DNA of 64,000 bases, from positions 682,001-746,000 of the forward strand of contig NZ_CP121648.1 in assembly GCF_029714205.1 (NCBI RefSeq), given 5' to 3'. How positions within the stretch are numbered: the stretch's first letter is position 1; each line of letters opens with the position of its first letter. Made by a program: the position numbers and the translations under genes. Positions 1 to 64,000 of the stretch are shown piece by piece. Source of the DNA: Methylobacterium sp. CB376. GTDB lineage: Bacteria; Pseudomonadota; Alphaproteobacteria; Rhizobiales; Beijerinckiaceae. A model generated the notes under the pieces. That model had not been told where the DNA came from. It searched no databases and saw only the letters and a list, made by a program, of their open reading frames with translations.

Positions 1-84
1 GGAGCCGGCCTGAGCGCAGGCCCGCGACGCCGCGGCCGACCGGGTCCGTCAGGGTCCGGAGGGGGCCGGCTTCCGGAGGAGCGG

Positions 85-288
85 TCAGGGCCCGCAGAAG
101 GCGACGTCGCCCATGGCGGTGATCCCGCAGGTGCCGTCGCTCCGCGCGACCTCGTGCAGGCCCTCGCCGGCGAAGGCCCGCGCCGGGACCGCGGCCCTCA
201 GCGCGCCGAAGACGGCCAGCGCGACCGCGAGGGCGCACAGCATCACGACGGTGTTCTGATTGAAGATGAGGCGCGAGATCGCCAGCAT
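85..288 (-). CDS. small membrane-anchored or secreted protein, unknown function
   Basis: A 67-residue protein I do not recognise. One hydrophobic helix (about residues 13-32) follows a short N-terminus ending in asparagines, so it is either a signal peptide or a single membrane anchor. The remainder is a short extracytoplasmic tail with two cysteines (in GTCGI and AFCGP) that could form a disulfide. The start is supported by a good Shine-Dalgarno (GGAGG) a few bases upstream on the minus strand. It stands alone, with no obvious operon partner. Confidence 0.5.
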   Translation of the reverse strand: MLAISRLIFNQNTVVMLCALAVALAVFGALRAAVPARAFAGEGLHEVARSDGTCGITAMGDVAFCGP

Positions 289-416
289 CGGATCCTCCGT
301 CCTACAACCAAAGTCGTACGACTTTAGCCGCGCCTGGCGCCCGCTGCGTCATCCGAACGATGGAGGAAGCGCGGCCGGTGCGCCCATGGCGGGCCGGGGA
401 GGTTCGGCCCGCCGCG

Positions 417-917
417 TCAGCACCCGTTGCAGATCGGCTTCATGGTCTTCTGGGACGTCTTCTCAAGCTGGTCCAGCCTGACCTCGCCGCTGTAGCGGTC
501 CTCCGCGAGATCGCGCACCGTCCTGCCGCTCTTGTCCTTCGGGATGTTTGAGGTTTGAGGCACGTCCTCCGGGACGCGGCCGCCGGCCCGGCCGGCTTGC
601 GCGATGTCCGACCGCCACATCAGCTTGGCGAAGTCGGTCGGCCGCTCCTTCGACCAGCGCGCGCGGTCGGCCTCGGAGCGGCGCAGCGCCGCGAACGGGT
701 CGACGGCGTTCGCCATGACCTGCCTCGCACCAGCGGACCTCGACCGGCGAGGGGACGGCTCCCGCGGCTGCGTCTCGTCGGCATCACCGGCTTGCGCTTC
801 CTCGACGGTCCGATATCCCTGGACATCTGCGGAATTGAACCTCAATGCCGTAAGGTTTGAGCAGCCGCACAGCTGCAATGACACAGCTCCGAGAACCGCA
901 ACGCGTCGAACCAACAT
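417..917 (-). CDS. putative lipoprotein, unknown function
   Basis: A 166-residue protein of unknown function. The chosen ATG gives an N-terminus with two arginines, a hydrophobic stretch and a lipobox-like LCGC, consistent with a lipoprotein exported and acylated at the second cysteine. The frame stays open further upstream but would then read through low-complexity repeat DNA, so this internal ATG, preceded by GGAG, is preferred. The mature part is charged and low in hydrophobics, with the last cysteines near the C-terminus (ICNGC). No enzymatic motif is visible. Confidence 0.55.
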   Translation of the reverse strand: MLVRRVAVLGAVSLQLCGCSNLTALRFNSADVQGYRTVEEAQAGDADETQPREPSPRRSRSAGARQVMANAVDPFAALRRSEADRARWSKERPTDFAKLMWRSDIAQAGRAGGRVPEDVPQTSNIPKDKSGRTVRDLAEDRYSGEVRLDQLEKTSQKTMKPICNGC

Positions 918-1087
918 ATGCGACACTCTCCGGGTGCTTGAGTGCGGCCGCTTCCAGGGGTGAAGCGAGGGAAGGCTTAGCAATAAATCAACGCTCTGGC
1001 GAGTCGCACCGGTGCCCGCCCGATTCGCCGCAGGCGCCGGCCGGTCGGGCGCGGGACGCGGGCGGCGCCCCGGCATCCTGAGCCGGC

Positions 1088-1164
1088 GCGGCCCGCCCGA
1101 ATTGTTGCCGAGGAGGCACACCGGCCGAAGCAGCCCGCCCCCATTGTTGCCGACGAGCCACAAT
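1088..1164. repeat. imperfect 42-bp tandem duplication in the 918-1284 gap
   Basis: Two adjacent imperfect copies (about 1088-1129 and 1130-1164) share CCCGCCC, then ATTGTTGCCGA, then GAG and CACA. They lie in the 367-bp non-coding stretch between the divergent lipoprotein gene and the OmpW-like gene, so the region should also hold both promoters. Apart from the duplication nothing clear is visible in the gap. Confidence 0.5.
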
Positions 1165-1284
1165 GGTCACCGCAAGCTTGACCGTTTGATCAGGATCAAA
1201 GAATGCTCCGCTCCACCTGCGTCAGGTTGCGCCATCCGACGCGCCTGCGCCGGCCGATCTCACTTGAGCAAGAACAGGCACACC

Positions 1285-1959
1285 ATGTCCAAGCGGATCC
1301 TCGCCGCCGTAGCGGCCGTCCTCGCCGCGACCACGGCCCAGGCGGCGGACCTTCCCTCCACGGCCGCCCCGCCCCCCGTTCCCGACCTCGCGCTCTGGTC
1401 GCCCTGGATGCTGCGCCTGCGGGCCCTGGCGGTGGTGCCGGATCCGGGCGCGCGCCTCTCGGCGCGCGGCGCGCCGATCGTGGGCGCCGGCGTCGCGGTC
1501 ACGGATTCGGTGATCCCCGAACTCGACATCTCCTACTTCTTCACCAAGAACATCGCCACCGAGCTGATCCTGGGCGTGACCCGTCACGGCGTCCGCGGCA
1601 CCGGCGCCCTCGCCGGGACGCGCATCGGCAGCACCTGGATCCTGCCGCCGACCCTCACGCTGCAGTACCACTTCACCGATTTCGGGCCGTTCAAGCCCTA
1701 TATCGGCGCCGGTGTGAACTACTCGGTGTTCTTCGGCGAGCAGGAGCGCCTCGGCTTCACCAGCTTCAAGCTCTCGAACAGCGTGGCGCCCGCCGTCCAG
1801 TTCGGCTTCGACTACATGCTGGACGCGCATTGGGGCATCAACGTCGACGTGAAGAAGGTGTTTCTCGACACCCACGTCAAGCTGAGCCCGGGCCTGATCC
1901 GCGGCCGGGTGGACCTCGACCCGTGGATCGTGGGCGCCGGCGTGACCTATCGGTTCTGA
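1285..1959 (+). CDS. OmpW-family outer membrane beta-barrel protein
   Basis: A 224-residue protein with a cleavable signal peptide ending at AQAAD, then an eight-stranded beta-barrel of OmpW type. Family marks seen are the PELDISYFFTKNIATELI segment, the YHFTDFGPFKPYIGAGVNY segment, and a C-terminal YRF whose final aromatic residue is the outer-membrane insertion signal. OmpW proteins form narrow hydrophobic channels in the outer membrane; the natural substrate here is unknown. The ATG at 1285 gives the normal signal peptide, whereas upstream in-frame extension would not. It appears monocistronic. Confidence 0.85.
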   Translation: MSKRILAAVAAVLAATTAQAADLPSTAAPPPVPDLALWSPWMLRLRALAVVPDPGARLSARGAPIVGAGVAVTDSVIPELDISYFFTKNIATELILGVTRHGVRGTGALAGTRIGSTWILPPTLTLQYHFTDFGPFKPYIGAGVNYSVFFGEQERLGFTSFKLSNSVAPAVQFGFDYMLDAHWGINVDVKKVFLDTHVKLSPGLIRGRVDLDPWIVGAGVTYRF

Positions 1960-2217
1960 GCCGAGCCCCCGGCGGCTGCGCCCGGCGCCGCCGCGTCCGG
2001 GACGCGGTCCGCCGGGGCGGGCCGCCTTCGTCCCGACGCACACGTCGCATCGGCCGGTCCGGGCCCCGTCGGGGGCTGGGGCCGGCCGCGTCGCGTCGTG
2101 GAGGCGCCCGGCCCCGCGCGGGACGCGGCGCATCGCCGGCCGCTCGGCTCTGCCGCAGGGATGCCGCGATGGCGTGGTGGCCTGCGGCCGCGGCCTCGCC
2201 GTCCCCTCGGAGCGGAC

Positions 2218-2730
2218 ATGCCCCCCTCACGATCGCTTCCCCTGCGCGCCCTGATCGCCCTCGCCGACGTCGCGGTCGCGGCCTTCGTCATCGGCATCGA
2301 GCTGCTGCGGCCGCTCTACCGCCCGCTCTACGAGGCGCTGTCGCGCCTCGCCCTGGTGCGGCGCCTGGAGGCCGGCGTCGCGCGCCTGCCCCGCTTCGCG
2401 ATCCTGGCGCTCCTGGCGGTCCCGTTCCTGGGCGTCGAGCCCCTGAAGCTGGTCGGCGTGGTCTGGATCGCCGAGGGCCGTCCCGGCCGCGGCCTCGCGC
2501 TCCTGGCGGGGGCCTACCTGGTGAGCTTCGTGCTGGTCGAGCGCATCTACCACGCGGGAAGGGCCAAGCTCCTCACCATCGGCTGGTTCGCGGTCGCGAT
2601 CGGCTTCGCGGCGCGGGTGCGCGGGGCGCTGCTCGCCTATGCGCGGGCGACGCGGGCGTGGGGCATGGCCGCCGCGACGGCGCGGCGGGTCCGCGCCCTG
2701 CTGCGGCGCCTGATCGCCCGCGCCGCCTGA
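2218..2730 (+). CDS. integral membrane protein, unknown function
   Basis: A 170-residue basic protein with about three hydrophobic segments (ALIALADVAVAAFVIGIELL, FAILALLAVPFLGV and GLALLAGAYLVSFVLV) and an arginine-rich C-terminus. It resembles the small conserved hypothetical membrane proteins of Hyphomicrobiales, but I recognise no named family. The ATG at 2218 removes an arginine/proline-rich upstream extension that looks non-coding. There are no neighbours on the same strand until the IS element. Confidence 0.6.
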   Translation: MPPSRSLPLRALIALADVAVAAFVIGIELLRPLYRPLYEALSRLALVRRLEAGVARLPRFAILALLAVPFLGVEPLKLVGVVWIAEGRPGRGLALLAGAYLVSFVLVERIYHAGRAKLLTIGWFAVAIGFAARVRGALLAYARATRAWGMAAATARRVRALLRRLIARAA

Positions 2731-2875
2731 ATCCCGGCCGCCCGATCGCGCCGTCCCGGTTTTTCGTCGTGCCGCGCCTCCGTCCGGGTGGATTTACGCT
2801 CCGAATCACGCAACAGACTAAGAAAGTTTTCAGCAAGCCGGTGGAACGCTAGGGCGGCGGGATCACGATCGCTTC

Positions 2876-2919
2876 ATGCTTCTCGATGTCATCGCAACGA
2901 TCGGTGCGGATTGGGTGGA
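2876..2919 (+). pseudogene. 5' fragment of the IS-interrupted PAS-GGDEF-EAL gene
   Basis: The ATG at 2876 starts a frame reading MLLDVIATIGADWV before the IS30 inverted repeat begins. Joining base 2919 directly to 4363 keeps the frame and gives ADWVDPSWFWQADADLR, a natural entry into the first PAS domain of the gene that resumes after the IS. This is therefore read as the original start of that gene, cut off by the insertion. Base composition just upstream (2770-2840) is relatively AT-rich, which would suit its native promoter. Confidence 0.65.
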
Positions 2920-2938
2920 TTCAAGTGGTCGTCGCAAC
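2920..2938 (+). repeat. IS30 left terminal inverted repeat
   Basis: TTCAAGTGGTCGTCGCAAC, matching the complement of 4344-4362 at 18 of 19 positions. Confidence 0.8.
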
Positions 2939-2960
2939 GGCTTGGCGGAGGGCGGTTGTG

Positions 2961-4361
2961 ATGGCAGGTCGGCGGCGTTCGGATCGGGCACTTCGCGAGA
3001 AGCTGCGGTCACCGGGTCGTCCCGGGGTCGGTCTGCGCGAGACGCGGCGGGGGTTCTGGGCGTTCCTCGCGCAGGGTCTCTCCAGCGAGGTCGCAGCGAT
3101 GAAGCTCGGGATCTCGCCACCGGTCGGCTCGCGGTGGTTCCGGACAGCAGGCGGAATGGCACCTTCCCACCTGTCACCATCATCCAAGTCGCCTTCTGCG
3201 CGCTACCTGTCGTTGGCTGAGCGGGAGGAGATCGCGATCCTACAAGCGCAAGGTCACGGGGTCCGGGACGTCGCTCGGCGTCTGGGACGGGCGGCGTCGA
3301 CCATCTCGCGGGAATTGCGCCGCAATGCGGCGACCCGCAGTGGCGGCCTGGACTATCGCGCCACGACCGCGCAGTGGCACGCTGAACGCGCGGCACGCCG
3401 GCCCAAGCCAGCAAAACTGGCGGGGAACGCAGCGCTGCGGACGTACGTGCAGGAGCGGCTCGCCGGAACTGTCGCGACACCGGGCGGGAGCGCTCTGCCT
3501 GGCCCTAGCGTTGCCTGGAAGGGACGGCGGCACGGGCGACGCCAGAGCCGGCGATGGGGTCGATCCTGGAGTCCGCAGCAGATCGCCGAGCGCCTACGGC
3601 TCGACTTTCCGGGCGATACGACGATGCGCATCAGTCACGAGGCGATCTATCAGGCGCTCTACATCCAGGGCCGGGGCGCGCTGAAGCGTGAGCTGACCGC
3701 GTGTCTTCGCACAGGACGGGCTTTGCGTGTGCCGCGGGCCCGCAGCCTGGGCCGAGGCAGGTCGTTCGTCACCCCCGAGGTGCTCATCAGCGAGCGTCCG
3801 CCCGAGGTGGAGGACCGCGCGGTGCCGGGGCACTGGGAAGGAGATCTGATCCTGGGTCTGAAGAGTTCGGCGATCGGGACCCTGGTCGAGCGCACGACGC
3901 GCTTTACGATGCTGCTGCATCTTCCGCCGATGGACGGCCATGGGGTGACACCGCGTGCGAAGAACGGCCCGGCGCTGGCGGGGCACGGGGCCCAGGCGGT
4001 GCGCGAGGCGATCGCCGGCACGATCGCGCGCTTGCCCGAGCAGCTGCGGCGCTCGTTGACCTGGGACCAGGGTACCGAGATGGCCGAGCACGCGCGCTTG
4101 CGGATCGACGCGGGTCTGCAGGTCTACTTCTGCGATCCACGCTCACCCTGGCAGCGGGGGACGAACGAGAATACGAACGGGTTACTGCGACAGTACTTCC
4201 CGAAAGGAACGGATCTGAGCGCCCACAGCGCGAACGATCTTGCTGCTGTGGCCGCAGCCCTCAACAGCAGACCGCGCAAGACGCTGAACTGGAAGACGCC
4301 GGCAGAGGCGCTCGACGCTGTGCTGGCTGCCGTGCAAGATGGTGTTGCGACGACCGCTTGA
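2961..4361 (+). CDS. IS30-family transposase
   Basis: A DDE transposase of about 466 residues. An N-terminal GRP...VGLRETR segment is followed by the IS30 helix-turn-helix (YLSLAEREEIAILQAQGHG, then GRAASTISRELRRN), the WSPQQIAERL motif, and the catalytic core. Its acidic residues are D in GHWEGDLI, D in LTWDQGTEM and E in QRGTNENTNGLLRQYFPKG. All three are present. The stop overlaps the right inverted repeat, as is usual for IS30. An earlier in-frame start at 2886 lies outside the element, so the ATG at 2961 is preferred. Confidence 0.92.
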   Translation: MAGRRRSDRALREKLRSPGRPGVGLRETRRGFWAFLAQGLSSEVAAMKLGISPPVGSRWFRTAGGMAPSHLSPSSKSPSARYLSLAEREEIAILQAQGHGVRDVARRLGRAASTISRELRRNAATRSGGLDYRATTAQWHAERAARRPKPAKLAGNAALRTYVQERLAGTVATPGGSALPGPSVAWKGRRHGRRQSRRWGRSWSPQQIAERLRLDFPGDTTMRISHEAIYQALYIQGRGALKRELTACLRTGRALRVPRARSLGRGRSFVTPEVLISERPPEVEDRAVPGHWEGDLILGLKSSAIGTLVERTTRFTMLLHLPPMDGHGVTPRAKNGPALAGHGAQAVREAIAGTIARLPEQLRRSLTWDQGTEMAEHARLRIDAGLQVYFCDPRSPWQRGTNENTNGLLRQYFPKGTDLSAHSANDLAAVAAALNSRPRKTLNWKTPAEALDAVLAAVQDGVATTA

Positions 4362-4362
4362 A
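4344..4362 (-). repeat. IS30 right terminal inverted repeat
   Basis: Complement reads TTCAAGCGGTCGTCGCAAC. It overlaps the last codons of the transposase. Confidence 0.8.
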
Positions 4363-4399
4363 CCCAAGTTGGTTCTGGCAGGCCGATGCCGACCTGCGG

Positions 4400-6850
4400 A
4401 TGTCGTCGCTCGACGGCCGCTTCGAAGAGCTGACGGGCCGCTCCGCAGGGGAATGCCTCGGGCGTCCCTGGCCGGGCCTCGACGGGCCGGGCGATCCGGT
4501 CGGCGATCTCGCGCCGCTCGCCGCCCGCCGGCCGTTCCGCGACGCGGTCCTGGCCCACCAGCACCCGGACGGGCGCACCCGCTGGTTCCGGCTCGCGGGC
4601 GCGCCGGTCCTGTCCGCGGAGGGCGCCTTCCAGGGCTATCGCGGCGTCGGTTGCGACGTCACCGCGGAGATCGAGGCGCGCGACGCGCGGGAGGCCCGGG
4701 CGGAGGCGCGGCTCGCCGCGGAGCGGCGGCGCTCCGAGACCCTGCTCGCCCACATCGCCGACGGCGTCCTCATGCTGGACGAGACGCTGGCGATCACCGC
4801 CTTCAACCGGCGGTTCCTCGACCTCTACGGCCTCTCGGCCGGGGACCTTCGGGTCGGGCAGCCGCTGGAGACGCTGGTGCGCGCCTGCGCGGCCCGGGGG
4901 CTGTTTCCGGGCAAGACCCCGGACAAGGCCTGGGCCGCCGTGGCGGCGGACCTTGCCCGGCGGGTCCCGCGCCGGGCCGAGCGCAGGCTGGCCGACGGGC
5001 GCACGGTGGCGCTCACCGTGACGCCCACCCCCGACGGCGGCTTCGTCATGGTCCACGAGGACGCGACCGACCGCAAGCGCGCGGATGCCCGGATGGCGGA
5101 GCAGAACCGCTGGCTCGACACCGCCCTCACCCACATGTCGCACGGGCTCGTCCTGTTCGACGCCGCGCACCGGATCACGCTCCTCAACCGGCAATTCCTC
5201 GACCTCTACGGGCTGCGGCCGGAGCGGGTCCGCCCGGGCCTCACGGCCGAGCAGCTGATCCGGGAACGGGTGGCGGTGGGCAACTTCCCCGGCCTCGACG
5301 CGGACGAGGTCTGGGCGGAGGTGGCCCGGCGGCTCGCCAGCCGGTCCCGCTACCGCCGCGACGAGCAGCTCATCGACGGCCGCACCATCGCGGTCACCTG
5401 CGCGCCGACCCCCGACGGCGGCTTCGTCACGGTCCACGAGGACGTGTCCGCCCACAAGCGGGCCGAGGCCCAGATCGTCCACATGGCCCGCCACGACGCG
5501 CTGACCGGCCTGCCGAACCGCACCGTGCTGCACGAGGGCCTGACCGAGGCCCTGGCGCGGATCCCGGCCGCCGGCCCGGCCGCCGTGCTCTGCCTCGACC
5601 TCGACCGCTTCAAGGCGGTCAACGACACGCTCGGCCACGCGGTCGGGGACCTGCTCCTGAAGCAGGTGACCGCGCGGCTCGGCGACGAGATCGGCCGCGC
5701 GGCCTCCGCCGGCACCGCCCTCCTGGCCCGCCTCGGCGGGGACGAGTTCGCCGTCGTCCTGCAGCCGGCCAGCCGCGAGCGGGCGGGCGCACTCGCCGGG
5801 CGCCTGATCGAGGCGGTCGGGCGCGACTTCGCCATCGACGGCAAGCGCGTGAACGTGGGCTTGAGCATCGGCATCGCCCTCGCGCCGAGCCCGGGCGCGC
5901 TCCCCGCCGACCTGATGCGGGCCGCCGACATGGCCCTCTACGGTGCCAAGGGCGAGGGGCGGGGCGCCTACCGCTTCTTCGAGCCCGAGATGGACGTCGC
6001 GGTCCAGGCCCGGCGCGCCGTCGAGCTCGACCTGCGCGCGGCCCTGGCCTCGCCGCAATTCGAGCTGCACTTCCAGCCCTTCCTGACGCTGGCGAGCGAC
6101 CGGATCGCGGGGTTCGAGGCGCTGGTGCGCTGGCGCCACCCCGTGCGCGGCCTCGTCCCGCCCTCCGACTTCATCCCGGTCGCCGAGGAGACCGGGATGA
6201 TCGTGCCGCTCGGCGAGTGGGTGCTGCGGGCGGCCTGCCGCGAGGCGGCGCGCTGGCCGGAGACGCTGCGCATCGCGGTCAACCTCTCGCCGGTGCAGTT
6301 CCGCCACCCCGCCCTGGCGGCATCGGTCCTCGCCGCCCTCGACGAGGCGGGGCTCGCGGCCTCCCGCCTCGAACCCGAGATCACCGAGGGCGTGCTCCTG
6401 CAGGACAGCGAGGCGACGCTCGCGGTCCTGCACCGGCTCAAGCAGCGCGGCGTGCGCATCGCCATGGACGATTTCGGCACCGGCTACTCCTCGCTGAGCT
6501 ACCTGCGCGCCTTCCCGTTCGACAGGATCAAGATCGACCGCGCCTTCGTGGCGGACCTCGCGGTCCGCCCCGACGCGCTGGCGATCGTGCGGGCCGTCAC
6601 GAGCCTCGGCGCCGGCCTCGGCATCACCACGACGGCCGAGGGAGTGGAGACGCGGGGTCAGCTGGAGCTGTTGCGGGAGGCGGGCTGCGCCGAGGTCCAG
6701 GGCTACCTGATCAGCCCACCCCTCCCCCGCGGCGAGATCCGGGCGCTCCTCGCCCGGGACGCACCGGTGCCCGCCCGCCCGCACCCCGCCCGGACCGCCG
6801 CGCCGCGCCGCCGCGCCGGGCCGGCGGGCGGCGTTCCGGAACCCGCCTGA
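4400..6850 (+). CDS. PAS-GGDEF-EAL bifunctional c-di-GMP enzyme, N-terminus displaced by IS30
   Basis: A multidomain signalling protein (816 residues from the first internal ATG). It holds a PAS domain beginning WFWQADADLR just before this start, two PAS_7-like domains (both with NRxFLDLYGL), a GGDEF domain with an intact GGDEF signature near residue 446, and an EAL domain with EALVRWRHP near residue 572 plus DDFGTGYSS. Both catalytic signatures are intact, so synthesis and breakdown of cyclic di-GMP are both possible. The open frame reaches back into the IS, and the original start is at 2876. The intact protein would have been about 843 residues. Whether it is now expressed depends on a start or promoter within the IS end. 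Confidence 0.85.
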   Translation: MSSLDGRFEELTGRSAGECLGRPWPGLDGPGDPVGDLAPLAARRPFRDAVLAHQHPDGRTRWFRLAGAPVLSAEGAFQGYRGVGCDVTAEIEARDAREARAEARLAAERRRSETLLAHIADGVLMLDETLAITAFNRRFLDLYGLSAGDLRVGQPLETLVRACAARGLFPGKTPDKAWAAVAADLARRVPRRAERRLADGRTVALTVTPTPDGGFVMVHEDATDRKRADARMAEQNRWLDTALTHMSHGLVLFDAAHRITLLNRQFLDLYGLRPERVRPGLTAEQLIRERVAVGNFPGLDADEVWAEVARRLASRSRYRRDEQLIDGRTIAVTCAPTPDGGFVTVHEDVSAHKRAEAQIVHMARHDALTGLPNRTVLHEGLTEALARIPAAGPAAVLCLDLDRFKAVNDTLGHAVGDLLLKQVTARLGDEIGRAASAGTALLARLGGDEFAVVLQPASRERAGALAGRLIEAVGRDFAIDGKRVNVGLSIGIALAPSPGALPADLMRAADMALYGAKGEGRGAYRFFEPEMDVAVQARRAVELDLRAALASPQFELHFQPFLTLASDRIAGFEALVRWRHPVRGLVPPSDFIPVAEETGMIVPLGEWVLRAACREAARWPETLRIAVNLSPVQFRHPALAASVLAALDEAGLAASRLEPEITEGVLLQDSEATLAVLHRLKQRGVRIAMDDFGTGYSSLSYLRAFPFDRIKIDRAFVADLAVRPDALAIVRAVTSLGAGLGITTTAEGVETRGQLELLREAGCAEVQGYLISPPLPRGEIRALLARDAPVPARPHPARTAAPRRRAGPAGGVPEPA

Positions 6851-6992
6851 ACCCGCGCCGGAACGGGCCGCACCGCCGGGGCAGTGCACCTCCCGGGCGC
6901 CGCAGCCGACGGCCTCGCTTTCCGGCCCGGGGCCCCTATGATCGCGGTCGCCCGCGGCCCCTGGCCGCGACCCGCGCCCCGAGAGGAGCCCC

Positions 6993-7244
6993 ATGACTCC
7001 ACGCATCACCGCCGCCGTCCTGGGCCTCCTCGCCCTGCAGGCCCCCGCCCTGGCGCAAGGCACCCCGGAGCAGCGGCAGGCCTGCACGCCGGACGCGATG
7101 AGCCTGTGCGGCCCCTTCATCCCGGACGCGGTGCGGGTGAAGGCCTGCCTGCTGCACAACCGGCAGAGGCTGACCCCGGCCTGCCGCGCCGCCATCGTGC
7201 CCGACGAGCCCCGGCGGCCCCGCCGGCGGCGGCGCGCGCGCTGA
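6993..7244 (+). CDS. small secreted cysteine-containing protein
   Basis: 83 residues with a signal peptide (cleavage likely after ALAQ). The mature part carries four cysteines in the pattern CTPDAM-LCG-ACLL-ACRAA, seen in small hypothetical periplasmic proteins of Hyphomicrobiales, and then a run of arginines at the C-terminus. The function is unknown. A purine-rich GAGAGGAG precedes the ATG by about 6 bases. Confidence 0.65.
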   Translation: MTPRITAAVLGLLALQAPALAQGTPEQRQACTPDAMSLCGPFIPDAVRVKACLLHNRQRLTPACRAAIVPDEPRRPRRRRRAR

Positions 7245-7253
7245 TCGCGCCGG

Positions 7254-7490
7254 TCAGGGCGGGTCCTGCGCGGGCTCGCCCGAGAGAGGCAGCACGCCTC
7301 CCATCTCGGCGACCGCCCCCGCCCGGAGGTTCGGCCCCGGGGTCGCGAGCGCCACCACGGCCAGGAAGGCGAGGCAGGCCAGGACGGCGAGTGTGCGGGT
7401 CAGCCGCTCGGGTCGGTCGCGCTGCGCGTGGATGACCGCGCAGCCGAGGGTGAACAGCGCGGCCTCGGCGAGCGGGACGGCGAGCGTCAT
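7254..7490 (-). CDS. small two-helix membrane protein, unknown
   Basis: From the ATG at 7490 this is a 78-residue protein with two predicted membrane helices (LAEAALFTLGCAVI and LAVLACLAFLAVVALA) and a polar C-terminus. Longer starts upstream add a basic, non-hydrophobic segment and are less likely. It converges on the secreted cysteine protein gene, ending 9 bases away. No family is recognised. Confidence 0.45.
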   Translation of the reverse strand: MTLAVPLAEAALFTLGCAVIHAQRDRPERLTRTLAVLACLAFLAVVALATPGPNLRAGAVAEMGGVLPLSGEPAQDPP

Positions 7491-7644
7491 GCGGGGGCTC
7501 CTGCGGGCCGCGTTGGAATACCACATACCAACCGGCCGGCGGCCTGGGAAGGGCACCCCGCCCCCATAAGTCCGGGGCGCGGCAAGGAACCGGACCGCCA
7601 TTCACCCGCTTCTTCCTCGCCATCGACGGCAGGAGGAAGACGTC

Positions 7645-8037
7645 ATGAAGGTACCGACTCTGCTGACGGCCGCAGCCATTCTCACGCTGAGCGCCGGTTC
7701 GGTTCTGGCCGGCCCGTGCAATACGGGAACGACCAAGGGCAAGTCGCCCGAGCAACACGCGACGAACGCGTCGAGCTCCGACGTGGACAAGGGCAGCAAG
7801 AACCTGGCCGGCGGCCAGCAGCCCGCTTCCCCGGGGACGGTCGGGGCGATGAACAATGTCGGCGCCGGTCAGGCGACCGGCGACAAGGGCGGCTCCAGCG
7901 CCGATGCCAGGGGCAACCAGACCGACCCGGCGAGCAAGAACCTCGCGGGCGGCCAGCAGCCCGCCTCGCCCGGCACGGTCGGCGCGATGAACAATGCCGG
8001 GGCCGACCAGAAGCTCGGACAGAAGGACGATTGCTGA
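7645..8037 (+). CDS. secreted protein with an internal duplicated repeat
   Basis: 130 residues. A clean signal peptide ends at VLAGPC, and the mature chain is hydrophilic and rich in G, N, Q and S. A 20-residue block (KNLAGGQQPASPGTVGAMNN) occurs twice, about 48 residues apart. Single cysteines sit at the mature N-terminus and the last residue, and could pair. The codon usage, signal peptide and AGGAGGAAG ribosome-binding site support a real gene. The function is unknown. Confidence 0.7.
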   Translation: MKVPTLLTAAAILTLSAGSVLAGPCNTGTTKGKSPEQHATNASSSDVDKGSKNLAGGQQPASPGTVGAMNNVGAGQATGDKGGSSADARGNQTDPASKNLAGGQQPASPGTVGAMNNAGADQKLGQKDDC

Positions 8038-8200
8038 TCCGGCCCGCCGGACGCGAGGCCGGGCGCGCCGCCCTCCGGCACGGAGCGGCGGGGCGCCCGG
8101 CGCCTCCGCTCCCGACCCGCGCCGCGCTCCTGGCGGGCGCCGCGCTCCTGGCGGGCGCCGGCGGCGGCCCCGGGCGCGAGAAGACCTGCCCATCGCCCAA

Positions 8201-8285
8201 GGATCCTTGGCCGAGGGATCCTTGGCCCGGGGATCCTTGGCCCAGGGATCCTTGACCAAAGGATCCTTGGCCAAAGGATCCGTGC
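8201..8285. repeat. 15-bp tandem repeat, about 5.6 copies
   Basis: Units GGATCCTTGGCC followed by three variable bases start at 8201, 8216, 8231, 8246 and 8261, with a partial unit at 8276. The repeat sits in the 437-bp gap between the secreted-protein gene and the mucR-type gene (8038-8474). On the minus strand it would read as DPWAK-like pentapeptides, but no gene is believed there. Confidence 0.85.
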
Positions 8286-8361
8286 CGCCCGCTCGCCCGC
8301 CAGGCACACCAGCGCCTCCGGCCTCCCCAAGGTCATGTCCTCTCCGGGCGGCGCTTCCTTC

Positions 8362-8474
8362 GATCTAATTCGAACGGATTAAATCCTGCGATAGATTATG
8401 ATTTCACAAGAATTCTGATAATTATTGGCACCGAGGTCGATTTTCCTGTCATCCCCGAATGGAGTCGACCGGAA
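8362..8474 (+). promoter_or_regulatory. AT-rich upstream region of the first mucR-type gene
   Basis: A block markedly richer in A and T than its surroundings, with several TA steps (GATTAAAT, GATAGATTATGATTT, TGATAATTATTGG). MucR/Ros proteins are known to bind AT-rich DNA containing T-A steps and often repress their own genes, so this is the likely promoter and autoregulatory site. The exact -35/-10 boxes could not be fixed. Confidence 0.45.
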
Positions 8475-8948
8475 ATGGGTGACCGAATGAGCGAGATCAA
8501 AGCGGAATCGACGGCGCCGGACAGCGGCGCGCTGGCTGGGCTGACCGCCGGCATCGTCACCGCCTACGTGACGGGGAACGCGCTGCGCGCGTCCGACATG
8601 CCCCACCTCGTGCGCAGCGTCTACAGCACCCTGGCGACGCTCGGCGGCCCGGCCAAGCCCGCGGTCGCGGAGGCGCCGGTGCCGCCGATCCCGATCAAGA
8701 AGACCGTGACGCGGGATGCGATCATCTCGCTGGAGGACGGCAAGCCCTACAAGTCGCTGAAGCGCCACCTCACGGCGCGCGGCCTCAGCCCCGAAGAGTA
8801 TCGGCGGAAGTGGAACCTGCCCCCCGACTACCCGATGGTGGCCGAGGTCTACGCCCAGCGCCGCTCGGACCTCGCCCGGGTGCTCGGCCTCGGCCAGATC
8901 CGCAGCCGGAAGGCCGCGGAGCGGCGCGCGGCCGCGGCGGCCGAGTAG
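8475..8948 (+). CDS. Ros/MucR-family transcriptional regulator lacking zinc ligands
   Basis: 157 residues. The N-terminal helical part (LTAGIVTAYVTGNAL) corresponds to the oligomerisation region. The MucR DNA-binding core follows: PPIPIKKTV, ISLEDGKPYKSLKRHL, EEYRRKWNLPPDYPMVAEVY and LARVLGLGQ. In canonical Ros, zinc is held by two Cys/Asp and two His. Here the first Cys position is Ser (ISLED) and the second His position is not His (HLTARG), so it is a zinc-free variant like Ml proteins of Mesorhizobium. An ATG at 8487 is an alternative start. A paralogue lies at 29535-30035. Confidence 0.9.
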   Translation: MGDRMSEIKAESTAPDSGALAGLTAGIVTAYVTGNALRASDMPHLVRSVYSTLATLGGPAKPAVAEAPVPPIPIKKTVTRDAIISLEDGKPYKSLKRHLTARGLSPEEYRRKWNLPPDYPMVAEVYAQRRSDLARVLGLGQIRSRKAAERRAAAAAE

Positions 8949-9040
8949 GCGCGGCGGCGCCCGATCGTCGCCCGGCGGGATCCCGGAGCCGTCAGGGGCG
9001 TTCCCACGCCTCTCCCCGCTCGTGCCGAGGATCTCGTCAG

Positions 9041-9295
9041 GTGTCGCCGTCGCCGCTGCTCCCACTGATCGTCACCGCCGTGTTCGCGGCGGGGCTGTTC
9101 GTCATCACCCGGCTCGAGAAATGGGCCGACCTCGTCGGCGGGATCCTCGGCCTCACCGCGGTGGGGCTGCTCTGCCTGCTGCTGCTGGCCGTCACTCCCC
9201 CGGCGCCCAGCGGCCCGAACCCGGCGCGGGGCCGGCCGGGCGTGCCCGTCAGCATGATGGCGGGGGCCGACCTCGGCTGGCCGGCCCGGCCCTGA
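9041..9295 (+). CDS. small membrane protein, unknown
   Basis: Starting at a GTG, this 84-residue protein has two membrane helices (LLPLIVTAVFAAGLFVI and LGLTAVGLLCLLLLAV) separated by a short charged loop RLEKWADLVGG, and a polar tail. It lies 92 bases after the mucR-type gene on the same strand. No family is recognised. The hydrophobic pattern is convincing but the start is uncertain. Confidence 0.45.
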   Translation: MSPSPLLPLIVTAVFAAGLFVITRLEKWADLVGGILGLTAVGLLCLLLLAVTPPAPSGPNPARGRPGVPVSMMAGADLGWPARP

Positions 9296-9297
9296 CC

Positions 9298-9588
9298 TCA
9301 CGCCGGCTCGGTGCGCCCCGCCGGCCCCGCCGCAGGGGCGGGCGGCTCGCGGACGAGGCGGTGCGCCTCGCGGACGAGGGCGGGCGCCTCGGCGAGCGGC
9401 TCGGGCCGCAGCCGCTCGGCCAGACCGTCGGCGATCCCCGACAGGACGGCGTCCCACGCGCTCCCGAAGCGGCGCAGCGGCGGGCGGGGCGTCAGGAAGG
9501 CGGGAAGCGGGCTGGCCGGGCGGGCCGCCGGGGCGGGCGGCTCGGCGGCGGGCGGAAGAACCGGGGCGGAATGCAATCCGTGTCGCAT
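9298..9588 (-). CDS. hypothetical protein, proline/alanine-rich
   Basis: A 96-residue reading frame from the ATG at 9588. The first half is proline- and alanine-rich; the second contains a helical segment with WDAVLSGIADGLAERL and RLVREP. It ends 2 bases from the convergent small membrane protein gene. There is no recognisable domain, so it could be a chance frame in GC-rich DNA. Confidence 0.35.
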   Translation of the reverse strand: MRHGLHSAPVLPPAAEPPAPAARPASPLPAFLTPRPPLRRFGSAWDAVLSGIADGLAERLRPEPLAEAPALVREAHRLVREPPAPAAGPAGRTEPA

Positions 9589-9801
9589 CGGAGCCTCGCG
9601 CGGCGGCTGTCCCGGGGCCCGACGCCCCGGTGGCTGACCGGGATACTCTCCCGCGCGCCGGGCCGGACGGCCGTGCCGCGGCGCACGCGCCGCGCGGCGC
9701 CCGCGCCGAACCTTCGCCACAGACGCCTCCGAGCATGCGCCCGCCTGGCGGGGCCGGCGCGGGAATCCGCCGCCGGCCCCCGGACGCTCGGAGCATGGTC
9801 G

Positions 9802-10083
9802 ATGACGCACTCCCGCTCGGCGCTCGCCGCCGCCGCCCTCCTGGCCGGCCTGTCCGCCGCCCCGGCCAAGGACGCCCTCGCCAAGGACACCCTCGCCAAG
9901 GACGCCCCGGCCAGGAACGCACCGGCCAAGCCGGCCGGCCGCCCCGAACCCGCCGGCGAGGAGAGCTTTCCGGGCGTCGACCCGGCGGTGCTCGCCCAGT
10001 GCCGCGGCGAGGCCGAGGCCAAGCGGCTGCGCGGCGAGGCGCGCCAGCTCTTCATGAAGACCTGCGTCGAGCCGGAGGATTGA
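9802..10083 (+). CDS. secreted PsiF-repeat-like protein
   Basis: 93 residues: signal peptide (LAAAALLAGLSAAPA), then a stretch of pentapeptide repeats AKDAL, AKDTL, AKDAP, ARNAP encoded by 15-bp DNA repeats, then a C-terminal PsiF-like block with CRGEAEAKRLRGEARQLFMKTC. In PsiF-repeat proteins this motif carries the paired cysteines. They are small periplasmic proteins of unknown role, and E. coli psiF is induced by phosphate starvation. The tandem repeat inserted between signal peptide and domain is the odd point. Confidence 0.65.
   Translation: MTHSRSALAAAALLAGLSAAPAKDALAKDTLAKDAPARNAPAKPAGRPEPAGEESFPGVDPAVLAQCRGEAEAKRLRGEARQLFMKTCVEPED
9865..9930 (+). repeat. 15-bp tandem repeat inside the PsiF-like gene
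   Basis: Four 15-bp units of the form GCCAAGGACGCCCTC start at 9865, 9880, 9895 and 9910. The last is diverged and is followed by GCCAAG. They are read in frame as AKDAL-type pentapeptides. Confidence 0.8.
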
Positions 10084-10200
10084 TCCGGGATCCGCTTGAT
10101 CGACGCGGGTCCCGTATCCCAAGCCTGCGCGGCGCCCGAGCGACGCCGACATCCGCTTTGCCGAAATGGGAGATGGCGAAGCAATCAACCGGATGTCATG
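10084..10200. repeat. dispersed intergenic element, copy A
   Basis: The sequence directly after the PsiF-like gene stop closely matches the complement of 62281-62417 and, over part of its length, 29469-29537. Shared blocks are GATCCGCTTGATCGA, CGGGTCCCG, ATCCCAAGCC, CGCGGCGCC, GCCGACATCCGC and GGAGATGGCGAAGCAATC. It carries the inverted arms GACATCCG (10148-10155) and CGGATGTC (10190-10197). Confidence 0.8.
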
Positions 10201-10300
10201 TGAGGGCGCCGCGCCCGACCGGCCACCGCGCCGGGGATACGGTGTCGGGGGTCGCGCGCGGCAGGGGCAGCCCGCGCGATCGTCCGATTTCGGGCCGGGC

Positions 10301-11206
10301 TCAGCCTCCCTGCTCCTGCAGCGCCCGCACGACCAGGGCCGAGGCCGAGGTGCGGTTCTCGACGCCGAGCTTGGCGTAGACCTGCTCCAGGTGCTTGGTG
10401 ACCGTGCGGGGGCTCAGGGACAGAATCTCGCCGATGTCGCGGCTCGCCTTGCCGCGGGAGACCCAGAGCAGCACCTCGGCCTCGCGCTGGGTCAGGCCGA
10501 GGGCCCGGCGCAGGCGCTCGATCTCGCCGCCCCCGTCGAGGGCGAGCCGCAGCAGGATCTCGTCGCCCCCGACCTGGCCGATGCGGCTCAGCTGCAGGCG
10601 CCGCCCGTCCGGGGTGGCGAGCGCCACGGGCCCGGGCGCCGCGGCCCGCAGCCAGGCCCGGGCGGCCGGCGGCAGCGCCGGGTCGCCCGCCGCGGAGGAT
10701 TCCGCGAGGTCGCGCAGGAGCCGCGCCGCCTGGGGCGTGCACCAGCGCACCGAACCCGCCCCGTCGACCGCGAAGAGGTAGCGCCCGGCGCTGTCGAGGG
10801 CGAGCCGCGCGCTCTGCGCCGCCCGCGCATTGGCGAGGTGGACGCGGATGCGCGCCAGGATCTCGGTCGCCGAGATCGGCTTGGCGACGTAGTCGACGCC
10901 GCCCGCCTCCAGCCCCCGCACGATGTGCTCGGTCTCCGACAGGCCGGTCATGAAGATCACCGGCACGTGGGCCAGGGCGGCGTTGGCCTTGAGGCGGCGG
11001 CAGGTCTCGAACCCGTCGAGGCCCGGCATCACCGCGTCGAGCAGGATGATGTCGGGGGTGATCTCCTGCACCAGGGTCAGGGCCGCCTCCCCCGAGACCG
11101 CGACCAGCACGGTGGCGCCCGTCGCCTCGATGGCGGAGGTGAGGAAGCTCAGGGTCTCGGGCGAGTCGTCGACGACGAGGATGACGTCGCGGCCGGGCTC
11201 AGGCAT
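10301..11206 (-). CDS. LuxR/FixJ-type response regulator with PAS-like linker
   Basis: 301 residues. An N-terminal receiver domain has VVDDS, phospho-acceptor D in IILLDAVMPG, T in FMTGL and K in VAKP. A middle region (about 135-225, WCTPQAARLLRDL) looks like a degenerate PAS. A C-terminal LuxR-type helix-turn-helix reads LTQREAEVLLWVSRGKASRDIG...VTKHLEQVYAKLGV. Its start overlaps the end of the kinase gene by 8 bases, so the two are co-translated. It is the likely output partner of that kinase and may control the divergent amide/urea operon. Confidence 0.88.
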   Translation of the reverse strand: MPEPGRDVILVVDDSPETLSFLTSAIEATGATVLVAVSGEAALTLVQEITPDIILLDAVMPGLDGFETCRRLKANAALAHVPVIFMTGLSETEHIVRGLEAGGVDYVAKPISATEILARIRVHLANARAAQSARLALDSAGRYLFAVDGAGSVRWCTPQAARLLRDLAESSAAGDPALPPAARAWLRAAAPGPVALATPDGRRLQLSRIGQVGGDEILLRLALDGGGEIERLRRALGLTQREAEVLLWVSRGKASRDIGEILSLSPRTVTKHLEQVYAKLGVENRTSASALVVRALQEQGG

Positions 11207-14200
11207 CGCCGCTCATCCCCTCCAGCACCGCCATGTAGCGGGGCAGGTCGTAGGCCTGGACGAGGCCCCGCAGCTCCGCCACGAAGGGCGCGGGCGTCTC
11301 GGCCTCGATCTCGGCGAGCTTCGCCTCGATGCCCCGGACATGGCCGATGCGCCCGAGCCGGATCAGCTCGGCCACCTGCTCGGGCGTGGCGCGCCGGGGG
11401 CCGGTCCGCACGGGGGGCGCCTCGGCGGTGATCCAGTCGAGGCCGAGCAGGGCCTGGATCCGGGAGAGGAAGTCGCGCAGGTCGAAGGGCTTGGCGATGA
11501 TCGCGTCGTGCGGCGCGTCCTCGCCCCGCACCGGGCTGATCTCGTGGACGTTGGCCGACATCATGGCGATGCGGGCGGGGCCGTGACCCTCCGCGCGCAG
11601 GCGCCGGGCGAGCTCCCAGCCGTTCATGCCCGGCATGGCGATGTCGAGGAGGAAGAGGTCCGGCCGGCAGCCCGCCGCGAGGTCGAGGCAGGACGGCCCG
11701 TCCGCGGCCGAGAGCAGGGTGAAGCCGAGGGGCGTCAGGATCTCGCGCATCAGGTCGCGGTGCGCGGGATCGTCGTCCACGACGAAGATGGTGCGGCGGC
11801 GCCCCGCGTAGCCCCGCACCGGCGCCTCGGCGGGGGCCGCGCGGCCGCTCTCCGCGAGCGAGGACAGCATCAGGCGCAGCCGGAAGGTGCTGCCGCGGCC
11901 GAGCGCGCTCGCCACCGTGATCTCGCCGCCCATCACCTGCGCCAGGAGATGGGCGATGGTGAGCCCGAGGCCGGTGCCGGGCGTGCTGGTCGCCGCCGGC
12001 AGCGTGCCGCGCACGAAGGGCTCGAAGATGCGCGGCAGGTCGGCCTCCGGGATGCCGGAGCCGGTGTCGGTCACGGCGAATTCGGCGATCTGGTTGCGGT
12101 AGGTCAGGTCGAGGCCGACATGGCCCCGGGCCGTGAACTTGATGGCGTTCGAGATCAGGTTGAGCAGGATCTGGCGCAGGCGCTTCTCGTCGGTGGCGAC
12201 GAGGGCGGGCAGGATCGCCGGCCGGGTGAAGCGGAACTCGAGCCCCGCCGCCTCCGCCTGCGGCCGGCACATGTCGACGATCTGGTCGAGGAAGTCGGGC
12301 AGGCGCACCGCGTTGCGGTGGAGCTGGAGCCGGCCGGCCTCCATGCGCGAGATGTCGAGCAGGCCGTCGATCAGGCCCGACAGGTGCTCGGCGCTGCGCC
12401 GGATCACCCGGATGCCCGATTGCCGCTGGGGCGGGATCGCCGGGTCGTTCTCCAGGAGCTGCGCGTAGCCGAGCACGGCGTTGAGGGGCGTGCGCAGCTC
12501 GTGGCTGATGCCCACCACGTAGCGGCTCTTGGCGAGGTTGGCGGCCTCCGCCGCCTCCTTGGCCTTCTGGAGCTTGGCGTCGGTGATCTTGTGGGCGGCG
12601 ATCTCGGCCCGGTGCAGGGCGGTCTGGCGGGCGGTCTCCTCCTGGGCGACGCGGCGGCTCTCCTGCGCCAGCACGAAGAGCCACGCCACCACGCCGAAGA
12701 TCACCGCCATCACGAAGAACACCGCCTCCAGCGCCTGGGCGAGGACGGCGCCGTGCGCGGGGGCGCGGTGCGCCGCCTCCGCGTAGACGACTCCGAGGAT
12801 CAGCCCGGCGGCGGCGCAGAGCGCCAGCATGATGCCGGCGTAGCGCCCGAGCCGGGACTCGACCACCGCGGCGACGCGGGGCGAGAGCCGCGCCGCGACG
12901 TGGCTCACCTGGGCGGAGAGCCGGGCGTGCGGCTTGCACAGGTCGCCGCAGCGCACGTCGAGGGAGCAGCACAGCGAGCAGATCGGCACCGCGTAGGCCG
13001 GGCAATAGGCCATGTCCTCGGGCTCGAAGCTGTGCTCGCAGACGCCGCAGGTGATCTCGCCGCGCCGCTGCCAGTGCCGCCGCGGCCGGCGCGCGAAGTA
13101 GTAGCGGCCGTCCGTCGCCCAGGCGATGAGCGGCGCCGCCGCGAAGGCGGTGCCGAGGGCGATGAAGGCCGCGAAGGCCTGCGGCCCCGCCCCGAGCAGC
13201 CCCGCATAGGCCAGGAAGGCGACGAGGCAGGCGAGCGCCATCGCCCCGGTGCCGACCGGGTTCACGTCGTAGAGGTGGGCGCGCTTGAACTCGATGCCGG
13301 GCGGCGAGAGGCCGAGCGGCTTGTTGACCGCGAGGTCGGCCATCAGGGCCCCCATCCAGGCCGCCGCCACCAGGGCGTAGAGCCCGAGCGTGCGCTCCAG
13401 CGTCTTGTAGATGCCGAGCTCCATCAGCAGGAGCGCGATCGCGACGTTGAAGACCAGCCACACCACCCGGCCCGGATGGCTGTGGGTGAGCCGCGAGAAG
13501 AAGTTCGACCACGCGATCGAGCCCGCATAGGCGTTGGTCACGTTGATCTTGAGCTGCGAGATCACCACGAACAGGCCGGTGACCAGGATCGCGCCGCCGG
13601 CCGGCAGGCCGTACCCGAAGGCCGCGGCGTACATCTGGGTCGGCTCGCTCGCCCGCTCGGCCGGCACGCCCTGGCCGAGCGCCAGCACCGCCAGGAAGGA
13701 GCCGAGCAGGATCTTGAGCATGCCCGGCACGACCCAGCCGGCCCCCGCCCCCAGCACCGCCGCCCACCAGCGCAGCTCCCGGTTCGGCTGCGGCGGCGGC
13801 ACGAAGCGCAGGAAGTCGACCTGCTCGCCGACCTGGGCGAGGAGCGAGAACAGGATCCCGCAGGCGGCGCCGAAGAGCAGCGGGTCGAAGCCCTCGCCCC
13901 GCGCCCCCGCGAGGCCCGCATGCGCCATCCAGGCCTCGACGGGGCGGTCCGCCGCGACCGCGATGAAGGCGAGCGGCAGCAGGTTCAGCAGGAGCCAGAC
14001 CGGCTGCGTGACGAGCTGGAACCGGCTGATCAGCGCGATGCCGTAGGTGACGAGGGGGATCACCGCGAGCGCGCTCACCAGGTAGCCGACCGGCAGCGGC
14101 AGGCCGAGGCAGAGTTCCAGCGCCAGCGCCATGATGGCGGCCTCGATGGCGAAGAACAGGTAGGTGAAGCTCGCGTAGATCAGCGAGGTCAGGGTCGAGC

Positions 14201-14540
14201 CGATATAGCCGAAGCCCGCCCCGCGGGTGAGAAGGTCGACGTCGAGCCCGTGGCGGGCCGCGGTGGCGCCCACCGGCACGCCCGCGAGGAAGATCACGAG
14301 ACCGACCGCCAGGATGGCCGCCATCGTGTTGGTGAAGCCGTAGGCCAGGATCAGCGTGCCGCCGATCGCCTCCAGCGCCAGGAAGGCGACCGAGCCGAGC
14401 GCCGTCTGGGCGACGCGCAGGACCGACCAGCGCCGGGCGCGCTTGGCGGTGAAGCGCAGCGCGAAATCCTCGAGCGTCTCGTTCGCGACCCACCGGTTGT
14501 AATCGCGCCGGACCGGGATGATGCGCTGTCGTCCCTGCAT
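11199..14540 (-). CDS. NCS1-type permease / histidine kinase / receiver fusion sensor
   Basis: A 1113-residue protein from the ATG at 14540. Residues about 40-475 are a many-helix permease of the nucleobase:cation symporter (NCS1) type. Residues 498-535 hold eight cysteines (498, 501, 513, 521, 524, 525, 531, 535) in a probable metal-binding module. Two further membrane helices follow (about 565-585, 605-625), then a kinase with phospho-acceptor His680 in ISHELRTPLNAVLGY, an ATPase domain (LLNLISNAIKFT, GSGIPEAD, GTGLGL), and a receiver domain with LLDIAMPGM. It presumably senses or transports a small nitrogen compound and signals to the adjoining regulator. Divergent from urtA, with a 267-bp shared promoter region. 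Confidence 0.9.
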   Translation of the reverse strand: MQGRQRIIPVRRDYNRWVANETLEDFALRFTAKRARRWSVLRVAQTALGSVAFLALEAIGGTLILAYGFTNTMAAILAVGLVIFLAGVPVGATAARHGLDVDLLTRGAGFGYIGSTLTSLIYASFTYLFFAIEAAIMALALELCLGLPLPVGYLVSALAVIPLVTYGIALISRFQLVTQPVWLLLNLLPLAFIAVAADRPVEAWMAHAGLAGARGEGFDPLLFGAACGILFSLLAQVGEQVDFLRFVPPPQPNRELRWWAAVLGAGAGWVVPGMLKILLGSFLAVLALGQGVPAERASEPTQMYAAAFGYGLPAGGAILVTGLFVVISQLKINVTNAYAGSIAWSNFFSRLTHSHPGRVVWLVFNVAIALLLMELGIYKTLERTLGLYALVAAAWMGALMADLAVNKPLGLSPPGIEFKRAHLYDVNPVGTGAMALACLVAFLAYAGLLGAGPQAFAAFIALGTAFAAAPLIAWATDGRYYFARRPRRHWQRRGEITCGVCEHSFEPEDMAYCPAYAVPICSLCCSLDVRCGDLCKPHARLSAQVSHVAARLSPRVAAVVESRLGRYAGIMLALCAAAGLILGVVYAEAAHRAPAHGAVLAQALEAVFFVMAVIFGVVAWLFVLAQESRRVAQEETARQTALHRAEIAAHKITDAKLQKAKEAAEAANLAKSRYVVGISHELRTPLNAVLGYAQLLENDPAIPPQRQSGIRVIRRSAEHLSGLIDGLLDISRMEAGRLQLHRNAVRLPDFLDQIVDMCRPQAEAAGLEFRFTRPAILPALVATDEKRLRQILLNLISNAIKFTARGHVGLDLTYRNQIAEFAVTDTGSGIPEADLPRIFEPFVRGTLPAATSTPGTGLGLTIAHLLAQVMGGEITVASALGRGSTFRLRLMLSSLAESGRAAPAEAPVRGYAGRRRTIFVVDDDPAHRDLMREILTPLGFTLLSAADGPSCLDLAAGCRPDLFLLDIAMPGMNGWELARRLRAEGHGPARIAMMSANVHEISPVRGEDAPHDAIIAKPFDLRDFLSRIQALLGLDWITAEAPPVRTGPRRATPEQVAELIRLGRIGHVRGIEAKLAEIEAETPAPFVAELRGLVQAYDLPRYMAVLEGMSGDA

Positions 14541-14683
14541 GTGCCTCCAGGCCGCGCTTGCTGCAGCGCAATCTACGACACGCTTCCGCAAATGCACGCC
14601 TGCGGCGCGCCGCTCCCCACCCCGATCGGGACTTGGCGTCCGCGCGCGACGGGGGCAGCGCGCAATCCTGCGCAGGGTCATGG

Positions 14684-14718
14684 CGCAGCGGTATACGCAA
14701 AACAGCGTATATGCTGCG
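14684..14718. promoter_or_regulatory. dyad in the urtA / sensor-kinase divergent promoter
   Basis: A near-perfect inverted repeat, GCAGCGGTATACGC on the left and GCGTATATGCTGC on the right with a 6-base spacer and one bulged position. It lies midway between the two divergent starts, about 90 bases before urtA. It is the best operator candidate for the co-encoded response regulator or a nitrogen regulator. No canonical sigma-54 promoter was found by eye. Confidence 0.45.
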
Positions 14719-14807
14719 TCGCACAATGCCGCCTAGCCTCCGCTCCGGTCGCGGCGCGGACCGCCCGGGACGGGCCGGCCCCGCGAGCCTTCAGGAGAGG
14801 ACGAGCG

Positions 14808-16064
14808 ATGGCAGACGAGAACGACCGGGGCCTGGAATCCGCGCTGCGGCGCCGGCTGCTGATGGGGCTGGCCGCGGTGCCGGCGGTGGCGGCCCTGCCC
14901 CGCCTCGCGCTGGCCGCCCCCCCGACCTCCGCGGTGAACACGACCGGGCTCGCCGTCACCGACACCGAGGTGACGGTCGGCATCCTGCACTCGGTCACCG
15001 GCACGATGGCGATCTCCGAGACCGGCGCGCAGCAGGCCGAGAAGCTCGCCATCGAGCAGATCAACGCCGAGGGCGGCGTGCTCGGCCGCAAGATCAAGAT
15101 CATCCAGGAGGACGGCGCCTCCGACTGGCCGACCTTCGCCGAGAAGGCCAAGAAGCTGCTCGTCAACGACAAGTGCGCGGCGGTGTTCGGCTGCTGTACC
15201 TCGGCCTCCCGCAAGGCGGTGCTGCCGGTGTTCGAGCAGTACAACGGCATGCTCTACTATCCGACCTTCTACGAAGGACTGGAAGAATCGAAGAACGTCA
15301 TCTATACGGGCCAGGAGGCGACGCAGCAGATCCTGGCGGGCCTCGACTGGGTCGCCAAGGAGAAGGGCGGCAAGACCTTCTTCTTCATCGGCTCGGACTA
15401 CATCTGGCCGCGCACCTCGAACAAGATCGCCCGCAAGCACGTCGAGAACGTGATCAAGGGCAAGGTCGTCGGTGAGGAGTATTTCCCGCTCGGCCACACC
15501 CAGTTCAACTCGGTAATCAACAAGATCAAGCTGACGAAGCCGAACGTGATTTTCGCCGACGTGGTCGGCGGCTCGAACGTGGCCTTCTACAAGCAGCTCA
15601 AGGCGGCCGGCATCGACCTGTCGAAGCAGGTGCTGATGACGATCTCGGTGACCGAGGACGAGATCGACGGCATCGGCGGCGAGAACATCGCCGGCGCCTA
15701 CGCCTGCATGAAGTACTTCCAATCCCTGAAGAACCCGAACAACGAGAAGTTCGTGCCCGCCTTCAAGAAGATGTGGGGCGAGAAGACGGTGATCGGCGAC
15801 GTCACCCAGGCGGCCTACCTGGGCCCGTACCTGTGGAAGCTGACCGCCGAGAAGGTCGGTTCGTTCGACGTCGACAAGATCGCGGCGGGCTCGGCCGGCG
15901 TCGAGTTCAAGGGCGCCCCCGAGGGCTACGTGCGCATCCACCCGAACCACCACCTGTGGTCGAAGACGCGCGTCGGCCTCGCCAAGGCGGACGGGCAGTT
16001 CGAGGTGGTCTACGAGAGTGCCGACCTGATCGAGCCGAACCCGTTCCCGGTCGGCTACCAGTAG
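14808..16064 (+). CDS. urtA: urea/short-chain amide ABC transporter, substrate-binding protein
   Basis: A 418-residue periplasmic binding protein of the UrtA/FmdD class. A possible twin-arginine signal (ALRRRLLMG, then AVAALPRLALA) is followed by the family's opening VTVGILHSVTGTMAISE and by CCTSASRKAVLPVFE, LYYPTFYEGLEES, FFFIGSDYIWPRTSN and GDVTQAAYLGPYLWK. It captures urea or short amides in the periplasm and hands them to UrtBC. An AGGAGAGG sits just upstream of the ATG. It is first in an operon that also encodes formamidase and aliphatic amidase, so amides such as formamide or acetamide are likely substrates besides urea. Confidence 0.93.
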   Translation: MADENDRGLESALRRRLLMGLAAVPAVAALPRLALAAPPTSAVNTTGLAVTDTEVTVGILHSVTGTMAISETGAQQAEKLAIEQINAEGGVLGRKIKIIQEDGASDWPTFAEKAKKLLVNDKCAAVFGCCTSASRKAVLPVFEQYNGMLYYPTFYEGLEESKNVIYTGQEATQQILAGLDWVAKEKGGKTFFFIGSDYIWPRTSNKIARKHVENVIKGKVVGEEYFPLGHTQFNSVINKIKLTKPNVIFADVVGGSNVAFYKQLKAAGIDLSKQVLMTISVTEDEIDGIGGENIAGAYACMKYFQSLKNPNNEKFVPAFKKMWGEKTVIGDVTQAAYLGPYLWKLTAEKVGSFDVDKIAAGSAGVEFKGAPEGYVRIHPNHHLWSKTRVGLAKADGQFEVVYESADLIEPNPFPVGYQ

Positions 16065-16163
16065 GCGCGCCGCCCGCCCCGCGAGCCCCTCCTCCAGCCC
16101 CGGAGCGGGGGCCGCGCCGCCCGCGCCCTCCCCCAGCGCCCCCCTCCGTCCCGGAGCCCGCCC

Positions 16164-17090
16164 ATGTTCGGTGACTACTCGCTCGGCGATCTCGGCTCGA
16201 TCTTCGCGATGCAGGGCTTCGCCGGCCTCATCCTGTTTTCGGTCTACGTCCTGATGGCCCTCGGCCTCGCCATCATCTTCGGGCAGATGGGCGTGATCAA
16301 CATGGCGCACGGGGAATTCATGATCCTGGGCGCCTACATGACCTATTTGTGCTCGAATGTCTTCCAGTCGCACCTGCCGAGCCTGTTCCCGGTCTCGTTC
16401 TTCGTGGCGATGGGGCTGGCCTTCCTGGCCTCCGGGGCGCTCGGGATGCTGGTCGAGTGGGCGCTGATCCGGCACCTCTACAAGCGCCCGCTCGACACGC
16501 TGCTGGCCACCTGGGGCCTGTCGCTGATCCTGCAGCAGGCCTACCGCTCGATCTTCGGCGCCCGCGAGGTCGGCGTGGAGCTGCCCTCCTGGATGATGGG
16601 CTCGGTCCAGGCGACCGAGACCATCGAGATCCAGATCAACGGCATGGTCGTGATGGGCGTCACCGCCCTGATCACGCTCGCGGTGGCGCTGCTGCTGTTC
16701 CGCTCCGGCTACGGCAAGCGGGTGCGCGCGGTGATGCAGAACCGCGTCATGGCGGGCGCGGTCGGCATCGACACCGACAAGGTCGACCGCCTCACCTTCG
16801 GCCTCGGCTGCGGCATCGCCGGCATCGCGGGCGCGGCCTTCACGATGATCGGCTCGACGGGGCCGACCTCCGGCCAGCTCTACATCGTCGACACCTTCCT
16901 GATCGTGGTCTTCGGGGGCGCCGCCAGCCTCGCCGGCACCATCGCGTCGGCCTTCTCGATCTCGCAGACCCAGTCGACCCTCGAATTCTTCCTCTCCGGC
17001 TCGACCGCCAAGGTCCTCACGCTGCTCGGCGTCGTGGCGATCCTGATGATGCGGCCGCAGGGGCTGTTCACCCTCAAGGTCCGGCGCTGA
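16164..17090 (+). CDS. urtB: urea/amide ABC transporter permease UrtB
   Basis: A 308-residue inner-membrane permease of the LivH/UrtB family with about eight helices. The conserved MGVINMAHGEFMILGAYMTY segment is present, as are TWGLSLILQQAYRSIFG and the C-terminal FGGAASLAGTI. It forms the translocation pore with UrtC. It begins 99 bases after urtA and ends 14 bases before urtC. Confidence 0.93.
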   Translation: MFGDYSLGDLGSIFAMQGFAGLILFSVYVLMALGLAIIFGQMGVINMAHGEFMILGAYMTYLCSNVFQSHLPSLFPVSFFVAMGLAFLASGALGMLVEWALIRHLYKRPLDTLLATWGLSLILQQAYRSIFGAREVGVELPSWMMGSVQATETIEIQINGMVVMGVTALITLAVALLLFRSGYGKRVRAVMQNRVMAGAVGIDTDKVDRLTFGLGCGIAGIAGAAFTMIGSTGPTSGQLYIVDTFLIVVFGGAASLAGTIASAFSISQTQSTLEFFLSGSTAKVLTLLGVVAILMMRPQGLFTLKVRR

Positions 17091-17104
17091 GGAGTCCCGA
17101 CGAC

Positions 17105-18259
17105 ATGACATCCCCGACCCTCAACGACAACGCCTTCATGAAGCCGATGGAGTGGGCGAGCCTCGCCGTCCTCGCCGCCCTGATCCTGGTGGTGCTGCCG
17201 CTCGCCCTCGACATCTTCCGGCTCAACCTCGTCGGCAAGTACCTCACCTACGCCTTCGTCGCGCTCGGCCTCGTCATCTGCTGGGGCTATTGCGGCATCC
17301 TGTCCCTCGGCCAGGGGGTGTTCTTCGGGCTCGGCGGCTACTGCATGGCCATGTACCTGAAGCTCGAAGCCTCCTCGGTCGAGAACACCAAGATCCAGTC
17401 GACGCCGGGCATCCCCGACTTCATGGACTGGAACCAGGTCACGGCCCTGCCCTGGTTCTGGAAGCCGTTCCACTCCCTGCCGCTCACGCTGCTCGCCGTG
17501 GTGGCGGTGCCGACCCTGTTCGCCCTCGTCATCAGCGCGGCGATGTTCAAGCGGCGGGTCGGCGGCACCTACTTCGCGATCATCACCCAGGCGATCGCCG
17601 CGATCCTCACCATCCTGATCGTCGGCCAGCAGGGCTACACGGGCGGCATCAACGGCATCACCGACCTGCGCACGCTCCACGGCTGGGACATCCGCACCGA
17701 CCACGCCAAAACCGTGCTCTACTTCGTCAACGGCGGGCTCCTGATCGCCTGCATCCTGGCCGCGCAATACGTCAAGCGCTCGAAGCTCGGCCGCATCCTG
17801 GTCGCCATGCGCGACAAGGAGGACCGGGTCCGCTTCTCGGGCTACTCGGTGGCGAGCTTCAAGATCTTCGCATTCTGCCTCGCGGCGGCCTTCGCGGCGA
17901 TCGGCGGGGCGATGTTCACCCTGCAGGTCGGCTTCATGTCGCCGTCCTTCGTCGGCATCGTGCCGTCGATCGAGATGGTGATCTACACCGCGGTCGGCGG
18001 GCGCCTGTCGCTGTTCGGCGCGGTCTACGGCACGCTGCTCGTCAACTGGGCCAAGACCAGCTTCTCGGAGAGCTTTCCCGAACTCTGGCTGTTCGGCCTC
18101 GGCGCGCTGTTCATCGGGGTGGTGCTGGCCTTCCCGAACGGGCTCGCCGGGATCTGGCGCCAGTTCGTGGCGCCGCGCCTCTCCGCCACACCCGATCCCG
18201 CCAAACCCGGCGCCCCCGTCCTCCCGGCCGCGCTGCCGCACGGCGCCCCGGCCGAATAG
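17105..18259 (+). CDS. urtC: urea/amide ABC transporter permease UrtC
   Basis: A 384-residue LivM-type permease with about ten helices. Typical motifs are ICWGYCGILSLGQGVFFGLGGYC near residue 60, GGTYFAIITQAIAAILTI, GYTGGINGITD and LVAMRDKEDRVRFSGYSVASFK (the loop that contacts the ATPase). The ATG at 17105 is chosen because it follows GGAGTCCCG and matches the usual N-terminus length. urtD starts 11 bases after its stop. Confidence 0.93.
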   Translation: MTSPTLNDNAFMKPMEWASLAVLAALILVVLPLALDIFRLNLVGKYLTYAFVALGLVICWGYCGILSLGQGVFFGLGGYCMAMYLKLEASSVENTKIQSTPGIPDFMDWNQVTALPWFWKPFHSLPLTLLAVVAVPTLFALVISAAMFKRRVGGTYFAIITQAIAAILTILIVGQQGYTGGINGITDLRTLHGWDIRTDHAKTVLYFVNGGLLIACILAAQYVKRSKLGRILVAMRDKEDRVRFSGYSVASFKIFAFCLAAAFAAIGGAMFTLQVGFMSPSFVGIVPSIEMVIYTAVGGRLSLFGAVYGTLLVNWAKTSFSESFPELWLFGLGALFIGVVLAFPNGLAGIWRQFVAPRLSATPDPAKPGAPVLPAALPHGAPAE

Positions 18260-18270
18260 GAGATCGCAGG

Positions 18271-19041
18271 ATGAACGCCGCTCACGTCCCCGCCGCCCCC
18301 GGCCAGCAGGATTTCCTCCTCGCGGTCGAGGCCCTCACCGTCTCCTTCGACGGGTTCAAGGCGGTCAACGACGTCTCGTTCTACGTCGACCCGAACGAGA
18401 TCCGGGTGATCATCGGCCCGAACGGGGCCGGCAAGACCACCGTCCTCGACCTGATCTGCGGGCGCACCAAGGCGACCTCCGGCTCGATCAAGTATCGCGG
18501 CCAGGAACTCACCCGCATGTCGGAGAGCGCGATCGTGCTGGCCGGCGTCGGCCGCAAGTTCCAGACGCCCTCGATCTACGACGACCTCACGGTGTTCGAG
18601 AACCTGGAGATCTCCTATCCGCGCGGCCGCACGGTGTTCGGAGCGCTGACCTTCAAGCGCGACGCCGCGGTGCGCGACCGCGTCCACGAGATCGCCGAGA
18701 TGATCTTCCTCAAGGATCACCTCGACGCCCGCGCGGAATACCTCAGCCACGGCCAGAAGCAGTGGCTGGAGATCGGCATGCTGCTGATCCAGGACCCGGA
18801 GCTGCTGATGCTCGATGAACCGGTCGCCGGCATGAGCGTCGCCGAGCGCAAGAAGACCGCGGACTTGCTGCACCAGATCATCAAGGGCCGGTCGGTGCTG
18901 GTGATCGAGCACGACATGAAGTTCGTCGAGGACATCGCCCACCGGGTCACCGTGCTGCACCAGGGCCGGGTCCTGTCCGAGGGCTCGATGGAGCGGGTGA
19001 AGAACGACCCCAAGGTGGTCGAAGTCTATCTCGGGCATTGA
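18271..19041 (+). CDS. urtD: urea/amide ABC transporter ATPase UrtD
   Basis: A 256-residue LivG-type ATPase. It shows Walker A GPNGAGKTT, Q-loop region RKFQTPSIYDDLTVFENL, signature LSHGQKQWLEIGM, Walker B LLMLDEPVAGM and the switch histidine in VIEHDMKFV. The opening FDGFKAVNDVSFYVDPNEIRVIIG is the UrtD hallmark. It energises import together with UrtE. An AGGAGATCGCAGG sequence precedes the ATG. Confidence 0.94.
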   Translation: MNAAHVPAAPGQQDFLLAVEALTVSFDGFKAVNDVSFYVDPNEIRVIIGPNGAGKTTVLDLICGRTKATSGSIKYRGQELTRMSESAIVLAGVGRKFQTPSIYDDLTVFENLEISYPRGRTVFGALTFKRDAAVRDRVHEIAEMIFLKDHLDARAEYLSHGQKQWLEIGMLLIQDPELLMLDEPVAGMSVAERKKTADLLHQIIKGRSVLVIEHDMKFVEDIAHRVTVLHQGRVLSEGSMERVKNDPKVVEVYLGH

Positions 19042-19053
19042 GGGAGGCCGCGC

Positions 19054-19812
19054 ATGCTTGAGACCGCCATCGCCACCCCGCCCGCCGCGCCGCCGGCCGG
19101 CCCGCAGGTCGGCCCGGCCCCCCTCCTCGCGGTGACCGGCCTGCACGCGGCCTACGGCCAGAGCGAGGTGCTGCACGGCATCGACCTCGCGGTCGCGCCG
19201 GGCGAGATCGTCGCGCTCATGGGCCGCAACGGCATGGGCAAGACCAGCTTCATGAAGACCCTGATGGGCATCCTGCCGGCGCGATCGGGCACGATCCGGA
19301 TCGGGGAGCGCGACGTCACCGGCCTCAAGACCTTCCAGCGGGTCGCCGCCGGCCTCGCCTACGTGCCGCAGGGGCGCATGATCTTCTCGGCCATGACCGT
19401 GCAGGAGAACATCGAGACCGGGCTCACCGTGACCGGCAGCAGCCGGGTCCCGGGCGACCTCTACGAGATGTTCCCGGTGCTGCTGGAGATGAAGGGCCGG
19501 CGCGGCGGCAACCTCTCGGGCGGCCAGCAGCAGCAGCTCGCCATCGCGCGGGCGCTGGCGAGCCGGCCGAAGGTGCTGCTGCTCGACGAGCCGACCGAGG
19601 GCATCCAGCCCTCGATCATCCGCGAGATGGGCCGGACGCTGAAGCGCATCCGCGACGAGCGCGGCCTCGCGATCGTCGTCTCCGAGCAGGTGCTCAGCTT
19701 CGCCCTCGACGTCGCCGACCGGGTGCTGGTGATCGAGAACGGCGCGATCGTGCATGAGGACCGGCGCGCCGACGTCGATGAGGCCAAGGTCGCCCGCTTC
19801 CTCTCCGTCTGA
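19054..19812 (+). CDS. urtE: urea/amide ABC transporter ATPase UrtE
   Basis: A 252-residue LivF-type ATPase with LHAAYGQSEVLHGIDLAV, Walker A GRNGMGKTS, VPQGRMIFSAMTVQENIETG, signature LSGGQQQQLAIARALA and Walker B LLLDEPTEGIQPSI. The SEQVLSFAL segment is typical of UrtE. It starts 12 bases after urtD and completes the transporter. A 157-bp gap with a long hairpin separates it from fmdA. Confidence 0.94.
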   Translation: MLETAIATPPAAPPAGPQVGPAPLLAVTGLHAAYGQSEVLHGIDLAVAPGEIVALMGRNGMGKTSFMKTLMGILPARSGTIRIGERDVTGLKTFQRVAAGLAYVPQGRMIFSAMTVQENIETGLTVTGSSRVPGDLYEMFPVLLEMKGRRGGNLSGGQQQQLAIARALASRPKVLLLDEPTEGIQPSIIREMGRTLKRIRDERGLAIVVSEQVLSFALDVADRVLVIENGAIVHEDRRADVDEAKVARFLSV

Positions 19813-19834
19813 CGGAGGCCCGGCGGCACGCACG

Positions 19835-19905
19835 GCCCCGGGCCGGCGCAAGGATCCGGCCCCGGCCGGATGACCGAGAGACGGCAGGACGGGCCGGCCC
19901 GGGGC
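19835..19905 (+). terminator. long inverted repeat between urtE and fmdA
   Basis: A perfect 13-bp arm GCCCCGGGCCGGC (19835-19847) pairs with GCCGGCCCGGGGC (19893-19905) across a 45-base loop that itself contains GGCCCCGGCC-type pairing. No T-run follows. It could be an attenuator, a transcript-stabilising stem or a partial terminator that separates transporter from enzyme expression. Confidence 0.4.
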
Positions 19906-19969
19906 GAACCCGGCGCCGGAGGGAGAGCGCCTGCCCTCGATCCAACCCCACTGAGGAGCCTCGCAGGAA

Positions 19970-21199
19970 ATGCCCGAGACCCTGATCAAGGTCGATCTCA
20001 CCCAGTCGCCCTACGAAAACGACATGGTGCACAACCGCTGGCACCCGGACATCCCGATGGTCGCCATGGTGAAGCCGGGCGACGACTTCATCATCGAGAC
20101 CTATGACTGGACCGGCGGCTTCATCAAGAACGACGATTCGGCCGACGACGTGCGCGACATCGACCTGTCGATCGTGCACTTCCTGTCCGGCCCGGTCGGC
20201 GTCGAGGGGGCGGAGCCGGGCGACCTCCTGGTCGTCGACCTGCTCGACATCGGCGCCAAGCCGGATTCGCTGTGGGGCTTCAACGGCTTCTTCTCCAAGA
20301 AGAACGGCGGCGGCTTCCTCACCGACCACTTCCCGCTGGCCCAGAAGTCGATCTGGGACATCGAGGGCCTGTTCACCAGGTCGCGCCACGTGCCGGGCGT
20401 GCGCTTCCCGGGCCTGATCCATCCCGGCCTGATCGGCTGCCTGCCCGACCCGAAGCTGCTCGCGACCTGGAACGCGCGCGAGACCGCGCTGATCGCCACC
20501 AACCCGACCCGGGTGCCGGGCCTCGCCAACCCGCCCTTCGGCCCGACCGCCCACATGGGCCGGCTCAAGGGCGAGGCGAAGGACAAGGCGGCGGCCGAGG
20601 GCGCCCGCACCGTCCCGCCCCGCGAGCACGGCGGCAATTGCGACATCAAGGACCTGTCGCGCGGCTCGAAGATCTACTTCCCGGTCTACGTCCCCGGGGG
20701 CGGCCTCTCGATGGGCGACCTCCACTTCAGCCAGGGCGACGGCGAGATCACCTTCTGCGGCGCCATCGAGATGGCGGGCTGGGTTCACCTCCGGGTCGAC
20801 GTCATCAAGGACGGCATGGCCAAGTACGGGATCAAGAACCCGATCTTCAAGCCCTCGCCGATCACCCCGCGCTACGACGACTACCTGATCTTCGAGGGCA
20901 TCTCGGTCGACGAGAGCGGCGGCCAGCACTACCTCGACGTGACCGTCGCGTACCGGCAGGCCTGCCTCAACGCGATCGAGTACCTGAAGAAGTTCGGCTA
21001 TTCGGGCGCGCAGGCCTACTCGATCCTCGGCACGGCGCCGGTGCAGGGCCACGTCTCGGGCGTCGTCGACGTGCCGAACGCCTGCGCCACCCTCTGGCTG
21101 CCGACCGGCATCTTCGAGTTCGACATCAACCCGAGCGCGGCCGGGCCCCAGAAGTTCCTCGACGGCTCGGTCCAGATGCCGCTCTCGCCGGACACGTGA
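19970..21199 (+). CDS. fmdA: formamidase (FmdA/acetamidase family)
   Basis: A 409-residue cytoplasmic enzyme of the FmdA_AmdA family that hydrolyses formamide (and some other short amides) to ammonia and the acid. The sequence follows the Methylophilus-type formamidase: HNRWHPDIPMV, TYDWTGGFIKNDDSADDV, HFPLAQKSIWDIEG, FPGLIHPGLIGCLPDP, PREHGGNCDIKDLSRGSK, GGLSMGDLHFSQGDGEITFCG and a C-terminal GIFEFDINP. An AGGAG lies before the ATG. It directly precedes fmdB, the same order as in Methylophilus fmdA-fmdB. Confidence 0.94.
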   Translation: MPETLIKVDLTQSPYENDMVHNRWHPDIPMVAMVKPGDDFIIETYDWTGGFIKNDDSADDVRDIDLSIVHFLSGPVGVEGAEPGDLLVVDLLDIGAKPDSLWGFNGFFSKKNGGGFLTDHFPLAQKSIWDIEGLFTRSRHVPGVRFPGLIHPGLIGCLPDPKLLATWNARETALIATNPTRVPGLANPPFGPTAHMGRLKGEAKDKAAAEGARTVPPREHGGNCDIKDLSRGSKIYFPVYVPGGGLSMGDLHFSQGDGEITFCGAIEMAGWVHLRVDVIKDGMAKYGIKNPIFKPSPITPRYDDYLIFEGISVDESGGQHYLDVTVAYRQACLNAIEYLKKFGYSGAQAYSILGTAPVQGHVSGVVDVPNACATLWLPTGIFEFDINPSAAGPQKFLDGSVQMPLSPDT

Positions 21200-21200
21200 G

Positions 21201-21521
21201 ATGCCGGTCTACGACTATTCCTGCGAGAGCTGCGGCCCCTTCACGGTGCTGCGGCCGATGGCGCAGTTCCGCGACCCGCACGATTGCCCGGATTGCGGGC
21301 AATCGTGCGAGCGGGCCTTCCTGACGGCGCCGCGGCTGTCCGGCATGGAGGCGGGGGTGAGGGCGGCGCACGCCGCCAACGAGCGCAGCCGCCACGCCCC
21401 CCGGCGCAGCCACGGCGCCGGCTGCGGCTGCTGCGCGCCCGGGAAGGCGGCCGGCGGCTCGGCCAACGGCAGCCCGGCCAAGAGCTTCCCGGCCGCACGG
21501 CCGTGGATGATCAGCCACTGA
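21201..21521 (+). CDS. fmdB: FmdB-family zinc-ribbon regulatory protein
   Basis: 106 residues. The N-terminal FmdB zinc ribbon is seen as MPVYDYSCESCG ... CPDCG, two CxxC pairs that bind one zinc. The rest is low-complexity with an extra cysteine group (GCGCC). FmdB proteins are proposed regulators of formamidase expression; the mechanism is not established. It starts 1 base after the fmdA stop, so it is clearly cotranscribed. Confidence 0.9.
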   Translation: MPVYDYSCESCGPFTVLRPMAQFRDPHDCPDCGQSCERAFLTAPRLSGMEAGVRAAHAANERSRHAPRRSHGAGCGCCAPGKAAGGSANGSPAKSFPAARPWMISH

Positions 21522-21599
21522 CGATCCGGGCGCGGCCCCTCTCCCGCCCGGGAAGGGGCCGCGCCTCGTCCGCACGCGCGTTCGATCGGGAGACACGCC

Positions 21600-22646
21600 A
21601 TGCATCACGGGGACATTTCCAGCAGCCACGACAGCGTCGGCGTCGCGGTCGTCAACTACAAGATGCCGCGGCTGCACACCAAGGCCGAGGTCCTGGAGAA
21701 TTGCCGCAAGATCGCCGACATGGTGGTGGGCGTGAAGGCCGGCCTGCCGGGCCTGGACCTGATCGTGTTCCCGGAATACTCGACGCACGGGATCATGTAC
21801 GACGCCGCCGAGATGTACGAGACCGCGTCGTGCATTCCCGGCGAGGAGACGGCGATCTTCGCCGAGGCCTGCCGCAAGGCGAAGGTCTGGGGCGTGTTCT
21901 CGCTCACCGGCGAGCGCCACGAGGAGCACCCGCACAAGGCGCCCTACAACACCCTCATCCTGATGAACGACCGGGGCGAGATCGTCCAGAAGTACCGCAA
22001 GATCATGCCCTGGGTGCCGATCGAGGGCTGGTACCCGGGCCACTGCACCTATGTCTCGGAGGGGCCGAAGGGGCTGAAGGTCAGCCTGATCATCTGCGAC
22101 GACGGCAACTACCCGGAGATCTGGCGCGACTGCGCGATGCGCGGGGCGGAGCTGATCATCCGCTGCCAGGGCTACATGTACCCTGCCAAGGAGCAGCAGA
22201 TCCTGATGTCGAAGGCGATGGCCTTCGCCAACAACGTCTACGTGGCGGTGGCGAACGCCTCGGGCTTCGACGGGGTCTACACCTATTTCGGCCACTCGGC
22301 CCTGGTCGGCTTCGACGGGCGGACCCTGGGCGAGTGCGGCGAGGAGGAGAACGGCATCCAGTACGCGGCCTTGTCGAAGTTCCTGATCCGCGACGCGCGC
22401 GCCAACTGGCAGTCGGAGAACCACCTCTTCAAGCTGCTGCACCGGGGCTACACCGGGATGATCAATTCCGGCGAGGCGCGGCACGGGATGGCGGCCTGCC
22501 CCTACGACTTCTACCGGCGCTGGATCGAGGATCCGGACGCCACCCGGGACGCCGTGCGGGCGATCACCCGGGCGAGCGTCGGCACGCCCGAATGCCCGAT
22601 CGAGGGGATCCCGCTCGTGGGCGAGGGCGAGGCGCCGCACCGCTGA
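21600..22646 (+). CDS. amiE: aliphatic amidase
   Basis: A 348-residue nitrilase-superfamily amidase, close to Pseudomonas AmiE over its whole length. It opens [20 protein letters not shown]; the catalytic triad is E in VFPEYS, K in YRKIMPW and C in [10 protein letters not shown]. It hydrolyses acetamide, propionamide and similar amides to ammonia and carboxylates and should act downstream of the transporter. It is 78 bases beyond fmdB and is followed by the MoxR/VWA pair. Confidence 0.94.
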
Positions 22647-22697
22647 GGCGCCGGGGCGCCCCGGTCCTCTCCCCCCTCCTCCCGCACGGGCCCGTCC

Positions 22698-23495
22698 TTG
22701 CTCACCGATCCCCTCCTGCGCAGCGAGCCCTATTATCGCCCGGTCGGCGACGAGGTCGCGCTGTTCGAGGCCGCCTACGCGGCGCGGCTGCCGATGATCC
22801 TCAAGGGCCCGACCGGGTGCGGCAAGACCCGCTTCCTGGAGCACATGGCCTGGCGCCTCGGGCGGCCCCTCGTCACCGTCGCGTGCCACGAGGACATGTG
22901 CGCCGCCGACCTCGTCGGCCGCTGGCTCCTGGAGGCCGGGGGCACGGTCTGGCACGACGGGCCGCTCACCCGCGCGGTGCGCCAGGGCGCGATCTGCTAC
23001 CTCGACGAGGTAGTGGAGGCCCGGGCGGACACGATCGTGGCCATCCACCCGCTGGCGGATGCGCGGCGCATCCTGCCGCTGGAGCGCAGCGGCGAGGTGG
23101 TGCCGGCCCATCCCGACTTCCTGCTCTGCCTCTCCTACAATCCGGGCTACCAGGCGGCGCAGAAGGACCTCAAGGAATCCACCAAGCAGCGCTTCGGCGC
23201 CCTCGCCTTCGCGTATCCGGAGGCCCCCGTCGAGGCCGAGATCGTCGGGCGCGAGGCCGGGATCGGCCCGGCCGTGGCGGAGCGCCTCGTGCGGGTCGGC
23301 GCGGCCTCGCGGGCGCTGGTCGCCGAGGGTCTGGCGGAGGGCGCCTCGACCCGGATGCTGATCCATGCCGGGCGGCTGATCGCGGGCGGGATCGGCTTCG
23401 CGCCCGCCTGCGCGCTCGCGGTCGCCACGCCCCTCACGGACGACCCGGCCCTGCGGGACGCGCTCGCCTCCTGCATCGCCGCGCAGGTGCCGTGA
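22698..23495 (+). CDS. MoxR/CbbQ/NorQ-type AAA+ ATPase
   Basis: 265 residues, starting at TTG. Walker A is GPTGCGKT, followed by the CbbQ/NorQ-type [32 protein letters not shown] (Walker B) and [13 protein letters not shown]. Relatives work with a von Willebrand A partner as chaperone-like activators that assemble or remodel an enzyme (Rubisco, nitric oxide reductase, methanol dehydrogenase). Here the enzyme next door is the aliphatic amidase or formamidase, so a maturation role for one of these is a reasonable guess. Its stop overlaps the GTG of the partner by 4 bases (GTGA). Confidence 0.88.
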
Positions 23496-25089
23496 CGGCG
23501 GCCGCCCCGGCGGGGAGCGCCGCCGCGCCGCCCTGCTGCGGGCGCTCTGGGGGCGCGGCCACCCGATCCTGTCCCTGCCCGCCCCGGCCCCCGACGCGCC
23601 GCCCCAGCGCCCGACCTTCGACGAGGCGGCCCTGCGCCTGCCGCACGGCGCCGCGCCCGCGGCGGCCCGCGAGGACCGGCTCGCGGAGGCGAGCCTCGCC
23701 CATCTCGGCGCCCACCTCGCCTTCGGGGGCGGGCGCTTCCCGATCGGCCGGCTGCGCCCGACCCAGATCGCCCTCGTCTCGCTGATCGAGGATGCGCGGG
23801 TCGAGGCCCTGGCCCTGCGCGAGCGGCCGGGGCTGGTCCGTCTCTGGCGCCCCTTCCACGCGGGCGCGGCGGAGGAGGCCGGCACGGCGGCCGGGCTGAT
23901 GGCGCGCCTTGCCCGGGCCCTCCTCGATCCGGACCACCCCGATCCCGACGCCTTCGTGGCGCGGGGCCGGGCCCTGTTCTACGCGGATCCCCGGGCCTGG
24001 GCCGATCCCGGCCTCAGCCGCAGCCTCGGCGACCGGCTCGGCAACGACCTCGGCCAGATGCGGCTCCCCTTCGGCCCGCGGGCGGGGTGGAGCGAGCCCG
24101 CCTACCGGGACGACCACGCGGGAATGTGGGAGCGGCGGGAGATCGAGGCCGCTGCCCGCCCGGAGCGGGTGCCGGGGCCGGGCGACGGGGCCGACGCGCC
24201 CGCCGCCGACGCCCTGCCGCCGCGTCCGGGCGGCCGGGTCTGGCGCTATCCCGAATGGGACCGCCGCATCCGCCGCGCCCGGCCGGGCTGGGTCAGCCTG
24301 CGGGAGGAGTCGGCCGCGCCGGCCCTCGGCCGCCCGACGCCGTCCGAGCCGCGCCTCGCCGCGGCCCTGGCGGCGATGCGCCCGCGCCGGCCGCGGCGGA
24401 TGCGGCGCCGGATCGACGGCGACGAGCTCGACCTCGCGGCGGCGACCGACGCGCTCGCCGACCTGCGGGCCGGCCGGGCGCCCGATCCGCGGGTCTATTC
24501 CCGCGTCCTGCGCCGGGCCGAGGGCGTGCCGCTCCTCCTGCTGGTCGACGCCTCGCGCTCGATGGGGGACCCGCTGCCCCGGGGCGGGCGGGTGATCGAC
24601 GCGGCCCGGGGCGCGGCCGCGGCCCTGCTCGGGGCGCTCGCCGCGTCGGGCGGGCCGGTGGCGATCCAGGCCTTCCGCTCGGCGGGGCGCCACGACGTGC
24701 GGGTGGCCTGGATCAAGCGCTGGGACGAGCCGCCCGCCGCCGCCTGGCCGCGCCTCGCCGGGCTCGCGCCCGCCGGATCGACCCGGCTCGGCGCGGCCCT
24801 GCGCCATGCCGGCCGCAGCCTGCCGCCGGGACGCGGGGCGGTGATCCTGCTCACCGACGGCGAGCCCTCCGACATCGACGTGCACGATCCGGCCTTCCTC
24901 GCCGAGGATGCGCGGATGGCCTGCCGGGCGCTCGCGGCGCGCGGCGTCGGCGCCTTCGCCCTCGCGCTGGCGCCGGCGCCGCCCCCGGCGCTGGTGCGGG
25001 CCTTCACGCCCGGGCGCTGCGTCGCCGTGGCGGGGCCGGAGCGCCTCGCCGGGGCGCTGGTCGGTCTCGCGGCCCGCACCCGGGCCTGA
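23492..25089 (+). CDS. VWA-domain CbbO/NorD-like partner of the MoxR ATPase, apparent frameshift
   Basis: The C-terminal two thirds encode a VWA domain with a complete MIDAS ([24 protein letters not shown]). The middle carries NorD/CbbO marks ([20 protein letters not shown]). The expected GTG start (23492) overlaps the ATPase stop, but its frame gives VTAAAPAG and then nonsense, while the family-like frame begins one base earlier at [15 protein letters not shown] with no usable start codon. One extra G in the GGGG run at 23512-23515 would restore a single frame. So either the gene is mutated or one G was lost in sequencing. The first ATG in the open frame is at 23899. Confidence 0.8.
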
Positions 25090-25264
25090 GAGGCTGAACA
25101 GCGATCGCTTCCCGGCGTCCGTCCGGCCTGGCGCAGTCTCGATGGAGGGGGCGTGAGACCTCGCGGGTTTGGCAGCCGCGCCCGTGCTGGCGGACGTGCT
25201 GGACACCAGCATCGCACCCCGCGAAGGGCGCCCGCGACCGACCGATGCGCGCGGCGGGCGCCTC

Positions 25265-25864
25265 CTACGACGGCCCCGGCCCGACGAGCCGCGCCCCGAG
25301 CCGGCGATAGCCCTCCGGGGCCACGTGCAGGCGGTCCGCCGCGAGGGTGTGCGCGGCCTCCGCCTCGCCGCCGAGCAGGGCGGCCGCGTCGAGCAGATCG
25401 GCCCCGCAGCCCCGCGCGAGGCCCACGATCCCGCGATTGAGGGCGCGCCGGTCCGCGTCGGGGCGGCCCGCCCGCGGCGCCCGCCAGGGCAGCGTGACCA
25501 GGATCGGCCGGGCGCCCGGCCACAGGGCGAGGAGCTCGGCCGCGAGCAGGCCGAGCCCCGCCACGATCTCCGCGACGGGGTCGCCGTCCGCGAGGTTGTT
25601 GGTGCCGACCCAGAGCAGGGCGCGGCGCGGGCGCAGGCCGGAGAGGTCGACCGCCCGCAGCCGCCAGCGCGTGGTCTCGACCCGGTCGCCCGGCAGGCCG
25701 AAATTGAAGCTGCGCGGCGGCAGGGCCGCCTCGGGCCAGCCGGCCGCCTGCGAATCTCCCAGGAGCACGAGGTCGGCGGCGGCCGGCACGCGGACGGCCA
25801 GGCGCGCGTGCCGGCGCAGGGCCGAGGGCTTGACCGGCGGGGCGAGGCCGAGGGGGCGGGTCAC
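25265..25864 (-). CDS. SGNH/GDSL-type hydrolase
   Basis: 199 residues from the GTG at 25864, whose GTGA overlaps the stop of the upstream gene. The SGNH blocks are visible: LLGDSQAAG (nucleophile Ser), FNFGLPGD (Gly), VGTNNLADG (Asn) and ADRLHVAPEGY (Asp-His pair). Such enzymes remove or transfer acetyl groups. It lacks a clear signal peptide with this start. As the last gene of an MBOAT cluster it probably acts in polysaccharide acetylation. Confidence 0.78.
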   Translation of the reverse strand: MTRPLGLAPPVKPSALRRHARLAVRVPAAADLVLLGDSQAAGWPEAALPPRSFNFGLPGDRVETTRWRLRAVDLSGLRPRRALLWVGTNNLADGDPVAEIVAGLGLLAAELLALWPGARPILVTLPWRAPRAGRPDADRRALNRGIVGLARGCGADLLDAAALLGGEAEAAHTLAADRLHVAPEGYRRLGARLVGPGPS

Positions 25865-26838
25865 GGCGGCGCCCGGCGCAGGCCGAGCGCGGCGAGCACG
25901 AGCCGGCCGATCCGCGGCGTGTAGTGCAGGTTGTCGAGCCACGCCTCCGTCGAGCCGGCGGCGGGGTCGAAGGGAAAGGAGGCGCCGAGCGCGGTGAGGT
26001 CGCGGATCGCGACCCCGCGCGCAGCGCCGACGCGCAGGACCGCCTCGCGCCAGCGCGCGAAATCGTCGAGGAGGCCGAGATCGGCGAGGACGCGGCGCTG
26101 CGCGTCGCTCACCGGCGACAGGTAGGCCTCGACGCGCAGCCCCGCGAGCCGGTCGAGGACGAGACCGAGAGCCTCCAGGGTCTCCGGGCGGAACGGCGCG
26201 GTGCTGCGCCGCCGCGCCGCGTCGTTCTCCCGGGTCAGGGCGGGGGGGAGCGGCGGCGTCTCCCGGAAGCCGTCGCGGGTCCAGGCGCCCGGATCCTCCG
26301 CGCCCGACACGGCCTCGATCCGGCTGTCCATCAGGGCGTAGCGGCCGAGCACGCTGCCCATGAGCGCGGTCAGCCGGCCGGTGGCGGAGGCGAGGGAGGG
26401 ATCGAGGCGCACCGGCACGCTCGGGCGCGAGAACATGGAGTAGTCGAGGCCGATCACCACCCGGGACACGCCCGGCCGGGAGGCGACCACGCTCGCCACG
26501 AGCGGCAATTCCTCGGCGAGGATGGCCGAGATGCCGGCGTTGAAGACCGGCAGGGGCGCGGCGTCGAGGTCGCGCGGGTCGAGCCCGTGATAGACGGTGG
26601 AGCTTCCCACCAGCACGGTCGCGCAGGGGCGGGTGAGGGCCTGCAGCACCTTGGCGCGCCGGGTCTGGCGATCGAGCAGGCGGTTCCCGCCCCCCGTCGC
26701 CGCCCGCCAGGGCGGATCGGCGCGGAAGATCCAGTAGGCGTCGAACCAGACGACCCGCGCGGCGACGAGGAGGAGGAGCCCGGCCAGCAGCAGGGCCGTG
26801 AGGCCGAGGAAGCGCCGCGCCGGCTCAGAACTGGGCAT
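25861..26838 (-). CDS. AlgJ/AlgX-like membrane-anchored acetylation protein
   Basis: 325 residues with one N-terminal membrane helix (FLGLTALLLAGLLLLVAARVVW) and a periplasmic domain. LVGSSTVYHGLDPRDL resembles the SGNH nucleophile block of AlgJ/AlgX-like proteins, and WLDNLHYTPRIGRLVL near the C-terminus is the likely Asp-x-x-His block. Its start overlaps the MBOAT gene end by 14 bases and its stop overlaps the SGNH gene start by 4. Probably it accepts acetyl groups from the MBOAT protein and passes them to a polysaccharide. Confidence 0.7.
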   Translation of the reverse strand: MPSSEPARRFLGLTALLLAGLLLLVAARVVWFDAYWIFRADPPWRAATGGGNRLLDRQTRRAKVLQALTRPCATVLVGSSTVYHGLDPRDLDAAPLPVFNAGISAILAEELPLVASVVASRPGVSRVVIGLDYSMFSRPSVPVRLDPSLASATGRLTALMGSVLGRYALMDSRIEAVSGAEDPGAWTRDGFRETPPLPPALTRENDAARRRSTAPFRPETLEALGLVLDRLAGLRVEAYLSPVSDAQRRVLADLGLLDDFARWREAVLRVGAARGVAIRDLTALGASFPFDPAAGSTEAWLDNLHYTPRIGRLVLAALGLRRAPP

Positions 26839-28225
26839 AGATGAAGGCCTGGTTGGCGTCGTTGCCGACCTGGACGAGGAGCGCGGCGAGGAGCAGCGCC
26901 GTTGCGGCCGCCACCCGGCCCGAGAGGGGCAGCCGGTGGGCGAGGTCGTGGGCGGTCGGCCCGATCACCGCGAGGGCGAAGGCCAGGGCCGCGAGCGGCC
27001 ACGCCTCCGGGACCGGCCCGGCCGCGGGCGCCGCGAGCCCGGCCGCGGGCGCCGCGAGCCCGGCTGCGGGCTCCGCGAGCCCGGCGAGCCCGCGATAGAC
27101 TGCGAGCGCGGTCGCGAAGTCGGGGGCCCGGAAAGGCACCCAGGCCAGCGCCACGAAGGCGAAGGTCGCCGCCCAGCCGGCGAGCGGGGGCAGGGCCAGC
27201 CCGGCCCGGCGCCACAGGACGTGGAGCGCGAGCGCCGCCCCGTGCGCCGCTCCCCAGGCCACGAAGGTGAGCCCCGCCCCGTGCCAGAGCCCGCCGAGCG
27301 TCATCGTGGCGAGGAGCGCCGCCGCCTGCCGCGGCAGGCCGTGCCGGCTGCCCCCGAACGGGATGTAGAGGTAGTCGCGCAGGAACTGCGACAGGGTGAT
27401 GTGCCAGCGCCGCCAGAAATCCTGGATCGAGGTCGCCCGGTAAGGCGCCCGGAAGTTCTCCGGCAGGACGATCCCGAACAGGAGCGCGAGGCCGAGCGCC
27501 ATGTCGGTGTAGCCCGAGAAGTCGACGTAGAGCTGCAGGGCGTAGCCGAGCACCGCCTGCGCGGCGGCTTCCGGGCCGAGGCCCGCCCCCGCCGCGGCCC
27601 AGAGCGGGTCGATGGCGGCGGCGAGGGGATCGCCGAGCGCCGCCTTCTTGGCGAGGCCCGCCGCGAGGAGCAGGAGGCCGCGCGCGGCGCTCTCGGCCCC
27701 GGGCCGCGGCGGCGCCGCGGCGAAGGCGGCCGGCCGCACCAGCGGCCCGGCGATCACCCGCGGGAAGAAGGCCGCGTACAGGACGTAGTCGGTCGGGCCG
27801 AGGGCGGGTCCGGTGCCCCGGCGCAGGTCGACCAGGTAGGCCACGTGCTGGAAGGTCAGGAAGGAGAGGCCGAGCGGCGCGAGGAGGAGCGGCACCGGGA
27901 CGGCGGCGCCGGTCAGGGCCGCGCCGAGCCCGGCGAAGAAGCCCAGATACTTGAAGAGTCCGAGGAGCGCGACGTCGAGGACGAGGGCCAGGGTGATCAC
28001 CCGCCCGTCGCCGGAGCGCCGATACGCCTCGCCGGCGAGCCAGGTTCCGGCGATCGCGCCGAGGAGCAGCGGCAGGGCGCGCAGGTCCCACCACCCGTAA
28101 TAGGCGAGCGACAGGCCGGCGAGGAGCCGAGCGTGCCAGGCGGGCCGCCACGCGAGGCAGAGCGCCTGCAGGGCGAGCGCGAGCGGCAGGGCGACGAGCA
28201 GGAAGGTGAGCGCGTTGAAGGGCAT
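26825..28225 (-). CDS. MBOAT-family membrane O-acyltransferase, AlgI-like
   Basis: A 466-residue membrane protein with about ten helices. AlgI hallmarks are FKYLGFF, PLGLSFLTFQHVAYLVD, FFPRVIAGPLVRP, FWRRWHITLSQFLRDYLYIPFGG, and the catalytic-histidine region TLGGLWHGAGLTFVAWG. It moves acetyl groups across the inner membrane for exopolysaccharide O-acetylation. The ATG at 28225 is preferred over an upstream in-frame start. A heptapeptide repeat (AGLAAPA) encoded by 21-bp DNA repeats sits in a loop near residue 390. First gene of a three-gene operon. Confidence 0.88.
   Translation of the reverse strand: MPFNALTFLLVALPLALALQALCLAWRPAWHARLLAGLSLAYYGWWDLRALPLLLGAIAGTWLAGEAYRRSGDGRVITLALVLDVALLGLFKYLGFFAGLGAALTGAAVPVPLLLAPLGLSFLTFQHVAYLVDLRRGTGPALGPTDYVLYAAFFPRVIAGPLVRPAAFAAAPPRPGAESAARGLLLLAAGLAKKAALGDPLAAAIDPLWAAAGAGLGPEAAAQAVLGYALQLYVDFSGYTDMALGLALLFGIVLPENFRAPYRATSIQDFWRRWHITLSQFLRDYLYIPFGGSRHGLPRQAAALLATMTLGGLWHGAGLTFVAWGAAHGAALALHVLWRRAGLALPPLAGWAATFAFVALAWVPFRAPDFATALAVYRGLAGLAEPAAGLAAPAAGLAAPAAGPVPEAWPLAALAFALAVIGPTAHDLAHRLPLSGRVAAATALLLAALLVQVGNDANQAFIYAQF
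27018..27080 (-). repeat. 21-bp tandem repeat within the MBOAT gene, three copies
   Basis: Units of CCGGCCGCGGGCGCCGCGAGC start at 27018, 27039 and 27060; the third has two changes. Read in frame as a heptapeptide, it lengthens a cytoplasmic or periplasmic loop without disturbing the frame. Confidence 0.8.
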
Positions 28226-28404
28226 CGCGGCTCGCGGGGGGCCGCAGGGTTGCCGGCGGACCGGCCCGGCTGCGTCGGGGAAGGCGACAGACGGCATAAG
28301 CGGCCCGCCCGGCGCCGCGGTCAACATCGCGGCCGGCCCGTCGCGTTGCCCGCCCGGCCGCGCTTGGCTAGGCTGCCGCGGCAGGCCTCCCGACGGGACG
28401 ACAG

Positions 28405-28935
28405 ATGACGAGCGACACGCCCGAGCCCTCCCCCGCGCGGCGCCGCCTCGTCGAGTGGGCGGATCCGCGGCTCACCGCCCGGGCGGGGCTCGGGCGCGCG
28501 GGGCTGGACTTCCTGCGCGCGCTGATGTCCGAGGAGGTGCCGCGCCCGCCGATCAGCGCGCTCGTCGGAATGGAGATGGTCTCGGCCGAGAGCGGCCAGG
28601 TCATCATGCGCATGGCTCCCGGGGAACACCTCTACAACCCGATCGGCTGCGTGCACGGGGGAGCGATCGCGACCCTGCTCGACAGCGCGATGGGCTGCGC
28701 CGTGCACTCGCTGCTGCCGGAGGGACGCGGCTACACCACGCTCGAGATGAAGGTGAACTACCTGCGCGCCCTCACCCGGGAGACGGGCGTGGTCACGGCC
28801 GTCGGCGAGGTGCTGCATGCCGGGCGCCAGCAGGCCGTCGCCGAGGCGCGGCTGACGGACGAGGAGGGGCGCCTCTGCGCCACCGCCACCTCGACCTGCC
28901 TGCTGTTCGACCTGCCGGCCCGGCCGTCGGCCTGA
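28405..28935 (+). CDS. PaaI-type hotdog-fold thioesterase
   Basis: 176 residues. The hotdog signature NPIGCVHGGAIATLLDSAMG is intact, with the HGG turn and downstream acidic residue used in catalysis, followed by TLEMKVNYLRALTRETG. Family members hydrolyse acyl- or phenylacetyl-CoA thioesters; the substrate here is not indicated. Divergent from the MBOAT operon across a 179-bp promoter region. Confidence 0.85.
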   Translation: MTSDTPEPSPARRRLVEWADPRLTARAGLGRAGLDFLRALMSEEVPRPPISALVGMEMVSAESGQVIMRMAPGEHLYNPIGCVHGGAIATLLDSAMGCAVHSLLPEGRGYTTLEMKVNYLRALTRETGVVTAVGEVLHAGRQQAVAEARLTDEEGRLCATATSTCLLFDLPARPSA

Positions 28936-29002
28936 TCGCGGCGCGACGGCGGACGATATCTGGTGTAAGCTCGGCCGTCCCCGGTCTATCTCGGTGATGC
29001 CG

Positions 29003-29410
29003 ATGTCTCCTGATCAGATCCGCCTCGTCCAGGACAGTTTCGAGTCAGTCAGTCCGATCGCCGCGACGGCCGCCGATCTGTTCTACGACCGCCTGTTCAC
29101 GATCGCCCCAGACCTGCGCCCGCTCTTCCCCGACGACATGAGCGAGCAGAAGCAGAAGCTGATGGCGATGCTGGGGCTCGCCGTGGCGCAGCTCGGCCGG
29201 CCCGACACGGTGGTGCCGGCCATCCAGGAGCTCGGGCGGCGGCACGTCGCCTACGGCGTCGGCGAGGCGCACTTCGCGCCCGTCGGGGAGGCGCTGCTCT
29301 GGACCCTGCAGCAGGGCCTGGGCCCGGCCTTCACTCCGGAGCTGCGCGAGGCCTGGACCGCCACCTACGGCCTCGTCGCGGGGCTGATGTCGGGGGCGGC
29401 CCGCGCCTGA
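29003..29410 (+). CDS. single-domain bacterial globin
   Basis: About 135 residues. The globin fold is seen from IRLVQDSFESVSPIAATAADLFYDRLFTI..LRPLF (helices A-C) to LGRRHVAYGVGEAHF, where the His is the proximal haem ligand, and LLWTLQQGLG. Vgb-like haemoglobins bind oxygen or detoxify nitric oxide. GTG 28994 and ATG 28997 are also in frame, but a GGTGA 5 bases before ATG 29003 favours that start. Transcribed with or shortly after the thioesterase (67-bp gap). Confidence 0.85.
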   Translation: MSPDQIRLVQDSFESVSPIAATAADLFYDRLFTIAPDLRPLFPDDMSEQKQKLMAMLGLAVAQLGRPDTVVPAIQELGRRHVAYGVGEAHFAPVGEALLWTLQQGLGPAFTPELREAWTATYGLVAGLMSGAARA

Positions 29411-29430
29411 CCGGCGCCGGCAGGCCCGCT

Positions 29431-29468
29431 CATCCGCCGTCCGGACGTGATCGTCCGGACGGCGGATG
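29431..29468. terminator. 17-bp perfect hairpin between convergent genes
   Basis: CATCCGCCGTCCGGACG (29431-29447) and its exact complement (29452-29468) flank a TGAT loop. It lies between the ends of the globin and the second mucR-type gene, which converge, so it can serve both as a bidirectional terminator. Its right edge merges with the dispersed repeat copy C. Confidence 0.7.
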
Positions 29469-29537
29469 CCAAGCCCGCGCGGCGCGTGAGCGAAGCCGAC
29501 ATCCGCATGGCGACTCCGTCCGTCGGATGTCGCATCA
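29469..29537. repeat. dispersed intergenic element, partial copy C
   Basis: Matches copies A and B over CCAAGCCCGCGCGGCGC, GAGCGAAGCCGACATCCGC and GTCGGATGTCGCAT, lacking the middle GGAGATGGCGAAGCAATC block. Inverted arms GACATCCG (29498-29505) and CGGATGTC (29524-29531) are kept. It ends at the stop codon of the mucR-type gene. Confidence 0.65.
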
Positions 29538-30035
29538 CTCGGCCGCCGTCCTCGGCGGCCGGCCGCGCCGCGCCGGCGTCTTCGCGCTCACCACCGCGTC
29601 GGCCGCCGCCCGCTTCTGCATCGCGCGCTCGCGGCGCAGCTGGCCGAGGCCGAGGCTCTTGGCGAGTTCGGAGCGCTGGGCCGCGTAGGTCGCCGCCACC
29701 ATCGGGTAGTCCGGCGGCAGGCCCCACTTCTCCCGGTACTGCTCGGGGGTGAGCCCGCGCCCGGACAGGTGCCGCTTCAGCGACTTGTAGGGCTTGCCAT
29801 CCTCGAGCGAGATGATCGCGTCCGGCGTCACCGTCTTCTTGATCGGGATCGGCGGCACCGGCTTCTCCGGGGCCGCCGGCGGCGGCGCGATCAATGCGTG
29901 CAGCGTCTCGTACACGCTGCGCAGCACGGCCGGCAGCTCGGCGCCGGAGATCCGGTTGTTGGAGACATACGCGGCAACGATGTCGCTCGCGAGCTCCGTC
30001 AGATTGATGGAGGATTCCTCTACGACGGCACTCAT
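29535..30035 (-). CDS. Ros/MucR-family transcriptional regulator, second paralogue, zinc-ligand-free
   Basis: 166 residues, close to the 8475-8948 protein. The core KPVPPIPIKKTVTPDAIISL and EDGKPYKSLKRHL is the same apart from a few positions. Again Ser replaces the zinc Cys and HLSGRG lacks the second His. An extra C-terminal basic tail (KTPARRGRPPR) resembles an AT-hook (GRP core) and could add minor-groove binding. MucR proteins act as H-NS-like silencers and regulators of surface polysaccharide and symbiosis genes. Confidence 0.9.
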   Translation of the reverse strand: MSAVVEESSINLTELASDIVAAYVSNNRISGAELPAVLRSVYETLHALIAPPPAAPEKPVPPIPIKKTVTPDAIISLEDGKPYKSLKRHLSGRGLTPEQYREKWGLPPDYPMVAATYAAQRSELAKSLGLGQLRRERAMQKRAAADAVVSAKTPARRGRPPRTAAE

Positions 30036-30190
30036 GGCTACGTCCTTTTGAATGACGCCACAATTTTCCCCGAGCGCGATCCTTCGTCAATCGATCCAGG
30101 CTGCTTGTTCGCAAATAATCACCGCTGCGCACTTTGTGGGAATGTCGGCAAGTGACTTACGGTTGCTGATATCTTTGCCAATCCACCGCC
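30036..30190 (-). promoter_or_regulatory. AT-rich promoter region of the second mucR-type gene
   Basis: The first 150 bases upstream of the start are poorer in GC than average, with CAATTTTCC, CAAATAATCACC and TTGCTGATATCTTTG. This resembles the arrangement upstream of the first paralogue and fits autoregulation. The rest of the 514-bp gap (30190-30549) is GC-rich with no gene I would support. Confidence 0.4.
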
Positions 30191-30549
30191 TGCGTGCAGA
30201 AACCCGGAGGCTTCGGGGGCGCGCCGCCAGGGTCGCGCTGCCGCGAACCCGAGGGAAGCCATGCGGTTTGGGCATGAATCGCGGCCCGGTTGCGGCCCGA
30301 GATGCGCGGGTCTCGCGGTCAGCCCCGACCGGCATGCAGCCGGCGCGCCCCTCCGGGCGGAGGGCGGCGGCTTCCCGGGAGGCCGCGACCGACGCGCGCC
30401 CGCCACCGGGGGCCGGCGCGCCGCGGTCGCGGCCCGGCGCCGGGACCCTGGAGCAGCGCCCGATCACGCTGCACGCGGACGCTGCTCCCGGTCGTGGATG
30501 GTGCCGCATCGTCCTCGACGAACCGGCATCCACGTCGCCGAGAATTGCT

Positions 30550-31488
30550 CTAGCCGCCGGGGCAGCCCTGCGCGTCCACGTACAGGGCGTAGACCGACTG
30601 GCTCGCGGCCATGAACAGGCGGTTGCGGTGCCGGCCGCCGAAGCAGAGGTTGGCGCAGCGCTCCGGCAGGCGGATGCGGCCGATCAGGCGGCCGTCGGGG
30701 TTGAACACCATCACCCCGTCGAGGGCGTCGTCGCCCATGCCCCAGCCGCACCAGAGATTGCCGTCGACGTCGCAGCGGATCCCGTCCGGCGTGCCCGGCC
30801 CGGCATCGATCAGGACGCGCCGGTTGGCGAGCCCGCGCCCGCCCGTCACGTCGAAGGCCGCGATGCGCCGGGTCGGCTGCCCGCGGGATTCCACGAGGTA
30901 GAGCACGGATTCGTCCGGGGAGAAGCAGAGGCCGTTCGGGCCGGCGATCTCCCGCGCCGCCGCCTCCAGCGTCCCGGTCGCGGGGTCGAGCCGGTAGACG
31001 TTCTGGGCCAGTTCCGGCTCGGCCCGCTCGCCCTCGTAGTGGCCCAGGATGCCGAAGGGCGGGTCGGTGAACCAGACCGCCCCGTCCGAGGCCACCACGA
31101 CGTCGTTCGGCGAGTTGAGGCGCCGCCCCTCGAAGGACTCGGCCAGGACCGTGACGGCGCCGTCGTACTCGGTGCGGGTCACCCGCCGCCCGCCATGCTC
31201 GCAGGTGACGAGGCGCCCCTGCCGGTCGCGGGTGTTGCCGTTCGCGAAGCGCGAGGGCTTGCGGAAGGTCCCGACTACCCCGCTCTCCTCGTCCCAGCGC
31301 AGGATGCGGTCGTTGGGAATGTCGCTCCACAGCAGGCAGCGCCCGTCCCCGAACCAGACCGGCCCCTCGGCCCAGCGGCAGCCGGTGGCGAGGCGCTCGA
31401 CGGCGGCGCTGAAGACCCGGTAGCGGGCGAAGGAGGCGTCGATGATCTCGACCGCCGGGTCGGGGTAGCGCGGGCTCGGTGTCCACAC
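30550..31488 (-). CDS. SMP-30/gluconolactonase-family lactonase
   Basis: A 312-residue six-bladed propeller. Metal-binding marks are the Glu in WAEGPVWFGDG, Asn in RLNSPNDVVV, Asn in GPNGLCFSPDES and Asp in GTPDGIRCDVDGNLW. The family hydrolyses sugar lactones. Because a uronate dehydrogenase, permease and GntR regulator adjoin, the likely substrate is the aldarolactone made by that dehydrogenase. It lies 13 bases after the MFS gene, in the same operon. Confidence 0.88.
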   Translation of the reverse strand: MWTPSPRYPDPAVEIIDASFARYRVFSAAVERLATGCRWAEGPVWFGDGRCLLWSDIPNDRILRWDEESGVVGTFRKPSRFANGNTRDRQGRLVTCEHGGRRVTRTEYDGAVTVLAESFEGRRLNSPNDVVVASDGAVWFTDPPFGILGHYEGERAEPELAQNVYRLDPATGTLEAAAREIAGPNGLCFSPDESVLYLVESRGQPTRRIAAFDVTGGRGLANRRVLIDAGPGTPDGIRCDVDGNLWCGWGMGDDALDGVMVFNPDGRLIGRIRLPERCANLCFGGRHRNRLFMAASQSVYALYVDAQGCPGG

Positions 31489-31501
31489 GGGGCCTGTCTC
31501 C

Positions 31502-32794
31502 TCACTCGGCCTTCATCGTCGCGGGGCCGGCGCCCAGGGGCAAGGCGGGCGGCACGGCCGCCGCGCGGCCCCGCTCGCCGAGCAGGAGCCAGACCACCAG
31601 CAGCGCCGCGAGATCGAAGACCGAGAGGCAGGCGAAGAGCGGCTCGTAGCCGATGCGCGCGGCCGCCTGGCCGATCAGCAGCGAGAACAGCGTGGCGCCG
31701 AGATAGCCCGCCATGCCGCCGAACCCGGTCGCGGTGGCGACCTCCTGCGGGGCGAAGCGGTCGGTGACGACCGCGTAGAGCAGGCTCGACAGCATCTGGT
31801 GCGCGAAGGCCCCGAGCGAGAACAGCGCGATCACCGTGAAGGGGCTCGCCACGAGGCCGATCAGCCCCGGACCGATCATGCAGACCGCCCCCACCCCGAT
31901 GCCGGCGACCCGCGAGTTGCGCAGCGAGATCCGGAAGCGCCGGGCGAGAAAGGGGGAGAGGTAGCCGCTCGCCACGCAGCCGAGATCCGCCGCCAGGAAG
32001 GGCATCCACGCGAACAGGGCGAATTGCCTGATGTCCATCCCCCGGGCCGTGACCATGTAGAGGGGGATCCAGTAGTTGAAGGTCTGCCAGGCCGGCTCGG
32101 TCAGGAAGCGGGCCGCCGCGATGCCCCAGAACGGCCGCGCGGTGAGGACCGCGCGCACCGAGGGCCTGGGCAGGGCCGGCCGCGTGCCGATATGGGCGCG
32201 CTCCGCCGCGCCGAGCGCCGGGTGGCGGTCGGGGTCGCGGTAGAGGAGCCACCACAGCAGGGCGACGCCCACCGACATCAGGCCGGTGATCACGAAGGCG
32301 GCCTGCCAGCCGAGGCTGAGCGAGAGCCAGATCACCAGCGGCGGCGCGATCATCGCCCCGACCGAGGAACCGGTGTTGAACCAGCCGGTGGCGATCGAGC
32401 GCTCCTGGGGCGGGAACCACAGGGTCGAGGTCTTCACGGCGGCCGGGATCGCCGCCCCCTCCCCCACCGCCAGCAGGGCGCGGAACCCCGCCATCGACAG
32501 CCAGCCGGTCGCCAGCCCGTGCAGCGCGCAGGCCGTGCCCCAGATCAGGGCGAAGACCACGTAGCCGGTGCGCAGGCCGATCAGGTCGGTGAGGTAGCCC
32601 GCGAGCGGCTGCATCAGCCCATAGGTCACCTGGAACGCCGCCACCACGTAGGAATACTGCTCGGTGGTGAAGCTCAGCTGCTCCTTCAGGACGGGGGCGA
32701 GCACGCCCAGCGCGTTCCGGTCGATGTAGTTGACCACCGTGCCGAGCGCCACGAGGACGAGGATGCCCCAGCGGAGCCTGCCGACCTTGCCCAT
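31502..32794 (-). CDS. MFS anion:cation symporter, hexuronate/aldarate permease type
   Basis: 430 residues, 12 helices. The ACS-family opening RLRWGILVLVALGTVVNYIDRNALGVLAPVL, the AAFQVTYGLMQPLAGYLTDLIGLR loop and VGEGAAIPAAVKTSTLWFPPQERSIATGWFNTGSS match ExuT/GudP-type transporters. It should import hexuronates or aldarates for the neighbouring enzymes. First gene of the minus-strand pair, divergent from the GntR gene. Confidence 0.88.
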   Translation of the reverse strand: MGKVGRLRWGILVLVALGTVVNYIDRNALGVLAPVLKEQLSFTTEQYSYVVAAFQVTYGLMQPLAGYLTDLIGLRTGYVVFALIWGTACALHGLATGWLSMAGFRALLAVGEGAAIPAAVKTSTLWFPPQERSIATGWFNTGSSVGAMIAPPLVIWLSLSLGWQAAFVITGLMSVGVALLWWLLYRDPDRHPALGAAERAHIGTRPALPRPSVRAVLTARPFWGIAAARFLTEPAWQTFNYWIPLYMVTARGMDIRQFALFAWMPFLAADLGCVASGYLSPFLARRFRISLRNSRVAGIGVGAVCMIGPGLIGLVASPFTVIALFSLGAFAHQMLSSLLYAVVTDRFAPQEVATATGFGGMAGYLGATLFSLLIGQAAARIGYEPLFACLSVFDLAALLVVWLLLGERGRAAAVPPALPLGAGPATMKAE

Positions 32795-32859
32795 CCGTTC
32801 CCCTCCCGCGCGGCGCGCCCCTCCCTTGCCACGGGGCGCGCGCTTCGTTACTGCGCTCG

Positions 32860-32869
32860 TTATCGATAA
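32860..32869. promoter_or_regulatory. TTATCGATAA palindrome between the MFS and GntR genes
   Basis: A perfect 10-bp palindrome in a short AT-rich patch (TTATCGATAATGATATTGG) of an otherwise GC-rich 74-bp divergent region. Position and symmetry suit the operator of the FCD-type GntR regulator. It overlaps the first possible start codon of that gene, hinting that the true start is the in-frame GTG at 32896. Confidence 0.5.
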
Positions 32870-33623
32870 TGATATTGGCTGACAAGAGAGGGCCCGTGCC
32901 CGAGGCCGCGCCGACCACGATCCACGCCCTCCCGCGGGGGCGGCGCCACGTCCAGGTGGCGGACGCCCTGCGGCGGGCGATCATGCTGGGCGAGGTGGCG
33001 CCCGGCGCGGCGCTGCTCGAACTCGAGCTCGCCTCCCGCTTCGGCTGCAGCCAGGGCCCGGTCCGCGAGGCGCTGCTGCTGCTGCAGGAGGAGGGGCTGG
33101 TGCAGCGTTTCGGCCACCGCGGCACCCGGGTGTCGGAGACGAGCCCGGACGAGGCGCTGGAGATGCTGCGCCTGCGCCGGGACATGGAGTGCCGGGCGGC
33201 GCGGCGGGCCTTCGCGGGGCCGCCCGACCCGGACCTGCTGCCCGACCTTCGCGGCCGGCTCGCCGCCATGGAGGCGGCCGCCGCGGCGGGCGACGCCTAC
33301 GCCCTGGCGCAGGCGGACCGCGCCTTCCACCGGCGCCTGTTCGCGGCGGCGCGGCTGCCGAGCCTGGAGCCGCTGCTGCTGCGCTGCCTGACCCACAACC
33401 ACCGCTTCAAGATGCTGCGCGGCCCGGTGCCGCCCGACCTGGCGCACACGGCGCGGCGGCATCTCGGCATCCTGGCGGCGGTGGAGCGGCGGGACGGGAC
33501 GGCGCTCGCGGCGGCGCTGGCCCACCACGTCGCCACGATCCTGGATGACGGCCCCTCGCTCCTCGACGAGGCCGAGAGGGCCGGCGGCGCGGGCGCGCCG
33601 GCGCGGAGGGGGATGCATGGTGA
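32869..33623 (+). CDS. GntR-family (FCD) transcriptional regulator, frame disturbed at the 3' end
   Basis: A winged helix N-terminus (VQVADALRRAIMLGEVAPG...LASRFGCSQGPVREALLLLQEEGLV) and an FCD ligand domain with metal-type Asp and His residues (RLRRDME, DRAFHRRLF, HLGILAAVERRD, HHVATIL). It likely controls the uronate genes. The reading frame has no stop where the protein should end and runs on through the next gene to 34437 in nonsense. One extra G in the GGGGG at 33608-33612 would give ARRGDAW and a stop at 33621-33623, overlapping the next start (ATGGTGA). Coordinates given here follow that reading. Confidence 0.75.
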
Positions 33624-34493
33624 GGATCGCGCTCTCGGGAGCGGGCGGGCAGATCGGGCGGTCCCTGCGCCCGCGGCTCCTCGCGGCGGGGCACCGGCTG
33701 CGCTCGGGTGCGGGCTTCGACGCGCTGGAGCCCCTGTCGGCGGAGGAGACGATCGCGGCGGGCGACCTGCGCGACCCGGAGGCGGTGGACCGTCTCCTGT
33801 CGGGCAGCGAGGTGCTGGTCCACATGGCGGGCACCAGCGTCGAGAGGCCGCTGCCGGAGGTGATCGAGAACAACCTCGTGGCGCTCCACGCGGTCTACGA
33901 GGGCGCGCGCCGCCACGGGCTGCGCAGGGTGGTGTTCGCGAGTTCGAACCACGCCTTCGGGATGCACCCGGTCGAGGCGCGGCTGGGGGCCGAGGCCCCG
34001 TTCCGGCCGGACGGGTTCTACGGGCTCAGCAAGGCCTGGGGCGAGGCGATGGGCCGGATGTACTGGGACAAGCACGGCATCGAGGGGGTGGCGCTGCGCA
34101 TCGGCACGGCGCAGCCCCGCCCGACCGAGCCGCGCCACCTCGCGACCTGGCTCGGCCTCGACGACCTCGCGGAGCTCGTGCTTCGCGCGGTCACGGCGGC
34201 CGTGCCGGGCTACCTCGCGGTCTGGGGGGTGTCGGACAACGGCGCCAGCTACTGGGACAATTCCGGCGCGGCGGCGATCGGCTACCGGCCGCGGCAATCG
34301 GCGGACGCCTTCGCGCGCGAGATCCTGGCCGGCGCCGACCCGCGCGACCCGGTGGCGCGCCGGTTCCAGGGCGGGAGCTTCGCGGCGATGGACTACACCC
34401 CGGAGACGGAGCGGCCGGACCGCTCCTCGGGGGGTGATCCGGCGCGCGAAGGCGCGGTCCCGAAGCCGGATCGGCCCGCCGACCCGGATCCGC

Positions 34494-34504
<11 letters not shown>
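33617..34504 (+). CDS. uronate dehydrogenase-like NAD-dependent epimerase/dehydratase family enzyme
   Basis: A 295-residue extended short-chain dehydrogenase. NAD motif [15 protein letters not shown], the [11 protein letters not shown] segment, catalytic [20 protein letters not shown] (Tyr-x-x-x-Lys) and [20 protein letters not shown] match uronate dehydrogenases, which oxidise glucuronate or galacturonate to aldarolactones. It fits the adjoining lactonase and permease. Its 3' end overlaps the convergent aldo/keto reductase by 11 bases. Confidence 0.82.
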
Positions 34505-35480
<976 letters not shown>

Positions 35481-35596
35481 GGACGAGGCTCCTTCGCGTG
35501 CGGGATGAGGCGGGGGATCTGCGCCGACGGGTGGCCGATTCAAGGCGGGCCGGCCGCGCCTATCTGAGATCGCAGCCGCCCGCCGCCCGGACCCGC

Positions 35597-36193
35597 ATGG
35601 CCACCTACTTCACCGCCAACACCCATTTCGGCGACGCCCGCATCCTGCGCCAGCGACGCCGCTTCGCCAGCGTCGAGGAGCACGACGAGACCCTGATCCG
35701 GCACTGGAATACCGTGATCGGGCCCGGGGACGCGGTCTGGCACCTTGGCGACTTCGCGGCCGGGGCGAGCCGCGCCCGCTGCCGCGAGATCTTCGCCCGG
35801 CTCAACGGCGTCAAGCGGCTGGTGCGCGGCAACCACGACACCAACCGCGTGCTCACCCTGCCCTGGGCCGAGCCGCCGACCGAGAGCTACCGGCTGAACC
35901 TCCCCGCGGCGGACGGGAGCGCCTGCCGGCTCTTCCTCGCCCACTACGCCCACCGGGCCTGGCCCGGCCTCTGGCGCGGCACCCGCCACCTCTACGGCCA
36001 CACCCATGGGACGATCCCCGACACGACCCGCTCCTGCGACGTGGGCGTCGACGCCTGGGACGACCGCCCGGTCGGCATCGCCGCCCTGGTCGCCCGCCAG
36101 CGCGCCGCCACGCTCGTTCCCGACGAGCTGCGGCGCGATGCCGGGGTGGAGCCCGGCAGCCGCCGGGACTTATCCCTGAACCGTGATGATTGA
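35597..36193 (+). CDS. calcineurin-like metallophosphoesterase, variant first motif
   Basis: 198 residues. The metallophosphoesterase blocks are [22 protein letters not shown] and YGHTHG. The first block, normally DxH, reads TANTHFGD, so an Asn replaces the first metal-ligand Asp. All other ligands are kept. Substrate unknown; relatives act on cyclic nucleotides or other phosphodiesters. Its end overlaps the dyad upstream of the XRE gene. Confidence 0.8.
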
Positions 36194-36213
36194 TGTTCTG
36201 TACATCAATCATC
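36185..36213. promoter_or_regulatory. 12-bp perfect inverted repeat, likely operator of the XRE regulator
   Basis: GATGATTGATGT (36185-36196), a TCTGT spacer, then the exact complement (36202-36213). A TATGAT box follows at 36217. The site lies 35 bases before the XRE gene and overlaps the metallophosphoesterase stop, so repression by the XRE protein at its own promoter is plausible. Confidence 0.6.
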
Positions 36214-36247
36214 CGGTATGATACCGCTGTGCCACGAAGGAGCCGGC

Positions 36248-36505
36248 ATGATCACCGCCGCACAGATGCGCGCCGCCCGGGCCCTGCTCGGCATCGACCA
36301 GCGCCAGCTCGCCGAGCTGGCGGGCGTGTCGCTGCCGACGATCCAGCGGATGGAGGCGAGCGAGGGCAACGTGCGGGGCGTCGTCGACACCCTCACCAAG
36401 GTGGTCGAGGCGCTCAATCAAGCCGGCGTCGAGCTGATCGGCGACAACGCGGTGAGCCGGGAGGGAGGGCGCGGCGTGCGCCTCGCCCGGCCGGCCCCGC
36501 GCTGA
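36248..36505 (+). CDS. XRE-family small helix-turn-helix regulator
   Basis: 85 residues; nearly all is one XRE domain (MRAARALLGIDQRQLAELAG, then VSLPTIQRMEAS, then VVDTLTKVVEALNQAGVEL). It starts 32 bases before the SulP gene's upstream spacer and is in the same transcription unit. An XRE gene directly before a SulP transporter recurs in Hyphomicrobiales, suggesting it regulates the transporter. The ATG at 36248 follows GAAGGAG. Confidence 0.85.
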   Translation: MITAAQMRAARALLGIDQRQLAELAGVSLPTIQRMEASEGNVRGVVDTLTKVVEALNQAGVELIGDNAVSREGGRGVRLARPAPR

Positions 36506-36537
36506 GCGCCGCCGGGACGGGGGACGGGGCCAGCATC

Positions 36538-38280
36538 ATGAGTGCCGAGCGCAGTGCGGCGAGCTTCGCCGACCTCTACACGCCCAAGCTGGTGACGGTG
36601 CTGCGCGAGCGCTACGGCCTCGCCGACCTGCGGGCGGACGCGCTCGCGGGGCTCACGGTGGCGATCGTGGCGCTGCCGCTCTCGATGGCGATCGCGATCG
36701 CGTCGGGCGTCACGCCGGACCGGGGCCTGATCGCCGCGATCGTCGGCGGCTTCGCGGTCTCGGCGCTGGGCGGCAGCCGCTTCCAGATCGGCGGGCCGGC
36801 CGGGGCCTTCATCGTGCTGGTCGCCGCCACCGTCGAGGCGCACGGGGTCGACGGGCTCCTCACCGCCACCCTGCTCTCCGGGCTGATCCTGCTCGCCATC
36901 GGCTTCCTGCGGCTCGGCACCTTCATCAAGTACATCCCCTACCCGGTCACGGTCGGGTTCACGGCGGGCATCGCGGTCATCATCTTCGCCGCCCAGGTCA
37001 AGGACCTGCTCGGGCTGACGCTGCCCGGCCGGGAGCCCGGGCCGATCCTCCCCAAACTGGCCGCGCTCGCCGCCGCGCTGCCGACCGTCAACGGCGCGGC
37101 GCTCGCCGTCGCGGGGCTCAGCGTCGCGATCATCCTGGGCCTGCGCCGCCTGCGCCCGCACTGGCCGGGCTTCCTGATCGCGGCCTGCGCCGCCTCCCTG
37201 CTCGCCTGGCTCGCCGGCCTGCCGGTGGAGACGATCGGCAGCCGCTTCGGCGGCATCCCGCAGATGCTGCCGGCCCCCGCCCTCCCCGACCTCTCGCCCG
37301 CGAAGGTCGCCGAGATGCTGCCCTCCGCCCTCTCCTTCGCGCTGCTGGGCGGGATCGAGAGCCTGCTCTCGGCGGTGGTGGCGGATTCGATGAGCGGACG
37401 GCGCCACCGCTCGAATTGCGAACTCGTCGCGCAGGGGGCGGCCAACGTCGCCTCGGCCCTGTTCGGCGGCCTCTGCGTCACCGGCACCATCGCGCGCACC
37501 GCCACCAACGTGCGCGCGGGGGCGCGCGGCCCGGTCTCGGGCATGCTGCACGCGGTGTTCCTGCTGCTCTTCATGCTGGTGGCCGCGCCGCTCGCCCGCT
37601 TCATCCCGCTGCCGGCCCTCGCCGCCGTGCTGGCGGTGGTCGCCTGGAACATGGCCGAGAAGCACGCGGTCGCGGCGCTCCTGCGCGCCTCGCGGGGCGA
37701 CGCGCTGGTGCTCGCCGCCACCTTCGGGCTGGTGGTGTTCCGCGACCTGACCGAGGGCATCCTGGTCGGCTTCGGCCTCGGGGCGCTGCTGTTCCTGCAC
37801 CGGATGGCGCAGGCCGTGGACGTGGAGCGCCGCCTGCCCCTGGTGGCCGAGGACGCGGCCGATTCCGCGGTGCCCCGCACCCCCTACGATGCCGGGCTCG
37901 CCAGCGATCCGGACGTGATCGTCTACCGGATCTCCGGCGCCTTCTTCTTCGGCTCCGCGGCCGCGGTGGGCGCCGCCCTCGACCGCCTCGGCGAGCGGCC
38001 GCGCGCCACCGTGATCGACCTCTCGGAGGTGCCGCTGCTCGACTCGACGGCCGCCGCCACGATCGAGGCCTTCGCCCGCAAGGCCGAGCGGCACGGGGCG
38101 AGCGTCCTCGTCGCGGGGGCGAGCCCGCCGATCCGGCGGATGCTGCTCAGCCACGGGGTGCGGCCGCCCGCGGTGCGGTTCCGCGCCAACGTCGCCGAGG
38201 CGCTCACCGCCGCCCGGGGGCCGGATCCCGAGCTGCCGGAGGCCGCGTCCGTCAACGCCGCAGCGCTGCGGCGACCGTGA
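36538..38280 (+). CDS. SulP-family anion transporter with STAS domain
   Basis: 580 residues. SulP signature regions are DALAGLTVAIVALPLSMAIAIASG and GGSRFQIGGPAGAFIVLV, followed by YIPYPVTVGFTAGIAVII and SALSFALLGGIESLLSAVVAD; about 12 helices. A C-terminal STAS domain carries VIDLSEVPLLDSTAAATIE, with the phosphorylatable Ser-Thr. It imports sulfate, bicarbonate or another anion. Its last 29 bases overlap the convergent qorB-like gene. Confidence 0.9.
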   Translation: MSAERSAASFADLYTPKLVTVLRERYGLADLRADALAGLTVAIVALPLSMAIAIASGVTPDRGLIAAIVGGFAVSALGGSRFQIGGPAGAFIVLVAATVEAHGVDGLLTATLLSGLILLAIGFLRLGTFIKYIPYPVTVGFTAGIAVIIFAAQVKDLLGLTLPGREPGPILPKLAALAAALPTVNGAALAVAGLSVAIILGLRRLRPHWPGFLIAACAASLLAWLAGLPVETIGSRFGGIPQMLPAPALPDLSPAKVAEMLPSALSFALLGGIESLLSAVVADSMSGRRHRSNCELVAQGAANVASALFGGLCVTGTIARTATNVRAGARGPVSGMLHAVFLLLFMLVAAPLARFIPLPALAAVLAVVAWNMAEKHAVAALLRASRGDALVLAATFGLVVFRDLTEGILVGFGLGALLFLHRMAQAVDVERRLPLVAEDAADSAVPRTPYDAGLASDPDVIVYRISGAFFFGSAAAVGAALDRLGERPRATVIDLSEVPLLDSTAAATIEAFARKAERHGASVLVAGASPPIRRMLLSHGVRPPAVRFRANVAEALTAARGPDPELPEAASVNAAALRRP

Positions 38281-39148
38281 CGGCGGCGGGCGTCGTCGGC
38301 CGGCCGATGAGCCGGCTGAGCGCCCGTCCGTCGTCGAAGAGCGCGCCCCGCGCGGCCGCCGCGTCCGACTGGGCCAGCAGCGCCGCGACCGGCTCCGGCA
38401 GCCCGGCCCCGAGCAGGGCGTCCTTGAACGCGGCCTCCGTCAGGTCCCGGTAGGCGACGGGACGCCGCGCCTGCCGGGCGATCTCGGCGGCGAACTCCGC
38501 GAGCGTGTAGGCGCCGTCGCCGGCGAGTTCGTGGATGCGGGGCGCGTCGGCGCCGCCGGCCGGGTCCGCGGCGCTCAGCACCGCGGCGGCGGCCTCGGCG
38601 TAATCCGCCCGCGCCGCCGAGGCGATGGGCCCCTCCCCGGCCGCCCCCAGCAGCGCGCCCTCGGCGAGGGCCGCGGGGATCGAGGCCGCGTAGTTCTCCG
38701 TGTACCAGCCATTGCGCAGGATCACGCAGGGCAGGCCGGATTCGGCGAGGGCCGCCTCGGTCCGCCGGTGCTCCCCGGCGAGGGCGAGCGGGGAGGTGTC
38801 GGCCCGCAGCACGCTCGTGTAGGCGACGAGGCCGATCCCCGCCGCCCGCGCGGCCGCGATCACCGCCCGGTGCTGCGCCTCCCGCCTGCCGATCTCGCTC
38901 GACGAGATCAGGAGCAGCCGGTCGATCCCCGCGAAGGCCGCCGCCAGGGTCTCGGGCCGGTCGTAATCGGCCTCCCGCACGGCGACGCCGCGGGCCGACA
39001 GCCGCGCGCCGGCCTCGCCGTCGGGCCGGCGCATCCCGGCGACGACGCGCTCCGGCGCGAGCCGCGCCAGCAGGGCGTCGATCACCAGGGTGCCGAGCTG
39101 GCCGCTGGCGCCGGTGACGAAGAGGCGATGGGTCGCGTGCGCCGACAT
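38252..39148 (-). CDS. NmrA-like NAD(P)H:quinone oxidoreductase, QorB type
   Basis: 298 residues with Rossmann motif VTGASGQLG, the QOR2 pattern VVAGMRRP, VREADYDRPETLAAAFAGIDRLLLISSSEIGRR and LRNGWYTENY. E. coli YtfG/QOR2 reduces quinones with NADPH in a two-electron step. It is paired divergently with an HxlR-family regulator, the usual arrangement for this family. Confidence 0.85.
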   Translation of the reverse strand: MSAHATHRLFVTGASGQLGTLVIDALLARLAPERVVAGMRRPDGEAGARLSARGVAVREADYDRPETLAAAFAGIDRLLLISSSEIGRREAQHRAVIAAARAAGIGLVAYTSVLRADTSPLALAGEHRRTEAALAESGLPCVILRNGWYTENYAASIPAALAEGALLGAAGEGPIASAARADYAEAAAAVLSAADPAGGADAPRIHELAGDGAYTLAEFAAEIARQARRPVAYRDLTEAAFKDALLGAGLPEPVAALLAQSDAAAARGALFDDGRALSRLIGRPTTPAAVTVAAALRR

Positions 39149-39165
39149 GAGGTCGTCCCGCCTAT

Positions 39166-39200
39166 GGTCTCGCTGTGGTCCATGGTACCTATGCGAGACC
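39166..39200. promoter_or_regulatory. GGTCTCGC-N19-GCGAGACC dyad in the qorB/HxlR promoter
   Basis: Perfect 8-bp arms at 39166-39173 and 39193-39200 flank a 19-base spacer containing CCATGG. It lies in the 107-bp region between the divergent start codons and is the best candidate for the HxlR binding site. Confidence 0.55.
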
Positions 39201-39255
39201 GTTGACGCGCGGAAGGAGGCACTTTCATGGGACCGGGTGACCGCGAGGGAACCGC

Positions 39256-39729
39256 GTGAGCGCCCGGGCCGACCTCGCGCGGGCCTTCGCGGGCTGGCGG
39301 CGCGCCGCCCAAGATCCCGCCTCCCAAGATCCCGCCTCCCAAGATCCCGCCTCCCAAGATCCCGCTTCCCCGGACCCCGCCTCCTGCCCGGTGCGGGACG
39401 TGCTCGACCGCGTCGGCGACAAGTGGACGAGCCTGATCCTGATCGCGCTCGCCGAAGGGCCGCGCCGCTTCGGCGCGCTCGGCCGCGCGGTGCCGGACAT
39501 CTCCAAGCGCATGCTGACCCAGACCCTGCGCCACCTGGAGCGGGACGGTCTCGCGACGCGGACCGTCTTCCCGACGAAGCCGCCGAGCGTCGAGTACCGG
39601 CTCACGCCGCTGGGGGAATCGCTGCTGGAGCCGCTCGCCGGGCTGGTCGCCTGGGCCGAGGAGCGCCACGCGGCGATCCGCGCCGCCCGCGCGCGCTTCG
39701 ACGCGGGCGACGATGCGGGGGCGGGCTGA
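39256..39729 (+). CDS. HxlR-family redox-responsive regulator with N-terminal pentapeptide repeats
   Basis: 157 residues from a GTG. The HxlR winged helix runs from [22 protein letters not shown] through [28 protein letters not shown] to YRLTPLG. A single cysteine just before the first helix (ASCPVRD) is the conserved redox switch of QorR/HypR relatives. The N-terminus is extended by QDPAS repeats encoded by 15-bp DNA units, absent from typical HxlR proteins. It likely represses the divergent qorB until quinone or disulfide stress. Confidence 0.85.
39310..39384 (+). repeat. 15-bp tandem repeat inside the HxlR gene, five units
   Basis: Units CAAGATCCCGCCTCC start at 39310, 39325 and 39340, with variants at 39355 and 39370. 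They are translated as [25 protein letters not shown], so copy-number change keeps the frame. Confidence 0.85.
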
Positions 39730-40037
39730 GGTCCGGCGGCCGCCCCCCGGCGGATGCGGGATGGGCCGCCTGCCCCACGGTCGAATCAGTCGAGCCGACC
39801 CGCGCATGCGGGGCCATCCGCTGATTGCAGCGTTACATTTGTCATCCCACTCTGAGAGCCGATATAACCGAAAGGCTTAATCACTGAATCTGACGATAGA
39901 CTGGTCAAATTCGGCCTTTGTTAAAGATTCTGACGGAGGAGTAGGGCCCACGCTCCGAGACCGGATCCGCAGCCGCCGCCCGGCAGGGCGCCCGCGGCGC
40001 GGCCGATCCATGTCGGAGCACCGACAGGAGATCGCAG
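39730..40037 (+). promoter_or_regulatory. non-coding region before the chemoreceptor gene
   Basis: About 300 bases without a supported gene. The stretch 39825-39940 is AT-rich (GTTACATTTGTCATCCC, GATATAACCGAAAGGCTTAATC, TTTGTTAAAGATTCTGACGG) and is the probable chemoreceptor promoter. The exact boxes are not assigned. Confidence 0.35.
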
Positions 40038-41723
40038 ATGCGCACGACCCGGTCCCTCGGCGTGAGCGGAAAATTGTCCGCCGCTTTCGCGTTGCTGGCC
40101 CTCGTCACCCTGGCCGCCAGCGCGGCGTGCTATCTTCAGTTCTCGTCGATCGAGCAGAAGGTCGGCTGGACCCAGCACACCTACGACGTTCTCGGCGCCA
40201 CCACCGACCTGACGGCCGCGATGGTCGACCAGGAAACCGGCATTCGCGGCTACATCATCACGGCCGACACCAAGTTCCTCGAACCCTATCAGGCGGGCAG
40301 GAGGGCCTACGGGGCGGCCTTCGACAAGGCGAAGTCCCTGACCTCCGACAATCCCGCCCAGCAGGCGCGGCTCGGGGAGCTCGACCGGCTGGTTCAGGCC
40401 TGGAGCCGCGAGATCGCCGAGCGCGAGATCGCCCTGACGTCGGAGCCGTCCACGCGCGACGAGGCGCGGGCCTCGGTCGGCTCCGGGGCGGGCAAGGCCG
40501 CGATGGACCGGATCCGCGCCAAGGTGGCCGAGATCGAGCGGGCCGAGACGGACCTGATGAGCGTCCGCGCGGGCGAGCAGCAGACCAGCTTCCGTCTCGG
40601 CTACGCCGTCACTCTCGGCGGGGTCGTCCTCGGCCTCGTGCTTCCCGGCCTCCTGTCGCTCGCCGTCGTCCGCACGCTCGCGCGGCCGATCCAGGATCTG
40701 ACGGCGGCCATGCGGCGGCTGGCGGAGGGCGACAGGACGGTGCCCGTCCCCGGCCTCGCGCGGCGCGACGAGGTCGGCGCCATGGCGGCGGCCGTCGAGG
40801 TGTTCAAGCGGAACGCGATCGAGGCCGAGCGCCTCGCCGCCGCCCAGGCCGCCGAGGACGAGGCGCGCACGCGCCGGGCCCGCACCCTCGACGCGCTGAC
40901 CCAGAGTTTCGATCGCGCCGTCTCCACCCTCACGGCCGGGCTGGCCGGCGCGGCCAGCGAGATGGAGGCGACGGCGCAATCCATGATGGCGGTGGCGGAC
41001 GACACCACCCGGCGCTCGGCGACGGTGGCGGGGGCCGCGGGCGTGACGTCCACGAACGTGCAGACCGTCGCGGCGGCGAGCGAGGAGATGTCGGTCTCGA
41101 TCCAGGAGATCGTCCACCAGGTCACCCAATCCGCGCGGATCGCCGATCGGGCGGTCGAGAATGCCAAGCGGGCGGACGCCACCGCCAAGCACCTGACCGA
41201 GACCGCCGAGCGCATCGGAACCTTCGTGTCGCTGATCTCCGGGATCGCCGGCCAGACGAACCTGCTCGCGCTCAACGCCACGATCGAGGCGGCGCGGGCC
41301 GGCGAGGCGGGCCGGGGATTCGCGGTCGTCGCCGCTGAGGTCAAGGAACTCGCCAACCAGACCGGGAAGGCGACGGACGAGATCGGCGCCCGGATCGGGG
41401 ACATCCAGGGCGCGACCCGCGGCATGGTCGCGGATATCCAGGAGATCGGCCGCGTCATCGAGGAGATCTCGGCCTACGCGGCCGGGATCTCGGCCGCCGT
41501 CGAGGAGCAGGGCAGCGCCGTCCAGGAAATCACCCGCAACGTGCAGGAGGCCGCCCGCGGCACCGAGCAGGTCACGACGACCATGTCGGGGGTGCGGGAC
41601 GGCGCGGGCCAGACCAGCGCGGCCGCCACGCAGGTGCTGGGCGCGGCGCGCGACCTGGCGCGCCAGTCGGAGGTCCTCCGCGGCGAGGTCGCCGAGTTCC
41701 TGGCGAAGGTCAGGGCCGCCTGA
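40038..41723 (+). CDS. methyl-accepting chemotaxis protein with CHASE3-like sensor
   Basis: 561 residues: N-terminal helix ([21 protein letters not shown]), a periplasmic helical CHASE3-like domain with [21 protein letters not shown], a second helix (about 195-215), a HAMP domain ([17 protein letters not shown]) and a signalling domain whose tip holds [29 protein letters not shown]. It passes ligand signals to CheA/CheW at the inner membrane. No chemotaxis genes adjoin. The ligand is unknown. Confidence 0.9.
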
Positions 41724-41857
41724 CCGGGACGGGGCTCCGGGGCCGCGGTCGGGCCCGGCGCGGGCCCGGAAGGTTCCGGGGGCGAGGGAGCCGCGACCGG
41801 AAGCGGGCCCGCGCCCCGCGAGGCGGGGACGGCGCCCGGGCGCGGGGCCGCGCCTCG

Positions 41858-42268
41858 TCAGGGATGCAGGACCATGTCCCTCATCACCTTGTCGACGGCC
41901 TTGCGGTCCGCGTGCAGGGCGAGGCCGACGAGGTCGAGATCCTCCGTCGCCACCCGCGCCACCGCGGCCCGGTTGTCGGCGTCGTTGCCGGTGGCGAAGA
42001 GGTCGCGCGTGTAGAGGCAGCAGGGCAGCTCCCGCTCGCGCGCCCGGGCCAGGGCCCGGGCCAGCGCCTCGCCCGATCCGGCGAAGATCAGGATCGGCTG
42101 GCGCACCAGCGGCCCGTAGACCCGGCCCGACCCGTCCCGGTAGGGTTCCCCGGGGAGGTCGGGATGGGCCCCGACCAGGCCCCCCGCGAGGAAGGCCGTG
42201 ACGTTGAGCTTCTGCCAGGATGCGAGGTCATCCCGGACCGCGATGGCGATCTTGGTGTCGTAGCGCAT
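41858..42268 (-). CDS. DUF2000-family protein
   Basis: 136 residues. IAIAVRDDLASWQKLNVTAFL, PILIFAGSGEALARAL, CCLYTRDLFATGND and GLALHADRKAVDKVMRDM match the DUF2000 family of small cytoplasmic proteins with no established function. The ATG at 42268 is favoured over an upstream in-frame start inside the AraC gene. Its start codon shares bases with the divergent AraC gene, pointing to a fixed pairing. Confidence 0.75.
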   Translation of the reverse strand: MRYDTKIAIAVRDDLASWQKLNVTAFLAGGLVGAHPDLPGEPYRDGSGRVYGPLVRQPILIFAGSGEALARALARARERELPCCLYTRDLFATGNDADNRAAVARVATEDLDLVGLALHADRKAVDKVMRDMVLHP

Positions 42269-43157
42269 GGACCCGGAGCTAGCGCCCGGTCGCGCCGACC
42301 GTCTTGAAGGATCGTGCGGGCTGCGCCGCCCGGACTGGATCCGCGTCGCGCCCGAGCAGGGCGGCATCCCGCGCATCGAGGCCTTCTTCACGGGTCACGC
42401 CTACGACCCGCACCGGCACGATTGCTACGCGCTCGGCCTCACCCTCCCGGGCGTGCAGCGCTTCGACTATCGCGGGGCGGAGCAGAACAGCCTCGCGGGC
42501 AACCTCATCGTGATCCACCCGGACGAGGTCCATAACGGCCGCGCGGGCGCCGCCTCCGGCTTCCGCTACCGCATGGCCTACCTGCCGCCGCACCGCCTGC
42601 GCGCGGCCCTCGACGGCCGCGCCGGCAGCCTGCCCTTCCTGCGCCGCGCCGTCCTCGACGACGGCCGGCTGCGGGCCGCCCTCGTGCCCCTGCTCGCCGA
42701 CCTCGACCGCGGCCTCGAACCGCTCGAAGCCGACCAGGCGGTCGCGGACATCGCCGAGGCCCTCCTCGCCGGCGACCCCTCGGCCCGGCGGCGGCGCGAG
42801 CCGGCCGGCGCCGCGGCCGCCATCGAGCGCGCCCGCGCCTACCTGGACGAGGCGCATCGGGAGGGGGTGCGCGCGGAGGAGCTCGAGGCGCTGACCGGAC
42901 TCGACCGCTTCACCCTGGCCCGCCAGTTCCGCCGCCGCTTCGGGACCAGCCCCTACCGCTACCTCACCCTGCGGCGGCTCGACGAGGCCCGCGCGCTGAT
43001 CCGGGCGGGCGTCGGCCTCGCGGAGGCCGCGGCCGCGGCGGGCTTCTCCGACCAGAGCCACATAACGCGCCTCTTCGTCCGCGCCCACGGCCTCTCGCCG
43101 GGGCGCTGGCGCCGGATGCTGGCCACCGCGGAACGGTTCGGCGCGGCGGGCCGTTAG
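42267..43157 (+). CDS. AraC-family transcriptional regulator
   Basis: 296 residues. An N-terminal cupin-like ligand domain (FTGHAYDPHRHDCYALGLTLPGVQ, LIVIHPDEVHNGRAG) is followed by two AraC helix-turn-helices (ELEALTGLDRFTLARQFRRRFGTSPYRYLTLRRL and LAEAAAAAGFSDQSHITRLFVRAHGLSP). It probably controls the divergent DUF2000 gene. The first ATG overlaps the other gene's ATG within CATG; a later start is possible, since the first residues are weakly conserved. Confidence 0.88.
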   Translation: MDPELAPGRADRLEGSCGLRRPDWIRVAPEQGGIPRIEAFFTGHAYDPHRHDCYALGLTLPGVQRFDYRGAEQNSLAGNLIVIHPDEVHNGRAGAASGFRYRMAYLPPHRLRAALDGRAGSLPFLRRAVLDDGRLRAALVPLLADLDRGLEPLEADQAVADIAEALLAGDPSARRRREPAGAAAAIERARAYLDEAHREGVRAEELEALTGLDRFTLARQFRRRFGTSPYRYLTLRRLDEARALIRAGVGLAEAAAAAGFSDQSHITRLFVRAHGLSPGRWRRMLATAERFGAAGR

Positions 43158-43221
43158 GGGGGCCCCGACCAGAAGCGGGCCCGGCCTCCGGGCCCGCCGG
43201 TCCCCGAGATGGAGATGGATC

Positions 43222-43482
43222 ATGACGCGCGTCATCGCCACCGCCGCCGCCCTCGCCCTCCTCGCCACCGCCGCGTCGGCCCAGACCCGGGCGACCAACC
43301 CGCAGAACGAGCCGCCCGGCCAGAAGATGCACGAATCCGGCAGCGCCAAGGGCACGACCGGCGCCTCCGGCTACACGCCCGGCCACGAGATGAAGACGAC
43401 CGGCAGCGTCAAGGGCACCTCCGGCGCCTCCGGCTACGCGCCCGGCCACGACCCGGCCTCCTCGCGCGGCACCGGCCGCTGA
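43222..43482 (+). CDS. small secreted protein with duplicated GASGY repeat
   Basis: 86 residues: signal peptide to ASAQ, then a hydrophilic mature part in which a block of the form KGT[TS]GASGY[TA]PGH appears twice. No cysteines. I recognise the style (periplasmic low-complexity proteins of Hyphomicrobiales) but no function. GGAGATGGA precedes the ATG. It converges with the sigma factor gene 19 bases away. Confidence 0.7.
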   Translation: MTRVIATAAALALLATAASAQTRATNPQNEPPGQKMHESGSAKGTTGASGYTPGHEMKTTGSVKGTSGASGYAPGHDPASSRGTGR

Positions 43483-43501
43483 GCCGGGGCGGCACCCGCC
43501 C

Positions 43502-44359
43502 TCAGGGCGAGGCGCCGCCGAGCGCCGCCCCGCCCTCGAGCGCCTGGGCCAGGGCGGTGCGGGCGCGGCTGACCCGGCTCTTCACCGTGCCGACCTGGCA
43601 CTGCATGATCCGGGCGGCGGATTCGTAGCTGAGCCCCTGCACCGCCACGAGCAGCAGGGCCTCGCGCTGCGGGGTCGGCAGCTGGCTCAGCCGCATCCAG
43701 ACGTCCCGCAGCTCGATGCCGTCCTCCTGGTCGGGCAGCGCGACCATGCGGGCGGCCTGCTCGCCGTCCGCGTCCTCCACCTCGCGCCGGCGCTTGCGCG
43801 CCACAGTGTAGAACTGGTTGCGCAGGATCGTGAACAGCCACGCCTTCAGGTTGGTGCCGGGCGCGAAGCGGTCCTGGCTCTGCCAGGCCCGCAGCAGCGT
43901 CTCCTGCACGAGGTCGTCCGCCTGGACCACGTTCGCCGTCAGCGACACGGCGAAGCCCCGCAGGCAGGGCAGGGACGCCACGAGTTCGTCCCGGAAGGAA
44001 GAGGCCGGCCGCGCCGCCGCGAGGGCCGCGTCGAGCCGCGCCACCAGCGCCAGGAGCGGTTCCGGCTGAGCCTCGGCCAGGAGCGCCGCGTAGCAGGCCC
44101 GCAGGTGCCGGCCGAGATGGTCGCGCAGGAAGGGCGGGAGGTCGGGACGCCCGTCCAGGGAGCCGTCCGCCCGCAGCCGCAGGGACAGGGACGCGGCCGC
44201 GGCCGCGGCAGGTGGCTCGTCATCGGCGAGCGGGCCGAGAAGGTCGGGTCGCAAGCGGCTCTGCTCCGCGCATGGGTCGGCCAAGCTGATGCGCAGGAAT
44301 GCCGCGCCGCCCCCGCCGTTCCCGGTTCGCCGGTGTTTCTTTGTCGGCCGGCCCGGCAT
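43502..44359 (-). CDS. NepR-like anti-sigma segment fused to an EcfG-type sigma factor
   Basis: 285 residues from the ATG at 44359 (ATG 44422 is an alternative). Residues about 74-112, DLPPFLRDHLGRHLRACYAALL followed by LLALVARLDAAL, resemble NepR, the small anti-sigma factor of the alphaproteobacterial general stress response. Residues 121-190 are sigma region 2 (FRDELVASLPCLRGFAVSL, ADDLVQETLLRAW, NLKAWLFTILRNQF), and 215-270 region 4 (LPTPQREALLLVAVQGLSYESAA, GTVKSRVSRAR). No stop or start separates them, whereas nepR and ecfG are usually separate adjacent genes. It probably directs transcription from GGAAC-N16-CGTT promoters, one of which adjoins. Confidence 0.82.
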   Translation of the reverse strand: MPGRPTKKHRRTGNGGGGAAFLRISLADPCAEQSRLRPDLLGPLADDEPPAAAAAASLSLRLRADGSLDGRPDLPPFLRDHLGRHLRACYAALLAEAQPEPLLALVARLDAALAAARPASSFRDELVASLPCLRGFAVSLTANVVQADDLVQETLLRAWQSQDRFAPGTNLKAWLFTILRNQFYTVARKRRREVEDADGEQAARMVALPDQEDGIELRDVWMRLSQLPTPQREALLLVAVQGLSYESAARIMQCQVGTVKSRVSRARTALAQALEGGAALGGASP

Positions 44360-44526
44360 AGGCGGATCAGGCCCGTCATGGACCGCCAGATCTGCCGAAC
44401 TCAGCGGCGGGACGCGGTCCATCCCGCTCACGGGTGACCGCGCTGCCCCGGCGGACCTGGATACGACGCGGCCGGAGCGGGCGACGGGCCCTCGGCGGCC
44501 GGGCGCGGCGGGTCGGAGGAGGGGGT

Positions 44527-44551
44527 GGAACTTACCTCCCGCACACCCGTT
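44527..44551 (+). promoter_or_regulatory. EcfG-type general stress promoter, GGAAC-N16-CGTT
   Basis: GGAAC at 44527-44531 and CGTT at 44548-44551 with exactly 16 bases between match the consensus bound by EcfG sigma factors. It reads toward the His-rich secreted protein gene, whose ATG is 30 bases further on with GGAGG between. Confidence 0.75.
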
Positions 44552-44580
44552 CCTGGCCACCTCACACCTCGGAGGCCCTG

Positions 44581-44997
44581 ATGCGTCTTGGACGATTCTT
44601 CCTCGCACTGATGCTGATCTGCGGGCTCGCCCCCGCCCTGCGGCCCGCCCCGGCCGCGGCCGAGACGGCGGCGGCGAGCGCGGCCGCACCCACCGCCTGG
44701 ACCGGCTGGCACGGCGGCTGGCGCCACCACGGCTGGCACGGCCGCCACGTCGGCTGGCACCGGCACGGCTGGGGCCGGCCCTACGCCTACCGCACCGTCG
44801 GCTATTATCCGGCGCGCTACGGCTACCGGCACCATTACTGGCGGCACGGCCACTACGGCTGGCACCACCGGCCCTATTGGCGCCATTACGGCTGGCGCCA
44901 CCGTCACTGGCGGCATTACGGCTGGCATCACCGGCCGCACTGGCGCCACTACGGCTGGCATCGCCACGGCTGGCGCCACGCCCGCTTCGGCTACTGA
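44581..44997 (+). CDS. secreted His/Trp/Tyr/Gly-rich protein
   Basis: 138 residues: signal peptide (FFLALMLICGLAPAL...AAA), then a mature chain built of repeated HYGW, WHRH, WRHYGWH units, over a quarter of it histidine. Such chains can bind divalent metals or form a disordered matrix; neither is proven. An EcfG promoter directly upstream and the adjoining sigma factor mark it as a general stress response product. Confidence 0.8.
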   Translation: MRLGRFFLALMLICGLAPALRPAPAAAETAAASAAAPTAWTGWHGGWRHHGWHGRHVGWHRHGWGRPYAYRTVGYYPARYGYRHHYWRHGHYGWHHRPYWRHYGWRHRHWRHYGWHHRPHWRHYGWHRHGWRHARFGY

Positions 44998-45035
44998 GCG
45001 GCGCCCCCGTCGGGCCGGGCCCGGCGGCCCGGCCC

Positions 45036-45719
45036 TCACGCGACGCCGGCCGGGGGCTTGAGCGTCGCGCCGATGCGCGAGGAGGCGATCACCGCCTGGG
45101 TGCGGCTCTCGACGCCGAGCTTCTGCAGGATCGCCGAGACGTGCGCCTTCACGGTCGCCTCCGAGACCGAGAGCTCGTAGGCGATCTGCTTGTTGAGCAG
45201 CCCCTCCGACAGCATCATCAGCACGCGCACCTGCTGCGGCGTGAGGGTCGCGAGGCGGCGCATCAGCTCGGCCGTCTCCTTGTCCTCGGAGGCCGAGAGG
45301 GCGATGTCGGGCGGCGCCCAGGTGCCCCCCGCCAGCACCTGCCGGACCGCCCCGCCGATCTCGTCGATGTCGAGGGATTTCGGGATGAAGCCGGCGGCGC
45401 CGAAATCGAGCGCCCGGCGGATCACCACCGGATCCTCGTTGGCCGAGACGATCACCACGGGGATCGCCGGGTGCTGCGCCCGCAGGTAGATGAGGCCGGA
45501 GAAGCCCTGGACCCCCGGCATGGTGAGGTCGAGGAGGATGAGATCCACCTCCGCCTCGCGCTCGAGGAGCGCCGTCAGCGCGTCGAGGCCGCTGGCCTCG
45601 ACGATGCGGGCCTCCGGCAGGATGCCTCCGACCGCCCCGCGCAGGGCGCCCCGGAAGAGCGGATGGTCGTCGGCGACGACGATGGTGGTCTCGGAACTCA
45701 AGCGGTGCCTCCCGCCCAC
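45036..45719 (-). CDS. NarL/LuxR-type response regulator, orphan
   Basis: 227 residues. The receiver has VVADDHPLF, phospho-acceptor Asp in LILLDLTMPG, VIVSAN and FIPKSL. A C-terminal LuxR helix-turn-helix reads LTPQQVRVLMMLSEGLLNKQIAYELSVSEATVKAHVSAILQKLGV. No histidine kinase adjoins, so its partner must be elsewhere. A GTG or ATG slightly inside (SSETTIVVADD) is an alternative start. Confidence 0.88.
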   Translation of the reverse strand: MGGRHRLSSETTIVVADDHPLFRGALRGAVGGILPEARIVEASGLDALTALLEREAEVDLILLDLTMPGVQGFSGLIYLRAQHPAIPVVIVSANEDPVVIRRALDFGAAGFIPKSLDIDEIGGAVRQVLAGGTWAPPDIALSASEDKETAELMRRLATLTPQQVRVLMMLSEGLLNKQIAYELSVSEATVKAHVSAILQKLGVESRTQAVIASSRIGATLKPPAGVA

Positions 45720-45926
45720 ACGCCACGGAGCCTCGCACCCGGTGACCGGCGGCCCTCTTGAAACGGAACCTTAAGCCTTTGCGGCGCGCCGGACAATTTC
45801 GGCGGGCTGCGGAATCGCCGCTATCCCGCCCTCGACCGCGCGAAACGGCCGCCGGACCGGCACTCGTCCGGCGAAACCTGGTGGAATCGGAGCCTGCGCG
45901 CCTCAGTCAGCGCGGCGTCACGCGCC

Positions 45927-46574
45927 TCAGCGCGGCGTCACGGGGCCCGGGAGCGCCCGCTCGGCCTCCCGCAGCAGGCGCGCCTCGTTGCGCCGCACGG
46001 TCACGATCAGCCAAGCCAGGGTGATCACCGCGACGGCCAGGAAGGCGATCCCGAGGGGACCGCTCACCGCCTCGATGCGGGTGCCGAACAGGTAGGCGCC
46101 GCCGCCGAACACGGTCGCCCAGAGCAGGCCGCCCGTGGCGTTGGAGACGAGGAAGCGCGGCCAGGCCATGCGGTTCGCCCCGGCGAGCAGGGCCGCCAGC
46201 ACCCGCAGCACCGCGACGAAGCGGCCGAAGAACACCACCTTCCCGCCGTGGCGCAGGAACAGGTACTGCCCGAGCTTGATCTTGTCCGGGGTGAGGCCGA
46301 TGCGCGGGCCGTGGCGGATCAGCACCGGCTGGCCGAGGCGGCGCCCGATCCAGAAGCCCATCGAGTCGCCGACCACCGCCCCGCCGGCGGCCGAGGCGAC
46401 GAGCCCCGGCAGGCTGAGATCGCCGGTGGCCCCCGCGTAGACCGCCGCGGTGACGAGGCAGGTCTCGCCCGGAAGCGGGAGCCCCAGGCTCTCCAGGCCG
46501 ACGATCAGCGCCACGATCCACAGACCGTGCTGCGCGATCAGGCCGGACAGGTCTCCGAGCAGGGAATGCAGCAT
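45927..46574 (-). CDS. DedA-family membrane protein
   Basis: 215 residues, about five helices. DedA/SNARE-associated marks are VGLESLGLPLPGETCLV, GDSMGFWIGRRLG and FFGRFVAVLRVLAALLAGANRM. Members act as lipid scramblases or flippases (undecaprenyl phosphate or phospholipid recycling) in the inner membrane. Its last 15 bases, including the stop, are repeated downstream (CAGCGCGGCGTCACG at about 45913 and 45932 region), a small local duplication. Confidence 0.88.
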   Translation of the reverse strand: MLHSLLGDLSGLIAQHGLWIVALIVGLESLGLPLPGETCLVTAAVYAGATGDLSLPGLVASAAGGAVVGDSMGFWIGRRLGQPVLIRHGPRIGLTPDKIKLGQYLFLRHGGKVVFFGRFVAVLRVLAALLAGANRMAWPRFLVSNATGGLLWATVFGGGAYLFGTRIEAVSGPLGIAFLAVAVITLAWLIVTVRRNEARLLREAERALPGPVTPR

Positions 46575-46635
46575 CCGGCAAGAACCGCGCCGCCCCGGGC
46601 GAGTTCCCGGGGGCCGCCCTCGCGCCGCCGGGCCG

Positions 46636-47136
46636 TCACGCCCCCAGGAGATGCAGCACGACCTCCCGCCGATGGTGCTGGTCCCGGTGCTCGATCAGGT
46701 AGACGCCCTGCCAGGTGCCGAGGGCGAGCTGCTGCTCGGCGACCGGGATCGCCAGGCAGCAATCGGTCAGCATCGTGCGGATGTGGCCGGGCATGTCGTC
46801 GGGGCCCTCGTCCCGGTGCAGGTAGAACATCCGCCCCTGCCCGCGCCCGGGCAGTTCCGCGTCGTACAGGGTGGCGCCCTGGCGCGGGGCGAGCCGGTCG
46901 AGGGCGGCCAGCAGGTCCGTGCGCACGTCCGGGTCGGCATTCTCCTGGATCGTGAGCGAGGCCGAGGTGTGGCGGCAGAACAGCGTGAGCAGGCCCTGGG
47001 CGATGCCGCTGTCGCGCACGAAGCCCGCCACCTCCTGGGTGATCTCCGTGAACCCCTGCCCGTTCGTGCTCACCGTGAGCCGGCCCGTCACCTGCCGCGT
47101 CACCGCGCCCCCGGCGATCGTCTCGATCCGCTTCAT
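46636..47136 (-). CDS. YjbQ-family protein (secondary thiamine-phosphate synthase type)
   Basis: 166 residues. The UPF0047 signature FCRHTSASLTIQENADPDVRTDL and the C-terminal LGTWQGVYLIEHRD are clear. E. coli YjbQ has weak thiamine-phosphate synthase activity; the true role is open. Its ATG overlaps the ligase stop (ATGA), so it is translated from the same message as the ligase and exonuclease. Confidence 0.85.
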   Translation of the reverse strand: MKRIETIAGGAVTRQVTGRLTVSTNGQGFTEITQEVAGFVRDSGIAQGLLTLFCRHTSASLTIQENADPDVRTDLLAALDRLAPRQGATLYDAELPGRGQGRMFYLHRDEGPDDMPGHIRTMLTDCCLAIPVAEQQLALGTWQGVYLIEHRDQHHRREVVLHLLGA

Positions 47137-48839
47137 CGCGCCATCTCCCGTCCCGGCATCACCTCGCGCTCGCCCCGCTCCAGGATGCGCTCCAGCGTCT
47201 CGATCCGGTCGGCCTCGGCGGGCGGCTTGTCCCAGCGGATCCGGTTCACCCGGGGAAACCGCATGGCGACGCCCGACTTGTGCCGGGTCGAGCGCTGGAG
47301 CCCCTCGAAGGCGATCTCCAGCACCAAGCCCTGGCGCGGACCATACTCCACCTCGCGCACGGGCCCGAACCGCTTGACCGTGTGGTTGCGGACGTAGCGG
47401 TCGAGCTTGGCGAGCTCCTCGTCGGTGAAGCCGTGATAGGCCTTGCCGACCGGCACCAGCTCCTCGCCGCCCTCGGGGGAGTCCCGCCAGACCCCGAACG
47501 TGTAGTCCGAGTAGAAGGAGGAGCGCTTCCCGTGCCCGCGCTGGGCGTACATCATCACCGCGTCGACGAGGTAGGGTTCGCGCTTCCACTTCCACCACGG
47601 CCCCTTGGGCCGGCCCGGCACGTAGAGGCTGTCGCGGCGCTTGAGCATCACGCCCTCGATCGCGTCGGCATCCTCGCCGGCCCCCGCCTGGGCCGGGTCG
47701 GCCCGCGCCGCCGCCAGCGCCTCCCAATCGGCGAAGGGCACGAGCGGCGAGAGGTCGATGCGCCCGTGGTCGAGGCCGGCCACGAAGGCTTCGAGCCGGG
47801 CGCGGCGCGCCCCGAAGGGGAGCGGGCGCAGGTCCTCGCCGTCGAGCGCCAGCAGGTCGTAGGCCCGCACATGGGCGGGGAAGTCCTGGAGCAGCCGGCC
47901 CGTCACCGCCTTCCGGTTGAGGCGCTGCTGCAGCACGTTGAAGCTCTGCACCCGCCCCTCGCGCAGGATGAGGAGCTCTCCGTCGAGGGCGCCCTCGAAG
48001 CGGATCGCCTCGGCGAGGTCCGGGAAGGCGGCGGAGATGTCCTCGCCGGTGCGGGAATAGATGCGGGCGACCGCGGTCCCGGCGCGGTCGCGCCCGCCGA
48101 CCAGCTGCACCCGGATGCCGTCCCACTTCCACTCGGCCGCGAAGGCGGCGGGGTCGAGCCTGGCGAAGTCGGTCTCCTCGTCGACCGGGTGCGAGAGCAT
48201 CGGCGGCCGGAACGGGGCGGGATCGAGGCTCTCGGGCCGCTCGGCCCGGCCCTCGACCCAGGCGAAGAGGGGCAGGTAGGGGGGCTTGAGCCCGTGCCAG
48301 ACCTCCTCGACCGCGTCCGGCTCGACGCCGCCGAGGCTCGCCACCGCGGTCTTGGCGAGGCGCGCCGAGACGCCGACCCGCAGCTCGCCCGTGATGAGCT
48401 TGATGAGCGCCCAGCGGCCGGTCTCGTCGAGGACGTCGAGCCAGGCGGCGATGCGGGCGGGCAGCTCGGCCTTGCCGATGGTGGCGAGCGCCTCGACCAC
48501 CTCGCTCAGGCTCGGCACCTGCGGCGGCGGGGCGTTGTGGCCGATCCCGCCGGGCTCCGGCGCCGCGGGCGCGGGCCAGATCAGGGCGGTCGTCTCCGCG
48601 AGGTCGCCGACGTAGTGGTACGACATCCGGAACAGCACCGGGTCGACCCGCGCCTCGACGAGGCCGCGGATCAGGGTGGGCTTCGCCTCCCGGAAGGTCA
48701 GGGCGCCGGTCATGGCGGCGAGCGCGGTGCCGCGCTCGGGATCGGGCGCGCGGGAAAAGTAGTCCTGGAGCAGCCGCAGCTTCGCGGTGCGCCGGGGCTC
48801 GTAGGCGAGGCGGTCGAGGAGATGGGCGAAGTCGTTCAC
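47133..48839 (-). CDS. ATP-dependent DNA ligase, DNA-damage-response type
   Basis: 568 residues from a GTG overlapping the exonuclease stop. An N-terminal helical domain (FAHLLDRLAYEPRRTAKLRLL) precedes the nucleotidyltransferase with catalytic Lys in EWKWDGIRVQ, then YSRTGEDISAAFPDLAEA, ALDGELLI, EGVMLKRRDSLY and WWKWKREP, and an OB fold. This bacterial LigC-like family travels with a metallo-beta-lactamase-fold exonuclease and a helicase. It seals nicks in a repair pathway. The matching helicase gene is not within the window. Confidence 0.9.
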   Translation of the reverse strand: MNDFAHLLDRLAYEPRRTAKLRLLQDYFSRAPDPERGTALAAMTGALTFREAKPTLIRGLVEARVDPVLFRMSYHYVGDLAETTALIWPAPAAPEPGGIGHNAPPPQVPSLSEVVEALATIGKAELPARIAAWLDVLDETGRWALIKLITGELRVGVSARLAKTAVASLGGVEPDAVEEVWHGLKPPYLPLFAWVEGRAERPESLDPAPFRPPMLSHPVDEETDFARLDPAAFAAEWKWDGIRVQLVGGRDRAGTAVARIYSRTGEDISAAFPDLAEAIRFEGALDGELLILREGRVQSFNVLQQRLNRKAVTGRLLQDFPAHVRAYDLLALDGEDLRPLPFGARRARLEAFVAGLDHGRIDLSPLVPFADWEALAAARADPAQAGAGEDADAIEGVMLKRRDSLYVPGRPKGPWWKWKREPYLVDAVMMYAQRGHGKRSSFYSDYTFGVWRDSPEGGEELVPVGKAYHGFTDEELAKLDRYVRNHTVKRFGPVREVEYGPRQGLVLEIAFEGLQRSTRHKSGVAMRFPRVNRIRWDKPPAEADRIETLERILERGEREVMPGREMAR

Positions 48840-49933
48840 GCGGCGCCCCCCTGGGCGGGGCCCGCCCCGCCGCGGGCGGGCTGCGTCCCGCCCCGCGTGG
48901 GCTCCGCGTCGCCCGGGGCCGGTTCCGCCTCGCCCTCGTCGCCGTAGCCGAGCATGTGCAGGGGCCGGGCGGCGATGCCCCGCGTCGCGCACCAATGCAC
49001 GAGCGCGTCCTCCTGGCCGTGGGTGACCCAGACCTCGCCCGCGCCGGTCTCCGCGATGGTCCGGCAGAGATCGTCCCAATCCGAGTGGTCGGAGATGACG
49101 AGGGGCAGTTCGACGCCCTTCTGGCGGGCCCGCGCGCGCACCCGCATCCAGCCCGACGCGAAGGCCGTGACCGGATCGGGGAACTTGCGCGACCAGAGAT
49201 CCTGGATGGCGGAGGGCGGGCAGAGCACGACGGCGCCCCCGAGCTTCGGCCGGTCGGCGGCCGCGACCTTCGGGGTCTCGCCGAGGGGGATCCGCTCGCG
49301 CTTGTAGAGGTCGGTGAGCTTCTCCAGCGCCCCGTGCAGGTGGATCGGCGCGTCGTAGCCGGCGGCGCGCAGGAGCGCCATCACGCGCTGCGCCTTGCCG
49401 AGGCTGTAGGCGCCGACGATGTGGGTGCGCTCGGGGAAGAGCCGCACGGAATCGAGGAGCTTGCCCACCTCGTCGGCCGCGTCCGGGTGGCGGAAGACCG
49501 GCAGGCCGAAGGTCGCCTCGGTGATGAACACGTCGCAGGGGACGAGTTCGAAGGGCAGGCAGGTCGGGTCGGGGGCCCGCTTGTAGTCGCCCGAGACGAC
49601 GATGCGGCGGGCGGCGGCCTCGATCACGATCTGGGCCGAGCCCAGCACGTGGCCGGCGGGCGCGAAGCGGACGGCGACGTCGCCGAGGCGGAGCACCTCC
49701 CCGAGCCGCGCCTCCTGGCGGGCGCCGCAGAAGTCCTCGCCGTAGCGCACCGCCATGATGCGCAGGGTCTCGGGCGTCGCGAGCACGCGGCCGTGGCCGG
49801 CGCGGGCGTGGTCGGAATGGCCGTGGGTGATGAGCGCCCGCGGCACCGGGCGGACCGGGTCGACGTGGAAGTCGCCGAGCGGGCAGTAGAGGCCCTCGCG
49901 GGTGAGGGTGAGGAGGTCGTCGCTTCTGGCCAT
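48836..49933 (-). CDS. ligase-associated metallo-beta-lactamase-fold exonuclease
   Basis: 365 residues. Metal-binding motif THGHSDHA plus later blocks PAGHVLGSAQI, VVSGDYKR, FITEATFGLPVF and VISDHSDWDDL match the beta-CASP/SNM1-like exonucleases encoded beside bacterial ATP ligases. It likely trims DNA ends before ligation. The C-terminal tail is a low-complexity repeat of AEPxPGDAEPTRGGTQPARGG type. First gene of the three-gene operon; its 5' region abuts the 13-bp repeats. Confidence 0.88.
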   Translation of the reverse strand: MARSDDLLTLTREGLYCPLGDFHVDPVRPVPRALITHGHSDHARAGHGRVLATPETLRIMAVRYGEDFCGARQEARLGEVLRLGDVAVRFAPAGHVLGSAQIVIEAAARRIVVSGDYKRAPDPTCLPFELVPCDVFITEATFGLPVFRHPDAADEVGKLLDSVRLFPERTHIVGAYSLGKAQRVMALLRAAGYDAPIHLHGALEKLTDLYKRERIPLGETPKVAAADRPKLGGAVVLCPPSAIQDLWSRKFPDPVTAFASGWMRVRARARQKGVELPLVISDHSDWDDLCRTIAETGAGEVWVTHGQEDALVHWCATRGIAARPLHMLGYGDEGEAEPAPGDAEPTRGGTQPARGGAGPAQGGAA

Positions 49934-50004
49934 GCTGGTCCGGGATCGGCGGGACACCGTATATAGGGGCGCTCCTCCCGGCGTCCGTGCCGCGCCCCCG
50001 CCCC

Positions 50005-50092
50005 CTGCCCTGCCGACCTGCCCTGCCGACCTGCCCTGCCGACCTGCCCTGCCGACCTGCCCTGCCGACCTGCCCTGCCGACCTGCCCTGCC
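50005..50092 (+). repeat. 13-bp tandem repeat ending at the methyltransferase start codon
   Basis: Six perfect copies of CTGCCCTGCCGAC and a 10-base partial copy run up to the base before the ATG at 50093. No Shine-Dalgarno sequence is left between repeat and start. The unit is not a multiple of 3. Confidence 0.9.
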
Positions 50093-51085
50093 ATGACCGT
50101 GCCGCTCCGCTCCTCCGGCGACCTCCTCGCCGACCGCCGCTACGTCTGGGCCGAGGCGGCCCTCGCGGAGGGCGACGCGGCCGCCGCGGCCGACCTCGCC
50201 GAGCAGGTGCTGACCCTGGTGCCGGACTACGTGCCGGCCTGGCTGCTGCTCGGGCGCGCCCGCGAGGCGCAGGCGGGGGACGACCCGGCGGCGCGGGAGC
50301 GGGCGCGGCACGCCTTCGCGGCGGCCCTCGACCTCGACCCGGACGACGCGCTCGGCGCGCGGCTGCGCCTCGCCGAACTCGGCGCGCAGGCGGGCGAGGC
50401 CGCCCTGTCGCCCGCCTACGTGCGGGCGCTGTTCGACGGCTATGCGGGCCGCTTCGAGCGCCACCTCGTCGAGGGGCTCGGCTACCGCGCCCCGGCGATG
50501 CTCCGGGACGCGCTCCTGGCGACGGGCCACCCGCTTCCCTTCCGGCGCGCCCTCGACCTCGGCTGCGGCACCGGCCTCGCGGCCCGCGCCCTCGACGACC
50601 TCGTCGTCGCCATCGAGGGCGTCGACCTCTCGCCCGGCATGCTGGCCGAGGCGCGGCGCCTGGGGCGCTACGCGGCCCTGCACGAGGGCGACCTCACCGC
50701 CTTCCTGGCCGGCCAGCCCGCCGGAGGGGCCGACCTCGTCGTGGCGGCGGACGTCTTCGTGTATCTGCGCGCGCTGGGGCCGGCCTTCGCGGGCGTGGCG
50801 CGCGCCCTCGCCCCGGGCGGGCTCTTCGCCTTCACGCTGCAGGCCCATGCGGGCGAGGGTGCGGTGCTCGGCAGCGACGGGCGCTACGCCCACGGCGAGG
50901 CGCTGGTGCGCGCGGAGGCGGCCGCAGCGGGGCTCGCGATCCTGCGGCTGGAGGCGGCCTCGACCCGCCGCGAGCGCGGGGCCGAGGTGCCGGGCTGGCT
51001 CGCGGTGCTGGGGCGGGCGACCCACGGGCCGTCGGCCGCCGAGGCGGCGGGAGGGCCGGCCGGCAGCCCCGCCCTCGCGCCGTGA
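50093..51085 (+). CDS. TPR-containing SAM-dependent methyltransferase
   Basis: 330 residues. The N-terminal third has one or two TPR-like helices (AALAEGDAAAAADLAEQVL...YVPAWLLLGRAREAQ). Then a class I methyltransferase with YVRALFDGYAGRFERHLVEGLGYRAP, SAM motif ALDLGCGTGLAARAL, VDLSPGMLAEARR and VVAADVFVYL. The substrate is unknown. The start codon is preceded only by 13-bp repeats, so expression may vary with repeat number. pyrH follows after 103 bases. Confidence 0.85.
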   Translation: MTVPLRSSGDLLADRRYVWAEAALAEGDAAAAADLAEQVLTLVPDYVPAWLLLGRAREAQAGDDPAARERARHAFAAALDLDPDDALGARLRLAELGAQAGEAALSPAYVRALFDGYAGRFERHLVEGLGYRAPAMLRDALLATGHPLPFRRALDLGCGTGLAARALDDLVVAIEGVDLSPGMLAEARRLGRYAALHEGDLTAFLAGQPAGGADLVVAADVFVYLRALGPAFAGVARALAPGGLFAFTLQAHAGEGAVLGSDGRYAHGEALVRAEAAAAGLAILRLEAASTRRERGAEVPGWLAVLGRATHGPSAAEAAGGPAGSPALAP

Positions 51086-51188
51086 GGATGCCCCCGGGAG
51101 GCTCCCGCGGGGCGGGACGATCCCGCCTCGACGCACCAGCCCCCCCGGGGTAGAACCCGCCCGCGCCCGATTTCCCCTAGGAGGCCCC

Positions 51189-51911
51189 ATGTCGGAGACG
51201 ACGCCGTTTCGCCGCGTCCTCGTGAAACTCTCCGGCGAGGCCCTTCAGGCCCCGGACGGCTACTGGCTCCACCCGCCGACCCTCGCGGCCCTCGCCGAGG
51301 ACATCGCCCAGACGCTGCAGGCCGGGATTCAGGTGGCGCTGGTGGTCGGGGGCGGCAACGTGATCCGCGGCGCACGGGTCTCGGCGGCGGGCTGGATCGA
51401 CCGGGCCACCGGCGATTCCCTCGGCATGATCGCCACCGTGATGAACTCGCTGGCCCTGGAGACGGCGCTCAACGCCGCGGGCGTCACCGCCCGCACCATG
51501 TCGGCGGTGTCGATGCCGACCATCTGCGAGACCTACGCGCGCCAGCCCGCCCTGCACCACCTCGACAAGGGACAGGTCGTGGTCCTGGCGGGCGGCACCG
51601 GCAACCCCTACTTCACGACCGACACCGCCGCGGTGCTGCGCGCCGCCGAACTCAAGTGCGACGCGGTGCTGAAGGCGACCCAGGTCGACGGCGTCTACTC
51701 GGCCGATCCCAAGCAGGATCCCAGGGCCGTGCGCTACGACCGGCTCACCCACGACGAGGCCATCGCCCGCGACCTCAAGGTGATGGACACCGCCGCCTTC
51801 GCGCTCGCCCGCGAGAGCCGGCTCGCCCTCGTCGTCGGCTCCGTCCACGCGCCGAGTTCGGTGACGGCGATCCTGACCGGCCGGGCCCCCGCCACCCGCG
51901 TGGTGCCGTGA
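51189..51911 (+). CDS. pyrH: uridylate kinase
   Basis: 240 residues. UMP kinase marks are VLVKLSGEAL, VVGGGNVIRG, DSLGMIATVMNSLAL, GGTGNPYFTTDTAA and VDGVYSADPKQDP. It converts UMP to UDP for RNA, DNA and peptidoglycan precursors. It opens the conserved pyrH-frr-uppS-cdsA run. The usual upstream rpsB-tsf genes are absent; a methyltransferase takes that place. Confidence 0.95.
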   Translation: MSETTPFRRVLVKLSGEALQAPDGYWLHPPTLAALAEDIAQTLQAGIQVALVVGGGNVIRGARVSAAGWIDRATGDSLGMIATVMNSLALETALNAAGVTARTMSAVSMPTICETYARQPALHHLDKGQVVVLAGGTGNPYFTTDTAAVLRAAELKCDAVLKATQVDGVYSADPKQDPRAVRYDRLTHDEAIARDLKVMDTAAFALARESRLALVVGSVHAPSSVTAILTGRAPATRVVP

Positions 51912-52046
51912 CGCGGCGCGGCCCGGAAACGACCAGCGCCGGAGCCATTTGCGACAGGTCGGGTTTTGGTTCATTGAAGCCGGAACGAGGGGCGGGCGCC
52001 CGGGGCGCCGGCTCCGCGCGCAGGCTCCGTCTCGGGAAGAGCAGGA

Positions 52047-52610
52047 ATGGCCACCCCCACCTTCGATCTCGCCGACATCAAGCGCCGCATGCAGGGCGCC
52101 GTGAACTCGCTCAAGCACGACCTCGGCTCGCTGCGGACGGGCCGGGCGAGCCCCACCCTGCTCGATCCGATCCAGGTCGAGGCCTACGGCGCGGCGATGC
52201 CGATGGCCCAGGTCGCGACGATCAGCGTGCCGGAGCCGCGCCTCCTCAGCGTCGCGGTCTGGGACCGCGGCATGGTGAGCGCGGTCGAGAAGGCGATCCG
52301 CGAATCCGATCTCGGCCTCAACCCGATGACCGAGGGCCAGACCATCCGGCTGCGCATCCCCGAGATGAACGAGCAGCGCCGCAAGGAGATGGTGAAGGTC
52401 GCGCACAAATACGCCGAGGAGGCCCGCGTCGCCGTCCGCCACGTGCGCCGCGACGGCCTCGACCTGCTCAAGAAGCTGGAGAAGGACGGCGCCATCAGCC
52501 AGGATGACGAGAAGCGCCAGGCCGATCAGGTGCAGAAGGTCACCGATCAGCACATCGCCGAGGTCGATCAGACCTTGGCCGCGAAGGAAAAGGAGATCAT
52601 GCAGGTCTGA
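52047..52610 (+). CDS. frr: ribosome recycling factor
   Basis: 187 residues, full length. The coiled-coil protein shows [63 protein letters not shown] and a C-terminal [14 protein letters not shown]. It splits post-termination ribosomes with EF-G. The ATG follows GGAAGAGCAGGA. Essential gene. Confidence 0.95.
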
Positions 52611-52683
52611 TCGGGATCGGCAGGGATCTTCCACAACGGGTGCGCACGGGCCGGCAGGGCCCGTCCGACAGGTCGGGGCGGGG

Positions 52684-53487
52684 ATGGCGGGCGACGGCAA
52701 GACGGCACTCCTCGCGGACGCGCAGACGAGCGCGGGCCAGTCGAACGGTGGCCAGTCGAACGGCGGCAAGGCGCGCGACATCCCGGCGCACGTCGCCATC
52801 ATCATGGACGGCAACGGGCGCTGGGCCGCCCGCCGCGGCCTGCCGCGCGCGGAGGGCCACCGCCGCGGCGTCGAGGCGGTGCGGCGGGCCGTGCGCGCCG
52901 CGCTCGAATTCGGCATCGGCTACCTCACGGTCTACAGCTTCTCGTCCGAGAACTGGCGCCGGCCCGCGGCGGAGGTCGCCGACCTGATGGGGCTGCTCAA
53001 GCTGTTCGTGCGGCGCGACCTCGCCGACCTGCACGCGAACGGCGTGCGGGTGCGGATCATCGGCGCCCGCGAGGGCCTGCCCGCGGACATCGCCGCCCTG
53101 CTGCGCGAGGCCGAGGAGCGCACCGCCGCCAATACCCGGCTCACCCTGGTGGTCGCCTTCAACTATGGCGGGCGCCAGGAGATCGTCCGCGCGGTGCAGT
53201 CCCTTGCGCGGGCCGTGCAGGAGGGGCGGCTCGCCCCCGAGGCGATCGACCTCGACGCCGTGGCGGGCGCCCTCGACACGCGGGGGATCCCCGACCCCGA
53301 CCTGGTGATCCGCACCTCGGGCGAGCAGCGGGTGTCGAACTTCCTCACGTGGCAGACCGCCTACTCGGAATTCGTGTTCCTGCCGGACCTGTGGCCGGAT
53401 TTCGACCGCGCCGCCTTCGCGGCGGCGATCGACGCCTATCAGGGCCGCGAGCGCCGCTTCGGCGGGCTCTCCGCGCAGGCGGGCTGA
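52684..53487 (+). CDS. uppS: undecaprenyl diphosphate synthase
   Basis: 267 residues. The cis-prenyltransferase motif [13 protein letters not shown] carries the catalytic Asp; [26 protein letters not shown] and [18 protein letters not shown] follow. It makes the C55 lipid carrier for peptidoglycan and polysaccharide. The N-terminus is extended by about 30 residues including two GQSNG repeats from 15-bp DNA repeats. Its stop overlaps the cdsA start (TGATG). Confidence 0.94.
52735..52764 (+). repeat. two 15-bp direct repeats at the 5' end of uppS
   Basis: GGCCAGTCGAACGGT at 52735 and GGCCAGTCGAACGGC at 52750, read in frame as GQSNG twice. Confidence 0.75.
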
Positions 53488-54332
53488 TGGCGCCCCCCGG
53501 CAAGGTCCCGGCCGGCCGCGCGGGCTGGCCGGCGAGCGAGCTCGGGCTGCGCGCCGTCTCGGGCGCCGTGCTGGGCCTCGCGGTGCTGGCCGCCACGCTC
53601 ACCGGCGGCTGGCTCTTCGCCCTGGTCTGGCTCGCGGCCGGGCTCGCCATCGTGGGCGAGTGGCTCGCCATCACGGGAACGCGGCCCTACCGGCCCCTGC
53701 TCGGCCTCGCCGGGCTGGTGCTGGCCGGGCTCGTCGCCGGGGCGCGGCTCGGGGCGCCCGCGCCCTGGCTCGCCGCCGGCGCCGGGGCGGGCGCCGCGCT
53801 GCTCGCGCTCCTGGCCCGGCCGCCTGCCGGCCGGCTCTGGGCCCCCTTGAGCCTCGCCTGCGCGGGCGTCGTCGCCCTCGTGCCCGTGCTGCTGCGCGAC
53901 GATCCCCGCATCGGGCTCGCCGGGCCGCTCTGGCTGTTCGGCACGGTCTGGACCACCGACATCGCCGCCTACTTCACCGGCCGGGCGCTGGGCGGCCCCA
54001 AGCTCTGGCCGGCGGTGAGCCCGAAGAAGACCTGGTCGGGCTTCTGCGGGGGACTCCTCGGCGCCACCCTGGTGGGCGGCGCCATCGCGGCGAACGCCGC
54101 CCATCTGGGCGGGGCGGCGAGCCTGCCCGCGGCCTCCGCCCTGCTCCTCTCGGCGCTGGGCTCGGTGCTGAGCCAGGGCGGCGACCTCGCCGAATCCGCC
54201 CTCAAGCGGGCCTACGGCGCCAAGGATTCCGGCCGCCTGATCCCGGGCCACGGCGGCGTCATGGACCGGCTCGACGGGTTCTTCGCCGTGGCGCTGCTCG
54301 CCGGGCTGATCCTGGCCCTGCAGGCCGGGTGA
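53487..54332 (+). CDS. cdsA: phosphatidate cytidylyltransferase
   Basis: 281 residues, about seven helices. The CDP-diglyceride synthase signature is complete: SALKRAYGAKDSGRLIPGHG followed by GVMDRLDG, with the upstream KLWPAVSPKKTWSG. It makes CDP-diacylglycerol for all phospholipids. Start codon overlaps the uppS stop, so translation is coupled. The next operon gene, dxr, is separated by an opposite-strand chemoreceptor. Confidence 0.94.
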   Translation: MAPPGKVPAGRAGWPASELGLRAVSGAVLGLAVLAATLTGGWLFALVWLAAGLAIVGEWLAITGTRPYRPLLGLAGLVLAGLVAGARLGAPAPWLAAGAGAGAALLALLARPPAGRLWAPLSLACAGVVALVPVLLRDDPRIGLAGPLWLFGTVWTTDIAAYFTGRALGGPKLWPAVSPKKTWSGFCGGLLGATLVGGAIAANAAHLGGAASLPAASALLLSALGSVLSQGGDLAESALKRAYGAKDSGRLIPGHGGVMDRLDGFFAVALLAGLILALQAG

Positions 54333-54381
54333 GGGCCCGCAGGGCCGGCGGCTGCGCCGGCGGCGGCTACGCCGGCGGCGG

Positions 54382-56379
54382 CTACGCCGCCTGGATGGCG
54401 TCGAGGAAGTCGTCGACCTCCCGCTTCACCGTCAGGGATTGCGAGGCGAGTTCGGCCGCCGCCGCGAGAACCTGCGAGGCCGCGCCGCCCGTCTCGCTCG
54501 CCGCGCTGAGCACCCGGGTCGCGCTGGCGGAGACGTCCTGCGTGCCCCGGGCCGCCTCGCCGGCATTGCGCGAGATCTCGTTCGTGGCGGCGGTCTGCTC
54601 CACCACGGTCGAGGCGATGGTGCCGGTGATCTCGTTGATCGACGCGATGGTGGCGCCGATCTGCCGGATCGCCGCGGCGGCCTGCTGCGTGGCCGCCTGG
54701 ATCGCCGCGATCTGCCCGCCGATCTCGTCGGTCGCCCGGGCGGTCTGACCGGCGAGCTCCTTGACCTCGGCGGCGACGACCGCGAAGCCGCGCCCCGCCT
54801 CCCCGGCCCGGGCGGCCTCGATGGTCGCGTTCAGGGCCAGCAGGTTGGTCTGGCTGGCGATCGAGGAGATCATCGCCACGGCCGCGCCGATGCGCTCGGC
54901 CGCCTCGCTCAGGGAGGCCATGCTGGCGTTGGTCGCCTCGGCCTCCCGCGTCGCCAGGGTGGCGACCTCGCTGGAGCGCAGCACCTGCCGCTCGACCTCC
55001 TGGAGCGAGGCCACCATCTCCTCGGCGGCGGTCGCGACCATGCGGACATTCGCGGCGGTCTGCTCGGCGGCGGTGCTCGACGCGGCGGCCTGCTGGTTCG
55101 TCCCGTCGGCGACCCGCGTCATCCCGCGGGCGGTGGCGTCGAGCTCGGTCGCGGCCGAGGTCACGATCTCGAGCGCCCCCGCGATGCGCTGCTGGAAGCC
55201 GCGTACGAGTGCGTCGACCCGGTCGGCCCGCCGCTGGCGGGCGGATTGCGCCTCGGCCTGGGCCGCCTCAAGGGCGATGCGGTCAAGGGCGTTGCGGCGG
55301 AAGACCTCGACGGCCGCGGCCATGCGGCCCATCTCGTCGGACGTCCCCTGAGCCGGCACCTCGACACCCATGTCGCCCTCCGCGAGGCGCCGCATCGTCT
55401 CGGTCATCCCGATGATCGGCCGGACGATGCTGCGCGCGATCAGGACGGCGAGCGCGGCGCCGAGGACGAGGACCAGCCCGACCAGGACGAGCTGGGTCAG
55501 GCGCGCGGCCTCCACGGCGGCGGCGGCCTCGGCCCGCGACGTGGTGACGACCTCCTGGAGCTTGCCCTGGACGTGGCTCGCGTCCTCGGAGATCGCGGCG
55601 ACCGCCGGCTTGATGCCGGATTCGTAGGCCGTCCGGGCCTCGGCCATGGCGGCGAAGGTGGAGCCGAACGCCGCCGCGTAGGCGGCGAGCGCGCCCTCGA
55701 CGGCGCGGATCGCCGCCGCGGAGACGCTCTTGGAGTCGGTGCGCCGAAGCAGTTCGAGCGCGTCCCGCGTCTTGCCGGCATGGGTCCGGAAGGTGATCGC
55801 CCCGTTCGGATCCAGGGTGGCGAGGAAGCGCCAGTTCGCGACCTGCGTCAGGAGCACGGCCGCCTCGACCGCGCCCACCTGCGCGACCTGCGCGGCGCTG
55901 TCCCGCTCCCAGATCTCCGCCGTCAGCACGCCGGTGAGCCGCGTCAGCTCGTCGCCTCCCTTGAGGAGCCTGTCCTTCTCGCGCAGGATCGTCCGGCCGG
56001 CCTCGGCGAGGCGGTCGATCTGCGTCCTCAGTTGCCGGGCGTTCCCGTTGATCCGCAGGTAGATCTGCCGCCGCTCGGCGGTGAGCGCCTGGTCGACCAT
56101 CCGCAGGCTCAGTTCCTCGAGGGCACCGCGGCTCTCCTCCATCCGGGTGATCATCTCGGGCGACCAGGTCGCCCGGTAGACCTCGGATTGCTCGGTGAGG
56201 CGGGCCGCCAGCGCGGTGGCGTTCGAAGCCCGGCGGGTCCGCGCCTCGAGCCCCTCGCGCGTTTCGTAACTGTCGATGGTGAGGCGCTGCTGCCGCGCGG
56301 AGAACACACCCAGTGCGGCCGTGAGCAGCACCAGGAAGCCGAAGCCCGCGTAGAGTCGCCACCGAATTCCCAGCCTCAT
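54382..56379 (-). CDS. methyl-accepting chemotaxis protein, inserted between cdsA and dxr
   Basis: 665 residues from the ATG at 56379: one helix ([20 protein letters not shown]), a long periplasmic helical domain (about 35-290), a second helix ([19 protein letters not shown]), HAMP ([17 protein letters not shown]) and a signalling domain with the tip [29 protein letters not shown]. Much like the receptor at 40038 in its cytoplasmic half. It is on the minus strand and interrupts an otherwise same-strand essential operon. Confidence 0.9.
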
Positions 56380-56625
56380 AACCTCTTCACCTCGCCGTTT
56401 TTCCGCAAGGTCATGAAGGTCCGGTTCGGTTAACAAAACGCTCTCTACAGCGTGGCCCGGATCGAAATCTTGATCACGCGCCACCATGCGGGTGCCGGGC
56501 GTCGGCTCCCGGCGGACGGGCGCCGCGCCCCGGGCGCGGGCGCACGGGCGGGTGCGAAACCGGACGGATTGCCGATCGGCCCTCCGCTTCGATATGGCTT
56601 CCGGGACCAGTGAGGATCTCAGACC

Positions 56626-57786
56626 TTGACGCGCACCGTCACCGTGCTCGGGGCGACCGGCTCCATCGGGCGCTCCACCGCCGACCTCCTCGACCAGCAC
56701 CGCGACCGCTTCCGGGTCGCCGCGGTGGCGGGGGGCAGGGACGCCGCCTCCCTGGCCCGCGTCGCCCGCGCGCTCGGGGCCGAGTTCGCGGCCCTCGCCG
56801 ATCCGGAGGGCGGGCCGGCCCTGCGGGACGCCCTCGGGGGCAGCGGCATCGCCTGCGGGGCCGGGCCGGAGGCGGTGGTCGAGGCGGCGAGCCGCGAGGC
56901 CGACCTCGTCGTGGCGGCGGTGAGCGGCGCGGCGGGGCTCGGCCCGACCCACGCGGCGATCCGGCTCGGGCGCACCGTCGCCCTCGCCAACAAGGAGAGC
57001 CTCGTCTGCGCGGGCGACGCCTTCATGCGCGACGCGCGGCGCTACGGGGCCCGCATCCTGCCGATGGATTCCGAGCACAACGCCCTCGCCCAGGCGATCG
57101 GCGAGGGCAAGGTCGAGGACATCACCCGGATGACCATCACGGCCTCGGGCGGGCCCTTCCGCACGGCCCCGCGCGAGACCATCGCGGCGGCGAGCGCCGC
57201 CCAGGCCGCCGCCCACCCGACCTGGTCGATGGGCATGAAGATCAACATCGATTCCGCCACCCTGATGAACAAGGGCCTCGAACTCGTCGAGGCGCACCAC
57301 CTCTTCGCCATCGAGGCCGAGCGGCTCGACGTCGTGGTCCACCCCCAATCCATCGTCCACGGCCTGGTGACGTGGCGGGACGGGGCGGTGACGGCCGGGC
57401 TCGCGATGCCGGACATGCGGGTGCCGATCGCCCATTGCCTCGGCATCGGCGAGCGCCTGACCGTCGCGCGGGGGCGCCCCGTCGACCTCGCCGCCACCGG
57501 CAGCCTCACCTTCGAGCGACCGGACGAGGAGCGCTTCCCCTGCCTGCGCATCGCGAAGGCCGCGCTCGCCACGGGCGGCGCGCAGCCGACGGTGATGAAC
57601 GCCGCCAACGAGATCGCGGTCGCGGCGTTCATCGCCGGGCGCATCGGCTTCTACGACATCGCCGCCCTCGTCGAGCGGGCCTGCGCGGCCTTCGCGGCCC
57701 GCTTCCCCGCCGCCCCGGCCGACGTCGGGGAGGCGCTCGCCATGGACGACGAGGTGCGGCGCTGGAGCGCGCAGGCCCTCGGCTGA
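56626..57786 (+). CDS. dxr: 1-deoxy-D-xylulose 5-phosphate reductoisomerase
   Basis: 386 residues, TTG start. NADPH motif [11 protein letters not shown], metal/substrate segments [51 protein letters not shown] and [13 protein letters not shown] are all present. It makes MEP, the committed step of non-mevalonate isoprenoid synthesis, feeding uppS. No better start is available without truncating the Rossmann motif. Confidence 0.94.
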
Positions 57787-58072
57787 CCGGCACCGCGCCA
57801 TCCGGCCGAGAATCCCGCTCCCGCATCGTGCCCGGCGCCGAAATCGCCGCCGAAGTCGCCGCCGAAGCGGCCGCGCCTCAGGCGCACGGTGGCGTGCCGC
57901 CCGAGCGCGCCGTTAACCGCGGCCGGAGCCGGGCGGGGGCGGCGCATCCGCGCCCTGTCCTCGGCGCACGGGAAGCGGTATGACAGGCGGATGCGCGCCC
58001 GGGCCCTCGGCCCCGGACGCCCGGGGCGGAAGCCGGTCGCGGCCGGACCGCGCCCCGGGTCTTGATTTTGCC

Positions 58073-58114
58073 GCACGTCCCGACGGACCGGCCCCCGGCT
58101 TGGTCGGGACGTGC
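58073..58114. promoter_or_regulatory. 12-bp perfect inverted repeat before rseP
   Basis: GCACGTCCCGAC (58073-58084) and its exact complement (58103-58114) with an 18-base loop, 35 bases before the rseP ATG, in the 363-bp gap 57787-58149. The gap also holds short GCCGCCGAA repeats near 57840-57880. The inner GTCCCGAC/GTCGGGAC recurs before bamA. Operator or transcript hairpin. Confidence 0.5.
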
Positions 58115-58149
58115 ACTGAGAGGAACCGGCGGATGCCGGGCGGGCCGAC

Positions 58150-59310
58150 ATGACCTTTCTCAACGCCCTGACGGAGACGACCGGCAGCCTCCTCTACATC
58201 GTGCCGTCGTTCCTGTTCGTGCTGACCGTGGTGGTGTTCATCCACGAACTCGGCCACTTCCTGGTCGGCCGCTGGTGCGGCGTCGGGGTGACGAGCTTCT
58301 CGATCGGCTTCGGGCCGGAGATCGCCGGCTTCACCGACCGGCGGGGCACGCGCTGGAAGCTCTCGGCGATCCCGCTCGGCGGCTACGTCAAGTTCGTGGG
58401 CGACCAGAACGGCGCCAGCGTGCCCGACCCCGACAGCCTCGCGCGGATGAGCGCGGACGAGCGCGCGATCAGCTTCCACACCCAGCCGGTCTGGAAGCGC
58501 ATCGCCATCGTGGCGGCCGGTCCGGCGGCGAATTTCCTGCTCGCCGTGCTGGTCTTCGCCGGCTCGATCTACGCCCTCGGGCGCATGGAGGTGACGCCGC
58601 TCGTCTCCGGGATCCAGCCCGGCAGCGCCGCCGCGCGGGCCGGCTTCCAGGTCGGCGACGTCGTCCAGGCGATCAACGGCCGGCCGGTGACGCACTTCGC
58701 CGACATGCAGCGGATCGTCTCGGGCAGCGGCGGCGAGACGCTCCGCGTCACGGTCGAGCGCGGGGGCGTGCGCACCACCCTGGAGGCCGTGCCCGACACC
58801 GTGCAGGAGAAGACGCCCTTCGGCACCCACCGCCTCGGGCGGCTCGGGATCCAGGGCCCGCGCGACGCCGCCGACGTCAAGCTCGCCCGCTACGGCCTGG
58901 TGGATTCCCTCAGGATCGGCGTCTCCGAGACCTACTACGTGGTCGAGCGCACCTTCGACTACATGGGCAAGCTGATCACCGGGCGCGAATCGGCCGACCA
59001 GCTCTCCGGCCCGATGGGCATCGCCCGGGTCTCGGGCCAGGCCGCCAAGGCCGGGGGCCTCTCGGCGGTGATCGGCCTCATCGCGGTCCTGTCGGTCTCG
59101 ATCGGGCTCATCAACCTGTTCCCGGTCCCGCTTCTCGATGGCGGCCACCTGATGTTCTACGCCGTCGAGGTCCTGCGCGGCCGCCCCCTGAGCGAGCGTG
59201 CCCAGGAAATCGGCTTCCGCATCGGCCTCGCCCTCGTGCTCATGCTCATGCTGTTCGCCACCTGGAACGATATCGTGCAGATCGGCACCTCCTGGACCCG
59301 CGGAACCTGA
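58150..59310 (+). CDS. rseP: RseP-family site-2 intramembrane zinc metalloprotease
   Basis: 386 residues. Active site HELGH at residues 32-36 in the first helix (FIHELGHFLVGR), a single PDZ domain (about 125-205, VVQAINGRPVTHF), and the second metal motif NLFPVPLLDGGHLMFY near the C-terminus. It cleaves anti-sigma factors and signal-peptide remnants in the membrane. The canonical position between dxr and bamA is kept. Confidence 0.93.
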   Translation: MTFLNALTETTGSLLYIVPSFLFVLTVVVFIHELGHFLVGRWCGVGVTSFSIGFGPEIAGFTDRRGTRWKLSAIPLGGYVKFVGDQNGASVPDPDSLARMSADERAISFHTQPVWKRIAIVAAGPAANFLLAVLVFAGSIYALGRMEVTPLVSGIQPGSAAARAGFQVGDVVQAINGRPVTHFADMQRIVSGSGGETLRVTVERGGVRTTLEAVPDTVQEKTPFGTHRLGRLGIQGPRDAADVKLARYGLVDSLRIGVSETYYVVERTFDYMGKLITGRESADQLSGPMGIARVSGQAAKAGGLSAVIGLIAVLSVSIGLINLFPVPLLDGGHLMFYAVEVLRGRPLSERAQEIGFRIGLALVLMLMLFATWNDIVQIGTSWTRGT

Positions 59311-59368
59311 GGCCCGCGCCGGGAGAAGCTGGCAATTCGAGCGATCGCGTTCAGCCTTTCCGCACAGG

Positions 59369-59390
59369 TCCCGACATAAATTCGTCGGGA
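59369..59390. promoter_or_regulatory. TCCCGAC-N8-GTCGGGA inverted repeat between rseP and bamA
   Basis: Seven-base perfect arms around ATAAATTC, in the 354-bp gap 59311-59664. The arms are the same as the core of the larger dyad before rseP. No other gene is seen in this gap, which presumably holds a bamA promoter. Confidence 0.45.
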
Positions 59391-59664
59391 TCATGGGCGC
59401 TCATCTGCGCGAATCCCGATCTGGGCCGGCGCGCGACGGCGGTGCTTCAGGGCTTGCTGACTCTGCCGCGCGAAAGCCGGCGGGGATCCCGTGACAGGAA
59501 GGCCACGTCCCCCCAAAATCCCGGTCCGATGCGAGCTTGGCGTTTGCTTCGCGGGGGATTCTCAGTAGAAGCGGGCGAGGACCAGACGGTCCCCGCCCTC
59601 CTCGCAGAGGGTCGGCGACCCGCGGGTGCGAACCCGGACCGATAAAAAAGAGACGGGCCATTTG

Positions 59665-62154
59665 ATGATGTCGATGACAGGGAAGCGCGCGCGCGTGTCG
59701 GCCACTGGCGCCATCATGATGGCAGCCGGACTGGCCGCGGGTGGCGCGCAGGCGCAGCAGGTCGTCGTGCAGGGCAACAGCCGCGTCGACGCCGACACGG
59801 TGCGGTCCTACGTGACCGGCGTGTCGCCCGAGGAGGCCCGGCGCAATCTGATCGCGAGCGGGATGTTCTCGGACGTCCGGGTTTCCCAGAGCGGCGGCCG
59901 CACCGTGGTGACGGTGCGGGAGAACAACACGATCAACCGCGTCGTCTTCGAGGGCAACAAGAAGGTCGAGAAGAGCACTCTCGAGAGCATCGTCGAGGCG
60001 AAGTCCCGCGCGGGCTTCAACCCCGCCGTGGTCCAGTCCGACGTCGAGCGCATCCGCGAGGTCTACCGCCGCTCCGGCCGCGGTCTCGCCAAGGTCTCGT
60101 ACCGGACGGTGGACCTGCCGAACGGCTCGATCGACGTGATCTACACTATCGACGAGGGCGACAAGACCGGCATCAGGGAGATCCACTTCGTCGGCAATCA
60201 GGCCTATTCCGAGGGTCGCCTCAAGGACCTGATGACCTCGACGGAGATGAACCTCCTCAGCTTCGTCAAGACCTCGGACGTCTACGATCCCGACCGGATC
60301 GCCAACGACCTCGACCTCGTGCGCCGCTACTACCTGAAGAACGGCTACGCCGATTTCCGGGTCGTCTCCGCGGATGCGCGCTTCGACGAGGGCGCGGGCG
60401 GCTGGATCATCACCGTCACGGTGGAGGAGGGTCGGCAGTACCGGGTCGGCGCGGTGGCGATCGACTCGCGGCTCGGCGGCGTCGACGGCGCGACCCTGCG
60501 CGACGAGATCCGCACCGAGGTCGGCGACGTCTACAACGCCGAGGACGTGGAGCGCACCCTGACCGGCGTCACCACCGAGGTGGCGCGCCGCGGCTATCCC
60601 TTCGCGCAGGTCCGCCCGACCGGCGAGCGCGACCGGGCCTCCGGCACCGTGGCCCTCGGCTTCGTGGTCGAGGACGGCCCGCGCGTCTACGTCGAGCGCA
60701 TCAACGTCCGCGGCAACACCCGCACCCGCGACTACGTGGTCCGGCGCGAGCTCGATTTCGGCGAGGGCGACGCCTACAACCGCGTCCTCGTGGACCGGGC
60801 CGAGCGGCGCCTGAACGGGCTGGGCTTCTTCAAGAAGGTCCGCTTCTCGAACGAGCCGGGCTCGTCGCCCGACCGCGTCGTCGTCAACATCGACGTCGAG
60901 GATCAACCCACCGGCTCGTTCTCGGTGGCGGGCGGCTATTCCACGGCCGACGGCGTCATCGGCGAGGTCTCGGTCTCGGAGTCGAACTTCCTCGGCCGCG
61001 GCCAGTACGTGCGCCTCGGCGTCTCCGCCGGCCAGTACACCCGCGGCATCGACTTCTCCTTCACCGAGCCGTACTTCCTCGGCTACCGGCTGGCCGCCGG
61101 CTTCGACGTGTTCAGCAAGTACAGCGACCTGACCCGCTACTCGCGCTACGTGACCGACGTGACCGGCGGCCAGCTGCGCCTCGGCCTGCCGATCACCGAG
61201 GAGTTCGGCATCACGCTGCGCTACTCGCTCTACAACACGACCCTCAAGATCCCGAACACCCTGAAGCGCCCCTACAACGATTGCTCGTTCCCGCTCGCGG
61301 GCTACACGGCGGTCAACGCGCTCGGGCAGGCGCTCTACCCGAACTGCGCCTATGACGGCGAGGCCTCGATCGCCCTCAAGGAATCGGTCGGCGACACGCT
61401 CACCTCGCTGGCGGGCGTGACCCTGGCCTACTCGACCCTCGACAACCTGCAGCTGCCGCGCAACGGCTTCTACGGCGAGTTGAAGCCCGAATTCGCCGGT
61501 CTCGGCGGCGACTCGAAGTTCTTCCGCGTCACCGGCGAGGCCCGCTACTACAAGGAGCTGTGGGAGGACGTCGTCGGCTTCGTGAAGATCCAGGGCGGCC
61601 ACATCATGCCGACCGAGGGCAACACGCTGCGGATCACCGACCAGTTCTTCCTCGGCCCGTCGCTGGTGCGCGGCTTCGCGCCGAACGGCATCGGCCCGCG
61701 CGACATCGGCTCGACCGATTCCCGCTCGAACGCGCTCGGCGGCACCACCTATATCGGCGGCACCGTCGAGGTGCAGTTCCCGATCTGGGGCATCCCGAAG
61801 GATATCGGCCTGAAGGGCGCCATCTTCGCGGATGCGGGCACGCTGTTCGGCTACAAGTCCAAGCGCACCTTCGACGTCAACGGCGACGGCATCATCAACG
61901 GCTTCAGCCCGGTCGGCGGCTGCAACTTCAACACGTTCACGATCGGCGTAGAGCCCGAATGCGTGAACGTGCGCGACCAGGCGACTCTGCGCTCCTCGGT
62001 CGGTGCCTCGATCCTCTGGAACTCGCCGCTGGGCCCGATCCGCTTCGACTACGCCTACGCCCTCACCCGGGACGAGGGCGTGCTGACGGCGGGCGGCAAG
62101 GTCGGCAAGGACCAGCTTCAGGCCTTCCGCTTCTCGGGCGGCTCGCGCTTCTGA
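59665..62154 (+). CDS. bamA: outer membrane assembly factor BamA
   Basis: 829 residues. Signal peptide to AQAQQ, then five POTRA domains (VVQGNSRVDADTVRSYV, NRVVFEGNKKVEKSTLES, EIHFVGNQAYSEGRLKDLM, VGAVAID..., VERINVRGNTRTRDYVVRREL), and a C-terminal 16-strand barrel with FFLGPSLVRGFAPNGIGPRD (the VRGF/Y motif) and final SRF. It folds and inserts outer-membrane proteins. A GTG at 59626 is also in frame, but the ATG at 59665 gives the usual signal peptide. Followed by a strong hairpin, so it ends the operon. Confidence 0.95.
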   Translation: MMSMTGKRARVSATGAIMMAAGLAAGGAQAQQVVVQGNSRVDADTVRSYVTGVSPEEARRNLIASGMFSDVRVSQSGGRTVVTVRENNTINRVVFEGNKKVEKSTLESIVEAKSRAGFNPAVVQSDVERIREVYRRSGRGLAKVSYRTVDLPNGSIDVIYTIDEGDKTGIREIHFVGNQAYSEGRLKDLMTSTEMNLLSFVKTSDVYDPDRIANDLDLVRRYYLKNGYADFRVVSADARFDEGAGGWIITVTVEEGRQYRVGAVAIDSRLGGVDGATLRDEIRTEVGDVYNAEDVERTLTGVTTEVARRGYPFAQVRPTGERDRASGTVALGFVVEDGPRVYVERINVRGNTRTRDYVVRRELDFGEGDAYNRVLVDRAERRLNGLGFFKKVRFSNEPGSSPDRVVVNIDVEDQPTGSFSVAGGYSTADGVIGEVSVSESNFLGRGQYVRLGVSAGQYTRGIDFSFTEPYFLGYRLAAGFDVFSKYSDLTRYSRYVTDVTGGQLRLGLPITEEFGITLRYSLYNTTLKIPNTLKRPYNDCSFPLAGYTAVNALGQALYPNCAYDGEASIALKESVGDTLTSLAGVTLAYSTLDNLQLPRNGFYGELKPEFAGLGGDSKFFRVTGEARYYKELWEDVVGFVKIQGGHIMPTEGNTLRITDQFFLGPSLVRGFAPNGIGPRDIGSTDSRSNALGGTTYIGGTVEVQFPIWGIPKDIGLKGAIFADAGTLFGYKSKRTFDVNGDGIINGFSPVGGCNFNTFTIGVEPECVNVRDQATLRSSVGASILWNSPLGPIRFDYAYALTRDEGVLTAGGKVGKDQLQAFRFSGGSRF

Positions 62155-62214
62155 GCCCTCCCGGACGCGGCAGGGCGCCGCCACGGCGGCGCGCCTCGGC
62201 AGGGATGATCGATG

Positions 62215-62244
62215 CGGCACCCGTTCCCCCCGGAACGGGTGCCG
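62215..62244 (+). terminator. bamA terminator hairpin
   Basis: A perfect 13-bp stem, CGGCACCCGTTCC and its complement, with a CCCC loop, 60 bases after the bamA stop and followed by GTTCCGTTG. The following T-run is weak. Confidence 0.7.
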
Positions 62245-62280
62245 TTCCGTTGAATGCCCCACGCCGCCTCGGACCAGCGG

Positions 62281-62417
62281 TCATCCGACATCCGACGGAT
62301 TGCTTCGCCATCTCCGATTTCGGCCATGCGGATGTCGTCCGCGCTCAGGCGCCGCGCTCAGGCGCCGCGCGGGCTTGGGATCCGGGACCCGCTTCGATCA
62401 AGCGGATCCCGGATCCC
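62281..62417. repeat. dispersed intergenic element, copy B (inverted)
   Basis: Complement of copy A at 10084-10200 with the same order of blocks, plus an internal 13-bp duplication GCGCTCAGGCGCC (62341-62366). Inverted arms GACATCCG (62287-62294) and CGGATGTC (62329-62336). The remaining part of the gap to 62571 shows AGTCC/AAGCC-rich sequence and no gene. Confidence 0.8.
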
Positions 62418-62571
62418 TCCTCATGACCGCTGGTTCCGTTCTCGACGTGTCGCCAAGCCCTTTTTGCGCCAGTCCTTTTTCCACCAAGCCTGTCTCGCCA
62501 CGCCTTCGGCGTGGCGCCGAGAATTCGCGAGGCTCGACGGCCCGCCGCGCCGGCATCCCGGGTCGTCGGGA

Positions 62572-63462
62572 TCACAGGGCCGGGCCGCCTCGCAGCAGGT
62601 GATCCCTGACCGTCACGACGCGCGGCTGGCGAAGCGCGCCCGGGTTCCAGGCCAGGTAGAGGGCGTTGTCCAGCCCCTCGCGGGCGGTCGGCAGCTCGGT
62701 CAGCCGCCCCAGCGCCAGCGCCTCGGCGCAGACGTAGTCCGGCAGCACCGTCCATCCCACGCCCGCCACCGCCATGCCGGTCAGGCGGCGCAGGTCGGGC
62801 GCCGTCGCGACGGCCTGCAGGTCCGGGAGCCCGTCGAAGACCTGCGCGAAGAAGGGCCGGATCAGCGGCAGGCCCTCGTCGTAGGCGATGCACGGCAGGC
62901 CGCGCAGGATGTCGGCCGCGACGATGCGGCCCTTCGCGCGCGCGGCGAGCGCCGGCGCCGCGACCAGCAGCAAGCGCTCGCGGCCCAGTTCGGCGAAGCC
63001 GAGGCCCCTGCCCTCCGGCAGCGAGGCGGTGACGGCCAGATCCGCGTGGCCCTCCCCCAGGGCGGCGTAGATGCGGTCGCGGCCCCCCGTCCCGATGCGC
63101 AGCCGCAGCCCCTGCGCCACCAGCGGCGCCAGCGCCGGCCCGATGCGCGCGGAGAGGTATTCGGCCGGACCGACCAGGTGCACGGTGCCGGAGAGCTGGC
63201 TCGAGCGGGCGCGGGCCGCCGCCATCACCGCGTCGATGCGGTCGAGGGCGGCCGCGACCGAGCGGGCGAGATCGTCGGCCGCCGGCGTCGGGCTCACGCC
63301 GCGCGCCTGCCGGACGAAGAGCGGCCTTCCGAGCTGCCCCTCCAGCGCCGCGACGTGGGCCGAGGCCGCCGGCTGGGTGATGCCGAGTTGCCGCGCCGCG
63401 CGGGTGATCGAGCCGGCGCGGTCGGCGCAGAGGAAGGTGCGCAAGGAGACGAGGTGGCTCAT
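62572..63462 (-). CDS. LysR-family transcriptional regulator
   Basis: 296 residues. The N-terminal helix-turn-helix reads LRTFLCADRAGSITRAARQLGITQPAASAHVAALEGQLGRPLFVR; the C-terminal substrate-binding domain follows (VHLVGPAEYLSARIGPAL...VAVAGVGWTVLPDYVCAEAL). It is divergent from a DJ-1/PfpI-like gene, its probable target. Confidence 0.9.
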   Translation of the reverse strand: MSHLVSLRTFLCADRAGSITRAARQLGITQPAASAHVAALEGQLGRPLFVRQARGVSPTPAADDLARSVAAALDRIDAVMAAARARSSQLSGTVHLVGPAEYLSARIGPALAPLVAQGLRLRIGTGGRDRIYAALGEGHADLAVTASLPEGRGLGFAELGRERLLLVAAPALAARAKGRIVAADILRGLPCIAYDEGLPLIRPFFAQVFDGLPDLQAVATAPDLRRLTGMAVAGVGWTVLPDYVCAEALALGRLTELPTAREGLDNALYLAWNPGALRQPRVVTVRDHLLRGGPAL

Positions 63463-63775
63463 CGCCGGAAGCGGGCATGGGAATGTCCCCGTTCCCTACC
63501 GCGACGGGCGATGCCTGTCCTCTCCCTCGGGCAGGCATGGCCCGGGGGCCGACCCGAGCATGGCGGGGGCCGGTCGCTGGATGGCCCCGCCGCCTCGCCA
63601 GGTGGGCAGCCCGCCACGCGGCAGCGGCCTGCGGGTGACCCCGCGGAGCGGTCATCTCGATAGGCGCGACGAGCGCGACCGGATGGCCGCGAAGCGGTCG
63701 GCGCGACGGGTCGGCGCTGGGGGAGCCATCGGATCTCTGATCGGTCCTCCCACGAGGAGTGATTTCCGCCGCCGA

Positions 63776-63895
63776 GTCCGGCTTGGCAAGGTCCGGCTTG
63801 GCAAGGTCCGGCTTGGCAAGGTCCGGCGCGGCAAGGCCCGGTCCGGCAAGGTCCGGTCCGGCAAGGTCCGGCTTGGCAAGGTCCGGCTTGGCAAG
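63776..63895. repeat. 15-bp tandem repeat, eight units, upstream of the DJ-1-like gene
   Basis: Units GTCCGGCTTGGCAAG start at 63776 and every 15 bases to 63881; units 4-6 have substitutions. It ends 10 bases before the ATG at 63906, so it fills the promoter-proximal leader of that gene. The other part of the 443-bp gap (63463-63775) holds no gene I would support. Confidence 0.88.
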
Positions 63896-63905
63896 GAGCA
63901 CGCAC

Positions 63906-64000
63906 ATGGCCCGTTTCAGCATCCTGATGATCGCCACCTCGGCCGCGACGATGGGCGATCCGGCGAAGCCGACCGGCGTCTGGTTCGAGGAACTGGCGAC
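63906..64000 (+). CDS. DJ-1/PfpI-family protein, partial (cut by window end)
   Basis: Only the first 31 codons are present: ARFSILMIATSAATMGD, then KPTGVWFEELA. The opening beta strand followed by a loop and the TGVWFEELA helix match type-1 glutamine amidotransferase-like DJ-1/PfpI proteins (glyoxalase III or chaperone-type). The LysR gene is divergent. The catalytic cysteine lies beyond the window. Confidence 0.6.
   Translation, partial: MARFSILMIATSAATMGDPAKPTGVWFEELA

Follow-up and report, generated by a model that had tools for sequence, protein, structure and literature searches.

Tandem Arrays with a Common CCAAG Core Across the Genome of Methylobacterium sp. CB376

Many tandem arrays across the genome of Methylobacterium sp. 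CB376 have little in common but the five-letter core CCAAG. We consider it fairly probable that they are genome-wide hypervariable minisatellites amplified in place by a slippage-type process, which prefers segments containing CCAAG/CTTGG and is filtered by the reading frame inside genes.

Results

Four period-15 arrays in the window

The window, i.e., the whole analysed stretch of 64,000 nucleotides (contig NZ_CP121648.1, positions 682,001 to 746,000), contains four arrays which a sequence-only reading had described as a family of 15-bp pentapeptide repeats, and all four proved real, as TRF called them with a period of 15 from positions 8197, 9858, 39303, and 63776. Array A (8197–8281, minus strand; 5.7 copies, 87% matches) consists of six units of the near-palindromic CCAAGGATCC type, whose consensus carries CCAAG on both strands, and lies between genes, preceding a ROS/MUCR-family gene (8475–8948) by about 190 bp. 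Array B (9858–9930, plus strand; 4.9 copies, 82% matches) is built from GCCAAGGACGCCCTC-type units and is translated in frame as AKDxL, close to the N-terminal end of a small protein of 93 aa (9802–10083) with a PsiF repeat (PF07769). The units of array C (39303–39384, plus strand; 5.5 copies, 91% matches) are CCAAGATCCCGCCTC and translate as QDPAS in the gene for an HxlR regulator (39256–39729), where they are placed between an N-terminal segment and the conserved CPVRDVLDR, their in-frame status depending on the GTG at 39256 being the start codon. Array D (63776–63896, minus strand; 8.1 copies, 91% matches) contains eight units (CCAAGCCGGACCTTG on the minus strand, GTCCGGCTTGGCAAG on the plus strand), stops 9 bases 5' of the start codon of a DJ-1/PfpI gene (ATG at 63906), and overlaps at its end with an AAGGAG sequence (63893–63898) located 7 nt before this ATG. 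The pentapeptide reading holds for arrays B and C only.

CCAAG is present in the consensus units of all four arrays (on the minus strand for array D), although single units stray from the consensus, with CCAAG in five of the eight units of array D. The fillers beyond the core are unlike one another, and no unit homology beyond the short core was found between the window loci, none of which has flanks of the MITE described below. Array C is missing from nine homologous loci inspected, whose homologues have a single short segment at this position, which fits the local amplification of a resident sequence. Shared descent of the window units, as proposed before, is therefore not supported. The two-copy 15-bp repeat in uppS (52735–52767, plus strand; GQSNG), which had been added to the family, lacks CCAAG and stands outside the set; it is one among several weak period-15 repeats of two to three copies detected by TRF in the window.

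CCAAG core across the genome

All unbiased statements are based on 60 evenly spaced stretches, taken with or without the window: its arrays were kept for the period-15 excess, the array density, and the hairpin test, and were left out of the count of intergenic consensuses, the test of pentamer triples, and the TRF part of the comparison of coding and intergenic periods. Intergenic arrays were dense, amounting to 79 in the 1.25-Mb sample including the window. With the window excluded, TRF gave 74 intergenic consensuses, of which 17 contained CCAAG, compared to 2.4 expected; three of the 17 were MITE-borne, and the core was absent from most intergenic arrays of the sample (57/74). Among 65 pentamers of similar frequency, CCAAG ranked first for equal-spaced triples, with 13 at periods of 12, 15, 18, or 21 (mean, 1.26) and seven at frame-breaking periods (mean, 0.66). 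Removing three MITE arrays reduced the latter number to four, the same count as for GGCAA, and commoner GC-rich pentamers showed higher absolute triple counts than CCAAG. Searching the genome of the strain itself with the pattern CCAAG-N10-CCAAG-N10-CCAAG yielded 57 matches versus three for the reversed control. The suggestion that the units of unlinked loci are related is thus borne out as far as the core goes, which they have in common above compositional expectation.

The CCAAG arrays were compiled in a catalogue of 50 rows, 20 of whose stretches were picked because they hold arrays; two rows (L059, 2292503 and 2292516) represent one array in two phases. Shared mobile flanks were rejected for the first 30 locus rows, many of which overlap one array, as the pieces found belong to a different dispersed repeat; for the window locus, this was decided from its position.

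Periods and reading frames

Period 15 was the most frequent tandem period in the 1.25-Mb sample including the window, confirming its suspected enrichment; one run in this tally comes from masked N bases, which likewise contribute a single run to each of the other periods. Periods divisible by 3 were found in 79 of 87 coding arrays versus 30 of 67 intergenic arrays, as expected of an amplification at the DNA level filtered by the reading frame. This dominance of frame-neutral periods in coding sequences is what the idea of an amplification tolerated in flexible protein segments predicts. The notion of a 15-bp or pentapeptide-encoding family is not supported, because the same core was seen at other periods, including frame-breaking ones: CCAAG arrays between genes also showed periods of 13, 16, 17, and 19, and the core was seen at period 14 as well.

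These periods bear on a possible origin at the protein level, by which repeats of low complexity rich in A, K, P, and D would generate the core from the Lys codon AAG after codons with CC at their second and third positions (GCC for Ala, CCC for Pro), the intergenic cases representing misannotated or decayed genes. The bias of the catalogued coding arrays towards the sense orientation (15 sense, 3 antisense) agrees with this explanation, as do many of the listed matches of a loosely spaced CCAAG pattern searched across the order, which are unequally spaced and resemble Lys-rich coding sequences by eye; because of this coding-like character, the pattern itself, with matches in 278 of 297 genomes, was set aside as evidence. 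However, the frame-breaking intergenic periods do not fit, the sense arrays use more than one frame, encoding Gln (CAA) in addition to Lys (AAG), and arrays also occur in MITE loops. We therefore regard a protein-level origin as unlikely and, in any case, as not the whole story.

Variation between strains

Copy numbers between isolates, whose comparison had been proposed, indeed differed from those in strain WSM2598 of the same species, the alignment of the same stretches showing 1370 mismatches in 324,777 bp. Array length differed at 28 of 56 alignable loci, at 17 of them by whole units. In WSM2598, array A has at least nine units versus six here and array B two extra units (30 bp), whereas array C is unchanged in length; array D is equally long with its unit variants in another order. 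The arrays are thus minisatellites in the sense of head-to-tail units of roughly 10–100 bp and VNTRs in the sense of unit numbers varying between isolates of one species, which applies to arrays A and B, but not to C. In one direction of the comparison, variability was higher among CCAAG arrays than among the rest (9/13 vs. 8/43, p 0.001), but in the opposite direction the difference was not significant (8/14 vs. 15/47, p 0.12). Few clean birth events from one to two copies were recognised among the indels between the strains.

Variable copy numbers would also be expected of arrays under selection as binding sites or regulatory elements (in promoters or leaders, or for nucleoid proteins) that tune neighbouring genes, and arrays A and D do lie upstream of genes, D even reaching the AAGGAG before the DJ-1/PfpI start. 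Yet the non-MITE intergenic arrays between co-oriented genes, counted by eye from the catalogue, showed no clear orientation to their flanking genes (eight CTTGG vs. five CCAAG in the sense direction), periods and fillers vary freely, and arrays are found inside genes too, which makes a regulatory role of this kind quite improbable as an explanation.

A MITE hosting CCAAG arrays

Some CCAAG arrays are hosted by an apparently undescribed element of 122 bp with three hairpins and the ends TACCAACGG and CCGTTGGTA, with some variation between copies. It is short, has terminal inverted repeats, and lacks a transposase gene, as is typical of a MITE, and its loop carries one to five CCAAG units in the copies seen. 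Its 3-bp target-site duplication was exact in 15 of 21 copies (including two orthologous ones) versus 23% for mismatched pairings, and TNA flanked 18 of these 21 copies on the left side and 19 on the right, a preference known from IS1031-type elements. The element was found in 23 of 111 genomes of the genus and bears signs of recent spread. At one locus, the MITE has one unit here and two in WSM2598, with flanks identical at 297/300 and 300/300 positions. The window contains a diverged copy of this MITE with two CCAAG (62408–62571, plus strand; model R1, 40.4 bits, E 1.5e-6). The covariation term of the fold was unfavourable (+1.12, seven sequences), so the proposed structure is based on the paired arms and two-sided changes in 5 of 44 pairs rather than on statistics. 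No curated Rfam covariance model matched the window when gathering scores were applied, and a search of three loci from the set of six, L162–L167, was equally negative at E 0.5.

Because 10 of the 50 catalogued arrays are flanked by the MITE (partially in two cases), and the fillers of some of them are strongly diverged, all CCAAG arrays might be descendants or fragments of the MITE with a core inherited from its loop. In line with this, a period-16 CCAAG array was commoner in MITE-bearing than in MITE-lacking genomes of the genus (14/21 vs. 28/88, own species left out, counts compiled by hand from genome listings). These 28 genomes without a detected MITE also speak against such a descent, as do the homologues with a single short segment in place of array C and the 40 catalogue rows, including all four window arrays, whose MITE flanks were not above background (lowest p 0.067). 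MITE descent of all arrays is therefore already disfavoured, and we rate its chances as low.

Other genomes

In 380 kb of a second species (G011), CCAAG was present in none of eight intergenic and two of 14 coding arrays; the intergenic result counts against the generality of the core. Outside the genus, in the comparison across the class, CCAAG was still above its control (15/287 genomes vs. 6), so the contrast to the genus is a matter of degree.

Discussion

In the favoured scenario of in-place amplification, arrays would form by slippage-type tandem duplication of resident segments of 12–20 bp, those with CCAAG/CTTGG being preferentially duplicated, and whole units would then be gained and lost at a high rate, the direction of individual changes being a matter of inference. 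Within genes, selection would purge frame-breaking periods, leaving mostly multiples of 3 with 15 as the commonest, and a 15-bp unit would appear as a pentapeptide when translated. Periods of 13–19 would persist between genes, some arrays may expand inside the loop of the dispersed MITE, and arrays would be tolerated where they are harmless, presumably as neutral sequence.

Two natural causes of the core failed. Hairpin-stabilised slippage was rejected because doubled units were no more stable than shuffled ones (mean z −0.12 for 17 CCAAG arrays vs. −0.08 for 55 others, Mann–Whitney p 1.0). Priming or replication polarity was rejected as well, with the lagging orientation in 12 of 22 non-MITE intergenic arrays (p 0.83) and in 20 of 32 after adding the MITE arrays (p 0.22); this test assumed an origin at dnaA close to base 1, with DnaA identified by eye, and a terminus halfway along the contig. 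GC skew was of no help here, and one list of array positions was compiled by hand. Vsr (CTWGG) and chi-like explanations of the core were also considered. More tentatively, Methylobacterium could possess in CCAAG/CTTGG a bacterial equivalent of the core of minisatellites: a sequence-specific hotspot at which an enzyme of the genus (replication, nicking, or repair) acts or pauses and creates tandem duplications of 12–20 bp. We consider this possible, though doubtful; if true, one motif would seed arrays within genes, between them, and in the MITE loop alike.

The birth of minisatellites is poorly understood, and bacterial arrays are usually handled locus by locus. Unrelated arrays with a common core and single-unit differences between strains make the cause of array birth directly testable, and what makes CCAAG prone to tandem copying is now open to study. 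The arrays also offer strain-typing markers for the species and a way for protein N-termini and leaders to change rapidly.

The BrickBuilt element of Porphyromonas gingivalis is a MITE containing a minisatellite with a 23-nt unit (PMC4596501). Both it and the MITE reported here are dispersed intergenic inverted-repeat elements with an internal tandem repeat, but, judged by description, the 122-bp element with its three hairpins, TNA duplications, and CCAAG loop appears distinct. MiniMdi3 from M. extorquens, a species of the same genus, is an approximately 400-bp MITE related to ISMdi3, and a table in the same paper gives four and eight MITEs for its two genomes (PMC2680597). It likewise appears distinct by description, as the portions of that paper describing it make no mention of a tandem array.

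Among tandem repeats proper, the arrays share period-15 DNA, a conserved part with a variable spacer, and translation into pentapeptides with the mycobacterial MPTR, which has a conserved 10-bp unit and a 5-bp spacer and is confined to one gene family (PPE-MPTR genes). In contrast, only 5 bp are conserved here, and the arrays occur in unrelated genes (PsiF-like, HxlR) and intergenic DNA, so they do not belong to the mycobacterial type. Different human minisatellites likewise have one short core sequence in common (Jeffreys), whereas the arrays reported here are bacterial and have another core, with no recombination factor identified. They resemble the bacterial VNTR or minisatellite loci used for MLVA typing in their tandem units of 10–25 bp and whole-unit differences between strains of the same species, but differ from them in that many unlinked loci of different period have one 5-bp core in common and occur at high density.

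The 15-bp arrays of the window

The four 15-bp tandem arrays noticed when the sequence was first read by eye were confirmed by TRF; the placement of two of them in frame within proteins was confirmed as well. Array A (8197–8281) precedes a ROS/MUCR gene by about 190 bp, array B (9858–9930) is in frame within a PsiF-repeat protein, array C (39303–39384) is in frame within an HxlR protein, and array D (63776–63896) stops 9 bases short of the ATG of a DJ-1/PfpI gene. Read on the correct strand, all four consensus units contain the pentamer CCAAG, although single units deviate from the consensus. A two-copy 15-bp repeat in uppS had been counted with them; it has no CCAAG, the window holds several weak 15-bp repeats of this sort, and we no longer regard it as a member. 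At 63893–63906, an AAGGAG made by the last bases of array D stands 7 nt 5' of the DJ-1/PfpI start, so unit changes could affect the ribosome-binding region. The window also contains a perfect 13-bp array without CCAAG at 50004–50092 (CCTGCCCTGCCGA, 6.8 copies by TRF) and, at 44849–44979 and 43313–43449, tandem repeats whose units are longer (33 and 63 bp).

Enrichment of period 15 and of the CCAAG core

In 61 pieces of the genome (1.25 Mb, window included), we counted 30 strict runs at period 15, one of them a masked N stretch likewise counted at every other period, versus 5 and 6 runs at periods 14 and 16 and 10, 15 and 17 at periods 12, 18 and 21. Period 15 is therefore the mode, and the other frame-neutral periods are raised too. 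Over the entire 7.69-Mb genome, in which the window spans 682001–746000 of contig C1, the pattern CCAAG-N10-CCAAG-N10-CCAAG gave 57 matches versus 3 for the reversed control, the corresponding counts being 28 versus 10 at period 16 and 215 versus 25 with free spacing.

We then scored all pentamers occurring three times at equal spacing in 60 evenly spaced stretches, with the window excluded. CCAAG ranked first among 65 pentamers of similar frequency, yielding 13 arrays at periods 12, 15, 18 and 21 (mean of the 65 pentamers 1.26) and 7 at periods 10, 11, 13, 14, 16, 17, 19 and 20 (mean 0.66), while the reversed pentamer yielded 1 and 0, respectively; in absolute number, commoner GC-rich pentamers gave more such triples than CCAAG. 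Outside the window, 17 of 74 intergenic TRF consensuses contain CCAAG, with 2.4 expected from the array-masked intergenic composition. Three of these 17 (L049, L061 and L076) are borne by a MITE, and another (L083, 35 bp) resembles a piece of a different dispersed repeat. The fillers completing the units are mostly uniform inside one array and unlike from array to array.

Probable amplification at the DNA level and variation between strains

The arrays had been interpreted as a family of pentapeptide repeats, a view that neither periods nor frames support. In a catalogue of 50 CCAAG arrays, the intergenic members show periods of 12, 13, 15 to 19 and 30, 20 of 32 not being multiples of three, a figure from a collection partly chosen for holding arrays; all 18 coding periods are multiples of three. 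In an unbiased TRF set (periods 10–24, window left out), divisibility by three holds for 79 of 87 periods in coding arrays and for 30 of 67 in intergenic ones, with some circularity possible because coding status was assigned by our own simple gene finder, which put array C outside the HxlR gene. Sense coding arrays read CCAAG as xCC-AAG and as xxC-CAA-G, the third phase being confined to one array whose unit holds CCAAG twice. Such a pattern is that of amplification acting on the DNA, with frameshifts removed.

None of nine homologous loci inspected has array C; L226 and L146, both among the nine, show the same N-terminal sequence. In these homologues, a single short segment, for instance DPAG or DPSL at two loci, precedes the conserved CPVR(D/N)VLD(R/H). 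Judged from this comparison, the QDPAS array looks like a local amplification of resident sequence.

Copy number does vary between isolates: of 56 array loci whose flanks have orthologues in the compared stretches of strain WSM2598 of the same species, 28 differ in length, and 17 of the 56 differ by whole units. The two genomes showed 1370 mismatches over 324,777 aligned bp and 55 indels of 8–120 bp, some of which are not tandem units. Array A comprises at least 9 units in WSM2598 against 6 here, and array B has two units fewer here; arrays C and D are of equal length in both strains, the unit variants of D being ordered differently in WSM2598. CCAAG arrays were more variable than others in one comparison direction (9/13 vs. 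8/43, p 0.001), but the excess was not significant in the opposite one (8/14 vs. 15/47, p 0.12). A 20-bp dispersed-repeat unit (L117 of WSM2598, about 14186–14292) occurs about five times in WSM2598 and about once here.

A MITE hosting some of the arrays

A dispersed MITE harbours ten of the 50 CCAAG arrays in the catalogue, two of them (at 6010776 and 6664528) matching the element only partly. In its single-unit form it measures 122 bp, with three hairpins, the ends TACCAACGG and CCGTTGGTA, and a TNA target duplication that is exact in 15 of 21 copies. The internal CCAAG unit is amplified in some copies, and one locus has one unit here and two in WSM2598 between near-identical flanks. Copies are present in L182 (1501–1622), L163, L164, L165, L166, L167, L061 and L076, and a diverged one within the window at 62408–62571; MITE flanks were not seen at any of the four window arrays. 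The 1.24-Mb sample contains 10 copies, the window copy included. A model of the element matches 23 of 111 genus genomes, and six genomes, including this one, have at least 32 scored candidates each. Recent spread is suggested by another genome (G004), where numerous copies score identically. Another family of dispersed repeats, with 12-mers such as GATCCGGGATCC and GCGCCTGAGCGA, occurs at about 10083–10210 of the window and in many intergenic places (as many as 39 intergenic bins within the 1.25 Mb sampled), including the flanks of several array loci.

Occurrence across the genus and possible mechanism

Of 111 genus genomes, 109 have CCAAG triples at period 15, many among the matches listed being coding-like by eye, and 44 have them at the frame-breaking period 16. 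With our own species left out, the latter are found in 42 of 109 genomes (106 matches) versus 12 (18 matches) for the reversed control; they are more frequent in MITE-bearing genomes (14 of 21, versus 28 of 88 where no MITE was detected), but the MITE is not required for them. In the class outside the genus, the period-16 pattern was present in 15 of 287 genomes and the control in 6. Evidence against a simple genus-wide rule comes from 380 kb of genome G011, where CCAAG was present in none of 8 intergenic and 2 of 14 coding arrays. Arrays of 15-bp units in other Methylobacterium species (L324 and L329, from G065 and G044) have units resembling those of array D (GCCGCGCCGGATCTT); the array alone matched the window, the flanks did not.

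Alleles differing by unit steps and an origin in place are compatible with slippage during replication or with unequal exchange. The CCAAG preference is not explained by hairpin strength or replication polarity, nor by codon usage alone, given the sense frames and intergenic periods, nor, for most arrays, by descent from the MITE, whose flanks they lack. A hypothetical sequence-specific enzyme is a possible cause.

The MITE loci searched and the window gave no match in Rfam, and searches of openly licensed papers on tandem repeats, VNTRs, MITEs and dispersed repeats in Methylobacterium and on bacterial minisatellites and MITEs in general, PMC2680597 and PMC4596501 among them, listed none that seems to deal with these CCAAG arrays or this MITE. 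The three-hairpin element with TNA target duplications is apparently an undescribed one.
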